This document shows positions 1 through 64,000 of a DNA stretch of 64,000 bases, one piece after another (the stretch's first letter is position 1; every line of letters begins with the position of its first letter). The stretch spans positions 23,002-87,001 of the forward strand of contig JALQPE010000303.1 of assembly GCA_030407315.1 (NCBI GenBank), read 5' to 3'. The position numbers and the translations under genes were made by a program. Below the pieces are notes generated by a model that was not told where the DNA came from, ran no database searches, and was given only the letters and a program-made list of their open reading frames with translations. This DNA comes from Asparagopsis taxiformis (lineage: Eukaryota; Rhodophyta; Florideophyceae; Bonnemaisoniales; Bonnemaisoniaceae).

Positions 1-235
1 TACTTGGAATAGCCCCAATTGGTTGTGATGTACGATAGCGGCCCCGTGGATCAAGCGACATTATTCGACACCTCCTATGAGATAAAGTCTCTGCAAAATT
101 CACGTAGATTTATCGTTCCAGTCCATGTCGATTTCGAGGACTCTAAATTTAGCAATAGCAACGGTTAACTGTTAGGCTTCCTGGTCGCACACTCTAGAGA
201 AATTCAATATTGCGAGACGGTTCATGAGTATACTC

Positions 236-259
236 ATATCATCTGTATACAGATGATAT
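236..259. repeat. Perfect 24-bp palindrome
   Basis: The sequence is perfectly self-complementary, with 12-bp arms centred on GTATAC. It directly follows a 10-bp palindrome, GAGTATACTC, at 226-235. Function is unknown. A protein-binding site or insertion junction is possible. Confidence 0.6.
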
Positions 260-537
260 TCTCGAGTCGACCAATCGTGCGTTGTGAGGGCGTGGACGAT
301 TAGTGAGTGGAAAGCTATCAGCCAATAGAGGAAGGGACTGTTCAGACAAGCTCAACTGTTCGCAACCACATATATCCATATCGTTTCCATAGCAATGAGT
401 AAGCTCCAAGCACCAGAAAGATTCATGGAAACTCCAACAGTGGCTGCACGATATCCCATTCTCGAAAGCGAAATTTCCGTGACGTGTCTTCCTCCAAGTG
501 AACATTACTCTCCTCCATCCCATCGATGGCTGATCAG

Positions 538-960
538 CTATCGAGTCTGGATGAGTCTGCGAAAATTGTTCCTGAAATACAGTGCCACCGCCTCAATCAC
601 CAGCCCAACCAACAGCATAAACATACCGATGCCGATGAAAAACCATCCCCACATACCCGTTACATCCGTCATTCTACGGTCGGATACTCTAATAAAAGCG
701 GTGACTGTATTGTCAGGCGTGCTGAAAACAACCCCTATTCAGATCGATGAGGAGATAAAATACATCTATGACAATCCCACCAGCTCCACACCTGTGATGA
801 TGATCGGCAAAACCGACCATACATCAGAAATCAGCACTGCAGTAGCCATGGCAAAAGGGTTTCTCGCTAGCGCAGCCACTAATACCAGGTTTATCAACTT
901 TGAGAAAGGAAAAGAGATGATATGGTTTATGTTCGGAGTAGGTGATTGCGGCGTGAGCAC
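538..960 (-). pseudogene. Possible broken membrane-protein fragment
   Basis: One minus-strand frame from 960 to 538 encodes hydrophobic stretches such as LVLVAALARNPFAMATAVLI and, nearer the end, GWFFIGIGMFMLLVGLVIEA followed by a basic tail. This resembles two or three membrane-spanning helices. The frame is broken by two in-frame stops, at about 763-765 and 733-735, so it is a decayed gene, contains an intron, or is chance. I do not recognise a family. It lies inside element 1, so it could be cargo. No start context or neighbour supports it further. Confidence 0.2.
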
Positions 961-964
961 GCGC

Positions 965-1444
965 TACAAGCAGATGGTCGAATAGAGTCAGAGTGGAAGT
1001 CTATATTTAAGTGATGAGCTATAGCTCTATAGTGAAAGAGTGTGACGGAGTGAAAGGGTGTTTGCAATGCTGTTCGTGCCGCGTCTGTGTGGGACTGAAC
1101 AGAGAAGGCGGCACAGCGTAGTACATGTGCAAGGTACTTATTTTCTTTATTCTCATTTAAACCTTTACTATCAACTCAGCTAAATTTATCTAAGCCTCAA
1201 ACTGTCGCTGCCACTGCCAACGTGTAGCGGCAGTGATTCATTCAAAATGCTGGAAAGTTGACTCTATTTTTTGAATGTGTGACATAAATCATCGTTCCCA
1301 TCTGAGTGCGGTCTATCTGCTCTCCTCTAGAACTTATCCTTCCTCGTACTAACTTCCCTGCATCCAACTATCTGTAAAGCTCCATCACAAGTACTATAGT
1401 CGTATACCACACACTATTCCAATATTTGTCTTCACACTAACTCT
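965..1444. other. No gene recognised
   Basis: AT-rich sequence inside element 1. There is no convincing ORF, RNA gene or tandem repeat. The subterminal palindromes begin just to the right. Confidence 0.4.
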
Positions 1445-1840
1445 ATGCTCCATATTTCCTCTCAAGTCCACTCCACCAGACAGTCTTGTGAACCAATGCA
1501 CGGTACTACCCGCAGACAATACAATTTGCTATCTACACTACTGTCTACAGATTTCCCAAGAGAGTGCAGTAATACAATACAATGCACTGCCTCAGACAGT
1601 AAAATGTACTGTCTGCACATACTGTCTGGCGGCAACACTTCCGGACAGTAAAATTTACTGTTCTGGACAGTAAATTTTACTGTTTTTGGTACTGTCCAGA
1701 TTTCGTGCCAGTTTACTGCTGCAGCAGTATTCTGAAATTTCCAGACAGTAAATTTTACTGTCTCCGCGCACTGTCTTGGCCAGACAGTAATTTTTACTGT
1801 CTCAGACAGTAAATTTACTGTCTTTTTTCATTCTCAACAC
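1445..1840. repeat. Subterminal palindromic repeats of element 1
   Basis: About ten units are built on GACAGTAAA-TTTACTGTC, with arms of 8-9 bp and variable spacing, densest from 1,600 to 1,830. In known CACTA elements such as En/Spm, subterminal repeats are bound by the element's own DNA-binding protein. That role is inferred here. Confidence 0.7.
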
Positions 1841-3736
1841 CGTAGTGTAGTCTCCAATGCTCCCCACTGGGTCTAGAAATACCACAATATCTTCTCCCTC
1901 TGCATTTTTCGTTGGGAAACCCTCTGTGCTTCCTCGCACTATATCTTGAACGATATATCGCAATACACAATTTGTGGACACTCCCGGAGGTGGCAAACCA
2001 ATCACTCGAACCGCTTGGTAGCTTCCCCTTTTCCGAGGTGGTAGATTGAGAGGTAACATATAGCATCCACCAAAACTTCCCTTCCTGCTTGTGAATGGTT
2101 CGAAGTCATCCGTGTAAAGGAGAAATCGGTAAACAAAGTAGTTTCGACCATCCTCCAGCTTTCCCCAACATGGTGCATCTTCTCGCGGAGACGCTGGGTG
2201 CCATTGCGACCTGTGGTCTCCGAAACCATCCGAGAACACCCCTGAAACACGAATTTCTTCATAGTTGGGGCTTCCTAGTCTATCGGGCGGTTTTCTGGCT
2301 TCAGCAAAGCTCGCGCCCGGTGAAAAGCAAAGTAACATGGTGGATGCTTCTCCGACCTGCTCTTTCAAATACCTGTTCACCAATACGACGTGTGGAACAA
2401 TATCACCCTCTTCCATTCCAATTGGTAATAGAACGGTTATCACGTCCCCAGCTCGTGTTTCTTTTCCCTTGGCTCCTGCTCCGATTACACATTGCGATAT
2501 CGCTCGCAGAGCATGCTGCCTCTCCCATTCCAATAGATGTGACATTCGCGGCTGCAGATATTTTTCGACATGCACATCATGCTCACCGTCGTGTCGAGCC
2601 TCATAGGTAACTATGGTCCTAGCATGAAGTTCCCACAACGACGTAACCGCCACTCTTCTCCTCTTCGGTTTCCCACCATCTCTGTCATTCTTCCTGAACC
2701 CTTTTGCTCTTTCGATGACGGCAACCTGACGAGCTCCTGGATGACATCGGATTCGAATTGCTGTTCCATCAGGTACATAAATGTGCTTCAAACCCTTTTT
2801 CCCATCGCTGTCAATGGGAACAACTGCTGTGCGAACGAATGGGTCGCTCAAAACACCCCTCCTGCACTTTGCAATGAACGAATCTTCAATGCTGCACTCT
2901 GCGGTTGATTTTTCTCCTTCTGAGCTTCGATTGTTCGCATCACTGCGGAATGATTCAAAGATTGGTCGAGTCTGGACATCTTTCAGAGCCCATGTGCTTG
3001 GGAGTACAATACGAACTTTCGCCATTCCTCCACAATTGTCTCTGTCATCTGTTGTTCCACGGGTTCCTACTGCACCTCGATGCTGTGCAGCTCTTGCTCC
3101 GCTCTTTCGAAGGTCTATCGGAAACTCGATGTCACAGCTCTTTGCATAGCAGTGTTTCCTCAAGAATGGTAGTATCTTCTGTCGCATCACAGAGTCCGAC
3201 GGGACGTGCTCACTTGGATCTCTGCGGAAATTCATTCCGAACAGGGTACCTTCATAGTGGGCTCTTGTCATTCTTTGAGTTCCACTCAGCTGAAGAGCCC
3301 CATACATCGCAGGCCATTGTAGTAATGCCTTGAAATCACCACATGCTTCATCCCCAGCATTTCGGTCTATCGGGCCTCCAGTTGAAATGGAATCAGAACC
3401 TCGTCCGGTTGCTTCTTCCGATTCCATTAGCGTGCTCGATGCTACGTAGATGTCACTTCCAGCTTCATCGTTGTTGCTGTACACATCAATACAACCTTCT
3501 ATTGTGTCACCCATAGGGATTGGGGACTCCAATAGGTCATCTGTGGTACACTCACGTCGTAGCTCATTACCTCTCGGGATTTCTTTGTTCATGCAGGCTG
3601 CATCACTGCTGCGGATTTCTCCCTGCAGTTTCCCAGGAAGCTGTTTACTGGGACTGGCCACATTGAGTGAATCGAATCTCGCCTTTGTCCTACGACTTGT
3701 GGTTTTCTTTCGAATAGGAGTCCGTCTCGGAGCCAT
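1802..3736 (-). pseudogene. CACTA-like (CMC-type) transposase, cut short by element 1
   Basis: This is the N-terminal 631 or so residues of the transposase whose longer copy starts at 49,971, with a few substitutions. It begins with a very basic segment (MAPRRTPIRKKTTSRRTK), a likely nuclear/DNA-binding region. Near residues 535-560 comes the conserved block YRFLLYTDDFEPF ... GGCYMLPL, and near 610 VRVIGLPPPGVS, both shared with the transposase at 25,506-28,916. Acidic residues in these blocks are plausible catalytic residues by analogy to Tnp2-type transposases. The last dozen residues before the stop at 1,802 are translated from element 1's terminus, so the product would lack the DYP...PCHIC segment and be inactive. 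Confidence 0.85.
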
Positions 3737-3782
3737 CTTGATGTTTTTGTTCTTTTCTTCTTCGCTCAGTTTTGTTGCATAG

Positions 3783-4695
3783 AATACAACTCTAAACTTC
3801 TATGACATGACTACTATCTCAATACAGTACTACTACTTTTAACCGTTACGAAACCTTTCCAGGCTTTCATTCGATCCAATGAACTGGTTCACCACAATGC
3901 TTTGCCCTATGCTCATTGCTTTATGCACATTGATTGCTATTTCATCCGGACTCAACATCGTTTTGCTATCTTGTATCGCATCCCCTAACCACAAACCCAG
4001 CCAAGATGTATCCATTTCCGGAAAACGGCCGTTTATTTCGCAGTGATGCTCTAGGCACTAATACTGAATCTGATTTTCTCATACACGTACTTCCTACTCG
4101 TATACTCTACCATTTTCGGCCCTATTTACAAGTTGAAAGCACAATCTCTCGTTGAATCGTACTCGGTGTGATATCTTAAATTAGCATAAATTTATATATT
4201 GCAATGCAGATTCACTGCTCGCTTGCAACATGAAAATTATAAAATTTCTCCCACACTGCTGTTTCCTAGCCGCCCACATCCACGTGGCCCGCTTTGACTG
4301 CCTGCCAAGTGTGCTCAGAGCATGCAATGACGTCATCGATATATACCGTCCAAATCATCACTGGAAGCGCGGACTCCTCGTCCAGGAAAGTGCGCCATTT
4401 TTCCTACTCCTCGCCTCCCCCTTTCCAGTAGGCCCGATATGCTAGTGTTTTTCCTATATTTCTGTAGTGATGACGTCATTATAGACTAGAGAAGGCGGTA
4501 GAAGATACAATAATTTTGCGCCTGTTCTGCCAGGTCATGTGCTTCAAAGCGTAATTCGCACCCTAGGTATCGTTTTTCTGGGCCTCCCATCGCACCGCTC
4601 CGTTTCAAATTCATCCCTCTATTGTTAGAGTACACGTCATTTCCGCCCGCAGAGTGCTACTTAAACAACAGATTCTGGAGATCCCTGTTTCCATC
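3783..4695. other. Upstream noncoding region of element 2 (left copy)
   Basis: This is the 5' flank of the transposase gene and is conserved in the inverted copy at 49,012-49,920. I see no ORF with support; the small ORFs are present in both copies only because the DNA is the same. It probably holds the transposase promoter. Confidence 0.5.
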
Positions 4696-4836
4696 TTCAT
4701 ATCCGTCGGAAGCAAAGCAACAACCCTGGCCGTGGAAGCCGTATAGATCATCTAAACTGCTTCCAAAGCGTAAGTTTTAGATCATCAATACGGCTCCCAA
4801 GGCCAAAGTTGTTGCTTTGTCTCCGACGGATATGAA
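4696..4836. repeat. 141-bp foldback (62-bp arms) upstream of the transposase
   Basis: The arms TTCATATCCGTCGGA... (4,696) and ...TCCGACGGATATGAA (to 4,836) are complementary over about 62 bp with a few mismatches, around a loop of about 16 nt. The equivalent foldback is at 48,871-49,011, where the apical part has become a perfect 29-bp palindrome. It could be a small nested foldback element or a structured RNA. Confidence 0.7.
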
Positions 4837-4844
4837 CCATGATG

Positions 4845-5130
4845 GTACGTTTCCACAACTCACGCCACTAACCCAGTTTTCTATTCGTTTTCTCTTTCTC
4901 AGGTTTCCAGTCGGTGAGTGTTCCAATTCTACTTTCATTTATCTTTCTCTCTTACCACTTCTCCACTAATTTTCTTTTCTGCCTGTGAGTACATATCTCA
5001 ATTTGGGATGCAATGGTATTTGTTAAGGTACGTTAGTCTCCTAATCACCATCAATTTCCCTCTCCAATTCAACGTCACTAACTTGTTTCCTTTCTCTACA
5101 TCATTTTTTCTTCTTCTCTTCATTTCCTAG
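4845..5130 (+). other. Splice-site series: probable introns of a divergent transcript
   Basis: Three consecutive GT-AG candidates on the plus strand carry strong 5' sites and pyrimidine-rich 3' ends: 4,845-4,902 (GTACGT...TTTCTCAG), 4,914-4,989 (GTGAGT...TGTGAG) and 5,028-5,130 (GTACGT...TTTCCTAG). They would leave exons of 11 and 38 nt. The same pattern is conserved on the opposite strand of the right copy (near 48,560-48,850). It runs away from the transposase gene, so it may mark a second spliced gene, as CACTA elements commonly carry a spliced second product. No coding sequence was assembled. Confidence 0.4.
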
Positions 5131-5530
5131 CTTATTCATGCAGCTCAATCAGTTGATAGATTTCTAGACTTTTCTAGTAGTTTTAGTTTTACTCGTCGGA
5201 ATAGTGTTAGTTGTAGTAGCATTTTTAACATAGGGATTGTTTATTCTCAATGTAGCCTGCGCAAATAAACAAATCCAGAGTGAAGCTTCCCATATCGCAC
5301 CCTCTTAGATTGCTACCTATCCTACCGCGTATACCTCTCGCTAGCTCATAGTCACTACGAAATAAAAATTCCTAGCCGTACTATTCTGTCCATTCCCATA
5401 TGAATACCGTCCATGCCCCATCCTCATAGCGCTAGAACTGCCTTCCTCTACCCCAGAAAGATGCCCACGACAGCGTGACGCTCCATCTCATCCACCACTC
5501 CCAGACACCGAATTTTACTATATCAGGACA

Positions 5531-6095
5531 CTACTTTTACTGTCTCCAGGTGCTGCCCAGGGCAGCACGAAATACTGTCTCCAGGTGCTGCCCAGGGCAG
5601 CACGAAATACTGTCTCCAGGTGCTGCCCAGGGCAGCACGAAATACTGTCTCCAGGTGCTGCCCAGGGCAGCACGAAATACTGTCTACAGGTGCTGCCCAG
5701 GGCAGCACAAAGTACTGTCTACAGGTGCTGCCCAGGGCAGCACGAAATACTGTCTACAGGTGCTGCCCAGGGCAGCACAAAGTACTGTCTACAGGTGCTG
5801 CCCAGGGCAGCACAAAGTACTGTCTACAGGTGCTGCCCAGGGCAGCACAAAGTACTGTCTACAGGTACTGCCCAGGGCAGCACAAAGTACTGTCTACAGG
5901 TACTGCCCAGGACAGTGAAAATCACTGTCTCCAGGTACTGCCCAGGACAGTGAAAATCACTGTCTCCAGGTACTGCCCAGGACAGTGAAAATCACTGTCT
6001 CCAGGTACTGCCCAGGACAGTGAAAATCACTGTCTCCAGGTACTGCCCAGGACAGTGAAAATCACTGTCTCCAGGTACTGCCCAGGACAGTGCAC
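5531..6095. repeat. 35-bp tandem repeat array, 16 units
   Basis: Units begin about every 35 bp, with TGCCCAG at 5,554, 5,589 and so on. Most contain the 19-bp inverted repeat GTGCTGCCCAGGGCAGCAC followed by AAATACTGTCTCCAG-type spacer. The distal units change to GACAGTGAAAATCACTGTC palindromes. The right copy of the same element has only six units (47,965-48,170). The ORFs crossing the array are translations of the repeat and not genes. Confidence 0.9.
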
Positions 6096-6447
6096 CGTGT
6101 TGGTTCCATCTATTGTCCCAGGCAGCGTATTTCACTATCCGGCCATGTTGCCTTGGCCAATACAAAACACTATCCGCCAACACTGCCCAGTACAGTAAAT
6201 TACATCATATCCAACTATTGAATAAATCATTAATTTTTACTGTCTCCATTCACTGCCTCAGACAGTACTGTGAGACAGTGTTTTTTACTGTCTGCAGACA
6301 GTGTTCCGTACTGTCTGCCAGACAGTGCAAATCACTGTCTCCAAGTGTGGCATTAATTTTCATTTGCCGCATAGTGATTTTTACTGTCTCAGACAGTAAA
6401 AATCACTGTCTCGCAGTACTGTCTGAGGCCCCCTTTTCAACACCGTA
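6096..6447. repeat. Outer subterminal region and terminus of element 2, left copy
   Basis: Scattered palindromes of the CAGTGNNNNCACTG and GACAGTAAAAATCACTGTC type lead to the terminus GCCCCCTTTTCAACACCGTAGTG, which ends at 6,447. The inverted copy is at 47,633-47,960. Confidence 0.8.
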
Positions 6448-7952
6448 GTGTAGTCCTGGTTGTAGAGATAGTAAGATTTTAGATACGATAGTTCGATTTT
6501 ATGAGTAGTCTAGTCTAATGATAGAACTGAAACAATCCTTCAGGCATCGTTGTCCTTGCTACATAAAAATTCTGACATCCTTTTAGATCACACTTGGTTA
6601 TCCCTATACACTTCTATGAAGACCACCGAGAGAGATACTCCATTCTGCCCGACATTTCGTAGCCAGATGCCTGAACATGCGGCTGGAATGGCATTTCCAC
6701 CTCATTCTATCGTCCTGAACATCAATTGTAGGCACTAGAAAGTATTACCCTAGGCATCATATTCTACTACTTTCCCGTTCTGTCCGAGTCAGTACCGCCA
6801 GGCACTACAATTTACTGGTTCAGTATAGACTTCCCGGCAGTAAATTGTACTGTCTCAAGCACTAGTTCCAGGTAGTGAAATGTACTGCCACAGGTAGCAC
6901 TTCCAGGTAGTACACTGCACTGCCACAGGCAGTAACTGGTACTGTCCTATGCCCCTGTCGAGTACAACACTATCAGACAGTACTTTACGCTGATCTGGAC
7001 AGCTCTATAATACATCAAAATCTACTACTTTTTGTAGTGCTGTGGGGCAGCAATTCACATATCCTGGAGCAGTACAGCGTGGCAGTGATTTACACATACG
7101 CAAGTAGTAGAGCACGGCAGCACTTTCCACCACGGCAAGTAGCACGGTACGGTAGCACTTTTCGTATCATAAAGCAGTACTATCAGGCAGCTTTTCCCAG
7201 AGACTATCAGCACCTCATTTCATTGCTTTCACACATTTCGTCAGACATCATAATTTACTGTCCCCACTCGCTTCCACAGGCAGTAGAATACACAGCCTCG
7301 AAGCATGTCTGCTGTCATCATATTCCACTGCATTACTCTACTGCCAGAACATAGACTTGTCACTACCTGTAAGTACAAAAAAAGCAGCACCACACAGCAG
7401 CAGAAATTACTGCTTTGTCCAATAATAGAATACAGTACATTTCTCTGCCTCTGCCATGACCTGCAGGCAGTATCATACAGTACATCGGGGCACTACCTAA
7501 ATATAGCAAAATGTGCTGCCGTCATTAGGGCCTGCAGCCAGCACAGCACGCTGCCGGAAACACTAGCTTCTACTGCCACACGGTGCATCCCACGCCACCA
7601 AATAGTACTGCCGTGGGCCATATTCCTGGACAGCATATTTTACTCCCTCCCCGTGCTGCCCAAGTCAGCACAATATACTACTTTATTTTACAGGCCAATG
7701 TAGCACAAATCACTGCCAGAAAGGCAATCTAAATCCAGCAACTATCACTGCCTCCCACTACTGCCTCACCTCATACATCCAGGCAGTACTTTCTACTGCC
7801 GTCGGCAGCACATGGCCACTGCCTCCGGGCAGTGCACTGTACTGCCGGCAAGTAGGGCATTAATTTATATTTTTACAGTACTAAATTTTACTGCCTCAGG
7901 CAGTAAATTTTACTGCCGTACAGTACTGCCCCAGGCCCGATTTCAGACACAG
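6448..7952 (-). mobile_element. CACTA-like element 3, terminal part
   Basis: The terminus read on the minus strand is CACTACTGTGTCTGAAATCGG at 7,952. Over 1 kb of subterminal repeats follow, dominated by GGCAGTAAATTTTACTGCC and related GCAGTA/TACTGCC motifs, distinct from those of elements 1 and 2. The element breaks off at 6,447, where element 2 is inserted, so its interior should lie beyond the left edge. No transposase ORF is present in this piece. Confidence 0.65.
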
Positions 7953-9514
7953 TAGTGAACGTCTTTGCCGGCGGGCTTGGCTTTTCGTATAGCCGTTAAC
8001 ACCGTTAGCGCCGTCGCGCTTCACGTTCCCGCGGCTTCACGTTAGTCGGTGGCGCACTCGTTGCGCTAGTCCGCTTCGCGTGGTGGCGTCGTTCGCCGCG
8101 GCGTCCGAGGAGCGTTTCGTTAGCTCATCCGTTATGTGGTGCGACGTGCACCTGGGCATACGTAATGCTCGCCCGTTACGCCGTTGTGTAATTTCGTTTA
8201 TTCGACTTGCGAACCCGACGGGGACGCGATTGACGAAGTCGTTTCGCATGCCCGCGGGCGTTTGAGGCTGTTACGTGAGCCAGTTTTTCGTCGGCTCGTC
8301 GCCTTCGGCTGTGCCGTTTTACGTTGGCTACCAGCTTGTACGCCGTCGCGTATTCGTATTTTCGTTTCGCGGGGTCGACCCGTTGAGGTACGTCGTTATC
8401 GTTACGACGTCCGCGTACCTCGCTCGTCTCCTGACCGACGTGGCCGGTGGCGCGTGCGCCTTCGAATGCGTACGAGGTTGCAGCTTCGTTAGCTTTTACG
8501 GTTGTGACGCGGACGTGTGCGTCTTCGTCTTCGTGACCGTACGTGGTCAACCCCTTTCGGGTTTGCTCGTGCGTTTCGACTAGCCGGCGGGCTTTTCGCT
8601 TTCGCGTGTCATTCGTTATGCCCGCGTGGCAGGACACCGTTGTGTCGTTCCGTGGTTGCCGTACGTGGCTGCCGTGTTCGGCATCGTGCCACATGATGGC
8701 GATACGGTTCGCCGTTCGTTGTCGCGGCCTCGTTGGCTCGTCGTTCGCACGCTTTATTCGCGCGCTTCGTGCGCTGAGACCCGTTGGTCTAATTCGTCGG
8801 CTAACGTATAGCTTCGTTCCGCTTCGTGCGTGGAGTTTCGTAGTGAGGCCGTTGCCATCTTCGTTGGGGACGCGTCCGTCCGACGTCGTTTCTCCGCCTT
8901 CCGGCGTCACGTTGCCGTTAGCTCGCGAGCTGTTGGCGTTGACCTCGTTGGTCGATACGACTCGTTGTCAGCGGATGTCTACGGGGACGTACGATGGCTC
9001 ACGTGACATGCCAAAATTACGAAATTTTCGGGGCACGCGTGTCCCGAGATTTGGCCGGGTTAGCGCACTGTAATCGGCCCGATTTTTCGTACCGTGCGTC
9101 CATGGCCCGCTGGCCCAAGTATAATTTTTCGCGCGAAAAATCTGACGTGTTGTCCGTCCGTGGCCCGTGGTGTCGTCACCTTTGCCCGTGGGACGGTCAA
9201 CACTGTCGAGCCAGTCGTGGCTCTTCACATCGTGTGAATCGTCCGCATGTGGACTCGTCGTCCAATCTTTCGTTGGCGCTCGTGCCTCCACCAACGTATG
9301 GTGTCGAAAACGAAAAGAGCGACGGCTCTAGCACGCATCGCGCCCCCCCAACGCAAGGGTGGACGTCCCGGCCACTCGTTGTGCCCGGCCACTCGTTGTG
9401 CCTTCGCTTCTCGTTCGTGCGGCTCGTCTCCTTCGTTTGTTGCATCGTGCAACGTCGCGCACGCGTGCGCTTAACCCGACGCTCTTGTGCGTTTTCGGGG
9501 GCCGTCGTGGCCTT
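7953..9514. other. Unassigned flank of gypsy element 1; no convincing gene
   Basis: CG-rich sequence of the same composition as gypsy element 1. Its 3' long terminal repeat (LTR) would be expected here, but I find no match to the candidate 5' LTR at 16,641-17,135. A 244-residue minus-strand ORF (8,176-8,910) is basic, low in hydrophobic residues and has no recognisable motif. It is probably open only because of skewed composition. A purine-rich run on the minus strand at 9,343-9,350 could be a polypurine tract. Confidence 0.4.
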
Positions 9515-12139
9515 TCACGTTGTTGCTCGTCGCACGCGTGCGAAGTATCGAGAGACGCTCTCTTCAGATACGTTCCGGCGGGGCTCCCACGTAGGGTTAC
9601 GATACCCGACCCACTTCACGAGGAAGTCTAACGTTCCGTCCTCGTTCACGCGGTGGTTGAGTAGGTCGTCTACTACATACGCCGGACCGTCGCGGTTCTT
9701 GTCGAGGTCTGCCTCGGTGGCATCGTATGGCTCCGGCGGGGGCGCGTTCACCGGCGTTGGCGCGTACGCAACGCGGTCCGAGTTGACACGTTCAACTACG
9801 TCTCCTCGTTGGATGACGAACGTACGTACGTCGTTACGTAGTACGCGGAACGGTCCCAACGCGTGGTTGCCGAGCTTCGTGCCCTTCGTGGTCCCGTCCG
9901 TCGGGTCGATGAATACGTATTCTCCCGCGCGGATGTTTCGATTCGAGACACGGACTCGCTTGTCGAAATTTCGTTTATAACGTGCCTGCGCGGCCGTCAG
10001 CGTTCGATACGCGTTATCCATCGTTGTGGCGAGCTCACGAACGTAAGTGGCTCGCCCTCCCCCGTCGGGTAGTTCGCGGTTCGTTACCGACGTGTGTAGT
10101 GCCAACGGTGGCGGTGGATTCGTGAGAATCAAGTCGAAGGGCGTCGTGCCCGTGCTCGAATGCACATGCGTGTTGTACGCAAACGTTAACGCCGATGCGT
10201 ATCGATCCCAGTCGTTCTGGTTTTCGTTCACGTAATTGCGTAGCATCCCCAGGATCGTCCTGTTGTAGCGCTCCACCTGCCCGTTCGTTTGGGGGTGGTA
10301 CGTCGACGTAAAGACGTTCGTCACGCCGATTTCGTTGCAGACGCGCTGGAAAAACTTAGCAGCGAACTGCTTTCCGTTATCGCTTATGAGCGTCCGTGGG
10401 GGTCCATACGAGAAGACCCACGCGTTGACGAACGCGCTCGCCACGTTGGCGGAATCGATATTTCGTAGGGGTACGACTCTAGTCAGCTTCGTGAAGCGGT
10501 CCGTTATCACGAGGATAAATCGGTTACCACGCGTGGTTTTCGTAAGCGGACCTAGTATGTCGATACATAGGTCTCGCAACAGCTCCGTGGCCGGAAATAA
10601 ACGTAACGGGTTCGTCCGTTTGCGAAGCTTCACGCGGTTCTTCGCACATCCAACGCAGTTTCGTACCGTTGCGTGGATGTCGGCGGCCATCGCGGGCCAG
10701 TAGTACGTCCTCTGTAGGGTATAGTACATACGCGTTTGTCCGGGATGTCCAGCGAGGACGTGGTGGTGCGTTAACTCCAGTAGCCGCGGCCGTAACGAAA
10801 CCGGCACAACGATTTGTGTATGTTCCTCGTCGTGAGGGTTCCGGCGTCGGAGTAAGCCATAGTGGCCTTCGAAGAATGCAGCGCCCTGCGTGTCGGACTG
10901 TCGTGTCAGTATCGTTTGACAGAACGCGTCCTCGCGTTGAGCTTCGATAAGCTCGTCCCTCGTAATGGGAAGCTGAACGTCAGCTGGTGGCACGTGTGCC
11001 GAATCGTCTTCAGCAGCGAGCTGTTCGTCGAGGAAATCCGGTTCCTCGTCAAGAACGTCATCGAGCGACGCGTCGCAGTTGAACTCGAGGCCATCGTGGC
11101 TAGCCATCGTGGCTGGTGTCTGTTCGTCACGAGTCTCGTTCGACGGGTCGTCGTGACCCCTGGCATTCGTCGCCTTTTTACGTACGGACGTCGTTCGTCC
11201 TTGCCCATTTCGTGTGGGTTGTCGCCGACTGCGAGTCGTCACGAGGACTGCGTCCCCGTACGATGGTACGTCATCGTCGACGGGGCGACCGTCGTCATAC
11301 GTAGATATCACACGTGATAAAGCGTCAGGTACCTGGTGCACGCGCCCAGGCCTGTACGTAACTTCGAAATCGAATTCGGCAACGCGTAGCCTCCATCGTA
11401 GTAGTCGTCCGGACGCGTCCGTCAGCGTCATCAGCCAACGTAAGGCTTCGTGGTCCGTACGTACGGTGAACCGCTGACCCTCTACGTAGGGTCGGAGCGA
11501 CGTTATCGCCCAGACGACGGAGTAACACTCGCGCTCGGTTGCCGAGTAACCACGTTCGGTTTCGTTAAGGGTCTTCGACCAGTACCCAATCGGCACCCAT
11601 TCGTTGGGCTTATCTTCGTTCTGCTGCTGGAGCAACGTAGCTCCCAGCTGATACGCCGACGCGTCGGTATCGATCATGAACGGACGTCCCGCCTTCGGAA
11701 GGTGCAATACTGGTGGCGACACCAGTATTGTCTTCAACGTTTCGAACGCATTCGTTTGCGCGTCCGTTGGGTTCGTCCAATCGGGGGAAGCGTCCTTCTT
11801 CAACATCGTGTTGAGTGGCCGAGCGATCTCGGCATACGCCTTTACGAAACGGCGGTAAACGTTGGCCGCGCCCAAAAACGATCGACATTGCGTCTTGTCT
11901 CGCGGGAACGTAGCCGTACGAAAGGCTTCCTTGTTCCGTGCTGCGACGTGCAGCTTCCCTGGGGTGATCACGTGCCCCAGGTAGTCAACTCGTGGTTGAA
12001 AGAACGAGCACTTCGTGAGCTTTAACGTTACTCCCGCTGCGCGTAGCAGGGAAAGCACCTGGTCAACGTGACCCAGGTGAGACTCGAGGTCTTTCGAAAA
12101 GACGATTACGTCGTCTAAGTAGACAGGCACGATTGCCAA
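9515..12139 (-). CDS. pol: RT C-terminus, RNase H, integrase and chromodomain
   Basis: Opens at VPVYLDDVIVFSKDLESHL, holding the catalytic YLDD of RT. RNase H follows (FMIDTDASAYQLGATLLQQQ, TERECYSVVWAI, FTVRTDHEALRWL). Integrase has the HHCC finger (HHHVLAGHPGQ ... NCVGCAKNR) and a DD35E core (DILGPL; SDNGKQF; STYHPQTNGQVERYN). The C-terminus is a chromodomain (DFLVKWVGYRNPTWEPRRNV), which in chromoviruses steers integration to marked chromatin. All catalytic residues I can check are present. The start codon is arbitrary because the frame is a continuation of RT. Confidence 0.92.
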   Translation of the reverse strand: MAIVPVYLDDVIVFSKDLESHLGHVDQVLSLLRAAGVTLKLTKCSFFQPRVDYLGHVITPGKLHVAARNKEAFRTATFPRDKTQCRSFLGAANVYRRFVKAYAEIARPLNTMLKKDASPDWTNPTDAQTNAFETLKTILVSPPVLHLPKAGRPFMIDTDASAYQLGATLLQQQNEDKPNEWVPIGYWSKTLNETERGYSATERECYSVVWAITSLRPYVEGQRFTVRTDHEALRWLMTLTDASGRLLRWRLRVAEFDFEVTYRPGRVHQVPDALSRVISTYDDGRPVDDDVPSYGDAVLVTTRSRRQPTRNGQGRTTSVRKKATNARGHDDPSNETRDEQTPATMASHDGLEFNCDASLDDVLDEEPDFLDEQLAAEDDSAHVPPADVQLPITRDELIEAQREDAFCQTILTRQSDTQGAAFFEGHYGLLRRRNPHDEEHTQIVVPVSLRPRLLELTHHHVLAGHPGQTRMYYTLQRTYYWPAMAADIHATVRNCVGCAKNRVKLRKRTNPLRLFPATELLRDLCIDILGPLTKTTRGNRFILVITDRFTKLTRVVPLRNIDSANVASAFVNAWVFSYGPPRTLISDNGKQFAAKFFQRVCNEIGVTNVFTSTYHPQTNGQVERYNRTILGMLRNYVNENQNDWDRYASALTFAYNTHVHSSTGTTPFDLILTNPPPPLALHTSVTNRELPDGGGRATYVRELATTMDNAYRTLTAAQARYKRNFDKRVRVSNRNIRAGEYVFIDPTDGTTKGTKLGNHALGPFRVLRNDVRTFVIQRGDVVERVNSDRVAYAPTPVNAPPPEPYDATEADLDKNRDGPAYVVDDLLNHRVNEDGTLDFLVKWVGYRNPTWEPRRNVSEESVSRYFARVRRATT

Positions 12140-13062
12140 CGTACTCCGGAGAGGATTATGTCCAACGTCCGCTGAAACGTAGCGGGGGCATTTCGTAGCC
12201 CGAATGGCATTCGCACGTAGCGATACGTTCCCATGAAAGACGTAAACGTTGTCTTATCACGGTCCTCGGCGGAGACGGGCACTTGCCAGTAACCGGCGTT
12301 ACAATCGAGTGTCGTGAAGATGGCGGCGTCGCCAAGCGAATCGAGGCAATCTTCCATACGAGGAAGCGGGTACGAATCAGCGATCGTTTTCGCGTTCAAA
12401 CGCCTGTAGTCGACACAGAAACGTAAGGATCCGTCCTTCTTCGGCACCAACACGATTGGTGACGCCCATTCGCTGGACGCGGGTTCGATAACCCCTTCGT
12501 TGAGCATCTTCGTGATCTGCTCCTCGGCTATCGTACGTAAAGCCGGACCCTGACGATAGGGCATTGAACGTATGGGCCGCGTGCCCGGTTCGAGTTCGAT
12601 TCGATGCTCCGTAGCATTGATTTCGCCGAGGCGTCCGCTCGTCCACATTGACGAATGTGTAGCTAGCATCTCGTTGATGCGCTTTCGTAAATCCTCGTCG
12701 TCGAGGTGCGACAAATCGATTGTCGACTGCCAATTCGTGGCGGGGTCGTTCCCCTTTTCGTTGACCAACGGGTCTGGCGTTTCGTCGCCCAACCCGTTCG
12801 TATTTATCCGCGTCGTCGCGTCGACTAGCGGTAGGTTCAAAACCTTCGCGAGGGCTTCGCCGCCCTCACGCTTGAGTGGGACGATTCCCAACGGGGAGCG
12901 TACCGCGTACGCAATCGTCGCGCCTTTCGGCAATTCGCGGTCCTTCTTCGTGAAGTTCGACACGATGATAGAGAACGTCTCTCTCGGTCCTACGTCGACC
13001 ACTCCGTTGGCTATGCGCAGCCCATGCCGGAATTGCACCGACGCTTTCGGTTCGAGGAACAC
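12115..13062 (-). CDS. pol: Reverse transcriptase, N-terminal two-thirds
   Basis: Typical gypsy RT blocks are present: YRQGPALRTIAEEQITKMLN, EWASPIVLVPKKDGSLRFCV, DYRRLNAKTIADSYPLP, DAAIFTTLDCNAGYWQVPV and FGLRNAPATFQRTLD. The aspartate in TTLDCNAGYWQ is the first catalytic residue. The frame ends just before the YLDD motif; one missing base near 12,125 moves the remainder into the next ORF. RT copies the element RNA to DNA in the particle. Confidence 0.9.
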   Translation of the reverse strand: MFLEPKASVQFRHGLRIANGVVDVGPRETFSIIVSNFTKKDRELPKGATIAYAVRSPLGIVPLKREGGEALAKVLNLPLVDATTRINTNGLGDETPDPLVNEKGNDPATNWQSTIDLSHLDDEDLRKRINEMLATHSSMWTSGRLGEINATEHRIELEPGTRPIRSMPYRQGPALRTIAEEQITKMLNEGVIEPASSEWASPIVLVPKKDGSLRFCVDYRRLNAKTIADSYPLPRMEDCLDSLGDAAIFTTLDCNAGYWQVPVSAEDRDKTTFTSFMGTYRYVRMPFGLRNAPATFQRTLDIILSGVRWQSCLST

Positions 13063-14104
13063 GAGTCCGGTCGCATCCCGTCGTCACGTTGACGGTCCGT
13101 TGCGACATCGCCGGTACACGCGTGTACTTCGTCAGGCGAACCGAGAACGTTCGGCTTGGCCTATTCGAGGCCGCGTTACGCTCGCGGCGTTTCGGGGGCT
13201 CCACGTTTGGATTCGTCTCTTCCCCCTCCTCGTACGGAGTCTTCGTATCGCCCTCCGCGATAATGGGTATCGTATCCCCCCGATGGAGGTCGATTGTCTG
13301 CGCTCGACAGCGTATAGCATCGACATGCTTCGACATGAACGACGTGCCCATTATGACGGGGACAGCCAGCGTGTTGGCTACGAAGAATTTTACGCGGAAC
13401 AGCGAGTTCCCCAGCCTGACGCGAAGCAGGATGGCGCCTTCGATAGGCAAACGTCGCCCGTTGGCGTCTCCGAGCTTCGGTAGCTCTTCGTCACGTAGAC
13501 AGCGGTTGACCCAGTCGTAGGGTAATAAACTTGTTCGTATCAAGTTGTAGCCGCTGCACGTATCCATCGCGATGGTAATCGCCCTCATCACGTTGAGGTC
13601 TAGTCCGATCGTTCCGGATACGATATAATGCTTCGACGCAAGTAGGCACGTATGCCCGTCGAGGACCAACGGTTCGGTCCTGACCGGCGCGCGGTCTACG
13701 TCTTCGCCAGCGGTTCGTCGCTTCACCGTATGAGCACGTATGGCTTCTTTTGCGTCGACACGCTTCGTATAAGCCGCGTGCTTGGCTCTCTCGCGCTCGG
13801 AAGCGTCGTGCTTCCGGGTAGCGCGTCTCGCTCGTCTGCGAGGCTTCCTCTTCGTGTGAGGTTCGTTTGTCCCGTCGGACTTCGTTTCTTCCCCCACGTC
13901 GGGTGTCGTGTGACTCGAGTTGGCCTTCGCGGCCGTGAGCTTTACGTAACTCTCGTTCATCGGTGAGCCTGCGGAGGACCAATCATCGACGTCGGTCGTC
14001 CCCCTTTCACGTAAGGGTTCAGGCGATGTGGGTGGCTCGTGACCTACATCGCCTGGTCGTTTTCCGGCGCGGGGCCGTTCGACACGTCGTCGTCGTGAGC
14101 CCAC
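13063..14104 (-). CDS. pol: Aspartic protease region of gypsy element 1 pol
   Basis: An Arg/Lys-rich N-terminal half is followed by a retropepsin-like segment. AITIAMDTCSGYNLIRTSL corresponds to the catalytic D-T-G-A/S region, and VPVIMGTSFM to the family's I-L/M-G-x-D/S-F strand. The active-site loop reads D-T-C-S-G, with Cys where Gly is usual, so activity is uncertain. The enzyme would cleave the Gag-Pol polyprotein. The frame should continue into RT but shifts by one base near 13,077. The listed frame stays open to 12,866 with meaningless sequence. Confidence 0.7.
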
Positions 14105-14757
14105 GAAGCTCGTTCGTCATCGTGACTCGTTTCCACCTCGAGTGGTGTTTCGTCAGCGGAGGTCGTCACGTAGACTCCGCTGCGGCCATTACGCTGGCCA
14201 TTTCGTTCGTTCGCCCACGGCCGGGGGTCACGTCGGTCATTACGAAAGTCGCCGCGGCGCCTGTCGAAGGGCCTTCCCCCGTCACGATTGGGGTTTCGGA
14301 GTATCGTAGGCGGCGTGCCGTACCTCCGCGGGGTCACGTTCCCTCGCTCAGCAGGTCGTTCCTGGTTACGTTTGGCCATTCGTTGGCGGAAGTACTCAGC
14401 CTGACGTGGGTTGCTCTTCACGTGGAAGAGGTAGTACTTGTACGCGAAAAAGATCCGTTGATCTGGCGTCAGACGCGGACACGTAAACGTCGAGTGGCCA
14501 TCTTCGCGGCATGACCAACACGACAGCGTCCAGTAATCATTCGGGATTACGGAGTGCGCCAATTGCGTCTGCTCGCTCGTGAGCTTCGGCACGTCCTCGC
14601 ATGGACGGTTCAATCGAGCTTCGAGCTCGTCCGGCTTTTCGTTTGCCGTTTTCGTATCGTTGGGCGGCGGCCCGTTCGTGAAGAGGATCGCCTCCAAGTT
14701 CTCGGCAACGTGAGCCGCAGCGAGCGACACGTCGTCATCATCCCCGTGGGGATGTTC
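14044..14757 (-). CDS. gag: Nucleocapsid part of gag with CCHC zinc knuckle
   Basis: This is the -1 continuation of gag. It contains CWSCREDGHSTFTC, matching the C-x2-C-x4-H-x4-C zinc knuckle that binds retroelement RNA, followed by a basic Arg-rich tail (RNDRRDPRPWANERNGQRNG). It overlaps the protease frame by 61 bp (14,044-14,104). That overlap is a usual arrangement for gag-pol frameshifting, but no defined slippery heptamer was confirmed here. Confidence 0.75.
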   Translation of the reverse strand, partial: EHPHGDDDDVSLAAAHVAENLEAILFTNGPPPNDTKTANEKPDELEARLNRPCEDVPKLTSEQTQLAHSVIPNDYWTLSCWSCREDGHSTFTCPRLTPDQRIFFAYKYYLFHVKSNPRQAEYFRQRMAKRNQERPAERGNVTPRRYGTPPTILRNPNRDGGRPFDRRRGDFRNDRRDPRPWANERNGQRNGRSGVYVTTSADETPLEVETSHDDERASWAHDDDVSNGPAPENDQAM

Positions 14758-16502
14758 GGGTTACCATCGTGGTAACTGGGCTCGCTAGCCCGTTCATTAC
14801 GTAAGTACACGGACTCATCGTAGTCCGCGAACTTCCTCGACTCGTGGTCGGAAATAGCCAACGTAGGCTTCACCGGAAACCGCACTTTCGGTTTCGCGGC
14901 TGACGCGACAGCTGCCGTACGTGCACGGAAGGTCGTTCCTTCGGCCGTCGCCAATCGTCTCACAACGGTGAGGTCGTTCCTCTCTCGTTCGGGGAGTGAC
15001 CGGAGTCGTTCCGTCACGGCTGCCCGCGTCGAGGGCAGCAAACCACGTACGTAGTGGTGAACGAGGAGTCGATCCGTAAACACGTAGTTGCACGCCCGCG
15101 TGGCGGTGTCGAGTCTATCAGCGTACTGATTCTCGTCCTCGTTAGGACTCTGCGTGATCATTGTGACCTTTTCGTAGGCCTCCTGCAGCACGTCGTCTTG
15201 CAGGTATCGTTTAATCAACGCGTTGATTACGTGAGGCCACGAGAACCTCTTCGTCGGATCAGTCGTGATCACGCCAGTCGTACACTGGGAATCGTAGAAC
15301 CGTCGGGCGTCCCCTTCGAGGAAGAAGTGCAGCGCACGTACTGCCACTCCCTCGCACACTCCGAGTGTGCTGAACCCATCACGTATTTGGGCGAGGAATC
15401 CGAGCAACGTAATCGGATTCCGGCCGGAGAACGGCTTTAACGTAGGGAAAAGTCCCTCCAGCTCGCGTTTGAGCTTATGTACGCTTTGACTCTCGTTAAC
15501 GTAGAGATGTTCACTTACATCGTTAAGTCGGTACATACGGTACGACACCACGTTCGCAAATGCGTCGAGCATTGTCGTGTGCTCTGCCAACGCGTGGCAA
15601 ACGGGTCCGAGGGCGTTCCCTGGTAAGCGTACCGCGTCGGCACGTTCGTTTTCGTGGACTCGCGTGTCCGTCGTGCCGAACGTACCCAGCCACGGAATGT
15701 ACGTTTCACGTGGCGGGGGAGCTCTCGTATCGAATTGCGCAGCTCGTGCCGCGTCCGCCGACCGCGCGTGGTCTGGCGTATCGTTAAAACGTAATTGCCT
15801 TCGTGGCGTCTCGTTGGGGTTGGCGATGGCTCGTTGCACTGTCGCCCCCCTTCCGTACGTGGTCGGGGTCGTCGGACCGGGTGTTGGTGGGTATCCTCCC
15901 GGAACGGCCGGGGAGGATTGCGAGTTATAGGCGCGCGAGCCTTCTTCGTAATTCGGATCGCTTCCGCTCGGCGGAGCGGAACGTCCGGCGACGATTTCGT
16001 TGAATACTACGACAAACGAGTCGAGTCTTCCCTCCACGGCGGAGAGGCGGTTTCGTAAATCTTCGTTTTCCCGTTCGAGGGTCGCTGAGCGTTCACGTAA
16101 CGCACGAGCTTCGCGCTCCGAGACTCCGAGTCTCTGCCTTACGGCTTCGTCGACGGCCGTGTCGCTCGCCCTTTCGATGTGACCTCGAAGGTCTTCGTAC
16201 ACTACGCGTAGTGCCGTGGGAGTCACGTTCCCTTCGTTGAGCTGACCGCGCGTTGCGGGGTCCATATTCACGGACTCAAACGGGCTTACCGTACGTGGTA
16301 GCTGGCCGATCGCCTCGATATCCGGCGGGATAGATCGATCAGTTGCGAAGATCGCTTCTGCTGACAAGGCCACGTCGGCTTCGGCGTCCGCTGACGTTGG
16401 CAACGGTTGCCTGGGCGACGCGCTGGAATTCGACACAGCGTAATTCATAGACCGTCGTCTGTAGCGTAGCACGTAGCTTTTCGTTAACGTAAAAGAGCTC
16501 AA
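14720..16502 (-). CDS. gag: Gag (capsid) protein of gypsy element 1
   Basis: Starts MSSFTLTKSYVL. Residues about 135-170 form a coiled coil (EREARALRERSATLERENED). A Pro/Thr-rich linker follows, then a retrotransposon gag domain at about residues 345-520, with landmarks such as FSGRNPITLLGFLAQIRDG, FFLEGDARRFYDSQ and YADRLDTATRACNYVF. Gag forms the virus-like particle. The frame continues to 14,610 with unrelated residues. The biologically sensible reading shifts by -1 near 14,755 into the zinc-knuckle frame, either by programmed frameshift or because one C is missing from a CCCC run. Confidence 0.85.
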
Positions 16503-16640
16503 CCTCGTTGGTTGTCGTTATGCTCGTAGCAACTTCTAGGTCGAGAGACCAGTGTGGAACAACGTTAGTTCTAGAAGTAGCTGGTACGAGCCACGGACAC
16601 GCTGTCCTTAACGAAACGAATAAGTCCACCCGCTGGTGTT

Positions 16641-17135
16641 TTGACTGTATGTTTGGTACAGATAGAGGATAGGGTAGAGAATAGGTTAGCAGGTAGACAC
16701 GGGCGTCACGACGAACGATCCACGCGTGGACTACGTCAACGAACGAGGTGGCACGTCACCGGAGGCGCTCTCAACCAAGCCCGTAGGCACTACACGCGAT
16801 CAGCCTCACGTGTGGCGATGGGTAGGGAGTACGCAGCTCGACGGAGACGAAGCCTCGTTAGGCGAAAACGTAATACGTAACGTAGAAGTCAGTCGTAGAC
16901 TAGAGCACGTTGCCCGATCGATGTCTTGTCCCCTTTCCCTCCCGGCACGATGCCGATACCTATATAGCCACGATGGCATCGCTTTACAGTGTAAACACTA
17001 CTCGTAACGTCCCCGAATGGGAAAGGACCTTGTGGGTCACACGTAGGGACCCGTTGGTCCGTTGGCCGTTGCCAGTACGTTCGTTGCACACGTGTGCCGG
17101 TTGCGCGCGCGCATGCGCCAGCAATGTTCGTGCAT
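16641..17135 (-). promoter_or_regulatory. Candidate 5' LTR / promoter of gypsy element 1
   Basis: Lies just upstream of gag on the minus strand. It can be read with TG...CA ends (TGCACGAACATT ... CAAACATACA) and contains a minus-strand TATA element (CTATATAGG, about 16,960-16,968). No second LTR copy was found and the tRNA primer site is not clear, so the limits are guesses. Confidence 0.35.
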
Positions 17136-17149
17136 TGCTGTAGCCGGTC

Positions 17150-19790
17150 GTGTCCGCCGAAATTCGAATTCCGCGGAATAAATATTTGCAATTTCGGAAT
17201 TGCCACGTATACTACACGCACCTCAAAACCTTTTTGGTGATGCCACGTTTATCCGTCCCATGTATCTTGGGAGCAGACTTCACCGACCGCGTGGTTGAAG
17301 TTATCTACACTGGACCGCAGCGCGCGTTGCGAACTCGCTATGGCGACCGCGTTTCGATGATTCCGCGTACGCCGACGAAACCACGCCCGCACCGACCCCC
17401 AAAACCTACCCGCGCCGACGCCAGAGCAAACGCGCGCGTTCGAATCATTGCGACGAGCGATGCTGTCTCCACCCATTCTCTGTTTACCGCGCGAAGGGAA
17501 CCCGTACGTGCTGGACACCGGCGCGTCGCAAGGACAAATCGGATGTGCATTATTACAGCTAGACGAGGACGAAGACACATTACATCCAGTCGGATACTGG
17601 TCGCGCACGCTTAACGACGCGGAGCGCAATTATTCGACGACAGAACGCGAATGACTCGCCGTGGTATTGGCAGTATTGCTACTACGCGCGAATCTAGAAG
17701 GACGAAAGTTCACGGTTCGCACGGATCATAATTCGTTACGTTGGATTTTGAATATGACGTCCGCAGAAGGACGACTAGCGCGCTGGCGGCTGCGACTCGC
17801 CGAGTTCGAACTCGACGTCGAATACAAGAAGGGTAAACGCCACGTTCAACGATAAGTTATCGCCGACGCGCTCTCGCGAATGGCCACGCGAAGTGGCGAC
17901 GAAATGGAAATACCGGACGAGATACACTGCTTCGACGCCGCGAACACCGTCGAACCGCACGCGAACGCGTACGCTCGGACCGACGCCGCGCTACTGTGCG
18001 ACTAAGCAGAATATTACCCTAGCCTGGATTGTCTGCTGACATCTCGAGCATGTATCGAACCACCCGTATCCGCTGACGAGTGGGTACGCGAGCAGGCTAC
18101 GGACGAGTTCTGCCAGAACGCAAAACGCGACGTCGAAACCGCGCCGCAATCGCGTTTTCACCTGTCCCCCGATGGGATTCTCATGAGGACCGCTCCGCTC
18201 GACGACGCTACGCAGATAGTCGTGCCCGAAGCCATAGAAGGGCGCATTTTGCGAGCTAACCATTACGCGGTAACCGAAGGACACCCGGGCGCGCGACGCA
18301 TGTACGACGCAATTCGACGCGCGTACTACTGGCCGATGATGAGCGTAGACGTCTACACTACGGTGAGACAGTGCGACACGTGCGCACGTAACCGCGTTAC
18401 GCAATATCGCCATACGAACGCCCTGGAGCTATTCCCCGAGACGCGCCCGCTCGAAGACGTCGCTATCGATATCCTTGGGCCGCTGCCCGAGACTCCGCGC
18501 CAACGCTGCTTCGTACTCGTAATCGCAGACCGCTATAGCAAACTCTGCCGACTCATCGCACTCGGACGCGTATCTGCGCTCGCCGTTGCGAAAGCGTTCT
18601 GTCGAGAATGGGTCTTCGTCTATGAACCGCCACGCACGCTACTTTCAGACAATGGACCGCAGTTTCGCTCGAAATTGTTTCAAGAGACGTGCGCGCTAAT
18701 GGGAACGCGGAATATATTCACGACGACGTATCATCTGCAGGCGAACGGACAGGTCGAACGCATGAACCGCACCATCATCGTAGCGACGCTGCGCCATTAC
18801 GTCGAAGAAGAGCGCAAGGATTGGGACGAGCATTTGGACGCGCTAGCGTACGCTTACAACCGCGCGATTCACCGCTCGACGAACATGTCGCCGTTCGAAC
18901 TTACGCTCACGCGCTACCCCGTATCGCTGGGAACGGAACAAGTGGACACGATTCGCAGCACGCCGTTTCTCCGTATGGAATTTCTAGCGCGATTATCGGA
19001 CGCCTACGCGCGCGCAGCAAACGCGCTGAAGAAATCGCAAGCGCGGTATAAACGGGATTTCGACCGCGGCGTACGCGCAGTGAACAAGGAAATCAAGGTG
19101 GGTGACCAAGTATACTTGGATACCCGCGCGGGAGCGACGACTCAAGCGCAGCGAGACGAAGGAGCGCGTGCGTCGAAATTGGACTACCCCGTCTCCGGCC
19201 CTTTCCCTGTAATAGGCTGTCGCGGCCATACCTACGAAATCGTAATAGATGGCGTGCCCGAGCTCGTTAGTTCCGACCGCATCCGTGTCGCACCGCGTAT
19301 TGCGACGCCCGCGTCGACCCCGCTAGACGACGAGGAAGATGCTACCGCAACGGAAGCCGCTAACGACGCTACGCAGCGCAGCGAACGCGACCTCGAAGCT
19401 GCGCGCAAAGTTAGCCCAGAGTCTGGGTACGGAACGCGCGAATTTATGATTGACAAAATCATGGCCGAAGGCATTGACGATGCTGGGGAAGCCGTTTTCC
19501 GAGTGCGCTGGAAAGGATATTCGTCGCGCGATGATACCTGGGAACCCGTGGGCTCACTACCCGCACCTATTGTCGCACGTTTTCGCAGGGACCTAAAGCG
19601 AACTGCTTCGAACGCCGCCGGACGCGACACCGAGACCGGCCGCGCTACGTCACGCAACCGCCGGGGACCCCCGCCGAGGAAGCGCACTCCGGAAGCGACA
19701 AGCGTCACCAAACCGCGCCGGACGCCACCCAGTCGCTCAAGTTCGCGGCTAGCGGACAAGAGGACGCGCCACCGCCCGCCACGCGACTGA
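17150..19790 (+). pseudogene. pol: Decayed chromodomain gypsy pol with RT deletion (gypsy element 2)
   Basis: It begins with a protease C-terminal strand (PCILGADFTDRVVEV), then changes frame near 17,400 straight into the last part of RT (TPEQTRAFESLRRAMLSPPI). The RT palm, including YxDD, is therefore gone. One continuous frame from 17,448 to 19,790 encodes RNase H (VLDTGASQGQIGCALLQ, where the first catalytic Asp is kept), an HHCC finger, a DD35E integrase (DILGPL, SDNGPQF, YHLQANGQVERMNR) and a chromodomain (FRVRWKGYSSRDDTWEPV). It carries three in-frame stops: TGA 17,652, TAA 17,853 and TAA 18,003. The usual HPQTNGQ block reads HLQANGQ. No gag is present, so it is a non-autonomous remnant. 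Confidence 0.9.
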
Positions 19791-21631
19791 CGTGCAGAAC
19801 CGCCGAGCCGAGAGCGGCATACGAACCAAGGAGGGCACCTGCATGGCTCACGAAAAAAACGGGCCAGGACCACGAGGCACGCTCCGACGCGCATGCGAAA
19901 AAGCGCGCCGACCTATCATCCTCGCCGTCTACTTCGTGTGCCCGCGGCGCCCAGCATTCTCGAACCGGTTCAGTCGATAACGTGACGCCGCCCGAGAACG
20001 TCAGCCGCGACGTCAGACGAAGTTTCACCGCGCCCTGCGCAATTGACGTTCTATCGCTGAATGACTTGGAACGGTCGCCGCACGCAATGGAGCGACGCCG
20101 CTCGCGAGCCGCGGTCGCACCCGTCCGACAGGCCGCACATGATTCGTCGCTTGCGCGTCGCGTTACTACTCGCGTCAGCTATCCGCACGGAGGCAATCCA
20201 CACTGGGCTAGGCTAACTGGGAGTTGAACGCTTGCGCGAGCATACAAACGAACGTTTTGTACTGCTGGTGCTAACACGCGTCGCGCAGAACGCCGTCGAT
20301 GCGTGGGAATCGAGCCCACTCGCTTACGCCCTAGACGCCGCCCGCTGACCACCTGCGCGAGGTTCGGAAACCGCTGCGCAAGTCGCACCAAGACCGCTAG
20401 GAGACACCACGTATCACTCCTCGCCTGCGCTTCGACCGCTCTTCGTTCGCCACGCAACTACTCGTTGTTCACCCGGCAGCTACTCGTCGCTCACGTTATG
20501 CAACCCTCAATAACCGCCTACCGCCACGCAGAGGTCGCGCTTTTTCACCTACTGAGAGTCTCGCCCACGTATGTCGGCGCACAACCTGGAAAATGCGTGC
20601 AAGCCCGGCACCGACTAACTCTCTGACTGACTCTAGGAGATGTGCGATGCGCTGGAACCAGCGATGGGTTTCGCGCGAAAATAGGGGAGCGGCTCCGAAA
20701 TTGGGTGCGCAGTCTGGCCCGGCGGAATAGCAATTTGACCGTCCCGCAAAAAATTGTCCCACGAGAAAATTGTTGGCGAAGGGGCACCTGGATTGCGCCG
20801 CCGCCACACTGACCCCCCACGCCGTGACAAGCAGTCCCTCGCTGCCGTCATTTGATTGGACGACAACACGCGCAGACTCCAGCGAGCATCTCGAACTCAG
20901 TGGAAAGACGCAGTCACCTGGACGTACGCCGGTCTCCACCGAGAATATAGTGGCATTCACGCGCGCATCTCCCCCTCAGCAAAAGCGCGGAGAATGAGGC
21001 CTAGTCTACAAAAAGAAAGAGGCGACCCACGCGGGAGCCCACGAATAAGGCCCTTTCGTCCCGCTCTAGCCATGGAACAGCGGATGCGGTAGTGAGACAT
21101 GAACGTAGGTAGCAAGCGAGGCGACGCGAAGGCGAAAAACGAAGGCGCGTAGCAACGAACCGATGACGCGACCGCGAGCGAACGCGCGATGGAATTAACC
21201 CGCGGCGGCGAGAACCACGCGCGACGAACCGACGAAGCGAACGCATTACGACGATCGCGCTCCGGCGTGCCGGCCGCCCCAACTCACCCCGTTCACCCCC
21301 CTCTCAAGTTCCACAACACACGCAACCCAACGCATGCTGGCAATATCGGCACGTGCTGATGGCCGACTTCATCCGGTTGTCCCCCGAACGGCGACGTGGA
21401 CAACGGGCACATACGGCTTTGAGCCACGACACGCGCGTCCTTACCAAAGGAACACCGACGCTTGCGTGCCTCATGATCTGGCACGCCGAGTACCGGCCGG
21501 CCCCCAGCGTCACACCACAGCGCGTGTATCAAGTGGAGGAACCAAGAGGCGGGAAGGGAGACACGTAGATACCAACAAGACGAGTTTATTGCAAGGAGAA
21601 TGTAATGCGCGTTAACTGGATGGAGCAAGAA
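19791..21631. other. Noncoding/decayed stretch of gypsy element 2
   Basis: GC-rich, with the same CGCG-heavy composition as the adjacent pol. Several short ORFs on both strands overlap each other and show no motif. I see no RNA gene or repeat array. Confidence 0.4.
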
Positions 21632-24208
21632 TCAGGACGGAGGTGTGCGTGTGTCATCGTCTCGACGCGTGTGACGGCTTGACGAACTACCCGCCGTATT
21701 GCGCGAACGAGCGCGGCTCGAAGCCGTATCTGCCTGGTGACCGCGTCGCCGTTCGGGATTCAACACCCGAACGACGCGCCCATCATGTACGCCAATCCGA
21801 AGTGGAGGAATACTTGTGCGACCCGTCGAAGCCGCGGCCGCGCGCGAACGCGTCATGGGCCGTGCGCCGCCGCGTCCTGAGCCAACGCTCCCCGCAGCGC
21901 CACGTACCGCTTCTGCGCGCAACTCGCTCACGGACTGCGTTTCGCCAGTTGACTCTTTCTCGCCCACGGACCCAGTCGGGGACCGCTGCAGGAAGCTAAC
22001 GACATCGTTCAACGCCGAACCCAACCGGTGCGCGCGTTCGATAGTGTCTTGAACCTTGAGCACGGTCTCCCTTTCTCGCGCGCGATATTCGTCGGGCACC
22101 GCAGCGATACGAGCTGACGAACGCCCCCTTTCTGCTTCCAAGTTGGCTTCGACTTCGACGAGCGCACTCTGCGCCGTCTGCTGAGCCGTCACCGCAGCGT
22201 CACAGCGAGTTCGAAGATTCGCTAGCGCCTCCCGATCACCCTCAGCCTCCTTCCTGTACGCCGCTGCACGACCTTGCAACTTCCCGATGTCTTCGTGCAT
22301 ACGCTCAATACGCGCAGCGTCGTCTTCGACCTTGCGTTTTAGCGCGGCTTCACGCTCCTCCGATTCCGCCAACGTCTTCCGAGTCTCGCGCAGGACCGAC
22401 ACGGCCTCGTCACGTGCCTCAGACGCATCATCGCGCGCCTTGATTGCCTCGTCGAGCGCTCTGGTGGCCGCGCTAAGACGCCCCAAAGCCTCGTCGCGAG
22501 CTTGCGCGACCGACGTCACACGCGACAACGCTTCATCTCGACCCTGCTTGGCCGAAGAAAGTTGAGTTTGTAGCCCGTCTGCCGCCGGCGAACCAGCGAC
22601 TACACCGGCGTCGTCACCAGCCACCGCCGTGGGCGCTTCTGCACCCTCGCCAACAACCGCCGAACCCGATGCCGCGCCGCTAGCCGTCGCCGCACTTGCA
22701 CCCGCTTCGCCAGGTATGTTGGTGGCGCCTTGACCCTGAGTGGCTTTCTTCAGTTCTTGTAACTCGTTGTACACCTTCACGTACTCCGCCCGCAGTGCCG
22801 CGTCTAACTGCGCAACGTCGATAGGAGCCCGTGGTGCTTCGGAGAACAACGAGTAGCGCCCATCGCGGAATCGCCGGCGCTCAACGGCCAACAACGCGTC
22901 CATCCCAAGGTACTGCGCATATTCCCGCGAATTCGTTGCGCGCATCACATGCAACTCGTTAGAAGACAACGCCGACAAGACAGCATCCACGGTAACGACG
23001 TCGCCCGCTTCTAGGTGCGCGAACGCGCCACGTGAAGGGTTGCGCGGCGACTTCAGTAGCAAGTGAGGGATCTCCGTATGCCTGTGAACTCCGAGCGCGC
23101 CATGCGCCCAATCCACGACGCCGTGTTCCGCGCTCCACGGTAGCCACTGGCCACCTTCATTGAAGTCCACGCCGGGAGCCACGTCGAAGACAGGCGTCTC
23201 GTCCCATGGACACGCGCGATGCTCCGACAAGAGGCTTTCTAAGTGTGCGACTGAATAGGTGCCGCCACGAACGACCGCCGCAGCGCCGACGCTCTCGATA
23301 CCGGCGATGAGCCGGTCGCTCAAGCGAACGAAACGACGCTCGACGAACGCGACATGAAGCCAGGCGCAGGCCACCATCACGACCCATTCGCTAAGCGCCA
23401 CGGCCCAGAAGTAGGAACGCGTCTCGACCGGAACATCAAGACCAAGAAGGACAGATGGTGCATAATGGAAGACGCACGGCAGTGGAACGGACAGCGATTC
23501 GGAAGCGTCAGGCCAGTCGCGCGGGTCGTAGCGTGGGAAGAAGGCACTCACGCGATCTTCCGGGAACTCGCGAAATTCAGCGTCGCGATGCGTAATGAAA
23601 TAACCGGTCGTGCGACGCATGCGCAATTCACGACGCGCCTCGGAGCGCATCCCCGTGTCGAAAAACCAAGGCTCACTAACTTCTCCCTCCCGTTCAACAT
23701 CATTCCAGGGGACGCCGCCGTCCAACAAGAAACCGGCGCTAGGCGCCGCCGCCCAGGGGTCAAGATGCGCGAACTCGTCGCGGCGCATTGTGCGAAGACG
23801 CGCCAAGTGACGCACCAATCGCTCATCCGCCGCGTCCTCCAGGAAGTAAGTATCACAAGGAAGGTTCGAAGGTGCAGCCAAATCGCACCACGCCGCCTCG
23901 CGTCGCGCATCCCATACGGCTTGCGCATTCTTGTGGCCAGGTAACACCGCATAGCGGTTGACATCGGCGATACGCGTCCATAGGAAACGCCGCGGAAAGT
24001 ATTGGACGCGACTCAATTCGGACCAGGTTGGCATCGCACGCGGCAGGAACCGGAACGCAGAAGGGTCGTCGTAACGCGCACGCGGAGCGGCGACGGGTAC
24101 GTGCTGCGCGGCCGAAGGGAGCGACACAGAAGAAGGGGCAGGTACGGAACGAAGAGGCACGCCAACGTTGGCACGACTCCCAGCCGCGGGTGTAGCGGTT
24201 ACGTCCAC
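21632..24208 (-). CDS. Unrecognised 858-residue protein with long coiled coil
   Basis: The intact ORF starts MDVTATPAAGSRANVG. Residues about 60-470 are Trp/Arg-rich and globular (for example PFFDTG-type segments and WLPWSAEHGVVDWAHGALGV). Residues about 485-690 form a heptad-patterned coiled coil with repeated Q-x-RDEALxR motifs. The tail is Ser/Arg-rich and basic. There is no zinc knuckle or gag domain. It lies antisense between the gypsy element 2 pol and a candidate LTR and shares their base composition, so it may be an antisense accessory ORF of that element. Alternatively it could be the gag-like ORF of a minus-strand element that lost pol. The family is not recognised. Confidence 0.55.
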   Translation of the reverse strand: MDVTATPAAGSRANVGVPLRSVPAPSSVSLPSAAQHVPVAAPRARYDDPSAFRFLPRAMPTWSELSRVQYFPRRFLWTRIADVNRYAVLPGHKNAQAVWDARREAAWCDLAAPSNLPCDTYFLEDAADERLVRHLARLRTMRRDEFAHLDPWAAAPSAGFLLDGGVPWNDVEREGEVSEPWFFDTGMRSEARRELRMRRTTGYFITHRDAEFREFPEDRVSAFFPRYDPRDWPDASESLSVPLPCVFHYAPSVLLGLDVPVETRSYFWAVALSEWVVMVACAWLHVAFVERRFVRLSDRLIAGIESVGAAAVVRGGTYSVAHLESLLSEHRACPWDETPVFDVAPGVDFNEGGQWLPWSAEHGVVDWAHGALGVHRHTEIPHLLLKSPRNPSRGAFAHLEAGDVVTVDAVLSALSSNELHVMRATNSREYAQYLGMDALLAVERRRFRDGRYSLFSEAPRAPIDVAQLDAALRAEYVKVYNELQELKKATQGQGATNIPGEAGASAATASGAASGSAVVGEGAEAPTAVAGDDAGVVAGSPAADGLQTQLSSAKQGRDEALSRVTSVAQARDEALGRLSAATRALDEAIKARDDASEARDEAVSVLRETRKTLAESEEREAALKRKVEDDAARIERMHEDIGKLQGRAAAYRKEAEGDREALANLRTRCDAAVTAQQTAQSALVEVEANLEAERGRSSARIAAVPDEYRARERETVLKVQDTIERAHRLGSALNDVVSFLQRSPTGSVGEKESTGETQSVSELRAEAVRGAAGSVGSGRGGARPMTRSRAAAASTGRTSIPPLRIGVHDGRVVRVLNPERRRGHQADTASSRARSRNTAGSSSSRHTRRDDDTRTPPS

Positions 24209-24944
24209 TGTCGCAACAACGCCCGATGACGCACCGACATTATCCGCGTTATGCGCACTCTACGACGCCGTAACCGGCGCGCTGGTAGACGAAGCTTGAG
24301 CCATGGACAGATAAAATGGGCTCTCGGGGCTCATGGCAGATGGAGAAGCGGCACGCGGGGTCGACAATGGTGTACGTATCGGCGTCGCAGCTTCTTCGCC
24401 TGCAGGGACGCTGGCACGCAGCCAGCTAGGAAGGGTATCACCGTCGTGCGCCATGGCGAAAGCGACCGCGTGCGACAACGAGCGAAACAACGAATGCGAG
24501 TGACCGAGGAGAGAAGAAGGATAAAAAGAGAGAGAGAGGATCGACAGGAGAAGAGTGGACAGAGAGAAAGAAAAGGCAAAGGATATGCAGGAAGAGATGA
24601 CGCGCGGGGACGCGCTGTGATGTTAGTCGGGGGGAGTGTGGTGCAATTTATGCCGCTAACGCGAACGCGGGTTGAGGCGATATCGACGAGTTGAGTCCGC
24701 GTGCATCCGCGCTGAGTTAGTAGTAAGCGAGCGTACGCGTGGCGAACCGATTACGTGTCACGGTGCACCTGCGCGAACGCGTGCGATTGCGAACCCGGCG
24801 CCACGTGTAGCGATTTCTGCGAATTTCCCTTTTATTTCCCTTTATTTCCCCTTTTTGGGTTTTTTATGACGAAAGTCTTTTTCCCAAATATTTCCCTTTT
24901 TGCGTGCGAGCGAGCGGCCGCCGGCCGGCCACGGTAGGACAGCC
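24209..24944. other. No gene recognised
   Basis: A purine-rich stretch (24,500-24,600, AGAGAGA/GGAAAAG) and a run of TTTCCCTTT-type repeats (24,826-24,900) precede the candidate LTR. This would be the leader of the 858-residue ORF if it is transcribed on the minus strand. Confidence 0.4.
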
Positions 24945-25478
24945 TGTCCTTTAGTAGTTACCTATTAATGGTCGTTCAGCTTCGCACCTTACCAATAAAC
25001 AGGCAGCATCTTCGCAGCTACGAGTTAAGTGTCTAGCGAATCGCGAGGACCGATTGCGTTGAAACGTTGCGTGCGGGTTGCTCACGATCGCCGACGTTCG
25101 CGTGCGCGCTGCGCATAAACCGATCGTCGAACCGCGTCGCACCGCGATAGCGCGCGTTGCGTCGCACGCCACTAGGCCAGGGATTTACGACCCCTGTGTG
25201 GACCGCGTTGTGCTCGAGTTTACTCGGTGATCTCATCCTGAGATCACGGCTTGCGCCGGCCCGCGAATCCCGTGTTGCGATCGTTCCCTACGCGTTCCGC
25301 CGTTGTACCACCCGTTCGCCAGCGCGACCGAGCGACGCGCGAACGCAAGTTCAACCAGCGCGTTACGGTTCAACTCGCCCTGACACGGCTGCAATTCTAG
25401 AACTCCCTTAGCGATCGCCACCCCCGGCTGGTCCTACACCCTGGTCGTAATCGGGCTCGGCGTTCGACTACCAGAACA
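24945..25478. repeat. Candidate LTR of about 534 bp
   Basis: It begins TGTCCTTTAG and ends CCAGAACA, which fits TG...CA LTR ends. It marks the switch from retroelement composition to the CACTA-like transposase region. No second copy is in the window, so the call rests on ends and position alone. Confidence 0.3.
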
Positions 25479-25505
25479 GTTTCTGACCCTTTCTCCGTCC
25501 ATCAA

Positions 25506-28500
25506 ATGGGCTGGAGACCAATCCAAAACCCTCTTCCTCCCCCACAAATAGACCATGACAGCACTTTGAACATTCCCCAGAATCCAAATGCTATCAACCA
25601 CCGGCTCCCAGATGCAACACCCCCTTCCTCGCCTGTCCTGGATACTTCTACAACTGGGAACAATAGCTTGCATGCTATTGCTCTGGTACCCATGGATACC
25701 ACTGTCTCTCTGGAGTACGCCAAAAGCGAAGAGGGAAACACCCTGCCACCTACAGCAGTTGAAAACCTATCTACCATTCCCGACGATTGTGATATGATAC
25801 TTCCTTCTAGGAGTGAACCTGCTTCTGCTGTTGCGACAGTTCCTACTGAATTCCATCACGATAGTTCTGACGAACCCGATGATGTATTCTCAGAACATGA
25901 TACCGTGTCGAATGATAAAGACCTGCTACTACAGGAGGAGATAGAGTCTAAACTTCTCATCTCTTCTCCTTTCATCTTCAATACGTCCAATCCAGCCAAA
26001 GCTCGCAATTACATGACACAATGGACTATGCTGTGTACTGTCGCAAAGCTGACAGGCTCCACAAAAAGTACTGCCGCTAGCTTGCAGGAAGATCGTGTTT
26101 TGTTCGATTTCGCGAGAAAAGGCTCAACGAATAAACATGTTCAGCAAGGTCTGCCCCATTATTCGACAATAGTGCGTAAGGTGAGACCGTGGCTATTCTA
26201 CAATGCATGGTTGTGTTCAGAAACCGTTTATTTTCCTGTAAACGTAGAGCGCAGTGCAGCCCGTGTAGCTTCCTCCGCGATTCTACGAAGAAGCCGGGTC
26301 GAACGAGCAACAACAGGCCAATCAGCACCTGTACTTATCGTTCCACCAAGCGAATATGCTCGAGCAGACATTGGGCTTGTCGTCAGCTCTCCCGGACCGC
26401 CAGGCCCATCACAAAAAATGGTCTTTCTCGTCAACTCTGAAGGGCATTACAAAGTTGTCGGCGGAACTCGTGCAATCAATAATGTCAAGTTATTGAAACC
26501 AGGCACGAGCTACAGCCCCTTTCATCCTACACATCTCCGTGGGGTTCTCAGCTGCGGTACCACATACTACGTCTATCCATTTCTTTTATACTGCGATGAC
26601 TTCAATGAAGCCTCTGGTAAGAAAGGGAGTTCTGGAGGATGCTATATGCTCCCAATGGGTCTTCCGCTGGACTGTCGCCGGAACAGTTCTGCTGTGCGCG
26701 TTATCGGTGTCACAGGTCCTGGTGTTAGTACAAACCATATCCTTCGACATATCTCTAGAGACATTATTCAAGGATGTACGTCGGGGTTTCGTGATGTCGA
26801 TCCAGACGGCAATGAATGTCTAATTTTCCTGGACTTTATTGGTTTCGTATCGGATTATCCTGCCTGTTCTCATGTGCTGGATGTCATGGGGCACAACGCA
26901 GACTGCCCACGCCATTTGTGTTTCTTTGTGAGAGGGGGTAAATATGGGAAGAACTCGCAGTTTGGCTACGAAACCCGTTTACATTCGAGCTCTGATATAC
27001 ACTTTCGCACATCCGAGCGAACAGCTGCTGTTCAGTCATCGGAAAGTTCTGCAAACATCTTGAAGTATCTGGGTTTGAGAACAGTGCAAAATATCACAGA
27101 CACTCCATTGCATCTCATTGAAAGACTACTTCATGAAGCTAGGTCCAAAGGGCTGGTTCCAACCGGGACACCACTCGGAAACGATGGTCTACGAATCCCT
27201 GTCGTGCCTGCTATTCTGGACCCATACCGTTCGACGTTTGTTGGAATTGACCATCTCCTCCACGGACTGGCAAAGGATGCTCTGGATAATGATTTTTCAA
27301 GCTTGCCTAATGATGGTGTGAGAAGGCTGGCCGACAGGTTCATGGTGGATGCCCTCCGTGTATTGGGTCTCGCAAATCAGAACAAGATATATAACTTCAA
27401 CGCAGGTGAAACTCATACAATGGGAATCTCGGACAGATTTGCAGTTCTCCTCATCGCCGAACACTGCTTCAGGTCTTCTCTGAAATTCCAATCGCAGACT
27501 ACAAGGTCATCCGAAGGTAGCGGTTCAAGGTCACTCCAGGCTTCTGAAGAGCAACGCCATCTGTCTCTAGAACTTGTTCGTCTCCTGTCCTCTATATCTG
27601 CAGCTACATACTTCCTACCACGAAAAAATATCGACGGTTCTGAGGCAGTACAGAGAGCTACAGGGAATTCTGCGCACAACAGTCTCCGTCGTCTGCAGCA
27701 GCTATCGAAAGAATATGCTACTCTAGTGGATGACCTGCTCAAGACTGTTCCTACCAGACAGCGGAGCACAGCGGTCTCGAAGAAACGGAAGATGCAGACA
27801 GAAGGTATAGTAACGAATGATAATGACCACATTGAGATGGAAAACAAGACTGCTGGATTCCGGGCAAGGAAGATTCTTGACAATAAGCCAAACTTGCACC
27901 GTCTCATTGAGGCATTTGAACACACTGTTCCTCTGCTCGGACACGCTCGCCAGGTAGCTGAGCTATCATTCAAAGCAACACATCAACAAATGAAACGAGG
28001 TCTAGAGCATTCCGGAGGTGCTGACAGACAGTTGGATGCTATGTTAGCGGCACTCGGAAACTATTGGAAAGGAAGCCTCCATCTTGCTTTGAAAAGTTTC
28101 TCCAATTCTACTCCAGCATCTGTGGAGAGACAACGTTCTAAACGGTTTCTCCTTCGTGTTCTATTCGGACGGGAGCACTGTAAATCCATGGAGAACCTCC
28201 CGGCTAGTACGCTGCATGACCTCTGTCAAGAACCCCTTCTCGAACATTTGAATAGGTATTCTTTACCATTCTTCTCTTCTCCATATTCATATTACTCGTG
28301 GACAGGAGTTCCCTCTTCATTACCACAGCAGGATTTTTCCTGTGGGCAGAATTCGGATGCAGTCATGCTTCGTGGAAAACCTTGCAAGGGAGCACGTCTC
28401 GGTTCTGCCCACCCTGCCTGTGCAGCTTCGCCCTCTGCTGCGTCTCGGGACTTTCCAAAGCCACAAGAAATAGCTTCTGGCTGTGTAGTACAAGCTTGCT

Positions 28501-28916
28501 ACTCAGCTTCCCCGTCTTCTAGAATTCTACAGAAGACCGGTTCGCCTTCTTTTTGGGCTGTTACCACCGTGTTTGACCTGACTATTGATGGAAACATTGC
28601 TTCACCTGGAAACGTTTGCATACACGAATCTCACCAGGAAAACCTGTCTCCACCACACGCTATTGTTCTTCCAGTTATCAAGCAGAAGTCCTCCCACACT
28701 ACGTTTGCTCCGAACACCGATTCCGGCTCCTGGTTTCTCCCTCTCACTTCAGGGGTTCGTAAGGTTGGTCTCCTCCACAATTGTAGCCCTTCATTATGTT
28801 CTGTGGAGCAAGGCACTTCGAATGGAGGAATTACGCATGGAGGTCCTTCGTTTATGGATGGTGGTTCCTTCTCTATCTTTGCAAGAGAAGATGGATATAC
28901 GCCAAGGACTGCATAA
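25506..28916 (+). CDS. CACTA-like (CMC-type) transposase, second family
   Basis: This 1,136-residue ORF is clearly homologous to the transposase at 49,971 over about 450 residues, though diverged. Shared blocks are YPFLLYCDDFNEASGKKG with GGCYMLPMGLP (about 355-390), VRVIGVTGPGVSTNHILRHI (about 395-415), FVSDYPACSHVLDVMGHN followed by a Cys pair (about 448-472) and VVPAILDPYRSTFVGIDHLL (about 565-585). The D-Y/F-P-A...C-x-x-C arrangement matches Tnp2/CMC-type transposases, which cut and reinsert the element. The N-terminus is Ser/Thr/Pro-rich and lacks the basic start of the other copy, and a candidate LTR abuts it, so the 5' end may be truncated. The Ser/Pro-rich last 200 or so residues are less certain. 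Confidence 0.8.
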   Translation: MGWRPIQNPLPPPQIDHDSTLNIPQNPNAINHRLPDATPPSSPVLDTSTTGNNSLHAIALVPMDTTVSLEYAKSEEGNTLPPTAVENLSTIPDDCDMILPSRSEPASAVATVPTEFHHDSSDEPDDVFSEHDTVSNDKDLLLQEEIESKLLISSPFIFNTSNPAKARNYMTQWTMLCTVAKLTGSTKSTAASLQEDRVLFDFARKGSTNKHVQQGLPHYSTIVRKVRPWLFYNAWLCSETVYFPVNVERSAARVASSAILRRSRVERATTGQSAPVLIVPPSEYARADIGLVVSSPGPPGPSQKMVFLVNSEGHYKVVGGTRAINNVKLLKPGTSYSPFHPTHLRGVLSCGTTYYVYPFLLYCDDFNEASGKKGSSGGCYMLPMGLPLDCRRNSSAVRVIGVTGPGVSTNHILRHISRDIIQGCTSGFRDVDPDGNECLIFLDFIGFVSDYPACSHVLDVMGHNADCPRHLCFFVRGGKYGKNSQFGYETRLHSSSDIHFRTSERTAAVQSSESSANILKYLGLRTVQNITDTPLHLIERLLHEARSKGLVPTGTPLGNDGLRIPVVPAILDPYRSTFVGIDHLLHGLAKDALDNDFSSLPNDGVRRLADRFMVDALRVLGLANQNKIYNFNAGETHTMGISDRFAVLLIAEHCFRSSLKFQSQTTRSSEGSGSRSLQASEEQRHLSLELVRLLSSISAATYFLPRKNIDGSEAVQRATGNSAHNSLRRLQQLSKEYATLVDDLLKTVPTRQRSTAVSKKRKMQTEGIVTNDNDHIEMENKTAGFRARKILDNKPNLHRLIEAFEHTVPLLGHARQVAELSFKATHQQMKRGLEHSGGADRQLDAMLAALGNYWKGSLHLALKSFSNSTPASVERQRSKRFLLRVLFGREHCKSMENLPASTLHDLCQEPLLEHLNRYSLPFFSSPYSYYSWTGVPSSLPQQDFSCGQNSDAVMLRGKPCKGARLGSAHPACAASPSAASRDFPKPQEIASGCVVQACYSASPSSRILQKTGSPSFWAVTTVFDLTIDGNIASPGNVCIHESHQENLSPPHAIVLPVIKQKSSHTTFAPNTDSGSWFLPLTSGVRKVGLLHNCSPSLCSVEQGTSNGGITHGGPSFMDGGSFSIFAREDGYTPRTA

Positions 28917-29357
28917 TACTCTAGGGTCTAGTACATAAGCTTCTCTACCATATTACTTCCCGTAAACAAACTTCCTCATATTGTAGCGTTTCCGTCACAT
29001 ACATCCACCTTGACATTGGCCATACTTAAGTCCCTTGTCCCAAAACCTGTGAGACAATATGTTCTATTCTATGTAACCATCTCTAATTCCTCGTCTATAC
29101 CATTCATGCTTCTTCCAGAGCTTATCCTTTCCTTGAACTGGCTCAAGCCTGAACCAGCTTCCTCAGGGCGGAACGTACCACAATAAAATTAAAGTAAAAT
29201 TAGGTTTCTTTTACTGCAGTAAAAACTGATCTACCAAATGCATCTTCCTAGATCACTTTTTACTGCAGTAACTAGTCATTTTTTTCTAATTTTTCATCAT
29301 TGGCTCCTCAGCCTGCAATACACGTTTCCGCTCACAAGCGTCAGCTCCACGCCAGCT
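28917..29357. repeat. 3' flank with TTTTACTGCAGTAAAA palindromes
   Basis: Noncoding and AT-rich. Two copies of TTTTACTGCAGTAA(AA), near 29,207-29,224 and 29,262-29,277, resemble the palindromic subterminal motifs of elements 1-3 with a different core. They may be the subterminal region of the transposon carrying 25,506-28,916. Confidence 0.45.
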
Positions 29358-29397
29358 GTAATGAAATAGAACACTACCTAGTGTTCTATTTCATTAC
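29358..29397. repeat. Perfect 40-bp inverted repeat (19-bp arms, CC loop)
   Basis: The left arm ends ...GAACACTA and the right arm begins TAGTGTTC..., with only CC between. The CACTA/TAGTG at the centre suggests a link to CACTA-type termini. It is followed (29,400-29,458) by short direct repeats of GTCCATGACGT/GTCCATCTCGA type. Confidence 0.75.
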
Positions 29398-29458
29398 GTG
29401 TTCATGACGAGTCCATCTCGAGTCCATCTCGAGTCCATGACGTGTCCATGACGTGTTC

Positions 29459-30102
29459 ATAGATCATCGATGATATGTTTCTGATTTGTCAGTACGAAAA
29501 GCGCGCGCTTTCTCACTACGCAAGTGAAATACGCGACCTCTGGGCTCACTCTGCAGCAGTATTTAAGCCTTGCGTCACGCCGGGCAACATCGCCAGCACC
29601 TGTCGCTCGGAGCACACCACCTACGCAGGATGGGGCGGCGGAGTGCAACCACATCCCTACGGATGTGATTGTGACCCGCCGCCTCCAGCCTACGATAAGG
29701 TTTTCCTGCTCATTTAGTCTTTTAGCCATTCCTCCCATTGTCTTTTTCTGCGGTTCTTCGTTGTTCTTCTGCTAACATACTTTTCTGCCTTTCCTACTTT
29801 CTGTTTCGTCTTTCTCCAGGGCTACTGTCATTACTACGTTTTCTCACTTCTAATCGAGCTTTTGGCATACCGTTTCCAGCACTAACCACTGTGTCATCCA
29901 CTTCTTTCCATCTATGTGCCAGCAGAAGTTTCTGGGTTCTCTACAATCCGCTTACTCAAGCTCTGGCTCCATTATCAACGGTATGTTCTCTCGCTTCTAA
30001 TCATGCTTCTAGCGTTGATGAAATTACATTCCTAGCACTAACCATTGATTCATCTATTGTTTTCCTTCCAGGTGCCAACAGAAATTTCTGGCTTCCCCTC
30101 TG
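29459..30102. other. Noncoding; degenerate duplication with splice-like motifs
   Basis: A segment starting CTCACTTCTAATCGAGC (about 29,847) recurs as CTCGCTTCTAATCATGC (about 29,991). Each ends in a CCAG-GTGCCA(G/A)CAGAA.TTTCTGG motif. Pyrimidine tracts ending in CAG (29,820; 30,071) look like 3' splice sites. No ORF was assembled, but a decayed spliced gene or second-product region of a transposon is possible. Confidence 0.35.
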
Positions 30103-30222
30103 TCTGTGTTTTCGGAAGTGGACGCGGACGTCCAGTCTCTCTAGTACGGGTCCTAGTCGGCCCCGAGATTTACTAGAACAAATGAACGTCCGCGTCCAAA
30201 AAAAATCTTTTGGATGCGGACT
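30103..30222. repeat. Element terminus with GGACGCGGACGTCC motif
   Basis: TCTGTGTTTTCGGAAGTGGACGCGGACGTCCA is nearly identical to the start of the block at 52,746. An inverted partner, AACGTCCGCGTCCA, follows at about 30,185. The shared start at two loci with unrelated left flanks indicates the end of a transposable-element family. Confidence 0.6.
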
Positions 30223-30398
30223 TCCACTTTCTCTAGTACATATGGCGGAATACTAGGGCCCGACATCCACCTTCTCTAGTACACATGGCGGAATACTAGG
30301 GCCCGACATCCACTTTCTCTAGTACATATGGCGGAATACTAGGACCCGACATCCACTTTCTCTAGTACGTTTGGCGGAATACTAGGACCCGACATCCA
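30223..30398. repeat. 43-bp tandem repeat, 4 units
   Basis: The unit has the form TCCACTTTCTCTAGTACATATGGCGGAATACTAGGGCCCGACA. Starts at 30,223, 30,266, 30,309 and 30,352 give an exact 43-bp period, and a partial fifth begins at 30,395. CTAGTAC and TACTAG are shared with the 52.75-kb block. Confidence 0.85.
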
Positions 30399-30522
30399 GT
30401 ATACAATATATCAGCAAAAACCAGGAGGGAAGAAATTACAGCGGATGGTAAATTAGGGGCCCATATCGGACCGTATTTTATTCTGTCATTTACGAAACTG
30501 TTCGTATACAATACGTCTCTCT

Positions 30523-30640
30523 AGAATAGGGAATACATATCTGGTCAGAATAGGAAATACGTATCCAGCCAGAATACGGAATATGTATCCAGCCAGAATA
30601 CGAAATACGTATCCAGCCAGAATACAAAATACCTATCAGC
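30523..30640. repeat. 24-bp tandem repeat, about 5 units
   Basis: Degenerate copies of AGAATACGAAATACGTATCCAGCC. The minus-strand ORF repeating FWLDTY is a translation of this array. Confidence 0.8.
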
Positions 30641-30999
30641 ATATCGTCGATCACCCATCTCTCTCACTATCGCGTTCTCCCTACCATCCGAACGCCATGC
30701 ACCACCATCCGCACATACTTCAAGAACCCTCACGACCTAGATTACAAAAATCCGCTCCTTCCCAATTCCATCCCCGCTTTCCTCGACACCACCCCAGCCC
30801 ATTAAATCATCAAGACATCAAACACGAACATGGTCAGCAAAATCTGACACCACTTGAAACCCACTCTCACTTCTATCGTATGCCCGAAAATATACACATA
30901 CCAGAAACACCTCACAGCTTCATTCCCCATCTTCCTAGATCTCTTCTTCATTCTCCTTGAGTCCTGCCGTTCCTGCTTCACCACTCCTGCATCACATAC

Positions 31000-32045
31000 A
31001 AAACATCAACCCCAACAGTCAGATTCAAAAGCAACGATTACCACGACAGATATCCTAGAAACTCCCTTACTTACCTCTCATCCATCCTACACACAATACA
31101 AACCATGATGCAAAAACCTTGCAATGAATAATCAAAGTCAGCAGTCCGTATCTTCGCAAAACACATCCTGGCGCTCAATGAAACTTACCTTCTGTCATCA
31201 ACATTCCTGCATCACCCACACAACATCGGAATCAACCACAACAGTCAGACTCAAAACCAACCTTCCCTCGCAGCATACTTTCAGAACTCGCACACTTACC
31301 TTCGCTCCACACAATACACACCATGACTCAATAGGATTCCAATGAAAAATATCGCATCAACGGAAATAGTCAGACTCAAAACCAACCTTCCCTCGCTGCT
31401 TACTTTCAAAACTCGCACACTTACCTTACCCGTTCCATCCTGCACACAATAAAAACCATAAGTCACGTAATCGTGTAGCCAAGAAAAGTAGTCAGCATTC
31501 CGCATCTTCGCACAACCGGTCTGGGCGCCCAATGTGACTTACCTTCCGTCATCACTATTCCTCCATCACCTACGCAACATCGGAATCAATCGCAACAGTC
31601 AGATTGAAAACCAACGTTTCCCTCGCTACATACCCTGAGAACTCGCAAATGTACCTCTCATCCATCCTACACACAATACAAACCATGATCCAAAAACCTT
31701 GCAATGAATAATAATCATAGTCAACAGTCCATATCTTCGCAAAACACATCCTGGCACTCAATGAAACTTACCTTCCGTCATCAACATTCCTGCATTATCT
31801 ACACAACATCGGAATCAACCACAACAGTCAGACTCAAAACCAACCTTCCCTCGCACCATACTTTCAAAACTTCACGTACCTCTCTTCCATCCTCCGCTCA
31901 ATACACACCATGAGTCAACAGGCTTCCAATGAAAAATATCGCATCAACGGAAATAGTCAGACTCAAAACCCACGCTTCCCTCAATGCATACCCTCAAGAT
32001 TCGCGCACGTACCTTCGTCCATCCTCTACACTAAACAAAGCAAAG
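31000..32045. repeat. Satellite-like array, period about 290 bp
   Basis: Landmarks such as ACATCGGAATCAA, ACAGTCAGACTCAAAACCAACC and ACACAATACAAACCATGATxCAAAAACC recur. The pair at 31,090 and 31,671 is 581 bp apart, with an intermediate degenerate unit. About 3.5 units with indels. No coding potential is supported. Confidence 0.65.
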
Positions 32046-32637
32046 GCGTTCAAAGAATCTCAGTCGGTGATGAGGGCGGAGTGGAGCCAGCGGCGTCGAC
32101 CGGACAGCTTTCAGCGTCCGCTTAAGTCTTGCTGTGCATACTCGAAATCATCGCCGGCAGTGAGATTGAGTATGGCCCAAACCATGGTCTCTGATTCCCC
32201 GAACAATGAGATCCGGATCGAGAACAATGAATATAAACATATAATCATATATATGAGAATCCATTTGCTTTCCTTACATGATCCGTGGCATATCCGCTGT
32301 AAAGCACATTCAGATTCCACGAAGTTCGGAAATAAAAAAGTTTATTATTACAAATGAATTAATTGAAAATTCATCTTCCAGGGCGGTTGTTCGTCCTTCC
32401 ATGCACACGTTGCCAGCACGCAATGTGATGTAACAGTTGGAAATGATTGAACTCTCGGTTAAATTCCACCGTTGGGATGTCAGCTGGAGTGAGCACAAAA
32501 CTACTACCCACAAAACTACGAACGAGCACGTTACATTCCAAGTCTCGAAAGCACTACAAAAATAAAATTGGTCGCATCTGGACGGCACAGTCTCCCCTGT
32601 TCAGCTCGCAATCCTCCCTTTTGCGTCAAAACTCGAC
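32046..32637. other. 5' flank of the zinc-finger transposase gene
   Basis: Noncoding; AT-rich around 32,320-32,370. Presumably holds the promoter of the gene starting at 32,638. No defined element seen. Confidence 0.35.
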
Positions 32638-35034
32638 ATGGAATGCAAGTATGAAGGGTGCTTCTACTACTGCGTAGATGCTTATGCGCTCGCGCTGCAT
32701 GAGCGAACGTGTCGCTACCGTTTCAACCCCTCTCCCCAACATTTCAACAACGCTCGTGTCCCTGCCGTCACCCATGAGCCTGCTCGAAACGGCGACCATG
32801 ATTCCCCGCAACCCAGCTCCCCAGACCCAGAATCTGGTCGTGCTTCCTCCAGCGACTCACCCTGTGACGCTCCACTGCCACCAACCTCAACCCCCTCCCG
32901 CGCAGACCTCCTCGTGCAATCCCTCGCCGCCAGTCTCACAACCCTCGAGTACAAGGCCGGCGCTGGCCGCGTGAGCGAAGTCATCACCATCCTAAAAGAC
33001 CCCGCATTCTCCCTAGAAAAGTTCAACAGCGCCGTTCGCACCGTAGAAGAATGTCGCCACGTTACCGCTTCCATGGTCGAAACACATTTCCGCACCGAAG
33101 GTTACAAGAGCCACATCATTCCAGACAAAACTGGTAAGTACTCGGCACAGCTGTACCTCCGCGACCCAGTCGACATGCTCCGCAGGCAGTTAGCACTGGT
33201 TAACGACCAAAACACTCTCTTCCACCCCTCCCCACAGACCGCCCCAGACGGCACCGCAATATTTTCTCATCCCCTACACACAGAATTCGCGAAAACGCTG
33301 CACCAGGTTACTAGACAGCGCGTGCAGCTCTCGGAAGATCCACAGGTCGTATGGGCAGAGGAAACTGATCCCACACCTTCCTCCTTTGCCGGCCTCCTCC
33401 AAGTGTACTCCGACAAGAGCAGCACAAGCCTCAAGAGCTCCGCAATCGTCGCATACCCCATACACGTCACACTGCTCAACTTCTCCGCCCCCCTCCGTCG
33501 CCACTGCATCCGTACCGGCCTCACCATCGTCGGGTATCTTCCGTACATTGTTATCCCTTCGTCCAACTCCTTGTTCGGTGATGAAATGCCGACAACCTCT
33601 AGTTCTGCTAGTCGCGCTCGCAAAATTGATATTCTTCATAAAGCACTCGAAAAAGTGTTTTCGTCCCTATCCACCGCGTTCTCTTCCGGGTTCCCCTGCA
33701 CAGACTCCACTGCAACTGCCCGCCAATGCTTTCCCATCCTAGCCAATTATTGCTGCGACTTTCCAGAGGCCAAAGAGCTGTCATGCACTCGCAACAGCAC
33801 TACCACCACACATCCCTGCCACCGCTGCTACATCCCCGCCACTCAACTTGAATCCACCGCGCCACACCAGCCCCGCTCCCTCGATGATACACGCTCTGCG
33901 CGCCAAGAGAGCGCTCAGGAGCATACAACTGCTCCGCTCGAAGCTCTCTCCCTCCTCGAACAACACTCTGTCCTCGAATCGACCGCTCTTTTACCCACCA
34001 ACAGTCCCCTAGACCCCTACAACATTTTCTCCTTCGAGCCTCTGCACAATCTCCACCTCGGCATCTCAAAGCTCATCAAACAGTGCATTGTCCACCGCCT
34101 CAGCTCCCCAGACCTCACCACCACCACTGCCTCCCATTCCGGGACACCTCGCACCTTCAAGAAGGTGAAAAAATCCATCCTCGCCGGCTCAAACAGCATT
34201 CTGTCCGCTATCGAACGCGACTACTACATCACCGGTCTTCATGTCGACTTCTCCAAGGGTGAGAAGGGCACCAATTTGAACGGCCTCTTAACGGAGGACG
34301 GCATACGCGGCATGCTCGCAGCCAAAGACTATCACCATGTCGACATGGTGTTCCCTTTCATCGCAGCATTCATTGACACATGCTGTGACGAAGTAGAGAC
34401 AGCCCCCCTCACTTCCATCTGCACGCAATACTCTGAACTCGTCGCATGGGTCATGAAACGCGGTCGCATCAAGCACTGGACTGCCGCTGAACTCGAAAGC
34501 CTCCAGAACTCCATTTCCTATTTCAAACAATCAATGCTCTCCACCCTCGGCCCATTCCACACCACAGGTCTCAAAACTTTCAAGTTCCATCTTCTAGACC
34601 ATCTTCCCGGTGACTTGCAGAGATATGGCGCCCTGGAACACATTGATGCAGGCCCCTACGAACACTCGCATCTTCTGTTCAAACAGAGTTATAGGAAAAC
34701 CTCTCGAAGGCGCTCCACAGCCATGGAAGAGACTATTCGCCACATGGAATTCTCCTTGGCCACTCCAACTTGTCACACACCATCGAACACATTGGGAAAC
34801 CCACGCATGATATCGCCCACAGACGGTGCAGTACTCGTTCGCGACGGATTCACCGTTGCACTGCACGACTTTGCCTCCCTGCTGCCCGATGCGACCCTCC
34901 TCGTTGCAGATATCGACGGACAGCCCGATCCTGCCACTCTTTTGCCTCTGCACAACTCCTCGTTCCCGTCTGGCACCATAACGCTATTCCAGCAACTCGG
35001 TGACAGCTGCACAAGCGTTCCTCACCCTCGCTAG
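32638..35034 (+). CDS. CMC-related transposase with N-terminal zinc finger
   Basis: 798 residues. Residues 1-26 contain CKYEGC...HERTC, a C-x4-C...H-x3-C zinc finger. A Ser/Pro-rich linker (about 30-95) and a helical region follow. Near residues 365-400 is ANYCCDFPEAKELSCTRN then HPCHRC, matching the D-F-P...P-C-x-x-C signature of CACTA/CMC-type transposases. Near 460 is FSFEPLHNLHLGISKLIKQC, resembling their LHxxxLG block. FKFHLLDHLPGDL and EHSHLLFKQSYRKTSRR occur near 645-690. The ORF stops at 35,034, but a +1 frame continues at once (35,000-35,677), so the C-terminus has been frameshifted. This gene converges on the coiled-coil gene at 35,755-38,069. Confidence 0.75.
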   Translation: MECKYEGCFYYCVDAYALALHERTCRYRFNPSPQHFNNARVPAVTHEPARNGDHDSPQPSSPDPESGRASSSDSPCDAPLPPTSTPSRADLLVQSLAASLTTLEYKAGAGRVSEVITILKDPAFSLEKFNSAVRTVEECRHVTASMVETHFRTEGYKSHIIPDKTGKYSAQLYLRDPVDMLRRQLALVNDQNTLFHPSPQTAPDGTAIFSHPLHTEFAKTLHQVTRQRVQLSEDPQVVWAEETDPTPSSFAGLLQVYSDKSSTSLKSSAIVAYPIHVTLLNFSAPLRRHCIRTGLTIVGYLPYIVIPSSNSLFGDEMPTTSSSASRARKIDILHKALEKVFSSLSTAFSSGFPCTDSTATARQCFPILANYCCDFPEAKELSCTRNSTTTTHPCHRCYIPATQLESTAPHQPRSLDDTRSARQESAQEHTTAPLEALSLLEQHSVLESTALLPTNSPLDPYNIFSFEPLHNLHLGISKLIKQCIVHRLSSPDLTTTTASHSGTPRTFKKVKKSILAGSNSILSAIERDYYITGLHVDFSKGEKGTNLNGLLTEDGIRGMLAAKDYHHVDMVFPFIAAFIDTCCDEVETAPLTSICTQYSELVAWVMKRGRIKHWTAAELESLQNSISYFKQSMLSTLGPFHTTGLKTFKFHLLDHLPGDLQRYGALEHIDAGPYEHSHLLFKQSYRKTSRRRSTAMEETIRHMEFSLATPTCHTPSNTLGNPRMISPTDGAVLVRDGFTVALHDFASLLPDATLLVADIDGQPDPATLLPLHNSSFPSGTITLFQQLGDSCTSVPHPR

Positions 35035-35677
35035 ACTGCGCGCCACGGCAGAAGGCCCTCCAATACATGACATGGACATTTCCGTCACCGTGGTAAAGTC
35101 CGCCTACGTCATGGGAGGGTACGTCCCAGATGCCGACGACTTTGACCCGCACAGTGGCATGCTTCGCCCCACAAACGTGTCGAGGCACAAGCAGCAGCGC
35201 GTCTTTGCAACTTCATCATTCGGCCCCGCAAAGAGATCGCAGTACTCCTTTGTCGTCATCTCCGGAACTGCCGATGACTACAGAACCATATGGGTAGGGC
35301 GCGTCCTGGCACTGGTACGCCTGCAGTCTCCAAACCTGTTTCAACCTGTAGAACTCGCTTTCGTTCAGTATATGACCTGCTTTGCCCCAAAAACCGCTGT
35401 GGAAAAATCACTTGGGTGCATTTGTTTAAAGTGGTCCACATGGGACCCGGACAACGGATCCGTTGACAGCAATGACACTGCATCCCACAGTGCAGGTGGT
35501 CCTTGGTTTGACCTCATTCCTGCATCTACTATATCTGGCACCGTGCACATCGTACGAAGTAACTTTCCAGTCAAGCCATTTACGAAACAAATGCACTGGT
35601 CGGACCACCGTTTCTATCTCAACCGCTTCTACACCAACACTGATTACCAGTTCACAGATGATAATGAAGAAGAATAA
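35000..35677 (+). CDS. C-terminal continuation of the zinc-finger transposase (shifted frame)
   Basis: It starts TAAQAFLTLARLRATAEG in the frame one base from the preceding ORF, overlapping it by 35 bp. It ends with an aromatic-rich segment (MHWSDHRFYLNRFYTNTDYQ) and an acidic tail. It has no independent promoter or start context. A single-base indel near 35,000 would make both ORFs one protein of about 1,010 residues. It could also be a real frameshift mutation. Function follows the transposase; no motif of its own. Confidence 0.55.
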   Translation: MTAAQAFLTLARLRATAEGPPIHDMDISVTVVKSAYVMGGYVPDADDFDPHSGMLRPTNVSRHKQQRVFATSSFGPAKRSQYSFVVISGTADDYRTIWVGRVLALVRLQSPNLFQPVELAFVQYMTCFAPKTAVEKSLGCICLKWSTWDPDNGSVDSNDTASHSAGGPWFDLIPASTISGTVHIVRSNFPVKPFTKQMHWSDHRFYLNRFYTNTDYQFTDDNEEE

Positions 35678-35754
35678 ATCTAAATCGCAGCACTCTATTG
35701 ATAATGTACTACATGATAAGCCTTCTAGCCAACGTCACATTTACTGCACTAATT

Positions 35755-37260
35755 TCAACCATCCTCCATTACGCCAAAACCGTTATCAGCAGTGGCTGCA
35801 TGGCGCCGCTCCATGCCCCCATACTGTGGGGCATTGATTTCGACATTCAGGTTTGCACTCAGGTGTCCAGTATATGGGTAAACGACGAAAAGTTCTGCGC
35901 CAATTAGTCCTTGCGCAATCACACAATCCATTACAGCACCGAGGTTTGACGTAATATGCGATTGAATCCAATCCTCGGACACTAGAACAAGTGATGAGCA
36001 ACGGTTTACATCATCAACGACATGAACAATTCCAGACCCCTCTCCGCTTTGCCACACTTCACCAGCCTCTCTCGTCACAGTACGGCTTGCAAACACATGC
36101 CGTGACTGTGCACTAGTCCGCTGTTTGCTCTCGACAACGTCCGTTTCTTCCCTTGCTTGCGAGCCTTGGAGACAAGACATGCAGTACACCACCATACCAA
36201 CTAATTGCTGAAAAGCTACCCCCACATATTGACTGTACCGCCTTGTAAACTCCTTCTGCCGCGCACCTCCTTTCCCCTTCGGTTCATCCAAACACTCCAC
36301 AGTAGTCACTAGCCAAGCATCCAGGCGCGCCAGCGTTAGTATGCTCGTCTCTATGTCCATTACTTGTTCTGGTTGTATCGAATAACCCCTGAAGATGTCC
36401 AGCACATTCACAGCTACTCGGTTGTTAAACCATGCATCACCATTCACTTCCATTTCGAAGCTGTCAGGAACCATGCCTTTGCTGTATCGCAGCTCTGAGA
36501 ACGGTGCCGTTCGCCACCTCCCCATATCCAGATCACCGTTGCTTTCCCGTTTCAAAAGCTTCTCAGACGCTTCGCGCTTTTGATCCTCTCGCTCGTCCAT
36601 CTCAGCTCGCGTCGTCAGCATCGTGCATCTAGACATTAATTTCGTGTACCCCAGCGAACCGAACAATCTGTCCCTCGCATTACGCTTCCGTGCACTCATC
36701 ACGTCGGACAGTTTCTGCGTCACCTTCACCTTCAATTCCTTGCTCCCCGCCACAGCCTCTTGACAGCACACACGCTGCTCCTCATCGGAAAACACATCAC
36801 ACCACGGACTTTGACGCAGTACGTGTCGCACCAAGTCATTCAGCAGATCACTCTCGTCCCTGTACGAAGGTGTATACCACTGCAGATTCTTGATGATATA
36901 GCCCGGAGGGGTAGCAATATATCCTACACCGTTTTCGCTCCAAAGTGTCCCTTCTACCGGCTCTACCTCGATGGTACGTCCAGTCCAACGTCTCTGCGTT
37001 TGTTCCGCTATAGGGTCCAGCTCCATAGTCTCGTTCTTGCACCACTTTGTCAGGTTTTCCTCAACCGCCCTAAGAACTCCAAGGTATTTCACAGGAATGG
37101 CTTTCTGTATTTTCGACTTACCGCCACCGTGATCACTGATTCTACCTGTTCTCGCAATTGCAGTAAGGCTGGCATTTTCCGCCTGCAGAGTCTTCACCTT
37201 AGCCTCCAACGCAACTATCTCCGTGGTGAGCGCCTTGTTTGCTATGTCCTGGCTAAACAC
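35755..37260 (-). CDS. Second half of the coiled-coil gene (unrecognised family)
   Basis: 501 residues. Opens FSQDIANKALTTEIVALEAKVKTLQAEN, continuing the coiled coil that ends the upstream ORF. The middle is Arg/Lys-rich (MSARKRNARDRLFGSLGYTK, about 165-185), a plausible DNA-binding helix region. The C-terminal half is globular and of unknown fold. It ends 78 bp from the convergent transposase ORF. In CACTA-like elements a second protein binds subterminal repeats, and this gene could be such a partner. That is inference from position and basic/coiled-coil character only. The nominal GTG start is an artefact of the frame change. Confidence 0.55.
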   Translation of the reverse strand: MFSQDIANKALTTEIVALEAKVKTLQAENASLTAIARTGRISDHGGGKSKIQKAIPVKYLGVLRAVEENLTKWCKNETMELDPIAEQTQRRWTGRTIEVEPVEGTLWSENGVGYIATPPGYIIKNLQWYTPSYRDESDLLNDLVRHVLRQSPWCDVFSDEEQRVCCQEAVAGSKELKVKVTQKLSDVMSARKRNARDRLFGSLGYTKLMSRCTMLTTRAEMDEREDQKREASEKLLKRESNGDLDMGRWRTAPFSELRYSKGMVPDSFEMEVNGDAWFNNRVAVNVLDIFRGYSIQPEQVMDIETSILTLARLDAWLVTTVECLDEPKGKGGARQKEFTRRYSQYVGVAFQQLVGMVVYCMSCLQGSQAREETDVVESKQRTSAQSRHVFASRTVTREAGEVWQSGEGSGIVHVVDDVNRCSSLVLVSEDWIQSHITSNLGAVMDCVIAQGLIGAELFVVYPYTGHLSANLNVEINAPQYGGMERRHAATADNGFGVMEDG

Positions 37261-38069
37261 TTTTTTTCCAGCTCCGCGATCTTCTTCTTCTGCGCATTGA
37301 TGCGACTCGCCATTAAATCGATGGATTCCGGCGGATGCAACCTCTCTGCCCTCACCGTCCCCCCATCTCGCACGCTATCGGGATTATGATGTCCTCCATC
37401 GGCAATAGCCTGACGTCGCGGGGGCGTTACGCGCATATTTGGCACCAATGACAGTCTGTTGTGACGAGGCCCGCACTCCGGCTGCTCTCTCCCCTCAGTA
37501 CCACCTGACCGCCGATGATAGTTGGCATCCTGTGAACGTTGCTCAGAAACAACATCCCTTGCCGCTATCCTCGGGTCCCTGACTGCATTACCTGCTGGGG
37601 CTGATGTACTCGGCATAGTTGGCGCAGTGGGGGTCACAGCCTCCAGTGTCTCGGGAACCCCCGGCTGGGACTCCGTCTGCAGCACCTCCGCATCTGCCAA
37701 CCCGGGAGGAACTACCTTTGCCATAGCACTCTGCCGCAATTCCAACATGTTTTGAGCCACTATCATGTCATCATCATGATGTTCACTGTCCCTGCGAGCA
37801 CGCTTGCCTCGGTCAAGCCCCATCTCTCTCCGCGCCGTTCCTCCTTCCTCACTTTCTCGCTGCGGATCCCCAGTTCTGCGCCGGTCCGTCTTGCGACTAC
37901 CGGACCGCGGTTCAATGCTGCCGGTAGGCCCAGACCGCTTCTTCGCACGGGATTGTCGGGCACTCGATACAGCAGCTGCTGACCGGGTTTTCTGGAGGCC
38001 CGGAGGCTTTGGAGCTTTCTTCGCAATACGCGGTGGCATAATGAAGCTTTCCCCGAAGCGATGGTACAA
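37242..38069 (-). CDS. First half of the coiled-coil gene: basic N-terminal region
   Basis: 275 residues. The likely start is MPPRIAKKAPKPPG (about 38,039), or an upstream ATG at 38,069. It is very basic (RQSRAKKRSG, RKTDRRRTGD, DRGKRARRDS) with several nuclear-localisation-like clusters and a Pro/Thr-rich middle. It ends in the start of a coiled coil, SRINAQKKKIAELEKK, then leaves frame at a run of seven A. The coiled coil resumes in the -1 frame, so the two ORFs are almost certainly one protein of about 770 residues. Confidence 0.6.
   Translation of the reverse strand: MYHRFGESFIMPPRIAKKAPKPPGLQKTRSAAAVSSARQSRAKKRSGPTGSIEPRSGSRKTDRRRTGDPQRESEEGGTARREMGLDRGKRARRDSEHHDDDMIVAQNMLELRQSAMAKVVPPGLADAEVLQTESQPGVPETLEAVTPTAPTMPSTSAPAGNAVRDPRIAARDVVSEQRSQDANYHRRSGGTEGREQPECGPRHNRLSLVPNMRVTPPRRQAIADGGHHNPDSVRDGGTVRAERLHPPESIDLMASRINAQKKKIAELEKKCLART
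37260..37266 (-). promoter_or_regulatory. A_AAA_AAG slippery heptamer (possible -1 frameshift site)
   Basis: On the minus strand the codons read GAA AAA AAG. This places A AAA AAG exactly in the phase of the canonical -1 frameshift heptamer X XXY YYZ, and the -1 frame is the one that stays open for 501 codons. A missing A in the run would give the same picture, so it is not proof. Confidence 0.45.
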
Positions 38070-38217
38070 TCGGATTGCACGAGATACAAAAAAGATTGCT
38101 GTATAGTGTCGGTACCCACAACGGTCTGCGATGAACGTTCAGGTCAAGTACCGGAGAATACGCCAACAGTCCAGATTGTATACGGTTGGCAGTCATGAAC
38201 AGTATTTAATGAGGTAC

Positions 38218-38468
38218 AATTACAGCTGTCGAGCTAGGCCGCGAGCACCCCTATGTCCGGAAGACGTCCTGATTTGAATTAAAATTTGGGCTATTCTCAA
38301 AAACATGCACATGTGAACATGTTTTTGAGATGGGGGTGTGCCGTACGGCACAATCGACCGCCCAAATCGATGTTTTTTGCAATATTTTTTCTGCCCTGAA
38401 TTGTAGAATTTCTGGGCTGGACAGCAATGCAACTGAGCTGGACATCCACCGGGCGTCCATTTCAACTT
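38218..38468 (+). repeat. Terminal palindrome-rich repeat, left end of copy 1
   Basis: After ACAGCTGTCGAGCTAG and CCTGATTTGAATT come an imperfect hairpin (CTCAAAAACATG ... CATGTTTTTGAG around CACATGTG), the perfect 16-bp palindrome TGTGCCGTACGGCACA, and an AGAATTTCTGGGCTGG segment. Related units are at 42,241, 43,556, 54,290 (partial), 54,611, 59,290 and 60,636. Confidence 0.85.
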
Positions 38469-38692
38469 GGTCTTGTATTTTGCATCTGCACGCATAGCAG
38501 CAACCAAGCAGTCAGGTTCACTGCTCGGACGAAGTGCACCTGGAGTGTGAACGATTGGTTTTTGACAGGCGAGTACTGCCGAATAGGTTTCAACCTGGAC
38601 TAATGGTGGCTGGACATGCTGCAATATATGATATACTTCAACTCTGGAACGTAGCTTTATTTGTAATCGAAATGAAAACATCTTTCGTGACC

Positions 38693-41600
38693 CTAATTCC
38701 ATGCTCTAAACGCTGTCCCATAATGAACGTAGAGCTCCTGCCCTGGACGGATATCGCGGATTGCACGTACTACGATGATCTTCGGATTTTCTAGGTCCTT
38801 CGCCTTGAGCTTCTTCCCCGTCGAACCGCTGCTGTAGTTCTCGACAAACTCGACGTTGGCCATCCGCCTGGTGTCTTCCGCCGGAGTGTCCTCACCTCGC
38901 AAATACCGCGGGTCGTTGATGAACTGCGCCGAACAGAACGGAGCCGGAACAATCCAAATTGGATGCTCGATGTTTTCGTCGTCCTCCGCTGTTGCATACA
39001 GCTTGATGGCATACATCAAGAATGTTTCCTTCGTTATCGCCATGTGACCCTCTCCGTACGCGAACCTCATCGACTCCTTGCTCATATCAGAGTACACAAC
39101 AGTTCCGTAGTATGCACATACTTCGTCGCCAACATTAAATGTCTGTTCAGCGAAGAGCCCTCTTCCTGCATTTGGATGCTTAATCAGCGATGGTCGAACG
39201 CTCAATTTTTTCGCAACACAATCGTGTGCCCGCATCACGCGAGGGTTTTCAGTTTGCAACCAGCGGCGCAGGGAAGGTGGCCAATAATGTACCGGTTTTT
39301 CCATGTGCTCGTGCGACGCAATCGACTCTGGGCACAGCTGCCAGAGGTACTGCCGAATATATTTCGGGAACCTCTGGTACAGGGGAAGGCCAGGTGGGGG
39401 TTCGATGATCCTGCGTTCCCTCTGTGTACGCATCGTGACAGAGGGGGACGCCAAGAACTTCTCAGCACTCTGTTTCGCTTCTGTCATGACCCTCATGTCA
39501 GTGTTGTTTGAAAGAATTACACGTGACATGAGAGCACACAGCTTTGGAAGCGATCGTGCCACACACAATTTGTCCATGTCACTGCCGACGAAAACACGGT
39601 GCTCAGGCAAGCTCATAGCTGCTTTTCCCGTTGCGAAAGTGCCAGAGAATGGATCGACAACAATATCACCAGGCTGTGAATGCTGGCTGATCAACTCCAT
39701 CATGAGAGCGACGCTCTTCTGCTCTGCACGAACTCTGACCGTAGCACCGGTTGTGCTCCTTGTTCGCCACACCATCTCATTCGAATCGATGGCGGGCATA
39801 TTGATGGTGACGTTGCACCACGCCGGGTACGTGCCGTCCATGTATCCGTGGTTCCTATAGGCCACCATCTCGCTTCCGGTCTTGAACGGAACACCTCGCT
39901 TCCAGAAGTGGATAGCGACCTCTGCCATGTTCATGCGTTGGTACCTCTTCCGCCCCGGCATTTGATAGAGGTGCCCAGGTAGTCGGACAAACAACAGAGG
40001 TACCTCGTCAACGAAGAAAACTGAATTCCGAACGACGTCCTCCTCCTCCTCGTCCTCCTCCTCATCCGCACTTTCTTCGCCACTGTGCTGCGATGCTTCG
40101 GAGTCCGAATTCATGGACGTAACCTCTTCTTCATCCGACCCGTCATCACTGGCAGCAGCATCGGTTGGGCCTTCTGACTGCGGTCCTTTGTACGTTTCCA
40201 AGTAATGGAACCATTCGTAGAACTGCAAAACGGAGCAGAACACGATGCCGTGGCCACCGGGGCGCAACAGCTCGTCAAACACTTCGATGCTAGCCTGCAT
40301 ATCTTCTGCAGTTAGCCTGTCGTACGAAGAGTTGGAATCGTTCCTCTTACGACGAACATTGTAGGGCGGATCAGTCAGAATGAGCTGAACGTTGCCCGTG
40401 ATGGGCACGTGTTCTCGGCTCTCGTCGGCACTGACCAAATCTTCGAAAGGGACGTCGTACACCCGGCAATACTGACTCATTTTCGAAAGAAAGTCCTTTG
40501 CGAGAGCCTGCCCTTCACTTTCCTGCTCTTCTGTCGCATGGGGTGACGGTGACGGGGGAGACGGCCCTTGGGCAGTAAGACTGGTCCTCCCAGGTCCAAG
40601 TTGAAGCCTGGTTGTGTGTCTTGTCGACGGAACCAAACCTCTCCCTCCTGTGTTGCGACGAGTGGGAGTGTCATCAACCGGCTTGGGGACCTTTTCTGCG
40701 TCCGCGGCTTGTGGTGCCGGGCGGAGGACAGCCATAACGTCTTCGTCGAGGGTGTCAAAGTACGCTGGCAGCTTGTCCGGATTTCCGCTTGACAAGTATA
40801 TTTCCAGCGCCCCCCAGCGGTCGGACTCCGGCCAGGTGTACAGGTCCGGGTTGACGATAAGAAACTGCAACCGGTCGAAGAACTTCCTCACAAGGTCCCT
40901 AAATGCACTGTGCTGCGCACTGGTTCTTGTCTCTACTTTTCCACCATATCCATCAGGATGAGATAGGGGAGCTTTGTCGTGGTAGAGATCTAGCTTCTGC
41001 TCCATCGGTGCGAATAGACCTTCATCGAGCACGTCAAACCAATGCTCACTGCTGTCGAAAATGATGTACGGCGCCATCAACTCTTCGAAGCTGGAAAACT
41101 TTGCGGCGAAGGCCACATCGGTCCAAGCATGGTATAAAACTTGAACCACGTAACAAGCTCGATTAGTGCTTTTCCGATGGGCTGGGACGCGTGCGGCTTC
41201 GTTCCCCTCTTCGGCCGCGTCGCCTATTCGGCGACGCGGCAGGTTCTTGTTGTGATTTCGGATGATAGACAACGCTTGGAAATACATCAATACCTCGAAC
41301 GTTTCCGGTGGAGCAAGAACGAAGGCGCTTGGTTCCCCGCGCTGCGGCGCCTGTAGTGGCGAAGGAAGCATGTTACATCCAATAAGGAAGGTCTGCGGCA
41401 CGATCCCAGAAAGGATGCAGTGCTCAACCCATTGCCCGATACGCTCATCCTGTCTTGAAAACTCGGCAATCGGTAATGCCAGACGAACAATCTGCTTGGC
41501 TCGCTCAACGTTCATCTCTGCCATGACGATTTCGGCAACATCCGCCTCGACTCCAGCATTCTTCGAACGACCGCTGAAGGCCATGCTGAGTCGACCTTGC

Positions 41601-41890
41601 AGCGCCAGAAATTGTTCTTCCGTGCCCTGCGCAACCCAAGCGCCAAGGTCCGCGTATGTGAAACCTCCCGGCTTGTCCGTCAAGTCTGCGAAACTTGAGT
41701 GGGCGAATAAATCCAGCAAGAGGCGGAGGAAGTCTTTGCCAGCGAGAGTAGTTTCGCGGGCGGCGCGACCTACGTTTCGACGTGTACCCATGTCACTAGA
41801 ATCCTCCCAAGGGCTAGCGGGTTCGCGCAGAATTGGCACGGTTGCGTCGTCAACGATCGGATTGCTGTTGCGCCTGCGCTTATTCGTCAT
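38693..41890 (-). CDS. DNA amino-methyltransferase fused to a SET domain
   Basis: 1,065 residues, intact. It starts MTNKRRRNSNP, with a basic cluster likely to act in nuclear import. Residues 1-480 are helical with no recognised domain. The methyltransferase starts near 480: motif IV is ILTDPPYNVRRKR at about 505, and the AdoMet-binding motif I, VVDPFSGTFATGKAA, at about 744. Motif IV before motif I is the order of bacterial and phage beta-class N6-adenine/N4-cytosine methyltransferases. A strongly acidic insert of about 50 residues (about 570-620, DEEEDEEEED) lies between them. Residues about 905-1,065 are a SET domain: GRGLFAEQTF, then SAQFINDPRYL in place of the usual NHS motif, then GQELYVHYGTAF. 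The substrates of both halves are unknown. Confidence 0.88.
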   Translation of the reverse strand: MTNKRRRNSNPIVDDATVPILREPASPWEDSSDMGTRRNVGRAARETTLAGKDFLRLLLDLFAHSSFADLTDKPGGFTYADLGAWVAQGTEEQFLALQGRLSMAFSGRSKNAGVEADVAEIVMAEMNVERAKQIVRLALPIAEFSRQDERIGQWVEHCILSGIVPQTFLIGCNMLPSPLQAPQRGEPSAFVLAPPETFEVLMYFQALSIIRNHNKNLPRRRIGDAAEEGNEAARVPAHRKSTNRACYVVQVLYHAWTDVAFAAKFSSFEELMAPYIIFDSSEHWFDVLDEGLFAPMEQKLDLYHDKAPLSHPDGYGGKVETRTSAQHSAFRDLVRKFFDRLQFLIVNPDLYTWPESDRWGALEIYLSSGNPDKLPAYFDTLDEDVMAVLRPAPQAADAEKVPKPVDDTPTRRNTGGRGLVPSTRHTTRLQLGPGRTSLTAQGPSPPSPSPHATEEQESEGQALAKDFLSKMSQYCRVYDVPFEDLVSADESREHVPITGNVQLILTDPPYNVRRKRNDSNSSYDRLTAEDMQASIEVFDELLRPGGHGIVFCSVLQFYEWFHYLETYKGPQSEGPTDAAASDDGSDEEEVTSMNSDSEASQHSGEESADEEEDEEEEDVVRNSVFFVDEVPLLFVRLPGHLYQMPGRKRYQRMNMAEVAIHFWKRGVPFKTGSEMVAYRNHGYMDGTYPAWCNVTINMPAIDSNEMVWRTRSTTGATVRVRAEQKSVALMMELISQHSQPGDIVVDPFSGTFATGKAAMSLPEHRVFVGSDMDKLCVARSLPKLCALMSRVILSNNTDMRVMTEAKQSAEKFLASPSVTMRTQRERRIIEPPPGLPLYQRFPKYIRQYLWQLCPESIASHEHMEKPVHYWPPSLRRWLQTENPRVMRAHDCVAKKLSVRPSLIKHPNAGRGLFAEQTFNVGDEVCAYYGTVVYSDMSKESMRFAYGEGHMAITKETFLMYAIKLYATAEDDENIEHPIWIVPAPFCSAQFINDPRYLRGEDTPAEDTRRMANVEFVENYSSGSTGKKLKAKDLENPKIIVVRAIRDIRPGQELYVHYGTAFRAWN

Positions 41891-42240
41891 AATGGAATGA
41901 GTGGAAATTCGGTACAGGATGGCGACCGCTCGGCGAGACAGTCAAATTTGACGACGTATCTCGTGACGTTTGCACTCTTTCGTGAGGAACACTGGTTGAT
42001 ATCGAACGGAACAGAGTATACGGGTACACAGCACTGGAAAGGTCTTGAAACCCGTAACCGGTGTAGGTAATAAGTTGTGACGGATACGTGGTAGAGAAAA
42101 ATTTTAAAAAGATTGTGATTCCCTGTCTTTGAGTGTTGTACTGCACGGCCGCCATGGCGGCTGTGACTGCAGTCACATAGGTTGTCACAGGTGCATCACG
42201 CTTACCAGGTGAGCGACATCCGGACGGCCACTGGACATGG

Positions 42241-42419
42241 GGATGTCCAGCTCAGATGCATTGCTGGCCAGACCAGAAATTCTACAATTTCGGGCAGAAA
42301 AAATATTGCAAAAAACATCGATTTCGGCGGTCGATTGTGCCGTACGGCACATCCCCATCTCAAAAACATGTTCACATGTGCATGTTTTGAGAATAGCCCA
42401 AATTTGAATTCAAATCAGG
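42241..42419 (-). repeat. Internal copy of the palindrome-rich repeat (copy 1)
   Basis: In reverse orientation relative to 38,218, running from GGATGTCCAGCTCAG to CAAATCAGG. It lacks the outer ACAGCTGTC part. It lies just upstream of the methyltransferase-SET start, so it may be part of its promoter or an operator-like site. Confidence 0.85.
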
Positions 42420-43555
42420 ATGCAGATATTCGTCTTCTAGCATTGTCAGAACACATTCGTATAACCACATTTGGAGAACCTGAGCCCAGAGCTATCGGTT
42501 TTGGCGGGAGCTAAGCCATATCTCATATAATCAGTAACTACTTCCCGCCAGCTGAGTGGTGGAACCCCTGCTATTTCTACCAACGAGACATACGGGGTGT
42601 CAACTCGGCAATCGTATATGATTCGGGTGCTAAATTTATTCAAGAGACGAATGGGCTTCGAAAAGGAGCCCAACAACGTCTTCTTGTGATCCATGGGTAT
42701 AAGACTACTCTATTCTTCTCCAGGCTTCCACCATAGTCTCCTCCACCTCCGTTAATGGAAAGAATATCCGAACCGCACCTCAACATGTTCTTCCTGTGAT
42801 CCATGGGTACTGACATCTCACATGCTCTCCAGGCTTCCACCATAGCCTCCTCCACCTCCGTTAATGGAAAGAATATCCGAACCGCACCTGAACATGTTTT
42901 TCTTCTCATCCATGGGTACTGACATCTCACATGTTCAACATGTGAGACGTCAGTACCGGAGAAGTTCTCCAGGCTTCCTCCGTAACCACCTCCTCCACCT
43001 CCGTCTGTGGGAATCAACACGACATCACCACTGCGTCTTACCTCACATCCACATCTCTCCGGGATGAAAACGGACGGACTACATAGGGTTTGTTCCGCTC
43101 CGTAGACGTTTAGAATCTTGTTAGAAAAAAGTAAACGAAAGAGAACTTCTCTTTCATTGAATGACATCTCGTCCCTGTCGCAATATGTTCCATTTTCAAT
43201 TTCTCGGGTTGCACACCCATCATGGGTGATCAAGGCCTGGATCGAACCCTCCGAGGGTCTTCGATGGATAGGACAGATAGTGGAAGGCTTTTAAGCCTGT
43301 GACCAAGCGGCTATTGATTGGTTGGAGGAAGGAAATTACAGAGGAAATATAGCTGAGTACGGTGCTCGCGATAGCTGTTAGGTTAAAGTCAAATATGTTT
43401 TTCGATTATTTTTCGTACGGAAATGCCTTGGAAAAGACGATGCTTTGTCGTTCTCTTGGAGGGAGTCCGTTGCATTGCACTCAATTCGAGAGCATCGTCA
43501 TGAAGGAGAGGATTCTTTCTGCTTGTTAGAATCGGTTTAGAGCAGATAGCTATTG
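42420..43555. other. Divergent central region with hairpins and tandem repeat
   Basis: No gene supported. CTCCAGGCTTCCACCATAGxCTCC recurs at 42,718 and 42,827 (109-bp period), and again more degenerately at 42,967. A 41-bp hairpin at 42,916-42,956 has 20-bp arms with one mismatch. The mirrored region is 59,531-60,635. Probably holds the divergent promoters for the methyltransferase and ParB genes. Confidence 0.55.
42916..42956. repeat. 41-bp hairpin in the central region
   Basis: Arms GTACTGACATCTCACATGTT and AACATGTGAGACGTCAGTAC around one C, with one mismatch. The counterpart at 60,107-60,147 has the same structure. Confidence 0.8.
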
Positions 43556-43783
43556 CATTGCTGGCCAGCCCAGAAATTGTAGAATTTCGGGCAGCAAAAA
43601 TATTGTAAAAAACCTTGATTTCAGCGGGTCGATTGTGCCGTACGGCACACCCCCATCTCAAAAACATGTTCACATGTGCATGTTTTTGAGAATAGCCCAA
43701 ATTTTAACTCAAATCAGGGTGTCCCCCGGATAAAGGGGTGCTCGCAGCCGCCCCAAAAGCCGTCTAGCTTGACAGCTGTAATT
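43556..43783 (-). repeat. Palindrome-rich repeat with outer end, upstream of the ParB gene
   Basis: In reverse orientation, including the outer part AGCACCCCTTTATCC...ACAGCTGTAATT as in the terminal unit at 38,218. It could mark the original right end of a smaller element (38,218-43,783) holding only the methyltransferase-SET gene, or an internal duplication. Confidence 0.85.
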
Positions 43784-44061
43784 TTAACACATTACACATC
43801 AAGGACACTGCCTGCTTCACGCCACCTCGTCAGGTTTCGAGAGCCCGACTCGGGCCCGTTCCGAACGGACACTCACATCTCGATTGCCTCTCTTGCATTC
43901 CAGCGGTCACGATAGGTCTGTACCTAACAAAATTTCGGTTGCATTGTGTTATTATTTCCAGCGATTGGCGTTCACGACAATTCTTCAACGTGAAACATAC
44001 CATCCACATCACTCCAATACGTCAACGCCAACCATCTCTTTTCCTTTCCAACTCAACAACC

Positions 44062-46593
44062 ATGGCGGATACGCATTTCAGCAGTTTGTTTTCAACGGTT
44101 TGCGGCGATCAAGTGAGCGCGTCAGCGGAGTCGCGCGGACTCAAGCGCGGCGTCGATGTCGACTTGTTTGCGGGCGTGGACGGTGCGGCTGTGCATATTG
44201 GGACGGCTTCGGTGAGCACTGCTGGTGGCGATGTTGGCCTTCCGCGCACGCTGCACAACCACAAGCTGCCGGAAACTGACGAGGCCGACTATATCGTCGT
44301 GCGGAACATTGCGACTAAGGACAAGTTCAAGGACCTCCCGTTCCCGTACATGTTTGATGGCGCCGAGGGACCGCCGGAGACGATGGGTGGAGCATACGCT
44401 GCGGCGTTTTACCCTTGGGATACTCGGATGATGCGCCCCGCTGCGGAGGATGGCCCTAGCGACATTCGTACCCCTGCTGCAGCGTCAAACTTCAACGCAG
44501 CGACGAACCAGGCCAGCTCGGGACGGATGCCCAGTACCGGTCCAGCAGGCGAAATCACTGGTTCGGGGGGTACGAAGCATCCAGCACGCTCCACTCCGGT
44601 TTCGGGAGGCACGAAGCGCCCTGCTCGCTCTGCCAGAGCCTCCAGTGGAGGCACGAAGCACCCTGCTCGCTCCAACGTCACCGAAGCTACTACGCAGGAC
44701 GTAACCGAGGTGGACGACGAACCGGAGGTGGCGGAGAGCATTCGTGAGCAGCAGGGGACGCAAATTACGGTGCCCAAGTTTGTGACGTCGGATTACGTCG
44801 GAGAAGGAGCGACTGTGTTGGTGAGGCAGCTAGTGGAACCGGCCGTGACCCTTCGGGATGTGAAAGAAGACCACGTGGAGGACCTGCGCAACAATATGTT
44901 GGCTGTGGGGTATGTGAGCTCTTCGCGTATCACTGTGACGGTGCTGAGGTCGCAGAACACGCATCTGCCCGCCGCCACGCGTCTGTTCCAGAATGGCAAA
45001 TTCCATGCCAATGCGAACGTGACCGTGATCGACGGACTGCATCGTCTCAATGCTATGCATAGCATTGCGGATGACTTCACGCGCCTCACCCGTATGCACA
45101 GAACCAAGCTGCCACAGGAGGCAAACCGCTTGCGCTGGGTTACTCAGCCTCTGGATGTGTACTACCTTCGCCGCAAGGACGACAGTGATCTTCAGCCTCA
45201 TGAGATCATCCACAAGAGTGCAGAGTCGAACCATACGACTGGGACGCAACTGACGGAGCGCTCCCTGGTTCGAATCTTGTCGTCCATCCAGCAGTTCATC
45301 CGTACGATTGCTGTTGCAAATAACGTGGAAAACGCTGGCGACTTGCGTGAGTCTGATGTCATCCGAACATTGTTCGAGGCGCAGTTCATGGGGATGATGA
45401 ATTCAACGAACACGGCCCGGCGGTGGACGCGTTTGGCTATAGCAACGCTGAAGCATCCTGTTCTCGACGAAGTGTTGCGTGAGCTGAACAATTCCGAGCG
45501 CCGCAACGAGATTGGGATAACGCACCTGGACCACAAGATAGTGCGCGAGTTGCTGGAAGAAAACTTTGTCTTCGTCTTTCGTGGTCTTTCGGAGTACTTG
45601 AACCCTGCTCATGGTGGACGTCCGGATGGACGCTTTGACGTGAACGACTTCTATACATACGTCCGTCGCGTGACTGCAATAGCAAATTCTCTGTACGCTG
45701 CGTATGGGCGCCCAAAGAGTATTATGCGCAAGTCATTTCTGAGCACAGAGATGGCAATTGGGTCGGTTAAGCAGCCGAAGGAGTTGCAATGGCATCTCAC
45801 CAATGCCATTGCAATGTATAGAGGGGACTACCGGAGCAGTGAGGTTCGAATGCGACGGAGAACCACGCGTTTACAGGATTTGGAAACGAACTTGAAAGAG
45901 TTTTTCAATCCGACATTGAAGAAGAAGACTAAGGCTCGACGCAAACGCCGCCCTTCTGCTGCCAATGTGAGACTCACTCACAAGAAGCAGCGAAATGTCG
46001 AACAGGAGCCTGCTTCGCATGGCATCCGCCGCCGTTCACAGCGACTTCGCTCGACGGGGAGCACACGCCTCGAGGAAGAAGAGACGGTTGTGGTACAACA
46101 ATCCGCCGGGGAAGAAGAGCAGGCCAATGTTGATAAACCCACCGATCAACAACAAGCCACTGTTTCCGGTGATGAGGGTGACGAAGACTCCGCCCGTTCC
46201 CCCGATTCTGCCGTTGAGATTGTCCCCCAAGATAATCAACGTGCTGGTGCGACTCCCTCCAACCAAGAATCTGTCCATACCGCTTCGGACGAGGAAGACA
46301 AACAGGGTGCAGACGAGGGCCAAGTCGAAAGCAAGGGGGTCCGCGAAGTGACAATTACATTCACTGTTCCGGAAGGAGTGGAAGTCGATGAAGACGGTTA
46401 CATCGTTCGTGACTCTCCTTCTGAAGACGACCTCCTGTTCGACGACCGTATGCCATCTCTTCCTGATGATTTCGAAGTCAAAGACCGAGCCGAAGGGCAT
46501 CATCTGGCGCAGCGTCCCGCGGACATCATCGCATCGGTGAGGGTTGGCTGTCTGCCCCCGATTGGGCTCAGGTTGTTATTGGAGAGTGTGTAA
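44062..46593 (+). CDS. ParB/sulfiredoxin-like domain protein of the element
   Basis: 843 residues from the ATG in AACAACCATGGCG, chosen over an upstream in-frame ATG at 43,939 because of its strong context. Residues about 168-206 hold three near-repeats of SGGTKHPARS. Residues about 240-400 contain a ParB/Srx-like domain with VIDGLHRLNAMHSI, matching the D-G-x-H-R-x-x-A signature of ParB-type DNA-binding/nuclease domains, preceded by the family's LxxLxxx-type helix (VEDLRNNMLAVG). A helical middle is followed by a basic cluster (KKKTKARRKRRPS, about 620) and a long acidic tail. It is divergent from the methyltransferase-SET gene and followed in the same frame, after one TAA, by the dioxygenase gene. 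Such ParB-methyltransferase pairs are common in phages. Confidence 0.8.
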   Translation: MADTHFSSLFSTVCGDQVSASAESRGLKRGVDVDLFAGVDGAAVHIGTASVSTAGGDVGLPRTLHNHKLPETDEADYIVVRNIATKDKFKDLPFPYMFDGAEGPPETMGGAYAAAFYPWDTRMMRPAAEDGPSDIRTPAAASNFNAATNQASSGRMPSTGPAGEITGSGGTKHPARSTPVSGGTKRPARSARASSGGTKHPARSNVTEATTQDVTEVDDEPEVAESIREQQGTQITVPKFVTSDYVGEGATVLVRQLVEPAVTLRDVKEDHVEDLRNNMLAVGYVSSSRITVTVLRSQNTHLPAATRLFQNGKFHANANVTVIDGLHRLNAMHSIADDFTRLTRMHRTKLPQEANRLRWVTQPLDVYYLRRKDDSDLQPHEIIHKSAESNHTTGTQLTERSLVRILSSIQQFIRTIAVANNVENAGDLRESDVIRTLFEAQFMGMMNSTNTARRWTRLAIATLKHPVLDEVLRELNNSERRNEIGITHLDHKIVRELLEENFVFVFRGLSEYLNPAHGGRPDGRFDVNDFYTYVRRVTAIANSLYAAYGRPKSIMRKSFLSTEMAIGSVKQPKELQWHLTNAIAMYRGDYRSSEVRMRRRTTRLQDLETNLKEFFNPTLKKKTKARRKRRPSAANVRLTHKKQRNVEQEPASHGIRRRSQRLRSTGSTRLEEEETVVVQQSAGEEEQANVDKPTDQQQATVSGDEGDEDSARSPDSAVEIVPQDNQRAGATPSNQESVHTASDEEDKQGADEGQVESKGVREVTITFTVPEGVEVDEDGYIVRDSPSEDDLLFDDRMPSLPDDFEVKDRAEGHHLAQRPADIIASVRVGCLPPIGLRLLLESV

Positions 46594-47632
46594 ATCGATG
46601 AAGCGGGCAGGGAGGTGAGATATTTGAAGAAAGTGGCAATAGACCCTGTGTTCGAGGGGCTGCATATTCCGGAAGAACATCGGGCTCGTGTGCTATTTGA
46701 AATCGATCACGTCTATCCGATGTTCTTCGCAGCGTGGAAGATGGCTGCCAAGGCGATGTGTGAGCCTACATCGACGTTTATACCCTCGACGCTGGACTTC
46801 GCCCAGGTTGCGCGAATGTCTACAAGCTGGAAGGATTCGTATGAGGCCGGCACTGGTATGGCGTACTTCCACAATTGCCGAACGGAAATTAACGAGCGAG
46901 GGTATACGGTGATGCACAATTTCGCGGATGCAACCTATCTCGATACGTCGGACAAGTTCCCATTCGACTTGGGTCCCATGGAAGAAATTCCTAACCAGGA
47001 ATTGTTTCGGTACTTTTTGGGAACGTGGGAGGGGGAGGAGGTGCACAAGGACCCTGGAAACCGGCAGCTGTGGAGTCCCATTGTCAATACAGGGGATGAT
47101 GAAACAGATGAGAAGAACCGGAATGAGGGGAGGGCTCGCTTCACGTCTACGCGCCACTGCCTGGTTGACTATGCCGAGAACGACGAGACGCATATCGATC
47201 GGTTCAAGTTTGTGACGCGGTGAGCCCTGCTGGATGTGTGGTTGGGAATCCTTGTCCGGCTGATAGGGCTGGAGGAGTGCGGTTTACCGGGAGAAAAACT
47301 TGTCATGCCAGCATCTGGGGGACGGTTTTTGATAACGGGAAAGGGGTGTCCTCGGCAGGTCCCACACAATGATTTCCCTGTTCCTCCTCGCAAGCGCAAA
47401 GATCAACTTCCGGGTTACTTTTTTATTGCCAGCGGAGATGACCCATTCCCTATTTGGGTGTGTCCAGGGTCCCACAAGTATGTATTTTCCAAAAGCGCTG
47501 GAATTAGATATGTACGCCAAGACGATGAAGCTGAAGAAGGTAATCGTTCCGCCACGTTCAGTCTTCATCGGTCACGGCCATGTACAACATGCCGGGGCAG
47601 AGCATGTCGACAGAGTTGTGTCACACACACTA
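46594..47632 (+). pseudogene. 2-oxoglutarate/Fe(II) dioxygenase-like gene, 3' end cut off
   Basis: The frame continues from the ParB ORF after a single TAA (46,591). The first segment, to a TGA at 47,221, has an N-terminal region with INERGYTVMHNFAD. The same frame then goes on with GCPRQVPHNDFPVPP, holding an H-x-D iron-ligand pair, and WVCPGSHKYV. After a one-base shift near 47,485 it reads VPPRSVFIGHGHVQHAGAEH, a likely distal-His strand. CACTA element 2 starts at 47,633, removing the C-terminus including the RYHTYF segment seen in copy 2. Both stops are present in copy 2 as well. The fold resembles PhyH-type dioxygenases; the substrate is unknown, and a role in removing DNA or histone methylation is only inferred. 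Confidence 0.6.
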
Positions 47633-47635
47633 CGG

Positions 47636-48180
47636 TGTTGAAAAGGGGGCCTCAGACAGTACGGTGAGACAGTGATTTTTACTGTCTGAGACAGTAAAAA
47701 TCACTATGCGGCAAATGAAAATTAATGCCACACTTGGAGACAGTGATTTGCACTGTCTGGCAGACAGTAAAAAAACACTGTCTCACCGTACTGTCTGAGG
47801 AAGTGAATGGAGACAGTAAAAATTAATGATTTATTCAATAGTTGGATATGATGTAATTTACTGTACTGGGCAGTGTTGGCAGATAGTGTTTTGTATTGGC
47901 CAAGGCAACATGGCCGGATAGTGAAATACGCTGCCTGGGACAATAGATGGAACCAACACGGTGCACTGTCCTGGGCAGTACCTGGAGATAGTGATTTTCA
48001 CTGTCCTGGGCAGTACCTGTAGACAGTACTTTGTGCTGCCCTGGGCAGTACCTGTAGACAGTATTTCGTGCTGCCCTGGGCAGCACCTGTAGACAGTACT
48101 TTGTGCTGCCCTGGGCAGCACCTGTAGACAGTACTTTCTGCTGCCCTGGGCAGCACCTGGAGACAGTAAAAGTAGTGTCC
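47636..48180. repeat. Subterminal repeats of element 2, right copy
   Basis: Same palindromic motifs as 5,531-6,447, but with only six of the 35-bp units (47,965-48,170). Confidence 0.85.
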
Positions 48181-49970
48181 TGATATAGTAAAATTCGGTG
48201 TCTGGGAGTAGTGGATGAGATGGAGCGTCACGCTGTCGTGGGCATCTTTTTGGGGTAGAGGGAGGCAGTTCTAGCGCTATGAGGATGGGGCATGGACGGT
48301 ATTCATATGGGAATGGACAGAATAGTACGGCTAGGAATTTTTATTTCGTAGTGACTATGAGCTAGCGAGAGGTATACGCGGTAGGATAGGTAGCAATCTA
48401 AGAGGGTGCGATATGGGAAGCTTCACTCTGGATTTGTTTATTTGCGCAGGCTACATTGAGAATAAATCCCTATGTTAAAAATGCTACTACAACTAACACT
48501 ATTCCGACGAGTAAAACTAAAACTACTAGAAAAGTCTACAAATCTATCAACTGATTGAGCTGCATGAATAAGCTAGGAAATGAAGAGAAGAAGAAAAATG
48601 ATGTAGAGAAAGGAAACAAGTTAGTGACGTTGAATTGGAGAGGGAAATTGATGGTGATTAGGAGACTAACGTACCTTAACAAATACCATTGCATCCCAAA
48701 TTGAGATATGTACTCAAAGGCAGAGCAGAAAAGAAAAGTATTGGAGAAGTGGTAAGAGAGAAAGATAAATGAAAGTAGAAGTGGAACACTCACCGACTGG
48801 AAACCTGAGAAAGAGAAAACGAATAGAAAACTGGGTTAGTGGCGTGAGTTGTGGAAACGTACCATCATGGTTCATATCCGTTAGAGACAAAGCAACAACT
48901 TTGGCTTTGGAAGCAGTATTGATGATCTACAACTTACGCTCTGGAAGCAGTATAGATGATCTATACTGCTTCTACAGCAAAAGTTGTTGCTTTCTTTCCG
49001 ACGGATATGAAGATGGAAACAGGGATTTCCAGAATCTGTCGTTTAAGTAGCACTCTGCTGGCGGAAATGACGTGTAGGAGAACAATAGAGGAATGAATTT
49101 GAAACGGAGCGGTGCGATGGGAGGCCCAGAAAAACGATGCCTAGGGTGCGAATTACGCTTTGAAGCACATGACCTGGCAGAACAGGCGCAAAATTATTGT
49201 ATCTTCTACCGCCTTCTCTAGTCTATAATGAAGTCATCACTACAGAAATATAGGATAAACACTAGCATATGGGGCCTAAAGAAAAGGGTGAGGCGAGGAG
49301 TAGGAAAAATGGCGCACTTTCCTGGACGAGGAGTCCGCGCTTCCAGTGATGATTTGGACGGTATATATCGATGACGTCATTGCATGCTCTGAGCACACTT
49401 GGCAGGCAGTCAAAGCGGGCCACATGGATGTGGGCGGCTAGGAAACAGCAGTGTGGGAGAAATTTTATAATTTTCATGTTGCAAGCGAGCAGTGGATCTG
49501 CATTGCAATATATAAATTTATGCTAATTTAAGATATCACACCGAGTACGATTCAACGAGAGATTGTGCTTTCAACTTGTAAATAGGGCCGAAAATGGTAG
49601 AGTATACGAGTAGGAAGTACGTGTATGAGAAAATCAGATTCAGTATTAGTGCCTAGAGAATCACCGCAAAATAAACGGCCGTTTTCCGGAAATGGATACA
49701 TCTTGGCTGGGTTTGTGGTTAGGGAATGCGATACAAGATAGCAAAACGATGTTGAGTCCGGATGAAATAGCAATCAATGTGCATAAAGCAATGAGCATAG
49801 GGCAAAGCATTGTGGTGAACCAGTTCATTGGATCGAATGAAAGCCTGGAAAGGTTTCGTAACGGTTAAAAGTGGTAGTACTGTATTGAGATAGTAGTCAT
49901 ATCGTAGAAGTTTAGAGTTGTATTCTATGCAAAAAAACTGAGCGAAGAAGAAAAGAACAAAAACATCAAG
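48181..49970. other. Noncoding 5' region of element 2, right copy
   Basis: The inverted equivalent of 3,740-5,530. It contains the foldback at 48,871-49,011 and the conserved splice-like sites on the minus strand (CTCACCGACTGGAAACCTGAGAAAG near 48,788). The transposase promoter presumably lies near 49,900. Confidence 0.5.
48871..49011. repeat. Foldback upstream of the transposase, right copy
   Basis: The same 62-bp-arm hairpin as 4,696-4,836. Its apical part contains a perfect 29-bp palindrome with 14-bp arms (GAAGCAGTATAGAT-G-ATCTATACTGCTTC). Confidence 0.75.
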
Positions 49971-52964
49971 ATGGCTCCGAGACGGACTCCTATTCGAAAG
50001 AAAACCACAAGTCGTAGGACAAAGGCGAGATTCGATTCACTCAGTGTGGCCAGTCCCAGTAAACAGCTTCATGGGAAACTGCAGGGAGAAATCCGCAGCA
50101 GTGATGCAGCCTGCATGAACAAAGAAATCCCGAGAGGTAATGAGCTACGACGTGAGTGTACCACAGATGACCTATTGGAGTCCCCAATCCCTATGGGTGA
50201 CACAATAAAAGGTTGTATTGATGTGTACAGCAACAACGATGAAGCTGGAAGTGACATCTACGTAGCATCGAGCACGCTAATGGAATCGGAAGAAGCAACC
50301 GGACGAGGTTCTGATTCTATTTCAACTGGAGGCCCGATAGACCGGAATGCTGGGGATGAAGCATGTGGTGATTTCAAGGCATTACTACGATGGCCTGCAA
50401 TGTATGGGGCTCTCCAGCTGAGTGGAACTCAAAGAATGACAAGAGCCCACTATGAAGGTACCCTGTTCGGAATGAATTTCCGCAGAGATCCAAGTGAGCA
50501 TGTCCCGTCGGACTCTGTGATGCGACAGAAGATACTACCATTCTTGAGGAAACACTGCTATGCAAAGAGCTGTGACATCGAGTTTCCGATAGACCTTCGA
50601 AAGAGCGGAGCAAGAGCTGCACAGCATCGAGGTGCAGTAGGAACCCGTGGAACAACAGATGACAGAGACAATTGTGGAGGAATGGCGAAAGTTCGTATTA
50701 TACTCCCAAGCACATGGGCTCTGAAAGATGTGCAGACTCGACCAATCTTTAAAGCATTCCGCAGTGATGCGAAAAATCGAAGCTCGGAAGGAGAAAAATC
50801 AACCGCAGAGTGCAGCATTGAAGATTCGTTCATTGCAAAGTGCAGGAGGGGTGTTTTGAGCGACCCATTCGTTCGCACAGCAGTTGTTCCCATTGACAGC
50901 GATGGGAAAAAGGGTTTGAAGCACATTTATGTACCTGATGGAACAGCAATTCGAATCCGATATCATCCAGGAGCTCGTCAGGTTGCCGTCATCGAAAGAG
51001 CAAAAGGGTTCAGGAAGAATGACAGAGATGGTGGAAAACCGAAGAGGAGAAGAGTGTCGGTTACGTCGTTGTGGGAACTTCATGCTAGGACCATAGTTAC
51101 CTATGAGACTCGACACGACGGTGAGCATGATGTGCATGTCGAAAAATATCTGCAGCCGCGAATGTCACATCTATTGGAATGGGAGAGGCAGCATGCTCTG
51201 CGAGCGATATCGCAATGTGTAATCGGAGCAGGAACCAAGGGAAAAGGAACACGAGCTGGGGACGTGATAACCGCTCTATTACCAATTGGAATGGAAGAGG
51301 GTGATATTGTTCCACACGTCGTATTGGTGAACAGGTATTTGAAAGAGCAGGTCGGAGAAGCATCCACCATGTTACTTTGCTTTTCACCGGGCGCGAGCTT
51401 TGCTGAAGCCAGAAAACCGCCCGATAGACTAGGAAGCCCCAACTATGAAGAAATTCGTGTTTCAGGGGTGTTCTCGGATGGTTTCGGAGACCACAGGTCG
51501 CAATGGCACCCAGCGTCTCCGCGAGAAGATGCACCATGTTGGGGAAAGCTGGAGGATGGTCGAAACTACTTTGTTTACCGATTTCTCCTTTACACGGATG
51601 ACTTCGAACCATTCACAAGCAGGAAGGGAAGTTTTGGTGGATGCTATATGTTACCTCTCAATCTACCGCCTCGGAAAAGGGGAAGCTACCAAGCGGTTCG
51701 AGTGATTGGTTTGCCACCTCCGGGAGTGTCCACAAATTGTGTATTGCGATATATCGTTCAAGATATAGTGCGGGGAAGCACAGAGGGTTTCCCAACGAAA
51801 AATGCAGAGGGAGAAGATGTTGTGGTATTTCTAGACCCAGTGGGGAGCATTGGAGACTATCCTGCAGTTTCACATACCCTGGATGTTCTTGGACACACAT
51901 CAAACTCTCCGTGCCACATCTGCAGTTTCCGCAAATATGACCTGAGCAGTACTGGTGGCACGAAGAATGCATACATTTCGGTAGTGAACGGGCAAACATC
52001 GACGCATGCCAGGAGCAAGTATCGGAATGCATCGACACGTAAGGATGCCACAGAAACCCAGCTTCGCACTCTCGGACTGGCTGCAGAAGAAGGGGAAGAT
52101 TTACCATTTCATGTCCTGAGCACTTCCTTGGAAGCAGTGCAGGAAGAAGTACCGAAGACGGAAAACGGAGTTTCAGTTGTCCCAGCAATTTTTGACCCGT
52201 ACCGTTCCGCAGTGATAGCACCTGACCATCTATTGTCTGGACTGGCACAAGATGTACTGAACGCTTGTATTTCAGCTGCCAGCCCACGAATTCGAGAGGT
52301 AGCTGAATTGCAAATTCTGGGCGCTCTGAAGAAGTTCAGGATGGGAAGGCAGAACCGTTTATTTGGAACCAACAATCTGCTTTCCATGAACATGAGTGAC
52401 ATATTCAGTGTGCTGCTGATAGCACCTATGGCATTCGAAAACGCAGGTCGAATGATGGATGGGAAAGGAGAAGGTCATCGTGAAAAATTTGATGGGGCCG
52501 TCAAACTAGTAGTGATGTTTCAGAAGCTGGTTTCGTGTATTAGTTTCATGCCCGTATGGTGGAAAGACGGTCCACATGAAGTAGAGACGGCTGACGGAGA
52601 AGGTGGCAGGAATGAATACATTCTGGGAAGAACCGTAGACTACGTGGAGACGTTGAATGAGTATTGTCGGAAAGTGAAGGGAGCAGGAGCACATTTGGAC
52701 AAGCCTAATGTTCATCGTCTTGTCGAGTTTTGTGTTCATACGCTTCGTCTGTGTTTTCGGAAATGGACGCGGACGTCCACAACCTCTAGTACACCTAGTA
52801 TTACTAGGCGGACGTCCATGTTCTCCAGTATTTTTGGATGTCCGCCTAGAACCGGACGTCCATGCGGTCTAGTACGTCTAGTATTACTAGGGCGACATTC
52901 ATTGTTTCTAGTACCACGGATGTCCCCCTCGGGATGGACTTCCGCCATGTCTATGTCCACCTAG
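49971..52964 (+). CDS. CACTA-like (CMC-type) transposase of element 2, 3' disrupted
   Basis: 997-residue ORF, of which about 925 are native. It starts MAPRRTPIRKKTTSRRTK. Blocks include YRFLLYTDDFEPF with GGCYMLPL (about 535-560), VIGLPPPGVSTNCVLRYIVQ (about 580), GSIGDYPAVSHTLDVLGHTS with SPCHIC (about 625-650), VVPAIFDPYRSAVIAPDHLL (about 735) and MNMSDIFSVLLIAPMAFEN (about 805). These match the 25,506 transposase and the general CMC pattern of an acidic core plus D-Y-P...C-x-x-C. From about 52,743 the ORF reads into an unrelated repeat (FRKWTRTSTTSST), so the true C-terminus is lost. The left copy (1,802-3,736) is cut earlier. Neither looks functional. Confidence 0.85.
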   Translation: MAPRRTPIRKKTTSRRTKARFDSLSVASPSKQLHGKLQGEIRSSDAACMNKEIPRGNELRRECTTDDLLESPIPMGDTIKGCIDVYSNNDEAGSDIYVASSTLMESEEATGRGSDSISTGGPIDRNAGDEACGDFKALLRWPAMYGALQLSGTQRMTRAHYEGTLFGMNFRRDPSEHVPSDSVMRQKILPFLRKHCYAKSCDIEFPIDLRKSGARAAQHRGAVGTRGTTDDRDNCGGMAKVRIILPSTWALKDVQTRPIFKAFRSDAKNRSSEGEKSTAECSIEDSFIAKCRRGVLSDPFVRTAVVPIDSDGKKGLKHIYVPDGTAIRIRYHPGARQVAVIERAKGFRKNDRDGGKPKRRRVSVTSLWELHARTIVTYETRHDGEHDVHVEKYLQPRMSHLLEWERQHALRAISQCVIGAGTKGKGTRAGDVITALLPIGMEEGDIVPHVVLVNRYLKEQVGEASTMLLCFSPGASFAEARKPPDRLGSPNYEEIRVSGVFSDGFGDHRSQWHPASPREDAPCWGKLEDGRNYFVYRFLLYTDDFEPFTSRKGSFGGCYMLPLNLPPRKRGSYQAVRVIGLPPPGVSTNCVLRYIVQDIVRGSTEGFPTKNAEGEDVVVFLDPVGSIGDYPAVSHTLDVLGHTSNSPCHICSFRKYDLSSTGGTKNAYISVVNGQTSTHARSKYRNASTRKDATETQLRTLGLAAEEGEDLPFHVLSTSLEAVQEEVPKTENGVSVVPAIFDPYRSAVIAPDHLLSGLAQDVLNACISAASPRIREVAELQILGALKKFRMGRQNRLFGTNNLLSMNMSDIFSVLLIAPMAFENAGRMMDGKGEGHREKFDGAVKLVVMFQKLVSCISFMPVWWKDGPHEVETADGEGGRNEYILGRTVDYVETLNEYCRKVKGAGAHLDKPNVHRLVEFCVHTLRLCFRKWTRTSTTSSTPSITRRTSMFSSIFGCPPRTGRPCGLVRLVLLGRHSLFLVPRMSPSGWTSAMSMST

Positions 52965-52970
52965 GACGGG
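52746..52970. repeat. GGACGTCC / CTAGTATTACTAGG terminal block
   Basis: It starts TCTGTGTTTTCGGAAATGGACGCGGACGTCC, nearly the same as 30,103. Several alternating copies of GGACGTCCA and CTAGTACxxCTAGTATTACTAGG follow. It interrupts the transposase gene. It is probably the end of a DNA-transposon family also present at 30.1 kb. Confidence 0.6.
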
Positions 52971-54289
52971 CGCCGGTTCAGAAATTCAAAAATTTCGACC
53001 CCAGAAATTTCTGCCGCCGTGCTCGACATGGATGTCCGCATCCATCACGGCGACCACTCCATTTTTCCTTGTCGGTCGACTCCAATTTCGTCTTTAATTT
53101 TTTCATCCTCTCGCTCACACCCCCTTCCAGTTGGTGCTCACCTCCCCCGTACTGTACCTCAAACACCCCCAATACCACTCTAGCACGCATTTTCAGCTAC
53201 CTATCCTCGCTTCCACGGTGCACACCTCCATTCCATACCTACTTTTCTGCTCTACCGTACAGATTTCGTATACTAGAGGTAGTACCTTCAACCCCTCTCC
53301 TTCGCCCTCTCCACAAACTTCCCCTGCAGCTTACTCTTCGAAAACCTCTCACTCCCCATCCCGTACCCGACCTGCTCCACCCCTCCCTCCCTCACCTGCT
53401 CCATGCCCCCATGCCACCCGCATCTTCGATACCGTATACACCACCACCACCGGCCCACGCTCCCGCTCCCCCGCCGTCTCCCCAGAAACCTCCCCGCTCT
53501 GAACCACATATCAACCCCCCACTTCGCACCCTTCCTCCCACTCCCCTCCCTCCCCAGATACAATAACCCCCTTCTTCTCCATCACATCCCCACTCACCAC
53601 AGCCAGAACAGACGCCACCCCCCCCCCCCTCTTTCTCCTCACTTTCCTAAAAACCCTCCTCTCGGGCGTTCAACCGCACCCTCCTACGGTCCCACCTAAA
53701 CACCTCCTCCGCCCTCACTACCCCAACACCCCGCAGCGTCTCCCAATCCCCATAATATGCTTGTCGGCACTCCTCTCCGAATCACAATCCAATCTAAGCC
53801 CGCACTCCGTACATTTCCACCTCCACCTGTACCATCCCAAGATTCCATCCCCCCACAGAACACATCCTCATACCAAAGAAGAATTTTCTTCCTCTCATAC
53901 CTCATCCTTAAAACCTCCATCAGCTCCATGTAAATTTCGATGAAAATATATTTCTACTATGCAATCTCAAACATGTATGAGCCTATGCCTTTCCGCTTTG
54001 TCAACCCTGAATATTGGTACTCATGTATTCATAAAATAGGGCCACCCACATCCCTATCCCGTTCTGCAAGCTTTACAAACCACTAGACGCATACTCCACA
54101 ACTATACACAAAAACTACTCGCTATTTCAGACGACGCGGTACACAAGTAGCGTAGTCTCAACCTTCCGTGACGCCTTCCCTGATGCGTACAAGTGCGAAA
54201 CACGTCTAGACTGCTACTACTACGATATAGTATATCAGAAGTGAGTGCGGGAATTTTCGGCACAGGAGATGCTGGGCCACGAAATTGAT
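52971..54289. other. Pyrimidine-rich noncoding stretch
   Basis: C/T-rich on the plus strand, including a C9 run at 53,618-53,626. The overlapping Pro/Ser-rich ORFs on both strands are what such composition gives by chance. No motif, RNA gene or tandem array recognised. It is probably the interior of the element starting at 52,746. Confidence 0.45.
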
Positions 54290-54372
54290 TTTTCGGAAAT
54301 TTTAGAATTTCTGGGCTGGCCAGCAGTGCAATCGAGCTGGACATCCACCGGACGTCCATTTCAGGTTGGTCG
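54290..54372 (+). repeat. Partial copy of the palindrome-rich repeat (inner part)
   Basis: TTTAGAATTTCTGGGCTGGCCAGCAGTGCAAT...GGACGTCCATTTCAGGTTG is shared with 54,750-54,817 as a direct repeat. The outer part with the TGTGCCGTACGGCACA palindrome is missing. Confidence 0.75.
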
Positions 54373-54465
54373 TGAGGGAGTGGGGCGGGACCATGATGAA
54401 ACAAGGACCAAGACCTGTCCCTGACGTGTTGAGCCTGAAATCGACCCTTCGTCAGACGCCATTTC

Positions 54466-54592
54466 GGCTTACAGTTGGTGCTTATAGAAGCCAGTGATAG
54501 CCCTGATTGGGGCGGCGGCCGGTTCCGGCTTACAGTTGGTGCTTACAGACGCCAGAGATAGCCCCCGATTGGGCGGCGGTCGGTTCCTGGGG
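54466..54592. repeat. Tandem duplication, about 64 bp x 2
   Basis: TTCGGCTTACAGTTGGTGCTTA...GGCGGCGGCCGGTTCC is followed directly by a diverged copy (...GCTTACAGACGCC...GGCGGCGGTCGGTTCC). Confidence 0.75.
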
Positions 54593-54610
54593 CCGTTGTG
54601 GCCAAATTAG

Positions 54611-54817
54611 ACACCCTGATTTAAATTAAAATTTGGGCTATTCTCAAAAACATGCACATGTGAACATGTTTTTGAGATGGGGGTGTGCCGTACGGCACAA
54701 TCGACCGCCCAAATCGATGTTTTTTGCAATATTTTTTGTGCCCGAAATTGTAGAATTTCTGGGCTGGCCAGCAGTGCAATCGAGCTGGACATCCACCGGA
54801 CGTCCATTTCAGGTTGA
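54611..54817 (+). repeat. Terminal palindrome-rich repeat of copy 2
   Basis: CACCCTGATTTAAATTAAAATTTGGG, the CATG hairpin, TGTGCCGTACGGCACA, and inner part to GGACGTCCATTTCAGG. It marks the dioxygenase-side end of the element. Confidence 0.8.
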
Positions 54818-55044
54818 TCGTGTATCGTGCACGTCCACCCATTACCGGAAGCAAGTAGGCGATGAAGCACGTACAAACCCAATTGTTCTGCTATTTCTAG
54901 CAAAGATCATCGAGTCTAGAGATGTGAGGGAATCGTCCTGGAAATCATGCTCCAACCCACGAGGGAATGGACAATCTAGTTTGAAAGCATGGAACGGAAG
55001 TACATTATAGTAGGTTCATAGATTGAAAGTGAGAAAGGAGATGA

Positions 55045-56590
55045 TTATATTCTTGATAATTGTTTACTGAAGTAGTAGTTGTCAAGGTATCTAGCCGTCG
55101 GAAAATTGTTCTTCCTCTTCGTCCCACTATAATCAGGATCTCCCGGATCTCCCGGCAGAATAGGCATCAACGGGACCCCACTAATTGTGTGGGCTATAGG
55201 CTTGCGAGGTTCTGTCGTCTTCATGCGCATCATTCCGAGCTGCCCTGTCTTCGGCCTACGATCTTTCTTGACCGGGATGGGAACAACTGTCTTGTGGCGA
55301 ACATTGACAGGTGCCGGTTGACTTTGCCTGGCAGACCGGCGCGGAGCATTGGCGATTACTTCTTCTTCGAATCCCAGCCGCCTGATGAAACCAAACGAAA
55401 CATTGTCGGGAATCGGATACGACGCATTCCTGAAATACGTGTGATACCTCGTTGTCGTGTGTGACACAACTCTGTCGACATGCTCTGCCCCGGCATGTTG
55501 TACATGGCCGTGACCGATGAAGACTGAACGTGGCGGAACGATTACCTTCTTCAGCTTCATCGTCTTGGCGTACATATCTAATTCCAGCGCTTTGGAAATA
55601 CATACTTGTGGGACCCTGGACACACCCAAATAGGGAATGGGTCATCTCCGCTGGCAATAAAAAAGTAACCCGGAAGTTGATCTTTGCGCTTGCGAGGAGG
55701 AACAGGGAAATCATTGTGTGGGACCTGCCGAGGACACCCCTTTCCCGTTATCAAAAACCGTCCCCAGATGCTGGCATGACAAGTTTTTCTCCCGGTAAAC
55801 GCACTCCTCCAGCCCTATCAGCCGGACAAGGATTCCCAACCACACATCCAGCAGGGCTCACCGCGTCACAAACTTGAACCGTCGATATGCGTCTCGTCGT
55901 TCTCGGCATAGTCAACCAGGCAGTGGCGCGTAGACGTGAAGCGAGCCCTCCCCTCATTCCGGTTCTTCTCATCTGTTTCATCGTCCCCTGTATTGACAAT
56001 GGGACTCCACAGCTGCCGGTTCCCAGGGTCCTTGTGCACCTCCTCCCCCTCCCACGTTCCCAAAAAGTACCGAAACAATTCCTGGTTAGGAATTTCTTCC
56101 ATGAGACCCAAGTCGAATGGGAACTTGTCCGACGTATCGAGATAGCTTGCATCCGCGAAATTGTGCATCACCGTATACCCTCGCTCGTTAATTTCCGTTC
56201 GGCAATTGTGGAAGTACGCCATACCAGTGCCGGCCTCATACGAATCCTTCCAGCTTGTAGACATTCGCGCAACCTGGGCGAAGTCCAGCCTCGAGGGTAT
56301 AAACGTCGATGTAGGCTCACACATCGCCTTGGCAGCCATCTTCCACGCTGCGAAGAACATCGGATAGACGTGATCGATTTCAAATAGCAAACGAGCCCGA
56401 TGTTCTTCCGGAATATGCAGCCCCTCGAACACAGGGTCTATTGCCACTTTCTTCAAATATCTCACCTCCCTGCCCGCTTCATCGATTTACACACTCTCCA
56501 ATACAACCTGAGCCCAATCGGGGGCAGACAGCCAACCCTCACCGATGCGATGATGTCCGCGGGACGCTGCGCCAGATGATGCCCTTCGGC
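55045..56590 (-). pseudogene. 2-oxoglutarate/Fe(II) dioxygenase-like gene, copy 2 (has the C-terminus)
   Basis: The same gene as 46,594-47,632 but uninterrupted. The N-terminal part is open from 56,465 to 55,866, then a frame break at HID (one T fewer than copy 1). The core with the H-x-D pair is near 55,700, followed by VPPRSVFIGHGHVQHAGAEH and RYHTYFRNASYPIPDNVSFG, giving the distal His and Arg of the dioxygenase fold. A Lys/Arg-rich tail leads to the stop at 55,045. At the CAC AAG TAT GTA junction copy 1 has T4...A4 and copy 2 T3...A3. Neither is in frame, though a run of T4...A3 would be, which points to homopolymer length errors or decay. Confidence 0.6.
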
Positions 56591-59015
56591 TCGGTCTTTG
56601 ACTTCGAAATCGTCAGGAAGAGATGGCATACGGTCGTCGAACAGGAGGTCGTGTTCAGAAGGAGAGTCACGAACGATGTAACCGTCTTCATCGACTTCCA
56701 CTCCTTCCGGAACAGTGAATGTAATTGTCACTTCGCGGACCCCCTTGCTTTCGACTTGGCCCTCGTCTGCACCCTGTTTTTGTCTTCCTCGTCCGAAGCG
56801 GTATGGACAGATTCTTGGTTGGAGGGAGTCGCACCAGCACGTTGATTATCTTGGGGGACAATCTCAACGGCAGAATCGGGGGAACGGGCGGAGTCTTCGT
56901 CACCCTCATCACCGGAAACAGTGGCTTGTTGTTGATCGGTGGGTTTATCAACATTGGCCTGCTCTTCTTCCCCGGCGGATTGTTGTACCACAACGTCTCT
57001 TCTTCCTCGAGGCGTGTGCTCCCCGTCGAGCGAAGTCGCTGTGAACGGCGGCGGATGCCATGCGAAGCAGGCTCATGTTCGACATTTCGCTGCTTCTTGT
57101 GAGTGAGTCTCACATTGGCAGCAGAAGGGCGGCGTTTGCGTCGAGCCTTAGTCTTCTCTTCAATGTCGGATTGAAAAACTCTTTCAAGTTCGTTTCCAAA
57201 TCCTGTAAACGCGTGGTTCTCCGTCGCATTCGAACCTCACTGCTCCGGTCGTCCCCTCTACATTGCAATGGCATTGGTGAGATGCCATTGCAACTCCTTC
57301 GGCTGCTTAACCGACCCAATTGCCATCTCTGTGCTCAGAAATGACTTGCGCATAATACTCTTTGGGCGCCCATACGCAGCGTACAGAGAATTTGCTATTG
57401 CAGTCACGCGACGGACGTATGTATAGAAGTCGTTCACGTCAAAGCGTCCATCCGGACGTCCACCATGAGCAGGGTTCAAGTACTCCGAAAGACCACGCAA
57501 GACGAAGACAAAGTTTTCTTCCAGCAACTCGCGCACTATCTTGTGGTCCAGGTGCGTTATCCCAATCTCGTTGCGGCGCTCGGAATTGTTCAGCTCACGC
57601 AACACTTCGTCGAGAACAGGATGCTTCAGCGTTGCTATAGCCAAACGCGTCCACCGCCGGGCCGTGTTCGTTGAATTCATCATCCCCATGAACTGCGCCT
57701 CGAACAATGTTCGGATGACATCAGACTCACGCAAGTCGCCAGCGTTTTTCCACGTTATTTGCAACAGCAATCGTACGGATGAACTGCTGGATGGACGACA
57801 AGATTCGAACCAGGGAGCGCTCCGTCAGTTGCGTCCCAGTCGTATGGTTCGACTCTGCACTCTTGTGGATGATCTCATGAGGCTGAGATCACTGTCGTCC
57901 TTGCGGCGAAGGTAGTACACATCCAGAGGCTGAGTAACCCAGCGCAAGCGGTTTGCCTCCTGTGGCAGCTTGGTTCTGTGCATACGGGTGAGGCGCGTGA
58001 AGTCATCCGCAATGCTATGCATAGCATTGAGACGATGCAGTCCGTCGATCACGGTCACGTTCGCATTGGCATGGAATTTGCCATTCTGGAACAGACGCGT
58101 GGCGGCGGGCAGATGCGTGTTCTGCGACCTCAGCACCGTCACAGTGATACGCGAAGAGCTCACATACCCCACAGCCAACATATTGTTGCGCAGGTCCTCC
58201 ACGTGGTCTTCTTTCACATCCCGAAGGGTCACGGCCGGTTCCACTAGCTGCCTCACCAACACAGTCGCTCCTTCTCCGACGTAATCCGACGTCACAAACT
58301 TGGGCACCGTAATTTGCGTCCCCTGCTGCTCACGAATGCTCTCCGCCACCTCCGGTTCGTCGTCCACCTCGGTTACGTCCTGCGTAGTAGCTTCGGTGAC
58401 GTTGGAGCGAGCAGGGTGCTTCGTGCCTCCACTGGAGGCTCTGGCAGAGCGAGCAGGGCGCTTCGTGCCTCCCGAAACCGGGTGGAGCGTGCTGGATGCT
58501 TCGTACCCCCCGAACCAGTGATTTCGCCTGCTGGACCGGTACTGGGCATCCGTCCCGAGCTGGCCTGGTTCGTCGCTGCGTTGAAGTTTGACGCTGCAGC
58601 AGGGGTACGAATGTCGCTAGGGCCATCCTCCGCAGCGGGGCGCATCATCCGAGTATCCCAAGGGTAAAACGCCGCGGCGTATGCTCCACCCATCGTCTCC
58701 GGCGGTCCCTCGGCGCCATCAAACATGTACGGGAACGGGAGGTCCTTGAACTTGTCCTTAGTCGCAATGTTCCGCACGACGATATAGTCGGCCTCGTCGG
58801 TTTCCGGCAGCTTGTGGTTGTGCAGCGTGCGCGGAAGGCCAACATCGCCACCAGCAGTGCTCACCGAAGCCGTCCCAATATGCACAGCCGCACCGTCCAC
58901 GTCCCGCAAACAAGTCGACATCGACGCCGCGCTTGAGTCCGCGCGACTCCGCTGACGCGCTCACTTGATCGCCGCAAACCGTTGAAAACAAACTGCTGAA
59001 ATGCGTATCCGCCAT
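56591..59015 (-). pseudogene. ParB/sulfiredoxin-like gene, copy 2 (frameshifted)
   Basis: The start MADTHFSSLF at 59,015 matches copy 1. The D-G-L-H-R-L-N-A motif is retained near 58,035. The frame is broken at several points, giving separate open pieces 58,758-59,015, 58,373-58,921, 57,825-58,367, 57,258-57,770, 56,688-57,113 and 56,462-56,731. Differences seen include lost bases in CC and AA runs in the leader and a gained A near 58,905. Otherwise very close to copy 1. Confidence 0.8.
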
Positions 59016-59289
59016 GGTTGTTGAGTTGGAAAGAAAAGAGATGTTGGCGTTGACGTATTGGAGTGATGTGGATGGTATGTTTCACGTTGAAGAATGTCGT
59101 GAACGCCAATCGCTGGAAATAATAACACAATCAACCGAAATTTTGTTAGGTACAGACCTATCGTGACCGCTGGAATGCAAGAGAGGCAATCGAGATGTGA
59201 GTGTCCGTTCGGAACGGGCCCGAGTCGGGCTCTCGAAACCTGACGAGGTGGCGTGAAGCATGCAGTGTCCTTGATGTGTAATGTGTTAA

Positions 59290-59530
59290 AATTACAGCTG
59301 TCAAGCTAGACGGCTTTTGGGGCGGCTGCGAGCACCCCTTTATCCGGGGGACACCCTGATTTGAGTTAAAATTTGGGCTATTCTCAAAAACATGCACATG
59401 TGAACATGTTTTTGAGATGGGGGTGTGCCGTACGGCACAATCGACCGCTGAAATCAAGGTTTTTTACAATATTTTTGCTGCCCGAAATTCTACAATTTCT
59501 GGGCTGGCCAGCAATGCAATAGCTATCTGC
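59290..59530 (+). repeat. Palindrome-rich repeat with outer end, copy 2
   Basis: Mirror of 43,556-43,783: AATTACAGCTGTCAAGCTAGACGG, GGGGACACCCTGATTTGAG, the CATG hairpin and the TGTGCCGTACGGCACA palindrome. Confidence 0.85.
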
Positions 59531-60635
59531 TCTAAACCGATTCTAACAAGCAGAAAGAATCCTCTCCTTCATGACGATGCTCTCGATTGAGTGCAATGCA
59601 ACGGACTCCCTCCAAGAGAACGACAAAGCATCGTCTTTTCCAGGCATTTCCGTACGAAAAATAATCGAAAAACATATTTGACTTTAACCTAACAGCTATC
59701 GCGAGCACCGTACTCAGCTATATTTCCTCTGTAATTTCCTTCCTCCAACCAATCAATAGCCGCTTGGTCACAGGCTTAAAAGCCTTCCACTATCTGTCCC
59801 TATCCATCGAAGACCCTCGGAGGGTTCGATCCAGGCCTTGATCACCCATGATGGTGTGCAACCCGAGAAATTGAAAATGGAACATTTGCACAGGGACGAG
59901 ATGTCATTCAATGAAAGAGAAGTTCTCTTTCGTTTACTTTTTTCTAACAAGATTCTAACGTCTACGGAGCGGAACACCCTATGTAGTCCGTCCGTTTTTC
60001 ATCCCGAGAGAATGTGGATGTGAGGTAAGACGCAGTGGTGATGCGTGTTGATTCCCACAGACGGGGTGGAGGAGGTGGTTACGGAGGAAGCCTGGAGAAC
60101 TTCTCCGTACTGACGTCTCACATGTTGAACATGTGAGATGTCAGTACCCATGGATGAGAAGAAAACATGTTCAGGTGCGGTTCGGATATTCTTTCCCATT
60201 AACGGAGTGAGGAGGCTATGGTGGAAGCCTGGAGAGCATGTGAGATGTCAGTACCCATGGATCACAGAAGAACATGTTGAGGTGCGGTTCGGATATTCTT
60301 TCCATTAACGGAGGTGGAGGAGACTATGGTGGAAGCCTGGAGAAATAGAGTAGTCTTATACCCATGGATCACAAGAAGACGTTGTTGGGCTCCTTTTCGA
60401 AGCCCATTCGTCTCTTGAATAAATTTAGCACCCGAATCATATACGATTGCCGAGTTGACACCCCGTATGTCTCGTTGGTAGAAATAGCAGGGGTTCCACC
60501 ACTCAGCTGCGGGAAGTAGTTACTGATTATATGAGATATGGCTTAGCTCCCGCAAAACCGATAGCTCTGGGCTCAGTTCTCCAAATGTGGTTATACGAAT
60601 GTGTTCTGACAATGCTAGAAGACGAATATCTGCAT
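59531..60635. other. Divergent central region of copy 2
   Basis: Mirror of 42,420-43,555. Contains the 41-bp hairpin at 60,107-60,147 and the GGAGGCTATGGTGGAAGCCTGGAG repeats. No gene supported. Confidence 0.55.
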
Positions 60636-60810
60636 CCTGATTTGAATTCAAATTTGGGCTATTCTCAAAACATGCACATGTGAACATGTTTTTGAGATGG
60701 GATGTGCCGTACGGCACAATCGACCGCCGAAATCGATGTTTTTTGCAATATTTTTTCTGCCCGAAATTGTAGAATTTCTGGTCTGGCCAGCATGCATCTG
60801 AGCTGGCATC
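60636..60810 (+). repeat. Internal palindrome-rich repeat, copy 2
   Basis: Mirror of 42,241-42,419. Begins CCTGATTTGAATTCAAATTTGGG, just upstream of the methyltransferase-SET start. Confidence 0.85.
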
Positions 60811-61156
60811 CCCATGTCCAGTGGCCGTCCGGATGTCGCTCACCTGGTAAGCGTGATGCACCTGTGACAACCTATGTGACTGCAGTCACAGCCGCCATGG
60901 CGCCGTGCAGTACAACACTCAAAGACAGGTCACAATCTTTTTAAAATTTTTCTCTACCACGTATCCGTCACAACTTATTACCTACACCGGTTACGGGTTT
61001 CAAGACCTTTCCATTGCTGTGTACCCGTATACTCTGTTCCGTTCGATATCAACCAGTGTTCCTCACGAAAGAGTGCAAACGTCCGAGATACGTCGTCAAA
61101 TTTGACTGTCTCGCCGAGCGGTCGCCATCCTGTACCGAATTTCCACTCATTCCATT

Positions 61157-64000
61157 ATGACGAATAAGCGCAGGCGCAACAGCAATCCGATCGTTGACGA
61201 CGCAACCGTGCCAATTCTGCGCGAACCCGCTAGCCCTTGGGAGGATTCTAGTGACATGGGTACACGTCGAAACGTAGGTCGCGCCGCCCGCGAAACTACT
61301 CTCGCTGGCAAAGACTTCCTCCGCCTCTTGCTGGATTTATTCGCCCACTCAAGTTTCGCAGACTTGACGGACAAGCCGGGAGGTTTCACATACGCGGACC
61401 TTGGCGCTTGGGTTGCGCAGGGCACGGAAGAACAATTTCTGGCGCTGCAAGGTCGACTCAGCATGGCCTTCAGCGGTCGTTCGAAGAATGCTGGAGTCGA
61501 GGCGGATGTTTGCCGAAATCGTCATGGCAGAGATGAACGTTGAGCGAGCCAAGCAGATTGTTCGTCTGGCATTACCGATTGCCGAGTTTTCAAGACAGGA
61601 TGAGCGTATCGGGCAATGGGTTGAGCACTGCATCCTTTCTGGGATCGTGCCACAGACCTTCCTTATTGGATGTAACTGCTTCCTTCGCCACTCAGGCGCC
61701 GCAGCGCGGGGAACCAAGCGCCTTCGGTCTTGCTCCACCGGAAACGTTCGAGGTATTGATGTATTTCCAAGCGTTGTCTATCATCCGAAATCACAACAAG
61801 AACCTGCCGCGTCGCCGAATAGGCGATGCGGCCGAAGGGGGAACGAAGCCGCACGCGTCCCAGCCCATCGGAAAGCACTAATCGAGCTTGTTACGTGGTT
61901 CAAGTTTTATACATGCTTGGACCGATGTGGCCTTCGCCGCAAAGTTTTCCAGCTTCGAAGAGTTGATGGCGCCGTACATCATTTTCGACAGCAGTGTGAG
62001 CATTGGTTTGACGTGCTCGATGAAGGTCTATTCGCACCGATGGAGCAGAAGCTAGATCTCTACCACGACAAAGCTCCCCTATCTCATCCTGATGGATATG
62101 GTGGAAAAGTAGAGACAAGAACCAGTGCGCAGCACAGTGCATTTAGGGACCTTGTGAGGAAGTTCTTCGACCGGTTGCAGTTTCTTATCGTCAACCCGGA
62201 CCTGTACACCTGGCCGGAGTCCGACCGCTGGGGGGCGCTGGAAATATACTTGTCAAGCGGAAATCCGGACAAGCTGCCAGCGTACTTTGACACCCTCGAC
62301 GAAGACGTTATGGCTGTCCTCCGCCCGGCACCACAAGCCGCGGACGCAGAAAAGGTCCCCAAGCCGGTTGATGACACTCCCACTCGTCGCAACACAGGAG
62401 GGAGAGGTTTGGTTCCGTCGACAAGACACACACCAGGCTTCAACTTGGACCTGGGAGGACCAGTCTTACTGCCCAAGGCCGTTCTCCCCCGTCAACCGTC
62501 ACCCCATGCGACAGAAGAGCAGGAAAGTGAAGGGCAGGCTCTCGCAAAGGACTTTCTTTTCGAAAATGAGTCAGTATTGCCGGGTGTACGACGTCCCTTT
62601 CGAAGATTTGGTCAGTGCCGACGAGAGCCGAGAACACGTGCCCATCACGGGCAACGTTCAGCTCATTCTGACTGATCCGCCCTACAATGTTCGTCGTAAG
62701 AGGAACGATTCCAACTCTTCGTACGACAGGCTAACTGCAGAAGATATGCAGGCTAGCATCGAAGTGTTTGACGAGCTGTTGCGCCCCGGTGGCCACGGCA
62801 TCGTGTTTTGCTCCGTTTTGCAGTTCTACGAATGGTTCCATTACTTGAAACGTACAAAGGACCGCAGTCAGAAGGCCCAACCGATGCTGCTGCCAGTGAT
62901 GACGGGTCGGATGAAGAAGAGGTTACGTCCATGAATTCGGACTCCGAAGCATCGCAGCACAGTGGCGAAGAAAGTGCGGATGAGGAGGAGGACGAGGAGG
63001 AGGAGGACGTCGTTCGGAATTCAGTTTTTCTTCGTTGACGAGGTACCTCTGTTGTTTTGTCCGATTACCTGGGCACCTCTATCAAATGCCGGGCGGAAGA
63101 GGTACCAACGCATGAACATGGCAGAGGTCGCTATCCACTTCTGGAAGCGAGGTGTTCCGTTCAAGACCGGAAGCGAGATGGTGGCCTATAGGAACCACGG
63201 ATACATGGACGGCACGTACCCGGCGTGGTGCAACGTCACCATCAATATGCCCGCCATCGATTCGAATGAGATGGTGTGGCGAACAAGGAGCACAACCGGT
63301 GCTACGGTCAGAGTTCGTGCAGAGCAGAAGAGCGTCGCTCTCATGATGGAGTTGATCAGCCAGCATTCACAGCCTGGTGATATTGTTGTCGATCCATTCT
63401 CTGGCACTTTCGCAACGGGGAAAAGCAGCTATGAGCTTGCCTGAGCACCGTGTTTTCGTCGGCAGTGACATGGACAAATTTGTGTGTGGCACGATCGCTT
63501 CCAAAGCTGTGTGCTCTCATGTCACGTGTAATTCTTTCAAACAACCTGACATGAGGGTCACGACAGAAGCGAAACAGAGTGCTGAGAAGTTCTTGGCGTC
63601 CCCCCTCTGTCACGATGCGTACCAGAGGGAACGCAGGATCATCGAACCCCCACCTGGCCTTCCCCTGTACCAGAGGTTCCGAAATATATTCGGCATTACC
63701 TCTGGCAGCTGTGCCCAGAGTCGATTGCGTCGCACGAGCACATGGAAAAACCGGTACATTATTGGCCACCTTCCCTGCGCCGCTGGTTGCAAACTGAAAA
63801 CCCTCGCGTGATGCGGGCACACGATTGTGTTTGTGCGAAAAAATTGAGCGTTCGACCATCGCTGATTAAGCATCCAAATGCAGGAGAGGCTCTTCGCTGA
63901 ACAGACATTTTAATGTTGGCGACGAAGTATGTGCATACTACGGAACTGTTGTGTACTCTGATATGAGCAGGAGTCAATGAGGGTTCGCGTACGGAGAGGG
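61157..64000 (+). pseudogene. DNA methyltransferase-SET gene, copy 2 (frameshifted, truncated by window edge)
   Basis: Starts MTNKRRRNSNP as in copy 1. The first break is near 61,510, where GATGTTGCC has become GATGTTTGCC. Further breaks occur near 61,675, 62,570, 62,850 (GG to G), 63,030 and 63,420. TDPPYNVRRKR (near 62,670) and the DPFSGTFATGK segment (near 63,395) survive in separate frames. The SET domain begins near 63,880 and runs off the edge. As written it cannot make the full protein; whether the indels are biological or consensus errors is open. Confidence 0.8.

What the first reader, a model, noticed from the sequence alone, without database searches (positions are those of the whole stretch)
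38218..64000. A 10-kb mobile unit carrying a DNA methyltransferase-SET protein, a ParB-like protein and a 2OG dioxygenase
Seen: two inverted copies share the same three genes, the same palindrome-rich end and internal repeats, and the same divergent layout. No recognisable conventional transposase is present. Known: ParB-like domains paired with beta-class amino-methyltransferases are typical of phages and bacteria, SET domains are eukaryotic histone methylases, and 2OG dioxygenases include DNA/RNA and histone demethylating families. Inference: the element combines methylation writer, chromatin modifier and possible eraser, and may mobilise or protect itself with them. A ParB-type nuclease could supply the DNA-cutting step.
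Basis: partly seen in the sequence, partly recalled or inferred. Interest (0 to 1): 0.92.

Follow-up and report, generated by a model that had tools for sequence, protein, structure and literature searches.

The report
Red-algal jumping gene with epigenetic enzymes
The two inverted copies are pieces of a roughly 20-kb DNA transposon, with its genes present about a thousand times in what is most likely a red alga, that carries its own transposase plus enzymes that look able to mark its DNA and chromatin, so it may manage its own silencing.

Summary
The two inverted copies are real, but the "10-kb mobile unit without a transposase" is only part of the element. The repeat continues left of 38218 to a terminal inverted repeat at 30102 and includes a Plavaka (CACTA/EnSpm-like) transposase at 32638-35031. 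One complete copy spans 20.8 kb. Window copy 1 is cut at 47634 by another repeat; copy 2 runs off the contig end. A phycobilisome-gene contig makes the host most likely a red alga. Genome-wide pattern counts (<=2 mismatches) are 2745 termini, 1020 transposase, 985 MTase-SET and 907 "2OG" motifs, controls 0. In an intact copy the "ParB" and "2OG" parts form one 1318-aa protein. MTase (beta-class N6/N4) and SET pass Pfam cut-offs. ParB and 2OG rest on conserved motifs only: no profile, PDB, phage or plasmid search supported them, and structure prediction never got a slot. A perfect 16-bp palindrome (6301 in the genome) lies beside both accessory genes. Best reading: a giant Plavaka transposon with a self-directed epigenetic module (identity near certain, function inferred). 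Giant red-algal EnSpm elements and ParB-MTase transposon accessories are already reported: a new variant of a known kind.

The parts
30102..30134 (+). Left terminal inverted repeat of copy 1 (GTCTGTGTTTTCGGAAGTGGACGCGGACGTCCA)
   Evidence: Homology boundary; sequence; 2745 such termini genome-wide with <=2 mismatches, control 0
30219..30433 (.). Subterminal 43-bp tandem repeats inside the left end
   Evidence: family D5
32638..35034 (+). Plavaka transposase, 798 aa here, 1013 aa in another copy (L051)
   Evidence: Pfam PF18759 1.9e-24, over cut-off; 56 matches scored in own genome, the window's included
35755..38069 (-). ORF(s) of unknown function, 275 + 501 aa in two frames here, between transposase and MTase-SET
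   Evidence: (no family over cut-off); intact form not seen
38262..38478 (+). Internal repeat 'a' (downstream of MTase-SET) with palindrome 38337-38352
38693..41890 (-). MTase-SET protein, 1065 aa (beta-class N6/N4 DNA methyltransferase + SET)
   Evidence: Pfam; 43 full-length matches scored in own genome, the window's included, none with a stop; relatives P0001-P0007
42241..42422 (-). Internal repeat 'b' (upstream of MTase-SET) with palindrome 42336-42351
43552..43723 (-). Internal repeat 'c' (upstream of the ParB/2OG-motif gene) with palindrome 43634-43649
44062..47634 (+). Broken and truncated ParB/2OG-motif protein gene (1318 aa in an intact copy elsewhere)
   Evidence: copy 1 homology stops at 47634
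52747..52779 (+). Right terminal inverted repeat of copy 2 (element runs in reverse from here; outer C at 52746)
54609..54825 (+). Internal repeat 'd' near the right end, copy 2, palindrome 54684-54699
55450..59015 (-). ParB/2OG-motif gene of copy 2 (frame disrupted; ends read by eye from the alignment with copy 1, the gene's own 3' end lies further left)
61157..64000 (+). MTase-SET gene of copy 2, frame-disrupted and cut by the contig end

Best explanation
This is a giant (about 20.8 kb) Plavaka-type cut-and-paste DNA transposon, most likely of a red alga. Shown: terminal inverted repeats, a Plavaka transposase, a MTase-SET gene and a ParB/2OG-motif gene in a recurrent order, about a thousand copies of each gene motif, MTase-SET near-identical in the copies read, and a perfect 16-bp palindrome beside each accessory gene. 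Inferred: the transposase cuts at the terminal repeats. The accessory proteins act on the element itself. The ParB-like part binds the palindromic repeats; MTase-SET methylates adenine or N4-cytosine there and a histone lysine nearby; the dioxygenase-like part removes a repressive mark. Together they would keep new copies expressed or recognisable as self. Confidence: element identity about 0.95, self-directed epigenetic control about 0.35, exact division of labour lower.
For: Transposase in the same unit. Of 74 exact-motif MTase places listed in contigs up to C279, 26 have a transposase place 6770-6810 bp away in divergent orientation. Motif counts are near 1:1:1 (1020, 985, 907). Termini 2745, control 0. 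C88 carries terminus, transposase, MTase, 2OG motif and terminus in order within 20,772 bp. TSD in 6 of 10 pairs, chance 1e-5. MTase and SET over Pfam cut-offs; 4 of 6 relatives at 27-32% identity show both domains in precomputed Pfam. HxD...SH...H...R and DGxHR invariant in three homologues. Repeat core nearly invariant in 38 distinct units; palindrome 6301 times in the genome, control 0.
Against: No sequence library supports ParB or 2OG. hhalign against seven viral ORFs that I picked by a ParB-like motif aligned the expected segment, but with probability 1.6, P 0.032 (control alignment P 0.67). My ParB pattern matches 0 of 1176 viral ORFs, those seven included, so it proves little. SET has NDP where NHS is usual (recalled). 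Of the four terminus pairs that hold any of the gene motifs only C52 has a TSD. 36 of 74 MTase places had no exact transposase match within 12 kb. No methylation, expression or binding data. MTase motif IV departs from DPPY in 5 of 6 distant relatives.
Confidence: 0.5

Rival explanations
1. The methylase controls transposition itself, as Dam methylation does for Tn10 (recalled): methylation of the terminal, subterminal or palindromic sites tunes transposase binding or expression, and the SET and dioxygenase-like parts are secondary.
For: MTase domain over the Pfam cut-off; the palindrome contains GTAC and is part of the invariant repeat core.
Against: The palindromes are internal, by the accessory genes, and not in the 33-bp termini. 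It does not explain SET or the second protein.
Confidence: 0.2
2. The accessory block is a separate mobile or invertible cassette that lives inside the Plavaka element, using its palindrome-rich repeats as ends or recombination sites.
For: Repeats in opposite orientation bracket MTase-SET. Exact-motif places show two arrangements relative to the transposase: 26 divergent at 6770-6810 bp and 7 co-directional at 7977-8385 bp; and relative to the 2OG motif 18 divergent at 6.8-8.0 kb and 13 co-directional at 6616-6646 bp.
Against: All 30 fetched MTase loci (best-scoring ones) show the first arrangement, so the other looks like a fixed subfamily and not live flipping. Gene counts match those of the transposase. 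Short terminus pairs lack the exact motifs listed, but I could not read their inside.
Confidence: 0.1
3. The module acts on the host or on competing elements, silencing rivals or restricting foreign DNA, and not on its own copies.
For: The methylase domain matches phage methylase families; MTase-carrying elements can carry conflict functions in prokaryotes (recalled).
Against: No nuclease domain was found among the element ORFs scanned; the conserved palindromes sit in the element itself.
Confidence: 0.1
4. The accessory genes are passive cargo with no present role.
For: Both window copies have broken frames; termini outnumber the module genes.
Against: None of the 43 scored MTase matches has a stop; 15 synonymous and 9 non-synonymous changes in 26 copies, pN/pS 0.17 (4 of 30 copies of another length were dropped). 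Both sets are biased: the copies were picked by protein score.
Confidence: 0.1

Closest known systems
Plavaka DNA transposons (CMCT clade), fungal PlavakaA/PlavakaB (PMC12730594, passages seen)
   Same: Transposase family (Pfam over cut-off); inverted termini; 2-bp TSD, as reported for PlavakaA (PlavakaB: 2 or 3 bp); some PlavakaB carry a TET/JBP dioxygenase gene
   Different: Termini here are CGTCTGTGTT..., neither TGT..ACA nor CATCA..TGATG; element is about 20.8 kb; the dioxygenase-like part is fused to a ParB-like part and is not shown to be TET/JBP
Giant EnSpm elements of red algae (Petroll et al. 2025, Bostrychia; as cited in PMC12477816, passages; the paper itself not held; that its abstract names giant Plavaka transposons is recalled)
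   Same: Host group (if the host is a red alga), large size, accessory genes; per the citing paper similar ParB/MTase proteins occur in red algal transposons
   Different: I could not check whether MTase-SET or ParB-2OG fusions are described there
Ectocarpus Sola1-1_Ec32 accessory protein (PMC12477816, passage seen)
   Same: Transposon accessory protein with ParB-like and N4C/N6A methyltransferase domains, transcribed opposite to the transposase
   Different: Different transposon superfamily; there ParB and MTase are one protein, here MTase is fused to SET and the ParB-like part to a 2OG-like part
HarbingerS transposons with a SET histone methyltransferase (only a title in the reference list of PMC12730594)
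   Same: SET domain encoded by a DNA transposon
   Different: Different superfamily; I know of no linked DNA methylase there (not checked)

Membership tests
Plavaka / EnSpm-like DNA transposon | Plavaka transposase domain | tested here: met
   PF18759 86.9 and 86.0 bits against a cut-off of 26.3
Plavaka / EnSpm-like DNA transposon | Terminal inverted repeats bounding the conserved unit | tested here: met
Plavaka / EnSpm-like DNA transposon | 2-3 bp target-site duplication | tested here: inconclusive
   2 bp in 6 of 10 pairs (C52, C14, C90, C49, C12a, C20), chance 1e-5; but 1 of 4 pairs that hold any of the three gene motifs
Plavaka / EnSpm-like DNA transposon | Known terminal sequence of PlavakaA or PlavakaB | tested here: not met
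   CGTCTGTGTT here versus the termini reported in PMC12730594; so neither of those two fungal lineages is claimed
Plavaka / EnSpm-like DNA transposon | DDE triad with C(2)C and H(3-4)H motifs | not tested
   Motifs reported; not aligned here
Beta-class N6A/N4C DNA methyltransferase | N6_N4_Mtase domain with DPPY motif before the SAM motif (order recalled) | tested here: met
   PF01555 57.2 bits vs cut-off 26.7; DPPY then DPFSGT; PDB hit DpnA 3.9e-8; activity not tested
SET lysine methyltransferase | SET domain | tested here: met
   PF00856 29.5 bits vs cut-off 22.4; activity not tested
ParB/Srx-like DNA-binding domain | Detectable profile or fold match | tested here: inconclusive
   No Pfam, NCBIfam, PHROG or PDB ParB match; hhalign probability 1.6 with the segment in register; fold not predicted
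2OG-Fe(II) dioxygenase (PhyH-like) | HxD...H...R motif in a double-stranded beta-helix | tested here: inconclusive
   HxD, SH, H, R invariant in 3 homologues; pattern in 10, 8 and 5 of 3000 shuffles and 0 of 1176 viral ORFs, a test written after seeing the motif; no profile match; fold not predicted
TET/JBP dioxygenase | Profile match to TET/JBP | tested here: not met
   No such Pfam match at E<=10 (remote members could be missed); not claimed as a member

The most novel reading that the evidence does not exclude
A eukaryotic transposon encodes a closed epigenetic circuit. One protein writes both a bacterial-type DNA methyl mark and a histone methyl mark; a second reads the element's own palindromes through a ParB-like domain and erases a mark with a fused dioxygenase. 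So about a thousand copies mark themselves apart from the host genome.
Probability: 0.2. Interest if true: 0.88.

Novelty: new variant of a known kind. Interest (0 to 1): 0.6.

Why it matters
If the module works as inferred, it would be a natural system in a seaweed where a parasite supplies both DNA and histone marks on itself. It would help explain how giant transposons reach a thousand copies, and would give a test of whether 6mA or 4mC has a function in red algae. Even without that, it identifies one transposon family that could account for very roughly 20 Mb of a 141-Mb assembly (about 1000 gene copies x 20 kb; an upper-end estimate, since many copies are incomplete).

Tried and rejected
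Rejected: (a) a simple segmental duplication: 985 MTase motif copies exist. (b) A 10-kb unit ending at 38218: conservation continues. (c) ParB-nuclease as the cutting enzyme: a Plavaka transposase is present. (e) Live inversion of the MTase-SET cassette as the main finding: all 30 loci I could read have one arrangement.

Led nowhere: structure prediction of alignment A3 (ParB/2OG protein), and once of A2 (MTase-SET), met a full queue at every try. A protein search from P0008 found only itself. A strict ParB expression found 0 of 1176 viral ORFs; a looser one found 10, of which seven were used for hhalign. A third expression, written to fit the algal proteins, matched none of the viral ORFs.

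Full report
What was checked. The window is C303:23002-87001 of a 141-Mb, 3156-contig assembly, and the contig ends with the window. Copy 1 stops at 47634, where a different repeat begins that has its own inverted partner at about 1848-6451; a 401-base piece of that repeat had 40 places scored, the window's included, out of 526 candidates. Copy 2 runs off the contig end.

Where the element ends. Other genomic copies do not stop at 38218. Querying 28600-32700 against the genome (40 places scored of 2284 candidates), 37 of the 39 places other than the window's begin at query positions 1492-1505, that is about window 30102, and none reaches further left. Querying 52300-54600 (40 scored of 3508), 37 of 39 other places begin at 429-448, about window 52746. 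The two points carry the same 33-bp sequence, differing at one base, in inverted orientation relative to the element. Allowing two mismatches, this terminus occurs 1359 + 1386 times in the genome, the reversed control 0 times.

The transposase. The ORF at 32638-35031 is a Plavaka transposase (Pfam 1.9e-24). It is shortened here to 798 aa; another copy has 1013 aa. 56 matches were scored in the genome, 55 without an internal stop. The pattern searches list only the first 100 places, all exact. Restricted to contigs up to C279 they give 74 MTase, 95 transposase and 100 2OG places. 26 of the 74 MTase places have a transposase 6770-6810 bp away in divergent orientation; 38 of 74 have any transposase place within 12 kb. 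For the other 36, inexact copies, contig ends and true losses are not separated. C88 holds terminus 1469, transposase 4986, MTase 11779, 2OG motif 18746 and terminus 22240 in order: 20,772 bp.

Copy number. With up to two mismatches: transposase motif 1020, MTase motif 985, 2OG motif 907; control 0 in each. All 43 scored MTase-SET matches are full length without a stop, but these are the best-scoring of 4138 candidates. 26 equal-length copies (4 of 30 dropped for another length) have pairwise identity 99.5-100% and pN/pS 0.17, with the same bias.

Target duplications. Flanks of ten terminus pairs were read. Taking the terminus as CGTCTGTGTT, the two bases outside agree in 6 of 10: C52, C14, C90, C49, C12a and C20. 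They disagree in C88, C12b, C11 and C67. By chance 6 or more has probability 1e-5 (1/16 per pair). Against this, four pairs contain at least one of the three gene motifs (C52, C88, C12b; C67 the transposase only) and of these only C52 shows it. Pairs were made by position alone, so some may be two half elements.

The proteins. MTase-SET: N6_N4_Mtase and SET both pass their Pfam cut-offs; the best PDB sequences are DpnA adenine methyltransferases. Seven proteins were found among the 8000 candidates scored: P0001 at 98%, and P0002-P0007 at 27-32% identity in the alignment. Precomputed Pfam shows both domains in 5 of 7; P0004 and P0006 show only the methylase. DPPY is kept here and in P0002 and departs in the other five distant relatives. 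The second gene: in L043 it is a single 1318-aa frame. Two homologues were found, P0008 (34%) and P0009 (26%). All three keep HxD, SH, H and R in the C-terminal part and DGxHR in the middle. No library match supports either name (the only listings were DUF6027 at E 0.056 and 0.21 and a THO subunit at 0.05). tblastn found nothing in phages (L043 protein) or plasmids (P0009). A comparison with seven viral-contig ORFs that I chose by a ParB-like motif, not confirmed by any library, put the expected segment in register but without significance (probability 1.6, P 0.032; control P 0.67). I therefore call these parts ParB-like and 2OG-like by motif only.

The palindromes. A repeat of about 180 bp flanks each accessory gene (38262, 42241, 43552 and, in copy 2, 54609). 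From the window and held loci 81 palindrome sites were extracted; one could not be oriented and was left out; the other 80 give 38 distinct sequences. In these the core from CTATTCTCAAAAACATG to ACGGCACAATCGAC is nearly invariant, more so than its surroundings. The 16-bp palindrome occurs 6301 times in the genome. I propose, without test, that this is the binding site of the ParB-like part.

Second arrangement. 7 of the 74 listed MTase places have a transposase in the same direction 7977-8385 bp away, and 13 have a 2OG place in the same direction 6616-6646 bp away. All 30 MTase loci that I could read have the first arrangement. This points to a subfamily in which the cassette between inverted repeats was flipped; I could not read such a copy.

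Host. Contig C469 has nine near-full-length phycobilisome-protein matches (two with identical scores, perhaps one gene seen twice) and two part matches in a further 892-aa frame; C931 and C2462 hold one match each. This gene set indicates a plastid of red-algal type (inference; a glaucophyte is not strictly excluded). The species is unknown.

What is in print. PMC12477816 (passages) reports a ParB-methyltransferase accessory protein in an Ectocarpus Sola1 transposon. [quoted passage not shown] 2025, not held; I recall that its abstract names giant Plavaka transposons). PMC12730594 (passages) describes fungal Plavaka with TET/JBP genes and 2-bp or 2-3-bp TSDs, and lists a HarbingerS/SET title. 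My seven library searches (listings only) showed no paper describing a MTase-SET plus ParB-2OG pair; most subscription papers are not in that library, so this does not show novelty.

Verdict. The finding is a genuine and very abundant transposon, but with an ordinary transposase and a larger extent than claimed. Its accessory fusion proteins and palindromes make it an interesting variant of a known kind. The epigenetic self-control model is plausible and unproven.

Noticed in passing
window 1848-6451 and 47627-51868: Another multi-copy repeat with a 35-bp tandem array, present as an inverted pair; its ORFs (1805-3736 -, 49971-52961 +) have no Pfam match. It truncates copy 1.
   Followed up: partly
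window 9518-16502 (-) and 18183-19787 (+): Gypsy-type retrotransposon pieces with integrase and chromodomain (chromovirus-like).
   Followed up: no
G000: C14:6194-17320, C90:32910-44373, C49:13860-25550, C12:264415-275482, C20:598-10639: Shorter intervals of 10.0-11.7 kb bounded by the same termini, with 2-bp TSDs, that contain none of the exact transposase, MTase or 2OG motif places listed; content not read.
   Followed up: partly
G000: e.g. C119, C213, C110, C135: Second arrangement with MTase-SET in the same direction as the transposase and 2OG motif, at near-constant spacing.
   Followed up: partly
window 25506-28913 (+) and 21635-24208 (-): Long ORFs (1136 and 858 aa) without a Pfam match over cut-off, left of the element.
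   Followed up: no
window 61157-64000: Many small frame disruptions near the contig end in copy 2; could be decay or poor assembly at the contig end.
   Followed up: no
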